From positions 1 through 40,851 of IMG/VR virus record IMGVR_UViG_3300020411_001151: a DNA stretch of 40,851 bases. One strand, given 5' to 3'. This stretch comes from a virus. Shown here piece after piece: positions 1 through 40,851 of this stretch (positions are counted from its first letter, which is position 1; every line of letters starts with the position of its first letter). The position numbers and the translations under genes are program-made. The notes under the pieces are model-generated. The model saw only the letters and a list, made by a program, of their open reading frames with translations. It searched no databases and was not told the origin of the DNA.

Positions 1-362
1 GCAGCAGTTTTACTAGGAGAATAATCATGACGATACATGTCATAAGTGAAACCTAATCCACCAGTAGTTTGTTCTGGAGAAACCCAGTCAATTCTACGAA
101 CCACCTGAACGGTATCTGAAGCAAGGACTCTCTTCAGAGATATCATGTCATCATAAGAAGCTGAAAATTCAGAAAATGAATCTACCGCTTGAGGCGGTGA
201 GTTTTCATTATCCCAAACTTGTGGTCTTCCAATGAAAATATATACACGATCCCGATTAGCTCCAGCTGCATCATCACTTTGTGTTGCATCTGGTCCTTCA
301 AGAGCTTTGATGAATTTTTTCGCTGAAAAAATTCTAAATTGATCAGTTAATAGAGCTGCCAT
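1..362 (-). CDS. 8: baseplate wedge protein gp8 homologue (5' part only)
   Basis: The first ~120 codons are visible; the gene runs off the left edge. The protein starts MAALLTDQFRIFSAKKFIKA. It follows T4 gp8 in order: an N-terminal FR...K(F) helix, then a strand of the type I(F/T)I(T/G)FGR..PW seen here as VYIFIGRPQVWDNE, then PP..VDS (about residue 60), a D(D)MI..K(R)V segment, and VRRIDW near residue 95 where T4 has IPRRDW. In T4, gp8 dimers are part of each baseplate wedge and contact gp7, gp6 and gp10. The gene lies 35 bp downstream of the 1,383-residue tail protein. An AGGAGG sits about 18 bases upstream of the ATG and an AGGAC directly before it, so the ribosome site is not ideally spaced. 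Family assignment is from recalled T4 sequence and fits the locus (gp25-gp6-...-gp8). Confidence 0.85.
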   Translation of the reverse strand, partial: MAALLTDQFRIFSAKKFIKALEGPDATQSDDAAGANRDRVYIFIGRPQVWDNENSPPQAVDSFSEFSASYDDMISLKRVLASDTVQVVRRIDWVSPEQTTGGLGFTYDMYRHDYSPSKTA

Positions 363-388
363 GTCCTAGTGACTATTGTCCTCCTGTT

Positions 389-396
389 TATTTATG
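389..396 (-). promoter_or_regulatory. T4-late-type promoter motif CATAAATA upstream of gp8
   Basis: Reading leftwards the sequence is CATAAATAAACAGGAGG, seven of eight bases of the T4 late consensus TATAAATA. It lies ~27 bases upstream of the gp8 ATG, in the gap after the preceding gene's stop codon. The same octamer precedes the 408-residue protein gene. The function is inferred from the motif and its position. Confidence 0.45.
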
Positions 397-397
397 C

Positions 398-3300
398 CTA
401 TTTGGAACGAACGATTGTATTATAATCAATTCGCTTAATTCTATAAGATGCACCACCATTACCAACTAAGTTCTCTCCACCCAAAACTGCTTGTGCAACA
501 GCACCAGATCCAGTGGTATCACCAGCTGCATTTGTGAAGGTTATTGTTGGATGTATTGCATATAATCCATCAACAGTCTGTTGGATTCCATATCCACCAT
601 TAGTAATGGATATTGAAGAAACTTGGTCACCAGCAGTGGACATGTTAACTGTACCAGTTGCTTGTATATCACCAGTATTCTCTATTGTTATGGTTGGAGT
701 CGCTGTATAGTTGGTTCCTTGATTTTGTATAATGAAATCAACAATAGTACTATTGTATGAAAATTCATTTAAATATCCATCTACACCAACATTAATATTA
801 CCAGTATTAAATGGAGTAATATCTTGAACTTGTAGAATTGAATTAACTGGATCCCAAGATACAACTGTTCCTCTAACTCCAGAAACATCACCTGTTACAA
901 GTTCATTAACAGTATAATTTGATCCATTACTTACATTAGGATCTAAGTGTATACTCAAAATAGCATTATGTGCTTTACCTTCACTCAATCCACCTGCTTC
1001 TACAATCGTAGCAAATTTAAATGGTACACTTCCATCTTTTACATTATCACCAACTTGGAATAAGGTAGTATTAGTTCCACCTTGAGTTTCTTCAATACCA
1101 TATAAAGAACTATATATACCACCTTCTAAACTAATTTGGTTTTCAAAAGTAGTACCAGTATTAACTAAATCAGGAATACCATCACCTGCACCATCATTCT
1201 CTGCTATATCTTGGAAATCTTTATCTGCTATAGATCCTATAGGTACAGTTAAGGTTGGAATAGTACTACCAGTAGCATCAATTACAACATGAGGATCAAA
1301 TCCAGATGGAGCACTAGCAGGAACTCCTGCATCAAATTGTACTATAGCATCTTCTGTAGAAGGTATACCAGCATCAATAAATGCTAATTCATCAACTTCA
1401 AATACAACTAAAAGTTCTCTAGTAGCAGGATCCCAATCATATACTTTTGCAACTTTATTATTAGCATTTTCAACTTGCCTAATAACTCTATCACCAACAT
1501 TAAATGAGAATGTTGAAATACCTTCTTGATTATTCTGTCCAGAATCAAGAACTACTCTTTGATCATAATTGAAATTAACACCTCTAGTTAATCCATAAAA
1601 CTTACCCTCTGCTTTATTGGTGTAAGATATGGTTTCAGTGTTAAGTATTAAAGATCCAGAACCTGGATATGCATCAGTAGAATCAACATATAGTTGAAGA
1701 TCAGAAGCACCAATATTTTTAACAAGACCAGTTAAATATATTGCTGTAGAATTATATGCTTGTCTGGCTCTAGTTTTTCTCTTAAGATTTACTAATTTTG
1801 TAAATATGATATTTGGAGGATTTATATAACCTTTACCTGGATCAGTAACAACAATATTTGTTATCTGTCCTTGTGAGATTTCGGCATATGCCTTTGCACC
1901 AAGTCCACCACCTCCAGAAATAAGAACAGAAGGTGCTTCTTGATAGAATTCCCCTCCATCTACAACAGAAATTCCTGTAACTTTTCCGAGAGTATCAACT
2001 TTAGCAGCACCTTGGGCACCTTGTCCACCACCACCTTCAAAGATAAGAGTTGGAGGAGTATCATAGTTTCTACCATTATTAATAAGAGATAAACCTGTTA
2101 CAGTCTGTACAACTGGAGTTCCTTCTGCTCCAGAACCTTCTCCACCTAAAATCTTTGCTTTCGTTGAACCAAAATAATTATCACCCTTTTTGGTCATCTT
2201 AATATAAGAAACTTGACCAGGATTATCAGTACTTAATACAACTTCACCTTCTGCACCAGTAGGGAATGTAGTTGCTGCATCAGGAGGTGTATCACCTTCA
2301 AATAAAGGAACTCCATAATACTTTGGTCCAATAATATAAGGATAGACTGGATTACCACTACCATCTTCAGTCATGAAGTAAGCATAAGTTCCATTTGGAT
2401 ATTCAGGAGTAACAGCAAATTTACCATTAAACTCATCCAATGTACCTACACTAGAATCGTAAATATAATCTTCAACTAAATCACCTAAAACATAACCATC
2501 TTGAACAGTTCTAACTCCAAAAGATGCTGTTGTATCAGCAAATGTATAAAGAGCAATAGGACAATTAACAGGAATTGTAAATCTTATTTCTCTATTAGTA
2601 GCAGCATCAAATCCAGCAATATATGCACTATATGATACTTCACTACTTTCTAAGTAATACTTAATACCCTCTCCAGAAAATAGATAGGAAGTATCCCCTA
2701 AAGTACCTGCGTGCCATCCATCTTCTGAAGTAGATATTAATAATGCTTCACCATCATTAGAAGAATCATCTTGATTGAAAATATATGTTTTACCCCTATA
2801 AAGATTTAAGAATGATGGAGTAGATCCATCAAATAAAAATTTTCCATTAGAAACTGTAACTGCATATGTTACATCAGAAACAGTATTAACTATAGGTCTA
2901 GATCCTGGTAATTCAGCAGTAGTTCTTAATCTATAACTAGATACTTCTCTAGCAACAGTACCAGAAGAATTATATCCCCAAGGTCCATAAATTGGATATC
3001 CATCATAAGACATACCCAATACCTTAGAATGTCCATCAGGATGTCTTGAATAATCAGGTCCAGTGTAGTGATTAGTGAAATAATATGTATTAGTTGTTGG
3101 TGCAGCATCAACTTCAGTATCAAGAGTTATATAACCTTCATGACCGTCATGACCTGACATATGGGTATGATGCTTACAATAATAATAAATTCTATTATTT
3201 TCATCCGCATTCATTAAGAATAAAGGTTGAAATTCATTCTCATAATCCGCTGCAGGAGCTTCTGAAAATCCCGTACTCTTATAATAAAGAGTTCCAGGAG

Positions 3301-4549
3301 TTTGATTTAAAGGACCATCTGGAGTTGTGCTAAATTGCATAGGATGCCCATTAGCATGAGTATCAGAAGGTTGATTACTACTATCTGCCTGATTCCACTT
3401 AATTAAATAATTTGCTTGCACCTTAATATCTTCTGGTGCCATATAATATTGTCCAGCAACAAAAGGACCAAATTCATTAGCATCTGGACCAAATTCAATA
3501 TAAAATATCCCATTAGGAAATGGTGTTGGTTCTTCGGTTATTTTAAAAGTAAATCCATTAGAACCTAAACAAAAATCATTTTGACTAAATGATGCTCCAG
3601 TAGAAACAAGTCTTACATATACATGAGTAACTACATTTAAATTATTTCTAACAACTTTAGAGATAGTGGCTCTTGCTTGTCCACTAATTTCATCAACTAT
3701 TCTTCCAACTTCTACGTTACCTAAAGTCTCATCAACTGTATCAACAGTTAACATTAAATTATCAAATTCTACTTTTGTAGTCCAAGTAAATTGTCTTATT
3801 TTACCCCAGTCAAATACACCGTTATCTAAATCAAATTCATTTATAAGTTTACTTGATTGATAATAATTTACATTACTTTCTGTTACTACATCATATGTGT
3901 TATTGGATTTTATATAAGGATACTTAACACTATCAATACTATAACCTGGAAATGGATTTCCATCAACACCCCATTCTGGAGTATGTATTAATCCACCATT
4001 TGCTAATATTCCAACTACCTTATCATCTTGTACTTCTCTAGTTCCTGGATTCGGGACATCTTTACCACCTCTATAAATGAAAGTCTGATCAAATGATCTA
4101 TCTACTAATGGACCTCCACCTGGAACTGCTTCTGCTTGAGTCCAAGTAGGTTTTGGATGATTATCTGATTGTATTCTTAATCTATCAGTATCTGTGCTAA
4201 ATGAACCAACAGTAGTAGAATTTGGATGTGATTGCCATATTCTATTAATATCAAATGATGTTAATACATTAGGTGTCTCTTGTTCTGGAATAATTTGAAG
4301 ACGTAAAGGATCATATCCTCTACCTCTCTCTAATACACGGACATGTATAATCCTACCAGAATCTTGATCTATGATTGGATAAAGAAGTGCCTCTACATCT
4401 GGAGTACCACATCCAGTAATAGTCAGCCGTGGAGGATCAGCAGGATCATATGCAGCCCCACCATTTTCTACCTCTACTGCACGAACACCAAAAATCTCAT
4501 CAAAAATTGGTTTGATTACAGCACCAGATCCAGGAACAGTTCTTGCCAT
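398..4549 (-). CDS. large tail/adhesin protein with cupredoxin-like and YHYH domains and GSGY repeats
   Basis: 1,383 residues, probably a virion structural protein of the baseplate or tail-fibre region. Visible layout: N-terminal GSGY-type beta repeats (residues ~1-85). A cupredoxin-like segment follows (~375-470), with GHPM near 400 and CKHHTHM near 456-462, spaced like a type I copper His...Cys-x2-His-x2-Met set. A YHYH domain (~497-745) starts with MSYDGYPIYGPWGYN and ends with EFNGKF...PNGTYAYF. It is split by a ~125-residue beta insert (~552-676) containing LYRGKTYIFNQD and FTIPVNCPIALYTF, which looks like a second, degenerate cupredoxin. Next come GSGY repeats (~785-915), beta modules, and more GSGY-like repeats near the C-terminus (~1265-1370). 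It starts 5 bp after the 408-residue gene and is followed by gp8. Start: first ATG, no strong Shine-Dalgarno. YHYH and cupredoxin assignments are by motif only; copper binding is not shown. Confidence 0.75.
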   Translation of the reverse strand: MARTVPGSGAVIKPIFDEIFGVRAVEVENGGAAYDPADPPRLTITGCGTPDVEALLYPIIDQDSGRIIHVRVLERGRGYDPLRLQIIPEQETPNVLTSFDINRIWQSHPNSTTVGSFSTDTDRLRIQSDNHPKPTWTQAEAVPGGGPLVDRSFDQTFIYRGGKDVPNPGTREVQDDKVVGILANGGLIHTPEWGVDGNPFPGYSIDSVKYPYIKSNNTYDVVTESNVNYYQSSKLINEFDLDNGVFDWGKIRQFTWTTKVEFDNLMLTVDTVDETLGNVEVGRIVDEISGQARATISKVVRNNLNVVTHVYVRLVSTGASFSQNDFCLGSNGFTFKITEEPTPFPNGIFYIEFGPDANEFGPFVAGQYYMAPEDIKVQANYLIKWNQADSSNQPSDTHANGHPMQFSTTPDGPLNQTPGTLYYKSTGFSEAPAADYENEFQPLFLMNADENNRIYYYCKHHTHMSGHDGHEGYITLDTEVDAAPTTNTYYFTNHYTGPDYSRHPDGHSKVLGMSYDGYPIYGPWGYNSSGTVAREVSSYRLRTTAELPGSRPIVNTVSDVTYAVTVSNGKFLFDGSTPSFLNLYRGKTYIFNQDDSSNDGEALLISTSEDGWHAGTLGDTSYLFSGEGIKYYLESSEVSYSAYIAGFDAATNREIRFTIPVNCPIALYTFADTTASFGVRTVQDGYVLGDLVEDYIYDSSVGTLDEFNGKFAVTPEYPNGTYAYFMTEDGSGNPVYPYIIGPKYYGVPLFEGDTPPDAATTFPTGAEGEVVLSTDNPGQVSYIKMTKKGDNYFGSTKAKILGGEGSGAEGTPVVQTVTGLSLINNGRNYDTPPTLIFEGGGGQGAQGAAKVDTLGKVTGISVVDGGEFYQEAPSVLISGGGGLGAKAYAEISQGQITNIVVTDPGKGYINPPNIIFTKLVNLKRKTRARQAYNSTAIYLTGLVKNIGASDLQLYVDSTDAYPGSGSLILNTETISYTNKAEGKFYGLTRGVNFNYDQRVVLDSGQNNQEGISTFSFNVGDRVIRQVENANNKVAKVYDWDPATRELLVVFEVDELAFIDAGIPSTEDAIVQFDAGVPASAPSGFDPHVVIDATGSTIPTLTVPIGSIADKDFQDIAENDGAGDGIPDLVNTGTTFENQISLEGGIYSSLYGIEETQGGTNTTLFQVGDNVKDGSVPFKFATIVEAGGLSEGKAHNAILSIHLDPNVSNGSNYTVNELVTGDVSGVRGTVVSWDPVNSILQVQDITPFNTGNINVGVDGYLNEFSYNSTIVDFIIQNQGTNYTATPTITIENTGDIQATGTVNMSTAGDQVSSISITNGGYGIQQTVDGLYAIHPTITFTNAAGDTTGSGAVAQAVLGGENLVGNGGASYRIKRIDYNTIVRSK
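2320..3060 (-). other. YHYH domain interrupted by a beta-sandwich insert (within the 1,383-residue protein)
   Basis: The first half contains HSKVLGMSYDGYPIYGPWGY and the second half EFNGKFAVTPEYPNGTYAYF. The same two halves are almost contiguous in the giant protein (26525-26910), so the ~125-residue piece between them here is recognisable as an insertion. Its LYRGKTYIFNQ and FTIPVNCPIALYTF strands resemble the edge strands of the neighbouring cupredoxin-like domains, but it lacks the Cys-x2-His-x2-Met loop. Confidence 0.6.
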
Positions 4550-4554
4550 TTATA

Positions 4555-5781
4555 TCAACTTACAACGTTAATAGTACCCTGCATAGCAGCGTGAATTGTA
4601 CACTGATAATAAAGTGTACTTGGTGCATCCATAGGAACTGTCCAATAAAGAACACTAGTTCCACTACCAGTTTGCCCAGTAGTATAAGGAGTCCCACTTA
4701 ATCCTTGCGTACTTTGTATTCTGAAAGGATGTGATGCAGCTTGTACTGTATTATCAAAAGCATATGTCTGCCCTCTATGAACATAAAGGGTTGGATCATT
4801 TGCTGTAGAAGGGAATCCAGGTCCATCAAAAGTGTAATCTGATGCTCCATTAGAATTTATTTCCCACCAAGTAATTGGACTACGTGTGACAACCCAATTA
4901 GTACCATTATAAAATAACGAATCTCCTTGTGTAATACCTGTGACATCAGTGTCAGTTAGTGCTGCAAAGGTTGTAGTTAAACTACCGCTAAAGTCAATAG
5001 TTAAAGTATCTCCAGAAACAGCAGTTGTAATATTTGTACCACCAGCAATAGTTAAAGTATCTGATGTTGAATCTGCTGTTGTAGTTCCACTATCACCTGC
5101 AACTGATGCCCAAATATTAAGAGAAGAAATACCAGCAGTATCATCTCCTGGTTCCCATTTACCAGCAGTATTATCCCATTTAAGAACTTGTCCTTCAGTA
5201 GGTGCTGCTGTAGTTACATCAACATCGTTTAAAAGACCAATACTAGAATATTCTGTTAGAACTTTTGCTTGAACATCACCAGCACCACCTGCAGTAATAT
5301 TAATATTCACATATGGATTATCATCACCATCTACAGTAAAGAAATATCCAGTATAAGTTGCAGCTGATGGAGCACCACCAAGTGTAGTATATTCATTCTT
5401 ATATTTTACCTTAGTTGGTAAATCAATTGTACCATCAGTACCTTCAAAAGTATTAGTAATACCACCATTAGATATTGTTACATCTCCAGTTCCATTAGGA
5501 GCAATAGTAATATTTCCGTTAGATGCGGAGATAATAGAATTACCATTAACATCCAATGCTGCAGTTAAATTAGTATAATCAGAGGGTATAAAATTAGCAC
5601 CATCATAACGAAGAACCTGACCACTAGCAGGGTTAGTAAGATTAACAGTCAAACTAGTTCCATTCCCAATCGCAGAATAGATTTCATTAAAATTATCGTT
5701 AATCTTATCACCACCAACACGCAGAGTATCACCTGTGTTGTCGTTGGCAGCAGTACCAATGCCGATAGTTTGTTTAGCCAT
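4555..5781 (-). CDS. tail-fibre-like structural protein with C-terminal cupredoxin-like domain
   Basis: 408 residues. The N-terminus has the phage tail-fibre signature IGTAANDNTGDTLR followed by KINDNFNEIYSAIG. The central part is beta-rich with fibre repeats of the type L.DVDVT...(E/N)GQVLKWDNTAGKWEPGDDT (residues ~180-215, and a relative near 275-295). The last ~100 residues (~305-408) form a cupredoxin-like module with LYVHRGQTYAFDN, ASHPFRIQ (His ~351) and YYQCTIHAAMQGTINV (Cys ~392, His ~395, Met ~398). A fibre or adhesin role is inferred from the N-terminal motif and the position between the giant gene and gp8. A CATAAATA motif lies just upstream of the ATG, and the giant gene's stop codon is 23 bases away. 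Copper binding is a pattern match only. Confidence 0.75.
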   Translation of the reverse strand: MAKQTIGIGTAANDNTGDTLRVGGDKINDNFNEIYSAIGNGTSLTVNLTNPASGQVLRYDGANFIPSDYTNLTAALDVNGNSIISASNGNITIAPNGTGDVTISNGGITNTFEGTDGTIDLPTKVKYKNEYTTLGGAPSAATYTGYFFTVDGDDNPYVNINITAGGAGDVQAKVLTEYSSIGLLNDVDVTTAAPTEGQVLKWDNTAGKWEPGDDTAGISSLNIWASVAGDSGTTTADSTSDTLTIAGGTNITTAVSGDTLTIDFSGSLTTTFAALTDTDVTGITQGDSLFYNGTNWVVTRSPITWWEINSNGASDYTFDGPGFPSTANDPTLYVHRGQTYAFDNTVQAASHPFRIQSTQGLSGTPYTTGQTGSGTSVLYWTVPMDAPSTLYYQCTIHAAMQGTINVVS

Positions 5782-5801
5782 TATTCGCTACAATTTTTAG
5801 T

Positions 5802-5809
5802 TATTTATG
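5802..5809 (-). promoter_or_regulatory. T4-late-type promoter motif CATAAATA upstream of the 408-residue protein
   Basis: The leftward sequence CCATAAATAACT overlaps the stop codon of the giant gene and lies ~20 bases upstream of the next ATG (5781). It matches seven of eight bases of TATAAATA and is identical to the octamer before gp8. It could give the genes downstream of the 25-kb gene their own late transcript. Confidence 0.45.
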
Positions 5810-8800
5810 GAAGTATTTCTGGATCAACTAATTCTTGACCATATAGACTCAAATCAGGAGCAGTCCAATCATCAGGAACAGATGTTTCAACTGCAACATT
5901 TGGATTCTGATATCCAGAACCAGCAGCACTCATTTCAACACCAGCAACTCCAACTAGAGCACGAATTTGTCCATCAAATCCAGAAATAGAATCGAGTCTT
6001 ACTGTTGGTCTTGAATTATATCCACTACCACCAGCAGTTACTTGAACGGTTTGAATAAAACCATTTGTTATTACTGCTTGACCAATAGCATCTTGCCCGA
6101 AGACAGATCCAAGATAGTCAAAAGTAATTAATGAATTAGAAGATTCAATAACAGCAACTTCTCTATCTTCTGTCTCACCTTGTATATCTATAAAGTCGCC
6201 AGGTTCAATTGGAGGTACAACTTCAGCAGCATCAACGTCTGCCTCAGAACCAACATATGAGAATGCTACAAATGTGGATCCTACACGAGGAATTTCAGAG
6301 AAGATAATTCTAGAACCAACAATCTCGAAACCTACGCCTGGTTCCTGAATAACACCATTTAGAGAAACGATGATATTATTTTCTGGAAGAATCGTACTAG
6401 ATTGTACACCTTCAGTTAGAGTTAGTGAGTAGAATATATCATTACGCTTAAGGTTGAATGATTGACGTAAGGAGTCAAACTCGAATGAAATGTCATCCAA
6501 TTGTCTCAACTTACCTACATAGAATCCTGTAAATGATGCCCCTAGTTCTGGTGCTTCAGTAAACTGGATTTGATTAGAGAACGCTGTATATGCGTTAGTA
6601 GCACCTGGAGGTTGTAAAATACCATTAATGAATACCAAAAGATGTCCTTCTGGATCTGGGAAGTAACTAGTACCATTTGTGTGTGATAATGGGAACGTAG
6701 TTGTAGTTCCATCAAATCCTTTAAATGATCTCTTAACACGACCAAATAGATCTTGCTTACTTAAAACAACTGCTTTATATCCTTCAGGTCCACTTACAGA
6801 ATCTCTTGTGGTAAAGGTGCCTTTAATGTCACTAAGATATAATCTCTTATTAACACCAACATCACGTATATCCTGTACCAATGCAGCTGCAGCACCAGCA
6901 GTAGTTACCTTAGTTGATATAGAAGCATATCCAACAGGGAATCCACCACCAGTACCATAATCACCAACTAGATCTCCATTTGTAAATGTTCCTTGGAATT
7001 CAGTAATGTATAGGTAATTATTATCTAAATCAACTTCAGTAATAATACCATACGTATTAGTATCTTGAGCACCATTAACAACCTTATAAAGTCTATTACC
7101 TACAGCAAAGACATTTAATCCACTTATAATTGTAACTCCAAGTCTAATATATCCATTAGAAGCAATTCTATTACCAACCCCTACATTTAATCCAGTATAC
7201 TGACTAACTTCAATATATTGTCTTGAAGACTCTGGGTAAACAACAGAAGTTGTTTCAAATGTTCCAGTAAGAGTCTCAGTATCTACTGTTAGAGTACCAC
7301 CAGTATTATCTAATACTGCTGCTTGATTATTCAAGAATCCTGTTGGTTGAGCAGTATTACCAGAATTATATCCTTTGAATGGAATATTATCAGTAAATGT
7401 ACCCCTAAGATCAATTATTTGAATTCTATCTTCAATAGAACTAATCTGAGCAGTTGTGGAGTTTTCACCACCAACAACAACATCTGTAATTGCCCAAGGA
7501 CCAGCAGTAACTTCTACATCAAGATATTTGTAATTATCATCTGCATAATATGCATAAACCTTACCAGTAATAGATGGAGCACCCTGTTTAGATACGGTTT
7601 CATTCATAGTAAATGGTCCATCAGTAATATCACCATCAATACGGAATCTCTGGAAGATCTTAACAATCTTACCTTGATTAAGGGATATAGTCTCTAATTC
7701 AGCAAATGCATCACTTTGAGTTCCGTATATAAAGTCAGTAGAATTCAATCCACCCTGTATTCCAATAGGAATAGATCTTGTACCATAAAGTTTTGAAGGA
7801 ATTGTAATTGCATTATTAATAGCAATACCAGTATAATAAGTATCTACATCTAATTGCTTACGAATAATATCTAATGAACCATTAACAAATTCTCTAATTG
7901 TCTTTTCATCATAATCAGTAGAAGCAACTGAATCATAATAAGCATAGAAACTAGTATTTGTAGATGGTGATGTTAAAGTTCCTGTAATAGCTTGCTTGAT
8001 ATAACCAGCTAATAAATCAATAGCATATTGTTTAATATTATATTCAGTATCTGAATAGAATAATTTACCAGATACTGCAGTATAAGGATCTAATGCACCC
8101 TTATTAAGTTTTGCACCCCAAACATATAGATTTGTTGCTGTATTATAAGATGCACTATTATTCAAAGCAATTCTAGTTTTTAGATTTGAGAAACCAAAGG
8201 AGAAAGTACAAGTTACATATCCTCTATACCAACCATCACCATAAGGAACAACCCCATATCCATCCACTACAATACCATTTTGAGGTTGGAATATAGATGC
8301 AAATGTTCCTGTAGATAGATTAATATTAAAGAATGCTTCTTGTATTCCAGCAGTTCCATCATCAAGAATTATTCCAACTTGTGCTTGAGTTTCAGTACCA
8401 GCTTTAACAAATACAGAGAAAGTATATTGCTGATCTTCTTGTATTCCAATAGCACCTTCATCAAAGTAATTAGTTGCATCATCAAATTTAATTACACCAT
8501 CATCAAATGTATCATAAGCATTCAATGCATAAGTTCTATGAATTCCATGCTCACCAGGAGTAGTATTAGATTCAACTTTATCAGCAGTATACTTAGAAGA
8601 TCTATCAAAATCAGGTGGAGCATTATTTGTATCATCTGTTGTTACTGTAGATAACTCATTAGTCCAAGTAGTACCAAAATCTTCTGAACCTGTATAAAGG
8701 TTATCACCTGAAATTTGACCTTGAATGTTAGAAGTTATCTGTCTAGCAGTATTAATAATTTTAACATTTGTTGGTTTTTGATAAACATCATAAACAGAAA

Positions 8801-11800
8801 CTACACTACCATATGTACTTGTAGCACCACTACTCTTACCTACAATAGTATCACTTGTAGTAGGAATATCTGTAGTTGTTGGTTTAATGTATAAGTGACT
8901 ATTAGATGCATCATATTCAAGAACTTCGGCAACACCAGAAGAATATGTAACTAATTCACCATCAGAATATATTCCAGAAGCACCAGTAATTGCAATCTTA
9001 TATGCACGAGTTGTGTTATCAACATTAGTTGTGATTATATCATGAATAATATCATCTGTTAATTCATTAACAAATGAATCATATGTCCATAATCCTGCAC
9101 CAAATTGAGAATTAACTATACTTCCAATCTCAGAAAGATAGTAATTCTTATTATACATTATATTCTTAGCAGCACTTCTTGCCTCATTCTTACCTGGAGC
9201 AAGCATATTAACTGCAATTTCAACAAGATCTCTTAATCTATAAACAACTGCATTAATATCTGTAGGAGTTTCTGAATCTCTATAAGAAGCTTCATCTGTA
9301 TGAATCGCAGCATATTGATCTCCAGTTACAGCAGTAAACTTATCATAAAGAAGATTTCTAACTGCCTTTTCACCATAAGTCTTAAGAAGTTCTATTGAAT
9401 AGATTGTAGGTAACAATTCATTTTCAACTTCATCAATTTGTAAACTAGCAGTTAGATATTTTTCAATTGCAGCAATTGTACTATTATTACCACCTGTTTG
9501 TAAATCAGATATGATACTTAAGATAATAAGTTTTAAATCTCTTTGACATGTAGTTTCTCCACTATCACCAGGATATTGGAATGCTGCATAATTGACTGTA
9601 TTAAGTTGATAAGTAAATTCTTGTGTTGTTAGATATGTAATTTCATCAGCAAGATATTTTCTATTAAAGTAAAGTCTATCTGCAGAAATATGGAAATCTT
9701 CACCAGTAGGAGCAATAATATCATTTGCAGTTGTTATTAAAGTATCAATTGCAGATTTAACATCAGCACATCCACCACCATCATTTGTAATACCCCAATC
9801 ACCTACAATAATATCATCAGTATTATCATTAGTTAAATCACCAGTTACTGCTTGTTTAGCATAGAATCCAATTCTGTCATGTGCATAAACAGACTGGAAT
9901 ACTTGTAAACGAATATGCTGTAATTCATCATTAGTACCGATATAGAAATTAGCAGCTTCTACCATATTAAGGTTTCCACCCTGTTCTATATCATTTGAAA
10001 TTGCATCAACAATTAAACCTATATCTTGCTTACAACGTAATGTTCCAGCACCAGTTCCATCAGCATTTCTAGGCATATCCAAAGCAAGATCTGGATATCT
10101 TTGAAGCATATCATATGATGCTTTATCAATGATTGGTCCACGATTAGCACGAATTAAATCAGCAGCATCACGGAATCTATATCTACCATCAACATCAACT
10201 TGATTTGTATGAATGATATCATTAGTTGCATCATGATAATCAACATTAAATGGAGTATCAGAATAAGAATTAACTGTACCACCAAGGAATTCATATGTAG
10301 GAGCAACTCTTGTAATTGTTCCTAGATGATCTACAGGACTTGCTAGATTTGCATTTTCTAATGTATCCGTTAGGATATCCATTAAGTTACCAGTTGTTGT
10401 ATAAACATCTGCACAATCAGCAGTTGTATACTTAGATTTTGTTATAGCATTTGAAGTTGCAGAACTAAATGTATGAGTATATTGATCATTTTCACCAGAT
10501 TTACCAACATTAACTGTTATAGTTGTAGTTGACGTATCTTTGACACGTAATATTTGATTATAAGAAGGATCTGTCTTACGAGGATATGAAGCAATTTCTT
10601 CATTTTGATCCTTATCACAAGTAAATTTAAGAGAATCAGGTGCTATATGAATAGAATCACCAGCAACTGTAATTGCATTAGTTGCAAAGGATACAAATGT
10701 ATGAGTGTAATTACCACCAGTACTGATTGCATTAGTTAAAGCAGATACAAATTTATGATCATATTGACCGCCACTCTGTATTACAGACCTTGTAATAGCG
10801 TAATCTAATGCAGATTTAAAGATATGTGCATAATCTCCACCAGTAGTAATAGCTGAAGGATCAGCACCTACAAAAGTATGAGTTGTAGTATTAGATGATA
10901 TACCAGCATTAACTGTAATTGTAGTTGGACTTACCCCTGTAATCTCAATTGAAGAATCATAATTTCTATCACGTTTTTGTTGAATACCATTTGTAGATCC
11001 TGCTTTAAATGTATGTGGATAATCACCACCAGTAATAACAGAATTAGCAAGAGCTGATGCATATGTATGACTATAACCACCACCAGATACTACAGCACCC
11101 GCAGCAGCAGATACAAATGTATGAGCATTTGTGTTAGTAATAGCACCTTGACCGCCGTTAACGTTAATTGTAATAGTACCAGCAGCATAATCAACTGCAG
11201 TAATATTCATTGCATTGTTGTACGCATAGTCAGCACCACTACCAGTAGCAGCACCCGTTGCACGAGGATATGTTCCTTGTCCAACAGTACCACCTTGATC
11301 ACAAGAGAATACAAATGATTGTGGCTTAAGTCTTACAGATGTACCAACTTTTAAGGTGTGGACACCAATAGTAATAACCATATCACCTGATGTTGGATCA
11401 TAGGTTGCATCAGTCGGTGTATGTTCTTTCAAAGGTGACTTACCAACATCTAAAGTAATAGTAGTTCCAGTTGTTGATGCAATTGCAAGAGAATTTTGAT
11501 ATGCTCTATCACGCTTCATCTTAACGCTATTTGCAAGAGCACTTACAAATGTATGAGTGTAATTACCACCAGAAATTACAGCACCAGCAGTTGCTGAAAC
11601 GAAATTATGTGCTGTAGTATCAGTAATAGCACCTTGACCACCATTAACATTGATTGTAATAGTAGTTGCAGTAGTTGCAGTAATTGCTATAGCAGTATCA
11701 TATGCATAGTCAGCACCATTATTTCCTGTCGTAGAAGCACCTGATGCACGAGGATATTTCTTCTCAGTTGTATTACCATCACTATTGAAATCACAAGTAA

Positions 11801-14800
11801 AGGTTAATGATTCAGTAGCAAGTTTAATACTATGATCTGTAGTTAAATTATGTGATCCAATAGTCAACTCCATATCACCCGATGTTGGGTTATAGGTAGC
11901 ATCAGTTACATCAAAATTAACAATAGGTGTAGCACCAACGGTAACGTCAAATGTATTTTCAGTTACATTGGAAACTTGTAGCCACTTACCTCTAGTTGGA
12001 TCATTAGTTCTAGGATATTGCTTATTGGATGAATTTCCATCCATTGAACAATTAAATGTAAATGCATTATCATCAAACTTAACCCAATCACCATTTCCAA
12101 ATCTATGCTGTGGAACTGTAACTGTTAATACTCCAGTTGTAGGAGCAAAGGAAGCGGTTGTTGGTGTATAGTTATCAATAGTGGATCTAGGATATGACTT
12201 AGTAGCAGTACCACCATCCATATCACAATTGAAACTAACTGCACCTTCTAAAAGTTGTACATTAGTTCCTTGTGCTAAAGTATGAGTTCCAATATCAAGT
12301 ACCATTAAACCTGTTGCTGGATCATAAGTTGCATCAGTTGGAGTAAATGCTACAGATGGAGACTTACCAACATTAACCTCAAAAGTTGTTGCAGTTACAT
12401 TTGATACTTGTAACCACTTACCAAAAGTAGGATCAGTTGTTCTAGGATAAGCATGATCTGTAGAATTTTCATCCATTTCACAAGTAAATGTGATAGCACC
12501 TTCGTTAAACTTAACCCAATCATTATTTTTAATACCATGAGAAGCAGCAGTAGTAATCTTAAGTACTCCGTCTAATGGATTGTAAGTTGTACCTGTAGTT
12601 GCAGTATGTGTATCAATTGTTGCACGAGGATATGAATGATTTGTGGCATTACCATCTTCAGCACAAGTAAATGTTAATGATTCTAATGCGATCTTAATAT
12701 GAGTACCTACTGTAAAGTCATGAGAACCAATTTCAAGTTCCATAGAACCTGTTGATGGGTTATAATCAGCACCAGTTGGAGTATAAGTCTTAATAGGTGA
12801 CTTACCTACATTAACATCAAAAGTATTTGTAGTTGAATTAGAAACTGTTAACCAATCACCAGAAATAGGATCAGTAATACGAGGATAAGAATGTTCAGAA
12901 TAATTATCATCCATTGCACATGTAAATGTCAATGAATTATCACGAATAAGAACTTTATCGTTATTCTTAATACCATGATTATTAGATGTAATAGTCATTA
13001 CACCTGTAGATGCATTATAAGAAACATCAGTAGGTTTATATTGATATGTACTCAATCCTTGGAATGTATGAGTAGATGTATTAGAAGCGGTATATCCATC
13101 TAAAGCATTAATTGTAATTGTAGTTGCACCAACTGCATCTACAGGAATTGATTGAGCTACTAATGGATCTCCTTCTGTAATTCCACGACTAACAGATTTA
13201 ACAAATGTGTGTATATCTGTATTTGTAGAAGGAACAGAATCTAAAACTTTAACATTAAAAGCATTATCAGTTACATTACTAATAAACAACCATCTATCAC
13301 TAACAGGATCAGTAGATCTTGGATATGTCTTATTTCTATCATCACCTGTTGCACCATTATGCCCACAACCAAATGTCAATGAATTATCAGCAATCTTAAT
13401 TGGAGTTCCAGGTCTCATTCCATGAGTACTGGTTATACAATTAACAGCATATGCTTTTCCAGTAACAAAGTTATGAGTTGTAGTATCAGTAATAGCACCC
13501 TGTCCACCATTTACATTGACTGTAATAGTAGTTCCAGTTACTGCCTTAATCATTAAAGGAGTATTATATGCAAAATCATTACCATTATCTCTAGGATATC
13601 TCTTCTCAGTCGTATTACCATCACCATTATAATCACAAGTGAATGTTAAGGACTCTTTAGCAATCTTAATTCTATCCCCAACAGAGAATCCATGACCAAG
13701 TATAACTGCACCAGCAGTTGCTGAGACGAATTGATGAGTAGAAATATCTGTAATAGCACCTTGTCCACCATTTACATTGACTGTAATAGTACCACCAGAT
13801 TGATCTACAGCAGTAATATCTAAGTAAGTATCAAATGCATAGTCAGCACCATTATTATTGGTTGTAGAAGCACCTGATGCTCTTGGATATTTCTTAATGG
13901 TTGTATTACCATCACCAAGATAGTTACAAGTGAACCATAATGATTCTTCTGCTAATTTTATTCTATCATTTGTAGTTAAAGTATGAGTACCTATATTAAG
14001 TACTAAATCACCTGATGTTGGATTATAAGTTGCACCACTAACATTTTTAGTACCAGAATTCAAGGCAATAGTCATTTCCATATCACCCGATGTTGGGCTA
14101 TATGTAATTGCAGTTGGGGTATGAGAACTAGGATTAACCCTTATGTTCATGATACCTGTAGCAGGATTGTATGTAGTACCAGGTCCAGCTGTATGTGTAG
14201 TTACTTCACTTCTAGGATAAGCATAATTTCCAGCACCTTCAGTACAACTAAAGAGTAGTGAATTTGGAGCAACTTTAACTGTTGAATTTGCTTTACTAAT
14301 AGCAGGGTTTGTAGCACCAACCCAAGTATGAGTATCTGTATTAGTTGAAGGAATTATATCCAATACTTGAACATCAAATGTATCGGTTGTTACATTTGAA
14401 ATAGGAATCCACTTATTGCTCACATAATCAGTAGTTCTTGGATAAGTTTTTGTTTGTCCACCAGTTACAGCACCAACATTAACTGTAATAGTACCACCAC
14501 CTTGATCTACAGCAGTAATAGCAATTGCAGTATTATATGCTGGATCTCCAGATCTAGGATAAGTATGACTAGTTGCATAATTATCTGCATCACATTGGAA
14601 TGATAATGTATTAGCACCAATAGTAACTGTATTTGATGTTGTGTAACTATGAGATCCAATAGTTAGTACCATAACTCCAGTAGAAGGAGTATAAACTGCG
14701 TTAGTTACATCTTTTTGACTAGCATCATTAAATGTAAGAGCATTAGAAGCTGTTCCACCATTATAAATGTGAACCCCTCCACCATAAGTACAACTAAATT

Positions 14801-17800
14801 GTAAAGCATTATCATTAATCTTAATCTTTTCACCATTAGAGAATCCATGACCTGCAACTGTAAGGGTCATAATACCTGTTGTTGGATTATATGCACCATT
14901 AGTTACATTATGAGTAGTTGGAGCAGGTAAACTATGAGATCCAATAGTTAATTGCATTGCCCCAGTTGATGCATTATAAGTTGCTGCAGTAGGAGCATAA
15001 CTCTTCGTAGGAATAGCACCTACATTAACTGTTACAGAATTATCACGTTTAACAATTCCATCTGGAAGAGCAGAAACAAATGTATGAGTATATTGCTCAG
15101 TAGAAGGAGACGCACCAACATTAACAGTAAATGTATCAGTAGTGACAGCAGTAATTCTCAACCATCTACCAGAATAAGGATCATATGTTCTAGGATAAGT
15201 ATGAACACTATCATTACTATCTCTAGAGCAAGTAAATGTTAATGAATTATTTTCAATTCTTATAGAATCGCTAGTTGTAAATCCATGTTCAACAATAGTG
15301 ATAACCATTTCACCTGAAAGTGGATTATAACTTGCTCCAGTAGCAGTATAATTAATTCCATCATTATAAATTGGAAGTGATGTATTATAGAATGGATCAT
15401 CACCTCTTGGATATGAATGATCTGTTTCATAACTATCTTGATCACAACTAAAGGTTATTCCATCCTTTAGCATCTTAATTGTTTCTCCTGACCTTGTAAT
15501 TCCATTAGGTGTAGAAGAAATAAATGTATGATTATAAGCACCACCAGCAGTAATACAATTAGTAGCAGCACCTTGACCAGTTACAAATGTATGGGCATAA
15601 TTACCACCAGATTGTATGGCATTAAATGCTGTACGATCAACCCAGTTATGTGCAGTTGTGTCTGTAATAGCACCTTGTCCACCATTAACATTAACTGTTA
15701 TGGTTCCTGCAGCTTGATCAACAGCAGTTATTGATACAGCAGTATTATATGCATAATCGGCTCCACCTGCAGCTGCAGATCCAGTTGCACGAGGATATTT
15801 CTTAATAGATGTATTTCCATCACTATTATAATCGCAAGTAAACCATAAAGATTCAGTTGCTATCTTAATACTTGTTCCGTTAGATAATCCATGATTAACA
15901 CCAATGGTTAATACCATATCACCTGATGTTGGATTATAAGTTGCATTAGTTACATTATGATTTACAACGGGTGTTGTACCAACATTAACTTTAATCGTTG
16001 TATCAGTTGTAGCAATAATAGGTATAGAAGTATTAGATACTGGATCAGTTGAACGAGGATATGTGTGATTAGATCCATTAGAATCCATTGCACATGTAAA
16101 TGTTAATGAATTGTCTGCAATCTTAACAGTTGTACCTTGTTTTAAAGTATGAGATCCAATGGTTAATTCCATATCACCTGTAGCTGGATCATACGTTACA
16201 GCAGTAGGTGTAAAGGTAGAAGCAGTAGTTGCTCCAACATTAACATCAAAAGTAGTAGTGGTAATATTAGTAATAGGTAACCACTTATTAAATGATGGAT
16301 CAGACTTTCTAGGATAAGTATGCTGAGAAGCATTACTATCCATATCACAAGTAAACTTAAGTGAATCTTCAGCAATTAAAACTCTGTCACCAACAAATAA
16401 ACCATGATCTACAACAATAGCATCAGAAGAAGCAGTAATAAATTTGTGAGGATAATCTCCACCTGAAATTACTGCTCCTGGATCTGCAGTTGTAAAGTTA
16501 TGAGTAGTTGTGTCTGTAATAGCACCTTGACCACCATTTACATTGACGGTTATAGTTCCTGCAGCTTGATCAGCAGCAGTTATTTCTAAAGCAGTATTAT
16601 ATGCGTAATCTTTTGATTCTAAAACTATTCCATTACTAACAGCAGAAACAAATGTATGAGGACTTAAATTAGTCGGTGTTGTACCTTGTAGTACATCAAT
16701 CTCAAATGTATCTGCAGTTACATTAGAAACTGCAATATATTGTCCAGATATAGGATCATTTATACGAGGATAATCTTGCTCACCACCTTGAGCATATGTA
16801 CAACTGAATTTTAAAGATCCATCATTAATTTTAACTTTATCACCATTACTTAATCCATGATTGGTATTAGTCTTAACTTTCATAATACCAGTTGAAGATA
16901 CGTATTCAGTACCTTCTATTGCAGTAAATGTACTACCAGGACGAGGATAAGTCTTCTCAGTTGTATTACCATCACCATTAAAATCACAAGTAAAGGTTAA
17001 TGAATTATCTTTAAGTTTAATACTTTGACCAGTAGTTAAACCATGACTAGCACCAATAGTTAATACTAAATCACCTGATGTTGGACTATAAGTTGCAGTA
17101 GATACATTGAAGTTTACTATAGGTGACTTACCAACATTAATAGTAATAGTTTCTGCAGAAACATCCGTTATTTCAGTAGATGTATTGTAAATTGGATCAG
17201 TTGATCTTGGATATGTCTTAGTTGTAGCATTACTATCCATACCACAACTAAATGATAATGAATTTGCTTCAACCCTAATCTTTTGTCCCTTATTAAGACT
17301 ATGAGGACCAACATTTAATGTTAGATCACCATTCTGAGCATTATAAGAAGCATCAGTAACATCAAAAGAATCAGTATCTATGGTAAGAGTTAATACACCA
17401 GTTGCTGCAACATAAGATGCATTCTTAGCAGTATACTTACTACCAGTTCTTAAATCATGATCTCCGATGGTCATCTTTAACCATCCAGTTTGTCCATCAT
17501 ATGTACCTGCAGTTGGTGTAAAGTTTACTGTAGGTGATTTACCAACATTGACATCAAATTCATTAGTTTGAATATTTGATATTTCTAGCCAACCTTGAGC
17601 AGCAGGATCATCAGGTCTAGGATAACTCTGATTAACTGTATTTCCATCAGAGGTACAATTCATTACAAGAGAATTTTCTTTAATCTTAACCTTGGTTCCA
17701 GCTGGGAGATTATGTCCAGTTACTTCAAGAGTTAAAGCACCAGTAGTAGGATTATAAGATGCATCTGTAGCAGTAATTTGAGTTTCAGCAACTACACCAT

Positions 17801-20800
17801 GTCCAGAACCAACTGTTAAAACTAAATCTCCAGATGAAGCACTATATGTTGCTGTTGTAGGTGTAAATTGTGTTAATGTAGCATAATCAGATTCAGTAAT
17901 AGTTGTATCTGTTTTTTGAACTAATCCATGATCACCTTGTACATCCCAAAGATCATTATTAATGATGTACTTGACCATCTCTTCAACTTTATTAATAACA
18001 AAGAGACTTTGAGGAATTTCATTCTCAATTTGACGTAAAGCAATAGGATTCTGTGTACGATCAACATAGAACGCAGCAGCATCCCATATACTACTATTAC
18101 TACCACTTCTAAGGTCAGCAATAACAGAATCTAAAATGTCACGAACATCATCTTCACAATTAACTTCACCACCAATAACAGTAAATGAAGGGAAGACTTG
18201 CTTCATAATATAAACTGATTCATTAGCAATAAAATCTTTATTTAATTCTATTAATATAGAAGCATTAATATATCTCTGCGATTTACTTGCAAATCCACCA
18301 GGAACTGTTCCTGAATTTGCACGTGTTGTTGCAAGAATAGCATCATTATTGAAATATTCTCCAGCAGTAAACGACTCTCCTCCAGACCAATCATCATCCC
18401 ATGTTTGAGCATCTGCACCTTCAAAATGGAAGAGCATCTTGGTATTAACATCTCCTTGGAAAATACCATTTCTAGGAGTAAATGGTACAGATGAATAACG
18501 ATTATTATTAGATAATCTAAATTCATCAATATGACCACTAAATCCATTACTTCCTGCATAATCTGCACCAATTCTTACTGGTTTAGCAATATATGTACTA
18601 TTATCAGTACCAGTACCAACTTCTGCACCATCTTTAAGAATCTTAGTTGTTGTAGAAGATCTTTGAACACAGATGTGAGTCCATGTATCAGCAGTAAGAG
18701 TTGTGGCACCTGAATTAACAAGATCAGATCCATTAACATTCCAACGTACTTGTCCTGCCTCAAGATATAATCTACCAGCAACTTCCGTTGCTCCACTTGC
18801 TCTACAATCAACTAAAGTAGCAGTTCCACTTAAAGAACTAGTTGCAGGTCTAACCCAAAGTTCAATAGTAAAGGCACCTGCTGCAAATGCAAGTTCTGCA
18901 GTTGAAGGTATATTAATATAATCAGAAGTTCCTGCAGCAAGTAATAAAGAACTATCTCCAAATTTCTTCTGATCAGTATCTAACTGTGCACTATTAGCAA
19001 ATGTTGCTGTATGATAATCTTGTCCAGTAGCTTGAGTTCTACCTATTTTACCAACATATACTGTATTACGTGCTTGATTATATCCAATAATCTCTGCCTT
19101 AGTATCACGAGTTCTTATAACTTGACCAGATGAGAAGAATCCAGAACCAATTTTTTCTGTAAAGGTTAGTTTTCTTACATTACCTGCTTCACCAGCAGTA
19201 AATTCACCAGAATTATTACCATATTCAATCTTATAATTACGTATATCTTCACCTTCAGTTAATGCTCCAGAAGCATTATCGTAAGGTATAATATAATTAT
19301 TAATTTGTTCGTTAGAAGGAAATTCGGTATTAAAAGCAGTCTCGTTATCTGTATATTGTACAATACTTACTTGTGATTTAGAAATATCATCAAGAACAAT
19401 ATTTGGATAAGATTGAGAAGTAATTCTATTGAATAGTAAACCAAAGAATGAAGAACCTTCAGAAATATTAACTTGATCTATAAACTCATTAGTAACTGGA
19501 TCTTGATAAGCAGATGTTGCTGTAATACTTGCAACAACCCCAGAAGCAGCACCAATAATCACATCATTTAACTGTATATCATAAAGACCTGGTGTAGATT
19601 GATATGTACCTGTAGTCTTACTTAAAGTAAGATCATTGGTAACTAAAATTTGAGTTCCGTAAATAGGAGTATCTTCCTGTTGTGCTACAGCAGCAGTACC
19701 ATCTTGTGCCCTAGTAACACTTAAAGTAGTTGAATTAGTATTATCAGTAATACTATTAACTAAGAATATTTCAGATCCAAACTGATATTTCTTCGTTGCT
19801 TCAAATGTTCCAGCAGCTACAGGAGCATCATTAGTTGCTGTAGGATCAATTACTTCAAAACTAGTTGTAGAAGCACCTATAGTATATCTAAGATCAGCAA
19901 GTGGGGTTTCAGATCCCCTTTCAAGGTTAACTTGCTCAACTTTTGCAATATCTCCAGTAAGATTAGTAACTGTTTCACCAAATGTAAATAAACCAATATT
20001 TTCAACTGCAGTCTGAGAAACTATATTTGCAGAGAAACCAGTTGCACTAACTGTACATAATTCTCCATTTGGACTTGCAATAACAAATTCACCTTGAGTA
20101 ATATAACCAAATATATCATTACCAACAACTTTAGTAACTGTCAATCTAGCACCACTAGCAGTACCAACTAAAACTTGTCCTGTGGTTGGGAAAATACCAC
20201 TAATATTAGTAAATGTTAATTGAACTGTATTAATTTGTGATACAGAAACATTAACATACTTAACACTAGCAGGTGGTTGAGGAGGATCAGAGAAAACTAT
20301 AGAATCTTGCTGTATTTGGAATGCTGTATTTGGAGTTTGTACAACACCATTTAATACAATCATTAACTGATTAGCATTTGCAACAACTGTATTTCCTTCA
20401 ACTGTTAGAGGGAATGAAATTCTCTCACCATCAAATAAATTTGATATATCATCAACTCTCTGTACAACAGAAGTTAGAATATTCTCAGAAGATGTTAATC
20501 TCTTCTGTCTGAATAAAACTTCAGTATTATTAAATTCTGAATAAATTGGTTCAACAAGAGCGAAATTCTGAATATTTGGAACTGTTGCTTGTCTAGCAAG
20601 TTCAACTGACTTAGTTAATTGGAAATCAGTCTCTTTATTTGGTATAAGTCCATATTCATTAAGATTTAACTCACCAAATACTTTAAATGATGCAGGATGA
20701 ACATTCTTAAGAAGAATTTCCTTCCACTCACCAATAGATACTGCAGACTTAACAGCATAAGAGAAGTCTTGGTAATAATAAGAATCTTGGATCTTTTGAA

Positions 20801-23800
20801 TAATTTCAGAAGGTTTACCAACATCATCAACAAATTGTCCTGTAGTCTTAGTAATAGAACCAATTTCAAGCACACCTTTAGCAATCTTAAGATCACTAAT
20901 AATACCAGATGACTTAGAAATTACACCAGTAAGTCTTTGACCTGATACCCAACTTCCTGTATAATCTACAATCTTAATAATTCTAGGTCCAATTTGCCAA
21001 CCAGAGTTGGTAGAAACATATCCAGTTGCAGTTGCAACATCTAAAGAATCTCCTTGATAAACTAATTCACCTTCTAAGAAGGTAGAAGTAATAACATTTG
21101 CTTCTGCAGCAGCACCAAATGAAGATGTTAATAATTGCTGTCTTCCTTCACCAGCATTAACAAAAGTAAGACCATCTCCAAGTGCAGCATTAGCAGCAGT
21201 AATAGCAAGTTTTAATTGATCATCTTCTAATGAGTTAGCAGATCCAGTAATAGCATAATAAGTTGTAGTACCATTTAAACGACCAGTTGCTCCAGAAGAT
21301 AACGGGAAGTCAGCACCATCACCCGTATCAACTACATTAAGAGTAACTTCAGCACCATTTACAATACCATGTGGAAATGCGAATTGTAATAATCCCAAAT
21401 CAAGGTTTACAACATAATTGAATGAAGATTTAAGTTCAACCGTTGGTGTAGATGAATATCCAGCACCAGAATCCTTAACAAGAATATTATCAATACGACC
21501 ATTTTTAATTGTTGCTTCAGCAACTGCTCCAGAACCACCACCACCTGTAATAATAACAGCAGGTGCTTGTGAATATCCAGAACCTGGATTTGTAACTGTA
21601 ATACTATCAAGTATACTTGTAGAAGTTAATTGAGCATTAATTGGGAATGTAATCTCAGGACGTAAGGTATAGTCATGAGGATAATCATAACCAAAGTTAT
21701 TATTCTTAAGTTTTTTAATTTTACCAACCTTATCACCTTTAGTAAAGATAGATGCACCAGTACCAAATGGAGGAATAACAACAGTTAATTCTGCACCAGA
21801 ACCTGTTAAACCAGATCCAAGAATACCTTCAATTGAGTCTATATCAATAGATGCAGTAGTATATCCTTTACCTGGAGATGTAACAACAACTTCCTGAATT
21901 TGACCTGGAATTGTAACTCCTTCATCATCAGACCCATCAGCAACTGTAATACTAACTAAACCACCTTCACCATCTCCTCCAATAGGTACTTGGTTATATG
22001 TACCAACAGCATATTCAGTACCTGGATTAACAATCTGTACTCTTTCTATATTTCTTGTTGATAGAATACCAGTTACAATAGGTAATTTAGAATAAAATCC
22101 ACCAGGATTAACAATTCTAATATCATTAATCTTACCAACTGCAGCTTCTGAACTTGTACTATATGATGTCTGAGAAACAGATGCTGGACCTTCAGGTTCA
22201 TTTGCTAACTTAAATTTGAATACATCAGCACCTTTTGTAATAGTTGCTCCACTAATACTAGAAATTTGGAAAGTACCAACATAAGGAGAATTAACAATAT
22301 CAAGATAAGCACCACTAGAAATAGGAGAATCATCACCTAACCTAGAAGGATCGAAGTAATATGAAATATTAGTAACAATATCATTATCTACTTTTAACTT
22401 AACTGTTGGTGTTGGTTGACCTTCTCCAGTTACTCCAGGTGTTCCTATCCTTTCAATTGAGTTAAAAGAATATTCTAGTTTATAAAGATTATCTTTAGAA
22501 AATGAAAGGTTAGCTCCAACAAGAGATGAATGGCTTAAATCAAACAAATATTGATGACCATAGTACATCTGCAGTACAGGTGATTTCACGAAAACGCTTA
22601 CGTTCGCTGCGGTTGTGGCAGGACTTGTTATGGCTGCAGATGGTAATTTATATACAAATTCAAGGGAACTTATAACACGATCAACTGTAAATGACCCATC
22701 ATATTCATCATATACAGTACCACCAACAGTCTCTGATGGATTACCATCAACATATATCATTTCATTAGCAGATAAATAATGCCCTGTATTAGTAATTACA
22801 TAAACTTCATCGGTATTATTAACAGCAGTAACATTTAAAATCTTATCCAAATTACTGGTTAAACTAATTTTAAGAACACCAGATAAATTTGTAATTTGAG
22901 CAGTACTATACGCAGCGTTATATGATATATCACTAGCACTGATATCAACAACTGAACCTACAATAAAACTAGATCCACCAGCTACTTCTTCAATTTTAAT
23001 ACTATAATCTCTAGTATCAAAAGGTTTAAATTTAGCAAATCCATCAAGATTCTGTCCACCACCAGCATTATAAGTTCCATCTAAATTATATTTGTCTAAA
23101 TCAATATCAAATGTTCCAGGAGTGGTATTATCCACCATAGAGAACACATAATCTTTAATTACATTAGTATCATCAGGAATTGGTCCAACAATACCATAAG
23201 TATCTCCTTCATCAAATTGTGATGTAATTAATTCTCCTGTACTTAAATCATCACTCCAAGCATTATTATTAACAGCAACATAAACGTAATTATTAGTAGT
23301 ATCTACTTTAAGAATATAACCACTATTAATAAATGTGCCATTAGTTTGATTGAGTTGTAATTTAGCACCAACGGTAAAATCAAATGCTTGATTAATAGTT
23401 AATCTTTGAACATTATCAATTTTAACAGTATCAGTAACTTTAAAGTAATACTTATCCTTTACAACTGCAGAAACCTTAAGTTTTTGAGAACCTGGAGAAG
23501 GTACTGTAGAAGTTCTAGAACTCCAAAGATCACTAGTATAGGTAAGTGTCTCTGTATCTTGAGACATTGTTGTAGTGGCATCATCAAAATCTAAAGTCTG
23601 GAATCCTGCATCACCCAGTGTATAACCAGCACTTACCATAGTTAAAGATGATCCTATAACTGGAGTAACAGCAGTACGATTGAAACCTACTTGTGTATTA
23701 GTTTGTACTCCTTTATCACCAAGTCTATCAGAATCTGCATTTTTATCTACTTTTAAACCCCATCCTTCATAATCAATATAATCATACCTATTTGTATTAG

Positions 23801-26800
23801 TTGTAAACCAATCATCATCAGCCCAATCATTAGTAAGACCAAATGCACCAGCAAGAGGTAATACAGCAACATCAGTAGGAACTGTAGGTGTTACTGCTCT
23901 ATTTCTTAAACGTAAATTATCTAAATGGAATTGTCCTTGTTGACCAGACTGGAATTGACCTGTAGTACCACTCCATCCTGGTTGGTTACCAATATATAAA
24001 TCTTTACCACCTAAAGAAGTGTTTGCAAGAGTTCCATTTAAAACTGATATTCCATTTACATATACAGTAAATACATCACCTTCTCTCTTAATTCCAATAA
24101 ATTGCCATGTATTATCAGCATACATCGTTGTAACTGATGAAGTTAATGCACTACCAGCAGCATTAAGTGCTGTTGTGCTATTAGTTACAACTAAAGTTAA
24201 TGATCCGTTTCCTGGACTTGTTTGATCATAATACAACCACAAACCACCAGTTGCATCTGTAGCATCACCAATACCAACTAATGTTTCTGAATTTTGACCA
24301 TGTGTATTAGTAGCAGTACCATCTTTATACAACATGAACTCAAGAGTCCAGTCACTAGCAAGTCTAGTTCCTAGGGACGCAGCACTAAACTTAATTGCTG
24401 CATTTTCCCATGTTGCAGGGTTTACAGTATCTTTACCAAGTAACTTAGCAATACCATTAGAAGAATCTAGTTGTAAAGCATCACCCTCACCTAAGAAATC
24501 TGGGACATAGTGTCCTGTAGTATCAGTAGTTTCTCCAGTAGTAAACTCAAATAAGAATTCATTTCTATTCCATCCAGTCTGTCCAAAGACATATACATCA
24601 CCAGAATTATCAACATCTAGTGTATGTGCTTGAATTCCTTCAATATTATTTTTATTAAATTCATTGGTGGTATGATTCTTCATCAAACCATTATATCCAA
24701 GTTTTATAGTACCAACAGTTTGATAAGTAGTGGTTGCATTTACTCTAGTATAAGCAATATTAAGATCACCAAATATATCAATTACACCTTTATCAACAGC
24801 AGTAATACCTGTTCCAGGCATCAAATAACGATAATTCCAAATTAAATCTCCAGTAGTATCTACTTTTCCAACCCAAATACTATCTTGAGTAGTATCATCG
24901 GATTTAAGTTGACATGTAGCAGTTATATAAAACTCATTAAATTCATCAACACATAAACTACCATTTAAGAATGAATATAGAGTATTACTTAATTCTTTAA
25001 CATATTCAACTGTAATAGCACTTGTTCCAATCGTAGCCTTACCAAATGCCATATTAATGTCAGCAGCATTGGCAGATGTTGATACTTCCATGATAAAGTA
25101 AACATCATCACCCAAAACAACCATGTCAGTGATTCTTTCTGACTTATTAGCAGATGCTAATTTTCTCTTAATAGCAAAATTACCAGTAGTATCAATAGAT
25201 GCTATAAAAGCATCATGAGGATAAAGTGAGTTAGTATTAGTATAACCACCGATAATATAACGAGTATCAGAATATTTTCTAAGTGAAGTTACATAATCTG
25301 CACGAGTAGAACCAGAAATACCAGCATATCCTTTTTGGAAAGTTAAATTTGCACTTAATCCATCAGCAGCTTGAACATACTTAGCTAAAATAATATCTGG
25401 ATTATATGCATTTAATAATGCTGAATTTGGTCTATTTTGTCCAACAACCCATACATCATTACCATCAACAGCAATTTTATCAAATGAGGTATAATAAAGA
25501 CCAGCAGTACTCTCTAAAGTCCTTTCCCATTCTTTAATACCAAGAGAAGAATATTTTGCAACAAAACCAACACTATTTCCAGTAGCATCTTTAGTTTCAC
25601 CACAAATAAAGACTTCTTTATCAGAATTTACATAAGTATCATTTACCTTGACATAATTATTATTTTCAATCTTGGTTATGTAATAATCTGCTTTTTTATA
25701 AACTTGAGGATGACTTAATATAACACGAGGGTTTTTACTATACCCAGAACCAGAATTAACAATATTAACAGTATCAATAGATCCAACAGAAGTTACAATT
25801 GGTAGTAATTCTCCCTTAATACCATCACCATCAATTGTAATAGTAGGTGGAATTTCATCATCATATCCAGAACCTGTTTGATCTATTACAATTTGTTCAA
25901 TACCTTTAAATTGACGAACAGTGAAAGTTTTGTTCGTATCATCCATTATAGGAGTATAGTCGATATAGACTGTATCCTGAGGAGATATATTATGAGGAAT
26001 TGCTGTCTTTAATACACCATAATTAATACCACCAACGTTTTCAAAAGTGTAAGAAGTTACACTTTCACCAGTAATACGTGAAACTCTAGCAGATACACCA
26101 GTTCCATCAGTCTCTGCATTATCAAAGGTTAAAATATCATTAACCTGATAATTTTGACCTGGGTTTTCGATTGTAAATCCAGTTACAGAAGCATCTTCAA
26201 ATTTAGTTGTAGTTTCAACCTCAATATCAACTTTAGAATCAAATTTAACTTTAGGGAAATAATCAAAAAGTTGTAAAGGTGATTCCTCAAACATTTGATC
26301 TGGATCATTAGTCTCATCAGCACTTATGACACCATCTTTATTCTCATCCTCAATATCAAATAAGAGTATATCACCTGCCTCGGTTGTTAAAGCGTTTGTA
26401 GAAGCATTTGGTGCTCTTTCAACATCAATATCAACATTCTCGTAAGGATCTCTATAACGAACAACACCAGTAGGTATATTTTGCTGTACAGCAGTTTCAC
26501 TAAGATTCCAACTATCAACAACAGAATTAAAATCTGGACCTAAAACATATGGAAATACTGAATTACCAGATTCTGTACTATCAATAGTTACAAAATAACA
26601 ATATCTACCACCTGGATAATCAGGAGTCTTACAAAAACGACCATTATATTGATCTAAATCACCAAGACTAAAGATATACTCATAATCTTCAATAAAATTA
26701 CCAGCAGCTTCAGATGTAAGTAAAGGACCAGAAGTTCTAACTGGATATGGATTTGTTATTTCATCATAAACTAAATTTGATTTAAGTCTATATGAACTAT

Positions 26801-29800
26801 CTAATCTTGAAATAGGTGATGATTGATCGGTAGGATCTGTATATCCATAAGGTCCATAAATTGGGTTACCATCAAAAGCCCAACCAATAATAGGGGAATG
26901 TGCTAATTGATCTTCTTGCTCTAAAATAGCACCCTGAGCATTTTCAAATAAATTATCTCCAAGGATATATCTTAAAGTTTGAGGATTGGATAAGTGTGCA
27001 TATTCACCACCATATTGATTATTAAATCCTTCAAATACACCTCCTTTTGCATTATCAAACGTAGTAGATGACTGTAAATTATATCTCCATTGGAATACAG
27101 AAGGTGTAAATGTAGCACCAGAACCAACAGATGTTAAAGTAATTATTGTACTTCCTTGAACATAGTTAATACCTCTGTTTATAATTTCAATTCCTGTAAC
27201 TCTACCAGCATTTTCACCATCTACATCAATAGAAGCACGTGCTATAGCACCAAAACCAACACCTTGTATAGACACTGTAGGTGCTGTAGTATAACCTTGT
27301 CCAGCAGAAATAATAGCAATTGATATAATTCTTCCATTACTTACAATCGCTTGTGCAACAGCACCCTCACCAGAACTCAATGTAACAGTTGGATTTGATG
27401 TATATGAAGAACCACCAGCATCAACATTAACTTGTTTAATTGGACCACGAACAGATGCTGTAGCAGTTGCTCCTGTTCCATCACCTCCAACAATAGTAAT
27501 AGAAGGTTGAGAGGTATATCCTATACCTCCAGAGTTCATTAAAATACGAGATACAGAACCTTTTGTAATAATTGCAGTTGCAGCAGCACCAGAACCACCT
27601 CCACCTACAATAGAAACTAGAGGAGATGTTTTATATCCAGATCCACCATTAGTTACAGTAATTTCACTAATAGAACCATCAACAACTACAGATGCAGTTG
27701 CACCAGTACCTCCACCACCACTAACAGTAATTACAGGTGGTGATGCAGCATCATACCCAGATCCAGATGTAGTAGTAGCAATACTTGTAACAGGTCCAAA
27801 AGTCTTGGTAGTACTAGACTTATAAGACCATATAGAAACACCATTAACCCATGTTCCTATAGGACCAGGACTAATATTGTTTTTAGTTGAAATAGTTTGA
27901 GGTACTAGAGGAAATCTATTTAATTTACGTTGGTTCCCTGGAAGAAGTGCAGATCCAGGAAAAGGACCAATATTATAGTTTGGAATACCTGTAGAAGCAA
28001 CATAAACGTAATTATCATTAAAAAATGAGTTTTGTACGTTAGTTGTATAAGGTGCAACCGCATTTGAAACGGCATTATTAACGGATTTACCTTTATTAAG
28101 GTCAACAGATACTAAAATATTACCTTGTGGTACAACAGTTGCTGGTTGAGGTAATTGATATTGGAAAACAGTTTCACTATCTCTAGATGTAACTAAAAAT
28201 GTTCCATTATAGATGATTGGATTAGCACCATAAACAGTAACCTGATCACCAACAAGTAAACCATGATTATTTGAACATGTTATAGTAGCATATCTATTAT
28301 CAATACCACCAAAACTAACATTAGTAACTTCAATTAATTTTTTAACGTTATATAACCATGTTTTAAGTTCTGGTTTATCTGCAGTTCCACCTAACTTAGA
28401 AACTGTTAATTTATCACCAGGTAAGTAATATGATCCTGTATCTGTAAGATTGGTTTGTTGAGCATCAACAATACCAACAACATTCATAACAACTTCTTGA
28501 TCTGTTCCTTTGTTAATATAAACATTAAAGTTAGAAGCAACTTCTGATGCAGAATCCCAATCCTCTACAACACCATTAACTGAACGAGTACACTCAATAA
28601 ACTGATTTAATGACTTTTCTTTATATTGAACAACTTCTACACTATCAGTAGAACTACCAATTACAAATTCTCCATTTCTTTCTGGCCAACCAATAGTAGA
28701 ATCAACTGTAATAACACTATCCTCTGGTCCTAATGGTTCTGCAAGTTTTGTTTTATAAGGAACAGTAAAGATACCATTAATAGTTTCTTCTGAAAGTATT
28801 AATTCAAATATTTCTACTTGAGAAGTCTTAATTGAAATATAATTTTCTACAAGAGCACTAGCAGTTTTAATATTAGTATCAGCAATATCTTCTTCTTGTG
28901 TTAAAAGACCATCTTTAATATCAGTTGGATTTCCACTAACTAATGTTGCACGTAAAATAGTATCAATAGACCAACTAGCATCAGATGGTTTAATAATCTG
29001 ATCTTTTGGATAAGTAACACTTACTTGTTCACCATATAAGAGTTTAAACAAATAAGCAACACTAAATGATGTACCTTTTGTGCTATAAAACTGCTTTACA
29101 GTCTTAATTGCAGTTCTAACATCAATTTTATTAAAATCTAATGCAGGAACATCAGGAAGATATTGTTCTGTATACTTATCAAGTAATCTTTTAACAAATA
29201 AAGCATCTAGACATTTAATTTCTGTATCAATTGCTGCTGCAGCTGCAGTTGTATCATTAGAAAATATAGCATTACCACTTTCTGTATATTCGGTAATACC
29301 ACTAGCTGCTCTTGCACATCCTTCAAATTTTGCCTTACTATATCCAGATCCACTCTGATTAATAGTAAAACCAGTAACTTCATTTACACCAATTTCAACA
29401 GATGTTTTTGCTTCAGGTGGACTTTGAATAACAATTTCTGGAGGATTATCTGCACTATATCCAGTACCAAAATTAACAATATTAATATCAGTAATTTTAC
29501 CATTAAAAATTGCTGCATTAGCACTTGCTCCAGTACCACCAATGTAAGTACCAACACCATCTACTCTATTGTCAACAATATAAACAGATGGAATATCATC
29601 ATACCCACTTCCACCATCAAGAAGTTCAACAGATGTTACTCTACCATCTCCATCAACTTTTGTTTGTAAAACTTGTGCTCCAACAGGGTCAATTACTGCA
29701 ATTCTTGGAGTAGTTTCATATCCTTGTCCAGCATTTAATACATTAATACTGGTAATCTTACCGTCAGTTAAAACTGCTTCAAATGCTGCTCTAATTGGAT

Positions 29801-31181
29801 TATCACCAGTTGGTTCATCAATATAAATTGTAGGAACTGTTGTATAATCAGAACCACCATCAGTAATAGTAATTCCACCAGAAATACTACCATTAGAGAT
29901 GGTTGGAGCTCCTAATTTTGCCCCTCCAGGTTGTTTAAATGTAACTCTAGGGGTAAAAGTATATCCACTACCAGAATTAATTATTTCAACATCACTAATA
30001 GACCCATTAGTTACTGTCGCTTTTAATGTAGCAATCTTAGATCCTTCTTTCGTAGGTGCTTGTATTTCAACACGAGGAGGATTTGTATCACTATATCCTT
30101 TACCACCATCAAGTAAAAGAGCACTCTTAATACCATTTACAAGTGCTGTTGCAGAAGCACCTACACCATCAATAGAATTAATAGAAACTTTTGGTGGATA
30201 TTCAAATTGATATGAACTACCAGTTATACTTGTTTTGATGTCAGTAAGTTTTCCATCATCACTTATACGAGCATATCCAACTGCACCAGATCCAAAAGAA
30301 GGAATTGGTGCTTCTATAGAGAATACTGAAAGGAATCTACCATTAAGAGGTGCTTCTTTAAAGATAAATTGATTACCATCAATAAAAAAGTCTACTTTAG
30401 GTATTAATAACTTATTATCATATACAGCAAGAACATATTCATCTACTAGAGGTTCAAATGAAATACCAGCTCTAGTAAGAGTAAACGCTGTTTTACCATC
30501 ACCAAAAGAGTTTGAAATATTATCTGTATCAACAATAGTATTCTCAACAAATCCACTTAAATACTGGATATAAGTAGATGCTGAATCATCTGCAGGAATT
30601 TTAACTCTAGGTGCAACTGTATAAACAATATTAGTACCACTAATAGTATAATCTATACCTGGAACTAATACTTCACCATATACACTTACAATGATATGTT
30701 GTGCTGATGGTGGTCCAATAGGAGCAGATTGAGAAGTTAATGGGAAAATTTTAGTAGTTCCATCAAAATCATTGATATGACTAGCTAAATTAGTCCATTT
30801 TAACCTTACTTGTTCATAAGATATACCTGGACTTAATGCAATATTAGGTGCAGCAGTTGTTTTTTCATAATATATTACTTCATCACCAATTAATATTGAA
30901 CCATTTTTTTCTAAAAATGAGTTAACACTCTCTACAACAATACTCTCACTTGCTGCAGTTATCGGTTCTACTACTTTAGTTGCTCCATCTAAAATACCAA
31001 TATCTAACTTATCAATATCAAGATATTGAAGAAAATTATTAATTATATTTTGTCCTAATCCCGTCTTTTCTTGAGATTTATAGTAATATTCAATAAATTT
31101 ATTGAATAAAGGATAGTCAGACTGGATAAAATCTGGTGACTGACTACGTATAGACTGAGAGACCTTATTTATATTTGCCAT
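5805..31181 (-). CDS. giant modular virion protein at the gene 7 locus (8,458 aa)
   Basis: One open frame with no internal stop, starting four bases after gp6 ends. Layout by approximate residue: 1-50 helical start (SDYPLFNKFIEYYYKSQEK); 150-300 beta modules; 290-625 GSGY repeats; 670-730 helical FYSTKGTSFSVAYLFKLLYG; 1130-1330 GSGY repeats; 1425-1555 YHYH; 1850-2200 propeller-like repeats; 2255-2430 LamG; 3020-3250 GSGY repeats; 3463-3510 YYYQDFSY...VHPASFKVFGE; 4070-4235 LamG; 4340-4420 helical module; 4440-6915 about 23 cysteine/YPR repeats; 7000-7380 two more helical modules; 7495-7705 carbohydrate-binding-like module; 8150-8310 two NG..Q.PG modules; GSGY end. I recall the SDYPLF, FYSTKGT and VHPA...FGE segments recurring in marine T4-like structural proteins; this was not searched. 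The place between gp6 and gp8 is that of T4 gp7 (~1,030 aa). A gp7-like wedge role plus host-contacting adhesin extension is inference. Confidence 0.8.
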   Translation of the reverse strand: MANINKVSQSIRSQSPDFIQSDYPLFNKFIEYYYKSQEKTGLGQNIINNFLQYLDIDKLDIGILDGATKVVEPITAASESIVVESVNSFLEKNGSILIGDEVIYYEKTTAAPNIALSPGISYEQVRLKWTNLASHINDFDGTTKIFPLTSQSAPIGPPSAQHIIVSVYGEVLVPGIDYTISGTNIVYTVAPRVKIPADDSASTYIQYLSGFVENTIVDTDNISNSFGDGKTAFTLTRAGISFEPLVDEYVLAVYDNKLLIPKVDFFIDGNQFIFKEAPLNGRFLSVFSIEAPIPSFGSGAVGYARISDDGKLTDIKTSITGSSYQFEYPPKVSINSIDGVGASATALVNGIKSALLLDGGKGYSDTNPPRVEIQAPTKEGSKIATLKATVTNGSISDVEIINSGSGYTFTPRVTFKQPGGAKLGAPTISNGSISGGITITDGGSDYTTVPTIYIDEPTGDNPIRAAFEAVLTDGKITSINVLNAGQGYETTPRIAVIDPVGAQVLQTKVDGDGRVTSVELLDGGSGYDDIPSVYIVDNRVDGVGTYIGGTGASANAAIFNGKITDINIVNFGTGYSADNPPEIVIQSPPEAKTSVEIGVNEVTGFTINQSGSGYSKAKFEGCARAASGITEYTESGNAIFSNDTTAAAAAIDTEIKCLDALFVKRLLDKYTEQYLPDVPALDFNKIDVRTAIKTVKQFYSTKGTSFSVAYLFKLLYGEQVSVTYPKDQIIKPSDASWSIDTILRATLVSGNPTDIKDGLLTQEEDIADTNIKTASALVENYISIKTSQVEIFELILSEETINGIFTVPYKTKLAEPLGPEDSVITVDSTIGWPERNGEFVIGSSTDSVEVVQYKEKSLNQFIECTRSVNGVVEDWDSASEVASNFNVYINKGTDQEVVMNVVGIVDAQQTNLTDTGSYYLPGDKLTVSKLGGTADKPELKTWLYNVKKLIEVTNVSFGGIDNRYATITCSNNHGLLVGDQVTVYGANPIIYNGTFLVTSRDSETVFQYQLPQPATVVPQGNILVSVDLNKGKSVNNAVSNAVAPYTTNVQNSFFNDNYVYVASTGIPNYNIGPFPGSALLPGNQRKLNRFPLVPQTISTKNNISPGPIGTWVNGVSIWSYKSSTTKTFGPVTSIATTTSGSGYDAASPPVITVSGGGGTGATASVVVDGSISEITVTNGGSGYKTSPLVSIVGGGGSGAAATAIITKGSVSRILMNSGGIGYTSQPSITIVGGDGTGATATASVRGPIKQVNVDAGGSSYTSNPTVTLSSGEGAVAQAIVSNGRIISIAIISAGQGYTTAPTVSIQGVGFGAIARASIDVDGENAGRVTGIEIINRGINYVQGSTIITLTSVGSGATFTPSVFQWRYNLQSSTTFDNAKGGVFEGFNNQYGGEYAHLSNPQTLRYILGDNLFENAQGAILEQEDQLAHSPIIGWAFDGNPIYGPYGYTDPTDQSSPISRLDSSYRLKSNLVYDEITNPYPVRTSGPLLTSEAAGNFIEDYEYIFSLGDLDQYNGRFCKTPDYPGGRYCYFVTIDSTESGNSVFPYVLGPDFNSVVDSWNLSETAVQQNIPTGVVRYRDPYENVDIDVERAPNASTNALTTEAGDILLFDIEDENKDGVISADETNDPDQMFEESPLQLFDYFPKVKFDSKVDIEVETTTKFEDASVTGFTIENPGQNYQVNDILTFDNAETDGTGVSARVSRITGESVTSYTFENVGGINYGVLKTAIPHNISPQDTVYIDYTPIMDDTNKTFTVRQFKGIEQIVIDQTGSGYDDEIPPTITIDGDGIKGELLPIVTSVGSIDTVNIVNSGSGYSKNPRVILSHPQVYKKADYYITKIENNNYVKVNDTYVNSDKEVFICGETKDATGNSVGFVAKYSSLGIKEWERTLESTAGLYYTSFDKIAVDGNDVWVVGQNRPNSALLNAYNPDIILAKYVQAADGLSANLTFQKGYAGISGSTRADYVTSLRKYSDTRYIIGGYTNTNSLYPHDAFIASIDTTGNFAIKRKLASANKSERITDMVVLGDDVYFIMEVSTSANAADINMAFGKATIGTSAITVEYVKELSNTLYSFLNGSLCVDEFNEFYITATCQLKSDDTTQDSIWVGKVDTTGDLIWNYRYLMPGTGITAVDKGVIDIFGDLNIAYTRVNATTTYQTVGTIKLGYNGLMKNHTTNEFNKNNIEGIQAHTLDVDNSGDVYVFGQTGWNRNEFLFEFTTGETTDTTGHYVPDFLGEGDALQLDSSNGIAKLLGKDTVNPATWENAAIKFSAASLGTRLASDWTLEFMLYKDGTATNTHGQNSETLVGIGDATDATGGLWLYYDQTSPGNGSLTLVVTNSTTALNAAGSALTSSVTTMYADNTWQFIGIKREGDVFTVYVNGISVLNGTLANTSLGGKDLYIGNQPGWSGTTGQFQSGQQGQFHLDNLRLRNRAVTPTVPTDVAVLPLAGAFGLTNDWADDDWFTTNTNRYDYIDYEGWGLKVDKNADSDRLGDKGVQTNTQVGFNRTAVTPVIGSSLTMVSAGYTLGDAGFQTLDFDDATTTMSQDTETLTYTSDLWSSRTSTVPSPGSQKLKVSAVVKDKYYFKVTDTVKIDNVQRLTINQAFDFTVGAKLQLNQTNGTFINSGYILKVDTTNNYVYVAVNNNAWSDDLSTGELITSQFDEGDTYGIVGPIPDDTNVIKDYVFSMVDNTTPGTFDIDLDKYNLDGTYNAGGGQNLDGFAKFKPFDTRDYSIKIEEVAGGSSFIVGSVVDISASDISYNAAYSTAQITNLSGVLKISLTSNLDKILNVTAVNNTDEVYVITNTGHYLSANEMIYVDGNPSETVGGTVYDEYDGSFTVDRVISSLEFVYKLPSAAITSPATTAANVSVFVKSPVLQMYYGHQYLFDLSHSSLVGANLSFSKDNLYKLEYSFNSIERIGTPGVTGEGQPTPTVKLKVDNDIVTNISYYFDPSRLGDDSPISSGAYLDIVNSPYVGTFQISSISGATITKGADVFKFKLANEPEGPASVSQTSYSTSSEAAVGKINDIRIVNPGGFYSKLPIVTGILSTRNIERVQIVNPGTEYAVGTYNQVPIGGDGEGGLVSITVADGSDDEGVTIPGQIQEVVVTSPGKGYTTASIDIDSIEGILGSGLTGSGAELTVVIPPFGTGASIFTKGDKVGKIKKLKNNNFGYDYPHDYTLRPEITFPINAQLTSTSILDSITVTNPGSGYSQAPAVIITGGGGSGAVAEATIKNGRIDNILVKDSGAGYSSTPTVELKSSFNYVVNLDLGLLQFAFPHGIVNGAEVTLNVVDTGDGADFPLSSGATGRLNGTTTYYAITGSANSLEDDQLKLAITAANAALGDGLTFVNAGEGRQQLLTSSFGAAAEANVITSTFLEGELVYQGDSLDVATATGYVSTNSGWQIGPRIIKIVDYTGSWVSGQRLTGVISKSSGIISDLKIAKGVLEIGSITKTTGQFVDDVGKPSEIIQKIQDSYYYQDFSYAVKSAVSIGEWKEILLKNVHPASFKVFGELNLNEYGLIPNKETDFQLTKSVELARQATVPNIQNFALVEPIYSEFNNTEVLFRQKRLTSSENILTSVVQRVDDISNLFDGERISFPLTVEGNTVVANANQLMIVLNGVVQTPNTAFQIQQDSIVFSDPPQPPASVKYVNVSVSQINTVQLTFTNISGIFPTTGQVLVGTASGARLTVTKVVGNDIFGYITQGEFVIASPNGELCTVSATGFSANIVSQTAVENIGLFTFGETVTNLTGDIAKVEQVNLERGSETPLADLRYTIGASTTSFEVIDPTATNDAPVAAGTFEATKKYQFGSEIFLVNSITDNTNSTTLSVTRAQDGTAAVAQQEDTPIYGTQILVTNDLTLSKTTGTYQSTPGLYDIQLNDVIIGAASGVVASITATSAYQDPVTNEFIDQVNISEGSSFFGLLFNRITSQSYPNIVLDDISKSQVSIVQYTDNETAFNTEFPSNEQINNYIIPYDNASGALTEGEDIRNYKIEYGNNSGEFTAGEAGNVRKLTFTEKIGSGFFSSGQVIRTRDTKAEIIGYNQARNTVYVGKIGRTQATGQDYHTATFANSAQLDTDQKKFGDSSLLLAAGTSDYINIPSTAELAFAAGAFTIELWVRPATSSLSGTATLVDCRASGATEVAGRLYLEAGQVRWNVNGSDLVNSGATTLTADTWTHICVQRSSTTTKILKDGAEVGTGTDNSTYIAKPVRIGADYAGSNGFSGHIDEFRLSNNNRYSSVPFTPRNGIFQGDVNTKMLFHFEGADAQTWDDDWSGGESFTAGEYFNNDAILATTRANSGTVPGGFASKSQRYINASILIELNKDFIANESVYIMKQVFPSFTVIGGEVNCEDDVRDILDSVIADLRSGSNSSIWDAAAFYVDRTQNPIALRQIENEIPQSLFVINKVEEMVKYIINNDLWDVQGDHGLVQKTDTTITESDYATLTQFTPTTATYSASSGDLVLTVGSGHGVVAETQITATDASYNPTTGALTLEVTGHNLPAGTKVKIKENSLVMNCTSDGNTVNQSYPRPDDPAAQGWLEISNIQTNEFDVNVGKSPTVNFTPTAGTYDGQTGWLKMTIGDHDLRTGSKYTAKNASYVAATGVLTLTIDTDSFDVTDASYNAQNGDLTLNVGPHSLNKGQKIRVEANSLSFSCGMDSNATTKTYPRSTDPIYNTSTEITDVSAETITINVGKSPIVNFNVSTATYSPTSGDLVLTIGASHGLTTGQSIKLKDNSLTFTCDFNGDGNTTEKTYPRPGSTFTAIEGTEYVSSTGIMKVKTNTNHGLSNGDKVKINDGSLKFSCTYAQGGEQDYPRINDPISGQYIAVSNVTADTFEIDVLQGTTPTNLSPHTFVSAVSNGIVLESKDYAYNTALEITAADQAAGTITVNVNGGQGAITDTTTHNFTTADPGAVISGGDYPHKFITASSDAIVVDHGLFVGDRVLIAEDSLKFTCDMDSNASQHTYPRKSDPSFNKWLPITNITTTTFDVNVGATTASTFTPTAVTYDPATGDMELTIGSHTLKQGTTVKIADNSLTFTCAMDSNGSNHTYPRSTDPVSNTSIPIIATTDTTIKVNVGTTPVVNHNVTNATYNPTSGDMVLTIGVNHGLSNGTSIKIATESLWFTCDYNSDGNTSIKKYPRATGSAAAGGADYAYNTAVSITAVDQAAGTITVNVNGGQGAITDTTAHNWVDRTAFNAIQSGGNYAHTFVTGQGAATNCITAGGAYNHTFISSTPNGITRSGETIKMLKDGITFSCDQDSYETDHSYPRGDDPFYNTSLPIYNDGINYTATGASYNPLSGEMVITIVEHGFTTSDSIRIENNSLTFTCSRDSNDSVHTYPRTYDPYSGRWLRITAVTTDTFTVNVGASPSTEQYTHTFVSALPDGIVKRDNSVTVNVGAIPTKSYAPTAATYNASTGAMQLTIGSHSLPAPTTHNVTNGAYNPTTGIMTLTVAGHGFSNGEKIKINDNALQFSCTYGGGVHIYNGGTASNALTFNDASQKDVTNAVYTPSTGVMVLTIGSHSYTTSNTVTIGANTLSFQCDADNYATSHTYPRSGDPAYNTAIAITAVDQGGGTITVNVGAVTGGQTKTYPRTTDYVSNKWIPISNVTTDTFDVQVLDIIPSTNTDTHTWVGATNPAISKANSTVKVAPNSLLFSCTEGAGNYAYPRSEVTTHTAGPGTTYNPATGIMNIRVNPSSHTPTAITYSPTSGDMEMTIALNSGTKNVSGATYNPTSGDLVLNIGTHTLTTNDRIKLAEESLWFTCNYLGDGNTTIKKYPRASGASTTNNNGADYAFDTYLDITAVDQSGGTITVNVNGGQGAITDISTHQFVSATAGAVILGHGFSVGDRIKIAKESLTFTCDYNGDGNTTEKRYPRDNGNDFAYNTPLMIKAVTGTTITVNVNGGQGAITDTTTHNFVTGKAYAVNCITSTHGMRPGTPIKIADNSLTFGCGHNGATGDDRNKTYPRSTDPVSDRWLFISNVTDNAFNVKVLDSVPSTNTDIHTFVKSVSRGITEGDPLVAQSIPVDAVGATTITINALDGYTASNTSTHTFQGLSTYQYKPTDVSYNASTGVMTITSNNHGIKNNDKVLIRDNSLTFTCAMDDNYSEHSYPRITDPISGDWLTVSNSTTNTFDVNVGKSPIKTYTPTGADYNPSTGSMELEIGSHDFTVGTHIKIALESLTFTCAEDGNATNHSYPRATIDTHTATTGTTYNPLDGVLKITTAASHGIKNNDWVKFNEGAITFTCEMDENSTDHAYPRTTDPTFGKWLQVSNVTATTFEVNVGKSPSVAFTPTDATYDPATGLMVLDIGTHTLAQGTNVQLLEGAVSFNCDMDGGTATKSYPRSTIDNYTPTTASFAPTTGVLTVTVPQHRFGNGDWVKFDDNAFTFNCSMDGNSSNKQYPRTNDPTRGKWLQVSNVTENTFDVTVGATPIVNFDVTDATYNPTSGDMELTIGSHNLTTDHSIKLATESLTFTCDFNSDGNTTEKKYPRASGASTTGNNGADYAYDTAIAITATTATTITINVNGGQGAITDTTAHNFVSATAGAVISGGNYTHTFVSALANSVKMKRDRAYQNSLAIASTTGTTITLDVGKSPLKEHTPTDATYDPTSGDMVITIGVHTLKVGTSVRLKPQSFVFSCDQGGTVGQGTYPRATGAATGSGADYAYNNAMNITAVDYAAGTITINVNGGQGAITNTNAHTFVSAAAGAVVSGGGYSHTYASALANSVITGGDYPHTFKAGSTNGIQQKRDRNYDSSIEITGVSPTTITVNAGISSNTTTHTFVGADPSAITTGGDYAHIFKSALDYAITRSVIQSGGQYDHKFVSALTNAISTGGNYTHTFVSFATNAITVAGDSIHIAPDSLKFTCDKDQNEEIASYPRKTDPSYNQILRVKDTSTTTITVNVGKSGENDQYTHTFSSATSNAITKSKYTTADCADVYTTTGNLMDILTDTLENANLASPVDHLGTITRVAPTYEFLGGTVNSYSDTPFNVDYHDATNDIIHTNQVDVDGRYRFRDAADLIRANRGPIIDKASYDMLQRYPDLALDMPRNADGTGAGTLRCKQDIGLIVDAISNDIEQGGNLNMVEAANFYIGTNDELQHIRLQVFQSVYAHDRIGFYAKQAVTGDLTNDNTDDIIVGDWGITNDGGGCADVKSAIDTLITTANDIIAPTGEDFHISADRLYFNRKYLADEITYLTTQEFTYQLNTVNYAAFQYPGDSGETTCQRDLKLIILSIISDLQTGGNNSTIAAIEKYLTASLQIDEVENELLPTIYSIELLKTYGEKAVRNLLYDKFTAVTGDQYAAIHTDEASYRDSETPTDINAVVYRLRDLVEIAVNMLAPGKNEARSAAKNIMYNKNYYLSEIGSIVNSQFGAGLWTYDSFVNELTDDIIHDIITTNVDNTTRAYKIAITGASGIYSDGELVTYSSGVAEVLEYDASNSHLYIKPTTTDIPTTSDTIVGKSSGATSTYGSVVSVYDVYQKPTNVKIINTARQITSNIQGQISGDNLYTGSEDFGTTWTNELSTVTTDDTNNAPPDFDRSSKYTADKVESNTTPGEHGIHRTYALNAYDTFDDGVIKFDDATNYFDEGAIGIQEDQQYTFSVFVKAGTETQAQVGIILDDGTAGIQEAFFNINLSTGTFASIFQPQNGIVVDGYGVVPYGDGWYRGYVTCTFSFGFSNLKTRIALNNSASYNTATNLYVWGAKLNKGALDPYTAVSGKLFYSDTEYNIKQYAIDLLAGYIKQAITGTLTSPSTNTSFYAYYDSVASTDYDEKTIREFVNGSLDIIRKQLDVDTYYTGIAINNAITIPSKLYGTRSIPIGIQGGLNSTDFIYGTQSDAFAELETISLNQGKIVKIFQRFRIDGDITDGPFTMNETVSKQGAPSITGKVYAYYADDNYKYLDVEVTAGPWAITDVVVGGENSTTAQISSIEDRIQIIDLRGTFTDNIPFKGYNSGNTAQPTGFLNNQAAVLDNTGGTLTVDTETLTGTFETTSVVYPESSRQYIEVSQYTGLNVGVGNRIASNGYIRLGVTIISGLNVFAVGNRLYKVVNGAQDTNTYGIITEVDLDNNYLYITEFQGTFTNGDLVGDYGTGGGFPVGYASISTKVTTAGAAAALVQDIRDVGVNKRLYLSDIKGTFTTRDSVSGPEGYKAVVLSKQDLFGRVKRSFKGFDGTTTTFPLSHTNGTSYFPDPEGHLLVFINGILQPPGATNAYTAFSNQIQFTEAPELGASFTGFYVGKLRQLDDISFEFDSLRQSFNLKRNDIFYSLTLTEGVQSSTILPENNIIVSLNGVIQEPGVGFEIVGSRIIFSEIPRVGSTFVAFSYVGSEADVDAAEVVPPIEPGDFIDIQGETEDREVAVIESSNSLITFDYLGSVFGQDAIGQAVITNGFIQTVQVTAGGSGYNSRPTVRLDSISGFDGQIRALVGVAGVEMSAAGSGYQNPNVAVETSVPDDWTAPDLSLYGQELVDPEILP
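6250..6735 (-). repeat. two C-terminal NG..Q.PG beta modules of the giant protein
   Basis: Two adjacent modules of ~75 residues share the pattern (F/L)..T......(L/I)(L/I)V.(I/L)NG(I/V)(L/I)Q.PG.....I.F.E.P..G..F.(G/A)F. The cores are HLLVFINGILQPPG and NIIVSLNGVIQEPG. Related single modules occur near residue 3600 (QLMIVLNGVVQTP) and, more divergently, at residues 160-300. Such modules are common in tail-fibre proteins. Confidence 0.6.
8070..8705 (-). other. carbohydrate-binding-like beta-sandwich module in the giant protein
   Basis: Residues ~7495-7705 contain, in order, NLYTGSEDFGTTW, KYTADKVES, YTFSVFVKAG, NINLSTGTFAS, GDGWYRGYVTCTF and LYVWGAKLNKGALDPY. This order (NL...SE.F...W; TADK; FSV..KAG; LSTG; GWYR; VWGA.L..G) is a common module in phage tail proteins that is usually interpreted as a carbohydrate-binding sandwich. 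The assignment is by pattern recall only, without a profile search. Confidence 0.55.
9360..10055 (-). repeat. helical module, second and third copies (giant protein ~7040-7270)
   Basis: Two copies start with CKQDIGLIVDAISNDIEQGG and CQRDLKLIILSIISDLQTGG, each followed by an N..(M/I).A...(F/Y) segment and a long helix. A first copy (CEDDVRDILDSVIADLRSGS) lies at 17930-18165, on the other side of the cysteine-repeat array. Pattern: Cys-x2-Asp-(Ile/Leu/Val), heptad-like hydrophobics, Asp-(Ile/Leu)-x3-Gly. No function is assigned. Confidence 0.65.
10440..17870 (-). repeat. array of ~23 cysteine/YPR repeats in the giant protein
   Basis: Residues ~4440-6915. The usual unit runs: Y(N/D)P(T/A)(S/T)G.(M/L).(L/I)T(I/V)..H.L, then (I/V)KI...SL.F(T/S)C, then an Asp/Asn/Gly loop such as CDYNGDGNTTEKRYPR or CAMDSNGSNHTYPR, then I..V....(F/I).VNVG. 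I counted 23 F-x-Cys positions, all but one followed by a YPR-type end. Inserted among the units are GG.Y.H.F.SA...AI elements and six copies of NGGQGAITD. The array is in frame throughout. The units vary in sequence, so most duplications are old, but some subunits are nearly identical. No function is known to me; an elongated beta-rich shaft is a guess. Confidence 0.75.
17930..18165 (-). repeat. helical module, first copy (giant protein ~4340-4420)
   Basis: Begins CEDDVRDILDSVIADLRSGS and continues through AAAFYVDRTQ to EEMVKYIINNDLWD. It aligns by eye with the two modules at 9360-10055 and sits immediately before the cysteine/YPR array, so the array is bracketed by copies of the same helical module. 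Confidence 0.6.
18480..18965 (-). other. LamG / concanavalin-like domain 2 (giant protein ~4070-4235)
   Basis: Shows the usual LamG order: DYINIPSTAELAF, then FTIELWVRP, a LVDCR strand, WTHICVQRSSTTTKILKDG, VRIGADYAGSNGFSGHIDEF and RLSNNNRYSS. This is a jelly-roll sandwich that usually binds glycans or calcium at its rim. In a tail protein it suggests surface recognition, which is inference. Confidence 0.75.
21430..22130 (-). repeat. GSGY beta repeats, third cluster in the giant protein
   Basis: Residues ~3020-3250. Units of ~30 residues follow (I/V)..V.(V/I)..PG.GY...P.V.I.GGGG.GA.A.A.(I/V).(N/D)G.I, e.g. ITVTNPGSGYSQAPAVIITG and ILVKDSGAGYSSTPTVEL. The same unit occurs at 27190-27780, at 29300-30300, and in the 1,383- and 835-residue proteins. 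Confidence 0.7.
23890..24410 (-). other. LamG / concanavalin-like domain 1 (giant protein ~2255-2430)
   Basis: Contains AAIKFSAAS, SDWTLEFMLYKDG, a GGLWLYYDQ strand, NTWQFIGIKREGDVFTVYVNG-type strands, DLYIGNQPGWSG and FHLDNLRLRNRAV. The strand order and the closing (H/L)DNLR(L/I) are typical of LamG_3-type domains. It directly follows the propeller-like repeats. Confidence 0.7.
24590..25630 (-). other. beta-propeller-like repeats in the giant protein (~1850-2200)
   Basis: Several ~50-60-residue units alternate a strand of the type (V/I)(W/F)(V/I)(C/V)G.T.. with a strand such as GFVAKYSSLGIKEWER, DAFIASIDTTGNFAIKRK or SIWVGKVDTTGDLIWNYR, ending in DVYVFGQTGW. This is the pattern of SBBP/PQQ-like propeller blades (G...D.(F/W)(V/I).K.D..G...W). 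A bladed propeller followed by a LamG domain inside a phage tail protein suggests a ligand-binding head. Confidence 0.6.
26525..26910 (-). other. YHYH domain of the giant protein (~1425-1555)
   Basis: Contains IIGWAFDGNPIYGPYGY and, ~70 residues on, DLDQYNGRFCKTPDYPGGRYC ending in FPYVLGPDF. It matches both halves of the YHYH domain in the 1,383-residue protein but without that protein's ~125-residue insert. The YHYH family is widespread in environmental proteins; its role in virions is unknown to me. Confidence 0.65.
27190..27780 (-). repeat. GSGY beta repeats, second cluster in the giant protein
   Basis: At least six units at residues ~1130-1330, including SEITVTNGGSGYKTSPLVSI, RILMNSGGIGYTSQPSITIV and KQVNVDAGGSSYTSNPTVTL. 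Spacing is ~30 residues, with GGGG.GA linkers between units. This is the most regular GSGY tract in the window. Confidence 0.75.
29300..30300 (-). repeat. GSGY beta repeats, first cluster in the giant protein
   Basis: Residues ~290-625 carry around ten units, e.g. SDVEIINSGSGYTFTPRVTF, ITITDGGSDYTTVPTIYID and VTSVELLDGGSGYDDIPSVY. Most have a (G/A)xA(Y/T)A linker strand. The tract lies between the N-terminal beta modules and the helical FYSTKGT segment. Confidence 0.75.
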
Positions 31182-31185
31182 CTAA

Positions 31186-33213
31186 TTAAAAACAACTAGA
31201 AGTATTAACGGCACCTGCATTCTGTATTGGAGCAACTTCAACTGTAGAAGGTGTTTGATTGAATGTTGTTGGTGTCAAACTATTTAGAGGGATTGTAGCA
31301 GGAGAAGTAGAACCTAATGCAGCAACGGTGACCTCTGGAGCAATAATATTAATAATAGTTCCTGGTGTTGAAGCAGGAATAGTAGAATTATTTGCAGGAA
31401 TTAAATTAACTGGTATTTGTAAATCTGTAGGAAGACTAGTTGGATCAGTTACAGATCCTGTTCCAGTTGAAGGATCAGTTACAGTAGTTGATCCTGTTGG
31501 AGGGAGATTTCCACCTGCACCAATAACATTTACAGGTCCAAAACAAACTTTTCCAGTATCATAATCTACAGATCCTGCAGAATTATTGGTATAAACCTTT
31601 CTAGTACCTGTATTATAAAATACCCTTAAAAGACCATATCCATCATCTTCAAATTGCTGATCAACACCTGGTCTATCAGCAGTTCTAAATGTTCCTGAAA
31701 GAAGAATTGGTTCCTTTTTACAAACACCATCTCCACCATCTTGACTTGGAGCACTATTATAAAGTGAAGAACCAGTAGAAAGGCAATATGTGTTAGTTTG
31801 GTTAGTTGCTGGTTTAATATATTTTAAAATACTTACTTGAGAAGAAACATCTCCAATACTCTTATCTGATAGAGTTAATGCCTTCTCAAATTGTTGTAAT
31901 CTAAAAGTAGAATTAAAATTATTAATTTGAGTTTGTGATGCCCAATCATTTATAGCTTTTTGGATATTTGCCTTAATATCTGAAGCATTACCTTGTCCAG
32001 TATCATATTGAGCAAAAACTTTAAGGTAAATGTATACATTATCAACATCAACGACTACAGGGTCAATTGATGCCATAGAATAATCTCTTAATTTTGCTGC
32101 TACTTCCTTTTTAGTAGCATCATTAAGATCTGATCCTGTTTTAGTCTTAATCGCAACATAAACTTTTCCATAAACAGGAGGATTTAAAGAATCACCACCA
32201 TAAGCAACTACAGCATCGGCATTATCATAGATGTTCTTAGTGATAATGGCATAATCCTGTGCTGTAACCGCCCTGTATTGAGCAGAATAGTACCTAGGAG
32301 CATTATACTTAATAGACTCAACACTCTCTGCTGGAGCACCTAATTGGGACTTATCCATAGTAGTGACGGATATAGTCGATTGAGTGTAACCATTACCATT
32401 ATTATCCCGAAGAGCAGATGTAAATGCGAACTTTTGAACATCATTTGCGTCTGCACCAGAAGTTACAAGATATTCTAATTCAATAACTTCACCATCCTTT
32501 AATTTTCTTCCTATACTATCATCACCAAACTTCACTTCATAACGCATATCCTCACCTTCAGAAAGGAAGTAAACCCTAGTTGTAGGAGTTAATCCTGTAA
32601 CATTATCAACTTGATTATAAACATCGGAAGTTGTAGAAGATTCGTTTGGTTTTACTCTTACTGTTAATGTTGATATATCAGCGTCTTCAGAAGGAATTTT
32701 ATAAATTTGATTTGCAAAAGTATTAACAACATAAGAAAATTTAACAATATTACCTTCTCTTATATCTACACACTTGAAAAGACCAACACCTGTTGTCTGA
32801 TTTACATTTACAGTTACATTATTAAGAGTAGACCATACAAAATTACCACCAGTTGCTACTGGACCTTTGTTTAAGGTTATTGTTGAAGGATATGACCCAT
32901 TAACCATTGTTGTTGGGCATTCTATATTAATATACCCTCTAGAAGCAATAATAGACTTTGGAGTATAGTTTAAAATCTTAGATATATTAACAACGTTATC
33001 TCTTATAGTAGCAGACGGTAAAAAACACTCATTTAATGCCATATTTGCGTTAAATGAGGTATAATAGGTGTTATATGCTAAAAGATCTATCAAATATGAT
33101 AGAGCTGCTCCATCAAAATCATAATCTGTAAACTCTTTTCTAGTTCTTAGATACGATTTAATAGATGCTTTAATGTCATTAAAGTCTAATGCGGTTAAAT
33201 TATTCGGTTGCAT
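31186..33213 (-). CDS. 6: baseplate wedge protein gp6
   Basis: 675 residues, close to T4 gp6 (660). gp6 forms the ring of the baseplate wedge with gp25, gp53 and gp7. The N-terminus has the typical YLIDLLAYNTYYTSFNANMA followed by NECFLPSATIRDNVVNISK. The middle has the baseplate-J-like part with RYYSAQYRAVTAQDY and Y..DAVVAYGGDSLNPPVYGKV (about residues 310-350). The last ~110 residues (from GGNLPPTGSTT) form a Thr/Pro/Ser/Asn-rich tail ending in SSCF, which is low in complexity and looks like an addition to the family core. The start ATG overlaps the gp25 stop codon by one base (TAATG), suggesting translational coupling. The giant gene begins four bases downstream. Confidence 0.92.
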   Translation of the reverse strand: MQPNNLTALDFNDIKASIKSYLRTRKEFTDYDFDGAALSYLIDLLAYNTYYTSFNANMALNECFLPSATIRDNVVNISKILNYTPKSIIASRGYINIECPTTMVNGSYPSTITLNKGPVATGGNFVWSTLNNVTVNVNQTTGVGLFKCVDIREGNIVKFSYVVNTFANQIYKIPSEDADISTLTVRVKPNESSTTSDVYNQVDNVTGLTPTTRVYFLSEGEDMRYEVKFGDDSIGRKLKDGEVIELEYLVTSGADANDVQKFAFTSALRDNNGNGYTQSTISVTTMDKSQLGAPAESVESIKYNAPRYYSAQYRAVTAQDYAIITKNIYDNADAVVAYGGDSLNPPVYGKVYVAIKTKTGSDLNDATKKEVAAKLRDYSMASIDPVVVDVDNVYIYLKVFAQYDTGQGNASDIKANIQKAINDWASQTQINNFNSTFRLQQFEKALTLSDKSIGDVSSQVSILKYIKPATNQTNTYCLSTGSSLYNSAPSQDGGDGVCKKEPILLSGTFRTADRPGVDQQFEDDGYGLLRVFYNTGTRKVYTNNSAGSVDYDTGKVCFGPVNVIGAGGNLPPTGSTTVTDPSTGTGSVTDPTSLPTDLQIPVNLIPANNSTIPASTPGTIINIIAPEVTVAALGSTSPATIPLNSLTPTTFNQTPSTVEVAPIQNAGAVNTSSCF

Positions 33214-33632
33214 TATTCAGGTCTCTGTAAAACAAATGATATTGTCTCTTTTTGTGGAAGACCTACTACTCTATACTCAATTGTGATATTGAGTTTATTG
33301 CCCTCATATATTGGGGTAACAGAGCATTTTTGAAGATCAACCCTAGGCTCATACTGATTAATGGTATTTATGATCTCTTCCTTAACTACATCTGCTGTAA
33401 AAGTATCTAATTGCTCAAAGAGCAATCCCTGTACTGCAGATCCTTTATTAGGTTGAAATGGTTTTTCACCTGGTCTTGTTAAAATTAAATTTCTAACTGC
33501 TTGTTTAATAGCATTGTCATTCTTTTTAGTAGATACATCGTCAGTAAAGGAATTTTTGACCATAGAAATCCCCAAATCCGTAAAACTACGTGATTTTTTA
33601 AGATCTTTTGAACCAATGGTCTTTAATGCCAT
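33213..33632 (-). CDS. 25: baseplate wedge protein gp25 (gp25/GpW family)
   Basis: 139 residues, the usual size for gp25, the lysozyme-like wedge protein at the heart of contractile injection baseplates. Visible family features: (D)LG(I)SM near residue 20, NAIKQAVRNLILTRPGEKPF (~40-60, the RNLLLT..GE..F core), then G..VQGLLFEQLD, and I...I..YEPRV with a following V.P.Y (~90-105). The C-terminus VLQRPE is basic/acidic and short. It is coupled to gp6 through TAATG and starts two bases after the SET-domain gene. Confidence 0.92.
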   Translation of the reverse strand: MALKTIGSKDLKKSRSFTDLGISMVKNSFTDDVSTKKNDNAIKQAVRNLILTRPGEKPFQPNKGSAVQGLLFEQLDTFTADVVKEEIINTINQYEPRVDLQKCSVTPIYEGNKLNITIEYRVVGLPQKETISFVLQRPE

Positions 33633-33633
33633 T

Positions 33634-33915
33634 TTATACCGTATAGAATGTGTACTTTAAAGTCAATTCTTCCATCGGACCGATGGGTTTGATGACTTTC
33701 ACATAATATTTGTTATCTACCTTGTATTTTTCACAATTAGGGGTGTTACTATGGTTAATAAACCCTCCTAATGGCATTCTATAAATTTCATCATCGATAA
33801 CTAAATGTGACATACCCAATTCAGTGCCCACTTTCAAAGATACTCTAGAGAATATTCCTTGACCTGCAACAGGACTATTTGCAACAAATAGTCCCTCTGG
33901 CAAAGCTTTGTACAT
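33634..33915 (-). CDS. miniature SET-domain protein (putative protein-lysine methyltransferase)
   Basis: 93 residues from ATG at 33915; a GTG three bases upstream would add one. It has the order of SET signatures: GLFVANSPVAGQGIFSR (the G-x-G-(I/V)(F/R/A) SAM-side start), GFINHSNTPNCE (the NH(S/D)..PN(C/A) pseudo-knot motif, ~residues 51-62), a YYVKVIKPIGPMEELTL segment matching (R/K).I..GEELT, and the closing tyrosines KYTFYTV. It is shorter than cellular SET domains (~130), with no room for an insert or post-SET. SET enzymes methylate lysines using SAM. I recall SET proteins in marine T4-like phages. Sitting immediately before gp25, a virion or host protein substrate is possible; the substrate is unknown. 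Confidence 0.75.
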   Translation of the reverse strand: MYKALPEGLFVANSPVAGQGIFSRVSLKVGTELGMSHLVIDDEIYRMPLGGFINHSNTPNCEKYKVDNKYYVKVIKPIGPMEELTLKYTFYTV

Positions 33916-33942
33916 CACATTTACATAATACCTAGTTATTAT

Positions 33943-34089
33943 TTAGCGACCTTGACCACGATATTTCTTTTTTGCTCCATTTCTAGAAGATGCAGCATAT
34001 TTTGTATGCTTTCCTGTTCCTTGTCGAGTCTTCTTTGGAGGTGCTTGTATAAAGTCTCCACCACTAAGACCGCCTTTTGATTTTGCCAT
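33943..34089 (-). CDS. small basic protein (48 aa)
   Basis: 48 residues starting MAKSKGGLSGGDFIQAPPKK and ending in KKKYRGQGR, strongly basic and with no hydrophobic core. An AGGT lies eight bases upstream of the ATG, and the gene begins two bases after the PAAR stop. I recall similar short basic proteins next to baseplate genes in other marine T4-like phages, without a known function. It could bind nucleic acid or a virion protein; that is a guess from charge alone. The clean junctions on both sides and the in-operon position support it as a real gene. Confidence 0.7.
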   Translation of the reverse strand: MAKSKGGLSGGDFIQAPPKKTRQGTGKHTKYAASSRNGAKKKYRGQGR

Positions 34090-34091
34090 AA

Positions 34092-34631
34092 TTAGTTACC
34101 TACGAATACGTCTTCAGATGATCCTGATACTAGAGACAAACACGGAAACTCTGTTGTATCGTTTCCAAAAGGGTCACCAAATCTACCAAGTTCCTTGCCA
34201 TTGACAAAAACTGTTTCGGTAGTAGAGAACATTCTCCGCTGATGTCCCTTCTTTGCCTCTCTTCCACCCGTTATACCGTCAGTACACCACCAAGCAGGGG
34301 TTCTACGAATGCAGAAACACTTAAATCCGATTGATATAGTACCAAATTTGGTTTTTGTTGGGTGTGTAATCAATAAATCATCCATTACAATAGGTATTTT
34401 ACCATTAATTACCACATCTGTCACTGTATCTCCTAAAGGTCTTTGCGGATGAGGTTTCCAAATAGCAACAGCATTAGTTTGTGGAAGAGGTTTATGAACA
34501 ATTTGACCTGCTAAAGTTGCGTGAGCACATCCACCCAATATACCACCACCCAGTCCAGGATGATGAAACGCACCTGTTCCAGTACCATGTCCACTACATT
34601 TTCCCGTATATAATGCTGCTCCTTTTGACAT
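34092..34631 (-). CDS. PAAR-like spike-tip protein
   Basis: 179 residues. Glycine/histidine/cysteine-rich: SGHGTGTGAFHHPG near the N-terminus, GG(C)AHATLAG, then several turns of V.(I)NGK(I/E) type and a C-terminal VFVNGKELGRFGDPFG followed by SGSSEDVFVGN. This is the repeated G(D).V..(V/I)NG pattern of PAAR-repeat proteins, which cap the central spike of contractile tails (gp5.4 in T4) and usually hold a metal ion through His/Cys. It starts five bases after the 835-residue structural gene and precedes gp25/gp6, in keeping with a spike role. It is longer than minimal PAAR proteins (~95 aa), with extra cysteines (FKCFCIRRTPAWWC) around residue 105-117. Confidence 0.75.
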   Translation of the reverse strand: MSKGAALYTGKCSGHGTGTGAFHHPGLGGGILGGCAHATLAGQIVHKPLPQTNAVAIWKPHPQRPLGDTVTDVVINGKIPIVMDDLLITHPTKTKFGTISIGFKCFCIRRTPAWWCTDGITGGREAKKGHQRRMFSTTETVFVNGKELGRFGDPFGNDTTEFPCLSLVSGSSEDVFVGN

Positions 34632-34636
34632 TTTAG

Positions 34637-37144
34637 TTAAGGATCGTAAGGGTTACCATATGCTTTAGTAGCTCTTGCTACATTTTCCGTAGATCTTGTT
34701 AAATCATTGAATATTTTACAAGTTCCTGTTGCTGTCCACTCTTTACATCCCGACCCTAATAGGTCAGACATAGTATATGTTAGAGTTGTAGTTGTTGTAT
34801 TTCCGTTTTCATCAGTAGAAGATGAAGTAGAATTGGGTGTAGTTGGCGGTGCATTACATGCAAAATGCAAACATCCCGCAGTTACGGGTTTACAACTAAG
34901 TGTTACGTCAATATTAATGGAAGTACGTGGATCAGCACGATATTGTTTCATTAAATATTTAGTATATTGATTAGCATAAGGAAGTTGTGTAAGACTACCT
35001 TGAACAGTTTGTACATGATTACAGTCATATTTCCGTTTTTCTGGTATTATTGGCTGTATTATTTTGTCTAAACGACCTTTTACACCTGTGTTATAATTAG
35101 ATTGACGATTTTTTAGGTGTTTTTTGTACTCTCCAGTCACATTTGGCATCTTATCTACGTATTCTGTGCTCCTTTCGTAATTATAAAAATCTTTAAGCGG
35201 TTCAATTACGTTTTTATTGTATCTTCCTTGAGGTTGAACCTCATATCTATCCCGCACTGGGTCTTTATCTACTCTATAAGAAGGTACAGCACCCGTAATT
35301 GAGAAAGTTTGTTTCTTATTTTTAAGAGGATTTGTTACTCTATCGTATTCTTCCTTCTCTAATGTAAGACCTGGCTCTGGAAAAGAGTTAAAATATGATA
35401 TTTTTCGTGATACTTCTGCTTGACTATAAGAACTATTCAATTGAGTATCCGTTCTTGTCTTAAAAACGTTCCTTACCCATATATTTGGAGGGTAGTCATC
35501 ACGGTATCCCTTACCTCCATCGGTAATTTCAACACCTGTTAGTACACCTGCACTAAAAATACCTTTAACTCTAGCATGTCTAGTCTCAGGTTCCGTATCA
35601 CCATCAACTAATTCGCCTCTTTGGTAGATATCTGCTACACTTCTCTTCGGTATAGTAGGTGCAGTTATCTCAAGTATAGGTGCTTCGTCTAAAGAACCCC
35701 ACCCTTCTCCTCCATCAGTAATGGATATAGCAGTAACTATACCATCTGTAACAGTAACGTTACCTTTTGGTTGTTTTAGCGTATTAAATAGGTCTGGAGC
35801 GTCTTCTTCGAGTCTTGCGGTGGTATATTGGATGGATTTATTCAAAAATTCGTATAATCCGACTAAAATTGCCCGATCTTTGATGCCATAACCCGCTTTT
35901 GCCGTAATTAAGTGGTTTCTTGAGCTAGTATACTGCGTATCTTTGGTAAAATCACTCCCAGAACCATCCAAATAGATGATATGGTAAGGAAAATTGTCAA
36001 TATCAGTGTGAAATGCACGAGTAATTGTATGACCATTTAAAGTATCACCCTTAACCAATCTAGCAAACCCTTCTTGAGCAGATGTAACGGGTACATCGCC
36101 AACAGAGGTTAATTTAAGATTAGTAGATAATGTTGTAGTAGTACTATCTGGATGAAGATGTGAAAATGATAATTGTACTACAGCATCTTGTGTATAACCA
36201 GTTCCAGGATTAATTATGTCAACTATTCTCCATGAAGTACCTGAGAATACTGTGGACGCTCCTGAATCGTCGTATACGCAAGCAATTCGCACCACGATTT
36301 TTAATCCAGTGCCTGCACCATTGTTAATTTGATAAGTTTCGTAGTAAGCAATACCTTCTTCTCCAGTTTGCCACGGGTTTTGTGCTGAAACATACTCTAT
36401 ACCATTACCATTAGTCTGATCCCATGCATCTTGGTACCCAGAACCAGTATAAGACATACTAAGGTCTAATACTCCATTAGGTTGTGTAGTTGCCAAAGCA
36501 TCATATTGGAAGGCTAATTTAAAACTCGTGGTTCCAAAACCGAATAATGTGGGGTGTGGGCAGTCGGGGTCGCCAGTCAAATCTTCATCGGCTGTATAAC
36601 TTAATGTGGTTTCAGCGGGGTCGCAGGTAAAATTATTACAAGGGTGACAAGTATATCCATAAGATGAAGAAGAACTTGATGGATTACCATCAATATCAAC
36701 TGTTACTGTACTACCATCTTCATCTTCAATATAAAAGCAAGGTGTTCCTGCTATACCCTGATCATTAGAGGTATCATATATCAAAGAAAACCAAGTATCT
36801 GAAAAGATATGATCAAAAGATAACTCTTCAGGATACCAATCATAATATACTCTTCCAGGTTCACTGGTAGGAGATTGTGATGAACTTAATGCTTTATATG
36901 TTTTTCCACAATTAGAAGGACCAGGATTAATCGTACCAGCATCAGGTTCTTCTATAAAGACACTAGAATGCATTACGGCAGTTTCATCCTTGCTAGGAAT
37001 GTTATGAGTACCACCTCTTATTGGATTCTCAGGGTATTCCCTGAACTCTATGTTTACGCCATCAGTTGTATTCCCTTCTTGAGGAACATGCATATAACAA
37101 TATACCTGATCTCCGTAGGTATTATTCGGTCCTTTGCATCCCAT
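34637..37144 (-). CDS. cysteine-rich tail/baseplate structural protein
   Basis: 835 residues, not assigned to a T4 protein. The first ~180 residues are rich in Cys, Pro, Gly and acidic residues, with a serine run ahead of YGYTCHPCNNFTC (~152-175). GSGY-type beta turns occur at ~228-240 (YTGSGYQDAW), ~310-322 (INPGTGYTQDAV), ~473-480 and ~541-552 (ITDGGKGYRDDYPP), linking it to the giant and 1,383-residue proteins. Residues ~570-750 are charged and Tyr/Lys/Arg-rich. The C-terminus again has cysteines (SCKP..GCLHFAC and GSGCKEW..TGTCK). It overlaps the previous gene's end by 23 bases and lies five bases before the PAAR gene, where hub or spike proteins are expected. I see no lysozyme domain as in T4 gp5. 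A structural role is inferred from context and repeats. Confidence 0.65.
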   Translation of the reverse strand: MGCKGPNNTYGDQVYCYMHVPQEGNTTDGVNIEFREYPENPIRGGTHNIPSKDETAVMHSSVFIEEPDAGTINPGPSNCGKTYKALSSSQSPTSEPGRVYYDWYPEELSFDHIFSDTWFSLIYDTSNDQGIAGTPCFYIEDEDGSTVTVDIDGNPSSSSSSYGYTCHPCNNFTCDPAETTLSYTADEDLTGDPDCPHPTLFGFGTTSFKLAFQYDALATTQPNGVLDLSMSYTGSGYQDAWDQTNGNGIEYVSAQNPWQTGEEGIAYYETYQINNGAGTGLKIVVRIACVYDDSGASTVFSGTSWRIVDIINPGTGYTQDAVVQLSFSHLHPDSTTTTLSTNLKLTSVGDVPVTSAQEGFARLVKGDTLNGHTITRAFHTDIDNFPYHIIYLDGSGSDFTKDTQYTSSRNHLITAKAGYGIKDRAILVGLYEFLNKSIQYTTARLEEDAPDLFNTLKQPKGNVTVTDGIVTAISITDGGEGWGSLDEAPILEITAPTIPKRSVADIYQRGELVDGDTEPETRHARVKGIFSAGVLTGVEITDGGKGYRDDYPPNIWVRNVFKTRTDTQLNSSYSQAEVSRKISYFNSFPEPGLTLEKEEYDRVTNPLKNKKQTFSITGAVPSYRVDKDPVRDRYEVQPQGRYNKNVIEPLKDFYNYERSTEYVDKMPNVTGEYKKHLKNRQSNYNTGVKGRLDKIIQPIIPEKRKYDCNHVQTVQGSLTQLPYANQYTKYLMKQYRADPRTSINIDVTLSCKPVTAGCLHFACNAPPTTPNSTSSSTDENGNTTTTTLTYTMSDLLGSGCKEWTATGTCKIFNDLTRSTENVARATKAYGNPYDP

Positions 37145-37397
37145 ATACTTTATCCTCTAGAATTTTGATTCTATCGTAAATTGTATCGTAGTTCTCCTTA
37201 GTATTTAAGTAATCTTTATGCCCCTCAGGTTTATAATACGTCTTATCTGGGGTAGGTAACTCGTTTACAAATGACTCAATTTGTTCTAGACGCTTTACTA
37301 TTGCTTCTAAACACATGTTTATTGCTTCATGTGCTTCTTTATTATCCTGCCAAGGATCTATTTTACTCTTCACTTTTTTTAAGTCTGAATTTTCCAT
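37122..37397 (-). CDS. small coiled-coil-like protein
   Basis: About 91 residues from the ATG reading MENSDLKKVK; in-frame ATGs up to 37409 would add four residues. The middle, CLEAIVKRLEQIESFV, and the end, DTIYDRIKILEDKVYG, have heptad-like hydrophobic spacing, so a coiled coil or helix pair is likely. The first ~12 codons overlap the end of the preceding AbrB-like gene in another frame, and the 3' end overlaps the start of the 835-residue gene by 23 bases. Neither candidate ATG has a strong Shine-Dalgarno, which leaves the start uncertain. No function is recognised. Confidence 0.6.
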   Translation of the reverse strand: MENSDLKKVKSKIDPWQDNKEAHEAINMCLEAIVKRLEQIESFVNELPTPDKTYYKPEGHKDYLNTKENYDTIYDRIKILEDKVYGMQRTE

Positions 37398-37524
37398 CAT
37401 AAACATCATATGCTAATTCTGTTTCAGTTGACCATCCTAACTCTTCAATTATATCATACGGTATAGTTAAGATTAAATCTCCATAATCATCCTCATTTAA
37501 AGTGGTTGTGAATCTTTTACTCAT
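37363..37524 (-). CDS. AbrB/MazE-like small protein (53 aa)
   Basis: 53 residues beginning MSKRFTTTLNEDDYGDLILT. It has the swapped-hairpin signature GDL(I)LTIPYDIIEELGW, then an L...V.DGK(F) strand, as in SpoVT/AbrB and MazE DNA-binding domains (pattern: G...IP..I...LG...G..L.......G.I.L). The usual Gly before the second hairpin is replaced (GWSTETEL). The start codon overlaps the previous stop by one base (TAATG), so translation is probably coupled. In bacteria this fold makes homodimeric transcription factors or antitoxins. A regulator role for this phage protein is inference; a structural or host-modulating role is equally open. Confidence 0.65.
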   Translation of the reverse strand: MSKRFTTTLNEDDYGDLILTIPYDIIEELGWSTETELAYDVYDGKFRLKKSEE

Positions 37525-37730
37525 TATAATCTGTTTGACTTGGGATTATTACTGGGGTGTTGTAGTTTCCAACCCTCCCATAGAGTATATAGAGATTCTT
37601 TGTTCTTACCTGTTATACTAGAAGTACTAGCATCTGCACATTCATACATTCGAGTGTCTAAACACCCTTCCTTTCTTATAAGTTGCTCTAACGCCCATAC
37701 ACGAGCATCTTGTCTGTTGTCCTGTGCCAT
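37524..37730 (-). CDS. hypothetical protein (68 aa)
   Basis: 68 residues, starting MAQDNRQDARVWALEQLIRK, with an amphipathic helix at residues ~5-20, two cysteines (~23 and 30), and a C-terminal LYTLWEGWKLQHP. Not recognised. It ends in a TAATG junction with the AbrB-like gene, which supports both. The 5' end overlaps an alternative reading (37642-37869) by a long stretch, so at least one of these two is uncertain. The ATG is preceded by the A/T-rich AGTATAAAAA without a clear ribosome site. Confidence 0.55.
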   Translation of the reverse strand: MAQDNRQDARVWALEQLIRKEGCLDTRMYECADASTSSITGKNKESLYTLWEGWKLQHPSNNPKSNRL

Positions 37731-37869
37731 TTTTTATACTGGAAAAATTTTTTAATATAGGTGTAAAAATAATTTCTAATAATATATCACTTGCTTTTGG
37801 GAACCTTTGTAGGTTAGGGTCTCTAACCTTTTTAATATAAGGGCCGCCATAAAGACCGAGAACCCCCAT
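37642..37869 (-). CDS. possible small protein (MGVLGLYGGP...)
   Basis: A 75-codon frame from ATG at 37869 (GTG at 37875 is the upstream alternative). The first ~50 residues look protein-like: MGVLGLYGGPYIKKVRDPN, then FPKASDILLEIIFTPIL. The last ~25 overlap the start of the 68-residue gene out of frame and look random. It would be the first gene after the promoter at 37956-37985, with a leader of ~80 bases. Against it are the long overlap and a stable hairpin (37812-37828) within the frame. No function is recognised. Confidence 0.4.
   Translation of the reverse strand: MGVLGLYGGPYIKKVRDPNLQRFPKASDILLEIIFTPILKNFSSIKNGTGQQTRCSCMGVRATYKKGRVFRHSNV
37812..37833 (+). terminator. hairpin with U-run (plus strand)
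   Basis: GGTTAG-GGTCT-CTAACC followed by TTTTT reads as a six-base-pair, Rho-independent-type terminator for rightward transcripts. No rightward gene ends here. On the leftward transcript the same stem forms but lacks a U-run. An alternative five-base stem (AACCT at 37802 with AGGTT at 37811) competes for the GGTT. Confidence 0.35.
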
Positions 37870-37931
37870 GAACACTGCGATCTGAGTGCTATTTCATTAT
37901 ATATAAGGACTGCATGAGTTTGTGTTACATA

Positions 37932-37952
37932 GGCACAGGTGATTGCTATGCC
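37932..37952 (-). promoter_or_regulatory. 5'-terminal stem-loop of the leftward transcript
   Basis: In the leftward RNA, GGCAUAG and CUGUGCC pair over seven positions (one U-G) with a seven-base loop. The stem begins within a few bases of the start site expected from the 37956-37985 promoter, so it would form the extreme 5' end of the message, a position where hairpins can protect RNA from decay. Alternatively it could be an operator overlapping the start site. Confidence 0.35.
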
Positions 37953-37955
37953 TTA

Positions 37956-37985
37956 ATTATAACATAGCACTGCAATTGTTGTCAA
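37956..37985 (-). promoter_or_regulatory. sigma-70-type promoter, perfect -35 and -10 hexamers
   Basis: Leftward TTGACA (37980-37985), an 18-base spacer, then TATAAT (37956-37961). The start site is expected near 37949. It would feed the small genes from 37869 leftwards and possibly the baseplate genes beyond. This is the form used by host RNA polymerase without phage factors, typical for early phage genes. Confidence 0.8.
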
Positions 37986-37991
37986 TAGGTG

Positions 37992-38195
37992 TTAAGAAGT
38001 GTTTTGTGCGTGATTGTCAACAACCTCCATAAACCATCCGATTGATTTAATATAATCAAAGCACGAATGTTTGGGCAATTCTTTATACCTATCTCCCCTA
38101 GAGTTTCTAACACCGTCCATGTATAATTCTAGGTCACTAATTGTTTCAAACGTACCATGTAATTTGTCGTCTGAATCATACACTTTGTATTGCAT
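37992..38195 (-). CDS. hypothetical protein (67 aa)
   Basis: 67 residues, MQYKVYDSDDKLHGTFETIS..., with a beta-hairpin-like start and a central helix (SDLELYMDGVR). Near the C-terminus is a FDYIKSIGWFMEVVDNH strand-like end. Not recognised. It is a single gene directly downstream of the strong promoter at 38231-38259, with a leader of ~28 bases, and is followed by another promoter. It therefore probably has its own early transcript. Composition matches its neighbours. Confidence 0.65.
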   Translation of the reverse strand: MQYKVYDSDDKLHGTFETISDLELYMDGVRNSRGDRYKELPKHSCFDYIKSIGWFMEVVDNHAQNTS

Positions 38196-38230
38196 ATTTG
38201 CTTAGAATTGTTGTGAACCCTTACAGAGTT

Positions 38231-38259
38231 ATTATAGGGCATTTGTGTTAGTTTGTCAA
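38231..38259 (-). promoter_or_regulatory. sigma-70-type promoter, consensus hexamers with 17-base spacer
   Basis: Leftward TTGACA (38254-38259), 17 bases, TATAAT (38231-38236): the ideal host sigma-70 arrangement. The start site is expected near 38224, ~28 bases before the ATG at 38195. An inverted repeat (38267-38295) lies just upstream of the -35. Confidence 0.85.
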
Positions 38260-38266
38260 GTGTAAT

Positions 38267-38295
38267 CCTGTGATAATTGTTGATACTCTCACAGG
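38267..38295. repeat. inverted repeat CCTGTGA...TCACAGG upstream of the promoter
   Basis: Perfect seven-base arms with a 15-base centre, seven bases upstream of the -35 at 38254-38259. No U-run follows on either strand, so a binding site or the end of the upstream transcript is more likely than an intrinsic terminator. The surrounding stretch 38296-38428 holds nothing else I can support. Confidence 0.35.
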
Positions 38296-38428
38296 TCATA
38301 TTGCATGATGTTAAATGTTATTGACATGTCGTTAGATTGCGTGCTAAGAGTGTAACTAATTCACACCTTATTGCAAGAGATAAAACACACAAATAGATTT
38401 ATATTACCATTTAATTGTTTTCAACAAT

Positions 38429-38593
38429 TCACCTAAAGTTTTCCACATCCCTGTTAAATAGTGTCCATAATCTGTGTTTTCTAATGTATTCCCATTGCAT
38501 AATAATTAACTCCTTAAGTGTTATAAACACATAGTGTAATTGTTCTCCGTGGGTAACATTTAAGTCGCTGCAATCGTTCTCGTTATTTGTCAT
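38429..38593 (-). CDS. hypothetical protein (54 aa)
   Basis: 54 residues from the ATG at 38593, beginning MTNNENDCSDLNVTHGEQLH and ending in TLFNRDVENFR. The start shares ATGA with the stop of the 96-residue gene, suggesting coupling. An internal in-frame ATG (reading MQWEYIRKHRLW) is preceded by AAGGAG at nine bases, so a 23-residue product from there is also possible. A second frame across the same DNA ends at 38404 and reads naturally (...YGHYLTGMWKTLGELL...), but it has no start codon at its beginning. No function is recognised. Confidence 0.45.
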   Translation of the reverse strand: MTNNENDCSDLNVTHGEQLHYVFITLKELIIMQWEYIRKHRLWTLFNRDVENFR

Positions 38594-38880
38594 TGAACAT
38601 CCTCATATCTTCCCTCTTGTGATTTATACATAGTGGTGCTAATTTGCTTGTCTTCCGTGTTATCCACAGGCACACAATTACACCAGTCATTCTTATAAAC
38701 TAAAACATTAACTTCGTTGTATTTGTTTATACTATGTTCTGCTAATTCTGGGGGTTTCTTCCATCTATGTGTAGTGAGAGTTATATACATTTTGTCTATG
38801 AAATTAACCTCTCCAGTATCATCCCCACATGTAATCTTTAGTCCTTTTTTAAACTCTTTGTAGTCCATATTAGGATGCAT
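38590..38880 (-). CDS. hypothetical protein (96 aa)
   Basis: 96 residues beginning MHPNMDYKEFKKGLKITCGD. Beta-rich, with TCGDDTGEVNFIDKMYITL near residues 17-36 and VNVLVYKNDWCNCV near 57-70, suggesting a small barrel; the tail is polar. I recall similar proteins in marine T4-like phages, without a function. It begins ten bases after the preceding stop and overlaps the next start by ATGA. Confidence 0.65.
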   Translation of the reverse strand: MHPNMDYKEFKKGLKITCGDDTGEVNFIDKMYITLTTHRWKKPPELAEHSINKYNEVNVLVYKNDWCNCVPVDNTEDKQISTTMYKSQEGRYEDVQ

Positions 38881-38890
38881 AAAATGTTAT

Positions 38891-39127
38891 TTAGATGATG
38901 ATATTAGGCACCTCTCGATTACAGTCAAACGAGAAACTTTGTGAGTAATCTTCACAATCAACATCATAAATCGTGACAGGTTTGAGTAAATCTTCTTCGG
39001 GAAGATTTTGAAGTTCAGTAAGAAGATCTAGGTAGGTCATTGCAGGTTTTGGTTGATAATTAGCATACAAAGAATCGTATGCAGTTGTTAATAAGTTCCA
39101 AGGGATAAGTTGAAAGTGTACAGACAT
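38891..39127 (-). CDS. hypothetical protein (78 aa)
   Basis: 78 residues. The conserved-looking core starts at an internal Met (residue 30): MTYLDLLTELQNLPEEDLLK, followed by PVTIYDVDCEDY and an acidic/aromatic end (FDCNREVPNIII). The first 29 residues (MSVHFQLIPWNLL...) may not be translated, since neither start has a clear ribosome site; the shorter form would start at 39040. Not recognised beyond a vague resemblance to small proteins of marine T4-like phages. Confidence 0.6.
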   Translation of the reverse strand: MSVHFQLIPWNLLTTAYDSLYANYQPKPAMTYLDLLTELQNLPEEDLLKPVTIYDVDCEDYSQSFSFDCNREVPNIII

Positions 39128-39196
39128 ACTTTTTAAGGGAAATTACCCTGGGGCGGCAACCACAATACTGAGAGAATTAGCATGACTATTTAATAC

Positions 39197-39379
39197 TTAG
39201 TAGCATAAATCTTCAAACCTTTTATTAGTTTCTATCTCTATTTCTTGTATAACACCAGTGGGAGAATTCTGTTCTAATGTATATAATTGATCTGAAGATA
39301 GGTTGTTTTTAATTCTATATTCCTCCCAAACTTCATCATATAAGTTTTCAAGAATTGCTTCGTTATGTATATTTGACAT
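39197..39379 (-). CDS. hypothetical acidic protein (60 aa)
   Basis: 60 residues, MSNIHNEAILENLYDEVWEE..., mostly helical by appearance and strongly acidic, ending in ETNKRFEDLCY. It begins two bases after the preceding gene's stop. No function is recognised. A 69-base gap with a GC-rich patch follows before the next gene. Confidence 0.6.
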   Translation of the reverse strand: MSNIHNEAILENLYDEVWEEYRIKNNLSSDQLYTLEQNSPTGVIQEIEIETNKRFEDLCY

Positions 39380-39381
39380 GA

Positions 39382-39600
39382 TTAATTGCCCTCCTTAAGT
39401 ATAAAACTGTTTAGACGATTTACATCTAATTCTTCATCATCAAAATAGATTTTAGCACATCCGTCTACACCCCACTCTGCTAATTCTTCTACGAATTCTT
39501 TCCAATTAGAGCAGTAACATGCAACGTTTTGAAAGTTATCAACCTGTAGTATTCTGTTGATAATTGTTGATGTTTTGTCTGTTAAAATTGCTGTAGTCAT
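39382..39600 (-). CDS. hypothetical protein (72 aa), start decided by a strong ribosome site
   Basis: 72 residues beginning MTTAILTDKTSTIINRILQV, with YCSNWKEFVEELAEWGVDGC and the acidic IYFDDEELDVN near the end. GGAGG lies nine bases upstream of the ATG at 39600, which fixes the start. The frame stays open upstream to 39774, but that part is the out-of-frame shadow of the 51-residue gene at 39626-39781. Function unknown. Confidence 0.7.
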   Translation of the reverse strand: MTTAILTDKTSTIINRILQVDNFQNVACYCSNWKEFVEELAEWGVDGCAKIYFDDEELDVNRLNSFILKEGN

Positions 39601-39625
39601 TGTTAGTTTCCTCCAAAGAATAGGT

Positions 39626-39781
39626 TTAATAGTTGTTAATAGTACGCCAAGGTGTTGGGTGATGTTGTGATAACTCAACCGCAACGATTTCACCAGTTTT
39701 GTTATAATAATCATCAGCAATTTGCACTGCTTCATTATAACTTTTAACAAACTGATTAGGTGAAGTAAATACAATAAACAT
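39626..39781 (-). CDS. hypothetical protein (51 aa)
   Basis: 51 residues beginning MFIVFTSPNQFVKSYNEAVQ, followed by IADDYYNKTGEIVAVEL and ending TPWRTINNY. A strand, helix, strand order is suggested. It starts two bases after the stop of the 82-residue gene and is followed, 25 bases later, by the next ATG with its GGAGG. Its regular composition and clean junctions support it over the overlapping frame. No function is recognised. Confidence 0.65.
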   Translation of the reverse strand: MFIVFTSPNQFVKSYNEAVQIADDYYNKTGEIVAVELSQHHPTPWRTINNY

Positions 39782-39783
39782 GA

Positions 39784-40032
39784 TTAAATAACCTCAGAAA
39801 ATGATACAAATTGTGCTGGTCTTTTAGTATTAATTGTTATACTATAACCATCATCTTTCTTAGATAAAATATCATCATTCATTGCTTTATTATTGACTAA
39901 TACTTTATACTGAGTTTTGCCATTTGCAGTAACTACTTTTAAATTAAGATCGTTAATAATCTTGTTATCTATCCATGACTTAGCAGGATAGTAATCAATA
40001 GTTAGAAAGTTATTGTTTGAAATAAGTTGCAT
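39784..40032 (-). CDS. hypothetical protein (82 aa)
   Basis: 82 residues, MQLISNNNFLTIDYYPAKSW..., beta-rich with basic and polar residues; the middle reads KTQYKVLVNNKAMNDDILSK and the end is RPAQFVSFSEVI. It starts five bases after the preceding stop. Not recognised. Confidence 0.6.
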   Translation of the reverse strand: MQLISNNNFLTIDYYPAKSWIDNKIINDLNLKVVTANGKTQYKVLVNNKAMNDDILSKKDDGYSITINTKRPAQFVSFSEVI

Positions 40033-40037
40033 ATCTA

Positions 40038-40346
40038 TTAAACTCCCTGAGAGATTAACAGATCTTTTAGATAATCTTCAGCACAATCTTGTGCATCATA
40101 AATGTTATCAAAAGAACCGAGATCGACCTGATCGCCTATAATGCAACCAGTTGAATCTGAATAGTTCATAGAGCGAACTTTGAAAACATCCCCACCGTAG
40201 TGGTAGATCGCTAGATTTGGATCTAGGTCGTTTTCACGTCTGTAAACGTCAAACATAGAGGTTCGGGTGCCTTGCACCCACTCGAAACCTAGGTAATCGT
40301 CACATAGGTTGAGTGATTGAGAAAAAAGTGTTTTTGAATTATTCAT
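40038..40346 (-). CDS. hypothetical protein (102 aa)
   Basis: 102 residues, MNNSKTLFSQSLNLCDDYLG..., with LAIYHYGGDVFKVRSMNYSD (~45-64) and a C-terminal helix AQDCAEDYLKDLLISQG. Not recognised. A moderate promoter (40353-40381) ends so close to the ATG that the message would be almost leaderless. The start codon itself lies inside a perfect inverted repeat (40344-40358). Confidence 0.6.
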   Translation of the reverse strand: MNNSKTLFSQSLNLCDDYLGFEWVQGTRTSMFDVYRRENDLDPNLAIYHYGGDVFKVRSMNYSDSTGCIIGDQVDLGSFDNIYDAQDCAEDYLKDLLISQGV

Positions 40347-40358
40347 ACTATAAGTATG
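40344..40358. repeat. inverted repeat spanning a start codon
   Basis: CATACT-ATA-AGTATG, perfect six-base arms. It contains the start codon of the 102-residue gene and the -10-like hexamer of the candidate promoter, so it could act as an operator or a translation-blocking hairpin. Confidence 0.3.
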
Positions 40359-40381
40359 ACAGAAAATGGGGCAAAAATCAA
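40353..40381 (-). promoter_or_regulatory. moderate sigma-70-like promoter
   Basis: Leftward TTGATT (40376-40381), 17 bases, CATACT (40353-40358); each hexamer matches the consensus at four of six positions. The start site would fall at about the ATG (40346). Confidence 0.3.
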
Positions 40382-40407
40382 GCGACCTTGTGACACTTTG
40401 TAGACAG

Positions 40408-40560
40408 TCACACGATTTCTTTACATAATGCTTCTATAATATTATGCTCGGTTGTTGTTAGTTTCTCATTGAAATCTGGCAACTCTGGGTATAAAATAAC
40501 CTTAGCATCTAGTTCACTATTTGTTGCATTAGGATTTGCTGTTACTTGATACTTAGTCAT
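40408..40560 (-). CDS. hypothetical protein (50 aa)
   Basis: 50 residues beginning MTKYQVTANPNATNSELDAK and ending EHNIIEALCKEIV. The ATG is preceded by GGAGATTAGT, a good ribosome site, and shares ATGA with the stop of the zinc-ribbon gene. Function unknown. The stop is 61 bases before the next gene. Confidence 0.65.
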   Translation of the reverse strand: MTKYQVTANPNATNSELDAKVILYPELPDFNEKLTTTEHNIIEALCKEIV

Positions 40561-40718
40561 ACTAATCTCCATGAGGTTTTTGTTACTGAAGACCTACAAC
40601 ATTGGCAGGTTAATGCACTCCAACTGAAGTGAAATACGAGTGCTGTTTGTTCACAACAAGGGCATTTTATCCACTTGCCGTTATTACCAGCACGAGTATA
40701 TTTGTTGACGTTAGACAT
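40557..40718 (-). CDS. small zinc-ribbon protein (53 aa)
   Basis: 53 residues, MSNVNKYTRAGNNGKWIKCP... Two knuckles, CPCC (about residues 19-22) and CQCC (~38-41), are separated by ALVFHFSWSAL, giving the C-x2-C...C-x2-C layout of a zinc ribbon. GGGGAGG lies seven bases upstream of the ATG, a strong ribosome site. It overlaps the upstream gene by eight bases and the downstream gene by ATGA. I recall similar short zinc-ribbon proteins in marine T4-like phages. They could bind nucleic acid or a polymerase; the target is unknown. Confidence 0.75.
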   Translation of the reverse strand: MSNVNKYTRAGNNGKWIKCPCCEQTALVFHFSWSALTCQCCRSSVTKTSWRLV

Positions 40719-40851
40719 CAATTTCCTCCCCTAATCTGTTGAAGTTCTTATCAAGAACTGGCACATATAATACACCATCATCTTTTAACATAGTGAGTGT
40801 ATTCATCAACCAGTTGTTGTTAGCAATGTGCTGGTCTAATGTTAAATTAGT
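40711..40851 (-). CDS. hypothetical protein, C-terminal 46 residues only
   Basis: The gene enters from the right edge. The visible part is NNNWLMNTLTMLKDDGVLYV followed by PVLDKNFNRLGEEIDV. Its stop overlaps the start of the zinc-ribbon gene by eight bases. No function is recognised; the gene is truncated by the window edge, not broken. Confidence 0.6.
   Translation of the reverse strand, partial: TNLTLDQHIANNNWLMNTLTMLKDDGVLYVPVLDKNFNRLGEEIDV

Follow-up and report, generated by a model that had tools for sequence, protein, structure and literature searches.

Judged by homology, the giant gene of this marine bacterial virus encodes the baseplate wedge protein gp7, the core of which is split by two insertions, one of about 590 residues and the other of about 2,550, and is extended by about 4,950 residues. 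The product belongs, as a long form, to a giant gp7 family known from ocean cyanobacterial viruses. It is likely to be a wedge protein of a T4-like phage of the Kyanoviridae type, in which the scaffold and a host-contact array are combined in one polypeptide chain; the scaffold role is based on homology, and the host-contact role is suggested by the domains of the protein and by missing genes. The window, i.e. the whole stretch of DNA analysed here, is an entire IMG/VR record of 40,851 bases and is therefore only a fragment of a genome.

The reading frame and its neighbours

The giant frame starts with ATG and encodes 8,458 residues, about 904 kDa (Table 1). At the base composition of the window, a run of 8,458 open codons would occur by chance with a probability of about e^-667. 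The gene directly follows gp6, whose stop codon ends at 31186, leaving a spacer of 4 bases, and it is close to gp25 and gp8. Two genes separate the giant gene from gp8. The first-pass annotation had described the frame as uninterrupted, with gp6 four bases upstream and gp8 two genes downstream, and was correct in all of this. The order gp25, gp6, giant gene, gp9, 399, gp8 is identical in the window, in Prochlorococcus phage P-SSM4 and in Synechococcus phage S-SM1. Beyond gp6 and gp25, the upstream side also contains a PAAR protein and a phrog_719 wedge protein.

Table 1. Positions of the giant gene, its parts and its neighbours in the window
Feature	Residues	Position	Strand	Evidence or remark
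gp25		33213..33632	-	PF04965 8.8e-14
gp6 wedge protein		31186..33213	-	PF21379 1.3e-17, phrog_219
Giant gp7 frame	1-8458	5805..31181	-	
gp7 core piece A, helical	1-75	30957..31181	-	hhalign 97.4% to compact gp7 family; PF23786 positions 5-54
Insertion 1, GSGY-type beta repeats	76-662	29196..30956	-	missing from compact relatives; shared with other baseplate proteins
gp7 core piece B	663-806	28764..29195	-	hhalign 99.3% to compact family; PF23786 177-221; phrog_964 731-757
Insertion 2, contains YHYH domain	807-3355	21117..28763	-	
YHYH domain	1365-1535	26577..27089	-	PF14240 E 4.6e-32
gp7 core piece C	3356-3510	20652..21116	-	hhalign 98.4% to compact family; PF23786 235-280
C-terminal extension	3511-8458	5808..20651	-	
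LamG / concanavalin-A-like lectin domain	4084-4226	18504..18932	-	PF13385 E 9.6e-22
Array of about 23 diverged ~83-residue all-beta repeats	4439-6895	10497..17867	-	AF2 pLDDT 84.6, all strands
Conserved C-terminal block	8000-8458	5808..7184	-	70-83% identity in all giants compared
gp9/gp10-N-type connector		4555..5781	-	PF07880 4.6e-10, phrog_677
phrog_708 wedge protein with YHYH		398..4549	-	T4-GC 399 type by position
gp8, cut by contig end		3..362	-	phrog_438

Several neighbours have features of their own. A SET-domain protein of 94 residues (33634-33918, minus strand; PF00856 E 6.2e-9; phrog_28741) is encoded between the PAAR gene and gp25, an odd location for a lysine methyltransferase-type domain within a baseplate operon. 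The last ~110 residues of the gp9-like connector appear cupredoxin-like (HPFRIQS...YYQCTIHAAMQGTINV), as judged by eye only. In the phrog_708 wedge protein there is another YHYH domain, together with GSGY repeats, matching parts of giant gp7, and YHYH/GSGY modules are thus shared among adjacent baseplate genes.

A frame of this size could be an assembly chimera, or several genes joined in error, as the first-pass annotation had itself allowed, and the window is a metagenomic contig. Among 40 records containing relatives of residues 608-927, many nevertheless have a single unbroken frame of 6,158 to 9,131 residues; among the shorter ones are contigs truncated at one end. Independent metagenomic frames of 8,359, 8,384, 8,391 and 8,394 residues are close in length to that of the window, the last being situated in a 179-kb contig, and the same single frame is found in cultured isolates. 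Since independent contigs bear unbroken frames of similar or greater size, the giant frame is not considered a chimera. Purifying selection acts along the entire frame: in the comparison with the nearest full-length relative (G001), dN/dS is 0.13-0.35 in every segment, and it is lowest in the three core pieces A, B and C (0.153, 0.156 and 0.128, respectively), piece C having the minimum for the whole protein. Tandem Repeats Finder reported no array across the region of the ~83-residue repeats, and read collapse or false joins are unlikely there because the repeats are strongly diverged at the DNA level. The probability of an artefactual frame is accordingly taken to be minute. Apart from a 14-base duplicate at 20308, the one notable tandem repeat in the DNA of the giant gene is a 29-base unit present in 2.2 copies at 28779-28840.

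The gp7 core and its relation to T4 gp7

A phmmer search with residues 1-950 against the PDB sequences gave no match, and T4 gp7 was therefore approached via compact gp7-like relatives of 400-900 residues, gathered from viral contigs, which were used as a bridge. Compact wedge proteins of this kind (400-1,000 residues; phrog_26741, phrog_17744, PF23786; an example is Ochrobactrum phage OC p050, 631 residues) have counterparts of all three core pieces in the same order, but they lack the kilobase-scale insertions, the repeat array and the long extension. With giant segments 1-106, 663-806 and 3356-3510 as hhalign queries, the matches are collinear on the compact family. PF23786, a phage baseplate wedge family of 284 positions, matches the three collinear pieces of the giant and no other protein, both in the window and in the five relatives examined. 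The phrog_964 profile (T4 gp7) has one match per genome in five relatives, and this match is always inside the giant gene.

The compact family aligns with residues 645-892 of T4 gp7 over about 240 columns (profile comparison, 97.8%, E 7e-13), and the reversed and column-shuffled controls of this comparison reached at most 0.2%. A T4-type fragment, L200_6, was excluded from the compact set for this calculation; with it, the E-value is 8e-33. When the PDB sequences were searched with a compact profile devoid of any T4 row, T4-type gp7 gave the only meaningful matches (E 2e-6 and 5e-6). The AF2 model of a 400-residue compact relative found gp7 as the top three chains in Foldseek (E 2e-7, 2.5e-6 and 6e-4; the next at 0.07); given the low overall confidence of the model and a TM-score of only 0.18 to gp7, this match is a local one. 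On a T4-like phage contig (L200:4461-6098), the C-terminal half of gp7 forms a separate frame of 546 residues, representing a split or frameshifted gp7.

Piece A corresponds to T4 gp7 from about residue 645. Piece B, which contains FYSTKGTSFSVAYLFKLLYG at residues 698-717 (29031-29090), alone matches T4 gp7 731-760 directly (hhalign, 94%); when the compact bridge is bypassed, pieces A and C give no significant profile match to T4 gp7. Piece C carries VHPASFKVFGE at residues 3494-3504 (20670-20702). T4 gp7 (1,032 residues; PDB 5IV5, 5HX2) thus shares with the giant the homologous core 645-892 and the slot after gp6. In T4 this core forms one continuous stretch, whereas in the giant it is divided. 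The giant has no counterpart of T4 residues 1-640, the alignment beginning at T4 residue 645, or of the last T4 domain (gp7 domain VI). The N-terminal domains of T4 gp7 are not taken as family-defining, because they are also absent from the compact homologues.

The first-pass annotation had proposed a gp7-like core grown by insertion and by a C-terminal extension of ~4,950 residues, on the strength of the motifs SDYPLF, FYSTKGT and VHPASF, which begin at residues 21, 698 and 3494. The three collinear pieces, traced via the compact proteins to T4 645-892, agree with this proposal, and in both the profile and the structure searches through compact relatives T4-type gp7 is the best match. A separate gp7 homologue, which that annotation saw as the counter-evidence to look for, was not found elsewhere in five relatives with genome-sized records (174-179 kb), the window itself being a 40.8-kb fragment. 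Three points had been overlooked: giant gp7 is normal in Kyanoviridae, longer members exist, and the first 640 residues of T4 gp7 are unrepresented.

Gp7 has been stated to be absent from cyanomyophages and pelagimyophages and to be apparently replaced there by VrlC (PMC7029224). The giant would then be a fibre or an adhesin merely occupying the gp7 slot, the function of gp7 having passed to VrlC. The conservation of VrlC in all these phages (PMC7029224) and the match of just 27 residues given by the T4 gp7 profile by itself agree with such a takeover. On the other hand, three collinear pieces of the giant match PF23786 and the compact gp7s, which align with T4 gp7, and phrog_964 has no match in the VrlC of the relatives. 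Sinorhizobium phage phiN3 carries a 1,006-residue gp7 homologue (phrog_964 E 8.6e-7) side by side with VrlC, and VrlC is therefore not a gp7 substitute. P-SSM4 and S-SM1 each have giant gp7 and VrlC, so that in none of these three phages does the presence of VrlC go with the absence of gp7. We consider the transfer of gp7 function to VrlC very improbable. The three-piece homology, a result obtained at the level of sequence, contradicts the published absence of gp7 in such phages (PMC7029224).

The giant family and its repeats

A profile of virion structural proteins, phrog_701 (6,136 positions), spans the window protein end to end, the repeat array of the window being longer than that of the profile. 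The baseplate wedge family phrog_2885 matches a large part of the giant, and phrog_4406 is also among the matching families. With this end-to-end homology and the conserved N- and C-terminal blocks, the protein belongs to the giant cyanophage gp7s of the P-SSM4 type. The P-SSM4 protein (PSSM4_080, AAX46881) is annotated as gp7, 'baseplate wedge initiator', and, with 7,312 residues, has been called the largest bacterial virus protein (PMC8553790). It is orthologous over the full length, with the same gene order and the same repeats, but is 1,146 residues shorter than the window protein. The S-SM1 orthologue, SSM1_102 (T4-GC969), has 6,180 residues and was detected in purified virions (PMC3037559). 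Because of the P-SSM4 annotation and publication and the S-SM1 virion detection, the giant family is regarded as already known, and the protein as a component of the virion in at least one relative. The window protein is longer than those cultured members for which a length was obtained, but is surpassed by metagenomic ones; a claim to record size was rejected, since a relative of 9,131 residues exists (G021, IMGVR_UViG_3300020472_000035, 16-44 kb).

The length of giant gp7 tracks the copy number of the ~83-residue all-beta repeat, the hallmarks of which are ...YPR...NVG. There are 2 YPR repeats in S-SM1 and 11 in P-SSM4, against 23 in the window, and 29 in the 9,131-residue protein. Over 13 full-length giants, the length equals 6,363 residues plus 90 for each YPR repeat (r = 0.97, Spearman 0.99); as the 13 proteins are mutually related and share descent, they are not independent points and the correlation describes rather than proves. 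In the relatives checked, the repeats are almost confined to the giant gene, with one copy in a 999-residue frame just downstream of it in one relative (G025). Foldseek with the AF2 repeat model gave nothing significant and no PDB match. Weak Pfam matches to CBM_X2, Inhibitor_I24, E1_FCCH and DUF4183 were under their cut-offs and were discarded. GC skew is near zero across much of 10001-18000, the stretch of the repeat array, compared with about -0.13 in the remaining giant gene, probably because the repeats are rich in Thr. Neither the repeat-length rule nor the three-piece gp7 core was found described in the non-subscription literature searched.

Wedge scaffold and proposed host contact

T4 has six copies of gp7, each a monomer, and its wedge (gp11, gp10, gp7, gp8, gp6, gp53, gp25) is put together in a strict order, to which gp11 is the exception (PMC3004832). 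The (gp6)2-gp7 packing, in six copies per tail, is known for T4 and for phage XM1 (PMC3004832, PMC10457771). In the XM1 orthologue of gp7, a protein of only 242 residues, helices at the N-terminus form part of the core bundle together with two chains of the gp6 type, and the tail spikes are held by a loop and by the C-terminal tail (PMC10457771). By analogy, the giant seems enlarged at the sort of site that carries the spikes in XM1, namely between the core pieces and at the C-terminus. The three short pieces of chain would fold together as the gp7 core and, if the contacts are those of T4 and XM1, pack against the gp6 dimer, so helping to build each of the six wedges.

The regions that are short in the compact relatives hold the beta-rich modules predicted from sequence: the GSGY repeats, YHYH, LamG and about 23 of the 83-residue repeats. 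These modules probably form a peripheral plate or a fibre that reaches and binds the host, although the predicted YHYH and LamG domains are no proof of adhesion. The relatives checked have no gp11, no full gp10 and one gp9/10-N gene as compared to two in T4. Host-contact modules may thus be carried on the scaffold's own chain instead of on separate proteins of the gp10, gp11 and gp12 type. Differences in length among phages would arise chiefly as copies of the 83-residue repeat are gained or lost. We tentatively suggest, as an idea somewhat short of probable, that fusion in cis has joined the whole periphery of the wedge (gp10, gp11 and gp12 in T4) to the gp7 core, and that evolution can set the reach of a host-contact arm through the number of 83-residue repeats.

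The insertions and repeats of a gp7-type scaffold might instead be purely architectural, serving as a ruler, a spacer or a plate stabiliser, with the host recognized by other fibres encoded downstream of VrlC. The host recognition cluster has been placed between VrlC and gp14 (PMC7029224), and the N- and C-terminal blocks of the giant are strongly conserved among phages of different hosts, unlike a fast-changing receptor binder. Against a purely architectural part speak the YHYH and LamG domains, and the fact that the repeat number and the LamG region (35-73% identity) are the features that vary most between relatives. An architectural role deserves serious attention, while falling below an even chance. 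A combined scaffold and host-contact array remains the preferred reading.

The sequence settles which protein occupies the gp7 slot in abundant ocean cyanophages, a point on which the annotation of P-SSM4 (gp7) and the published account (absent; PMC7029224) disagreed. A wedge core of roughly 250 residues can stay conserved though split by kilobase-scale insertions, and the repeat copy number provides a simple size rule for the largest known phage proteins. This marine bacterial virus devotes 25 kb to one protein of the tail baseplate. If it is present in six copies, as T4 gp7 is, at about 0.9 MDa each, the giant would be a major share of the baseplate mass.
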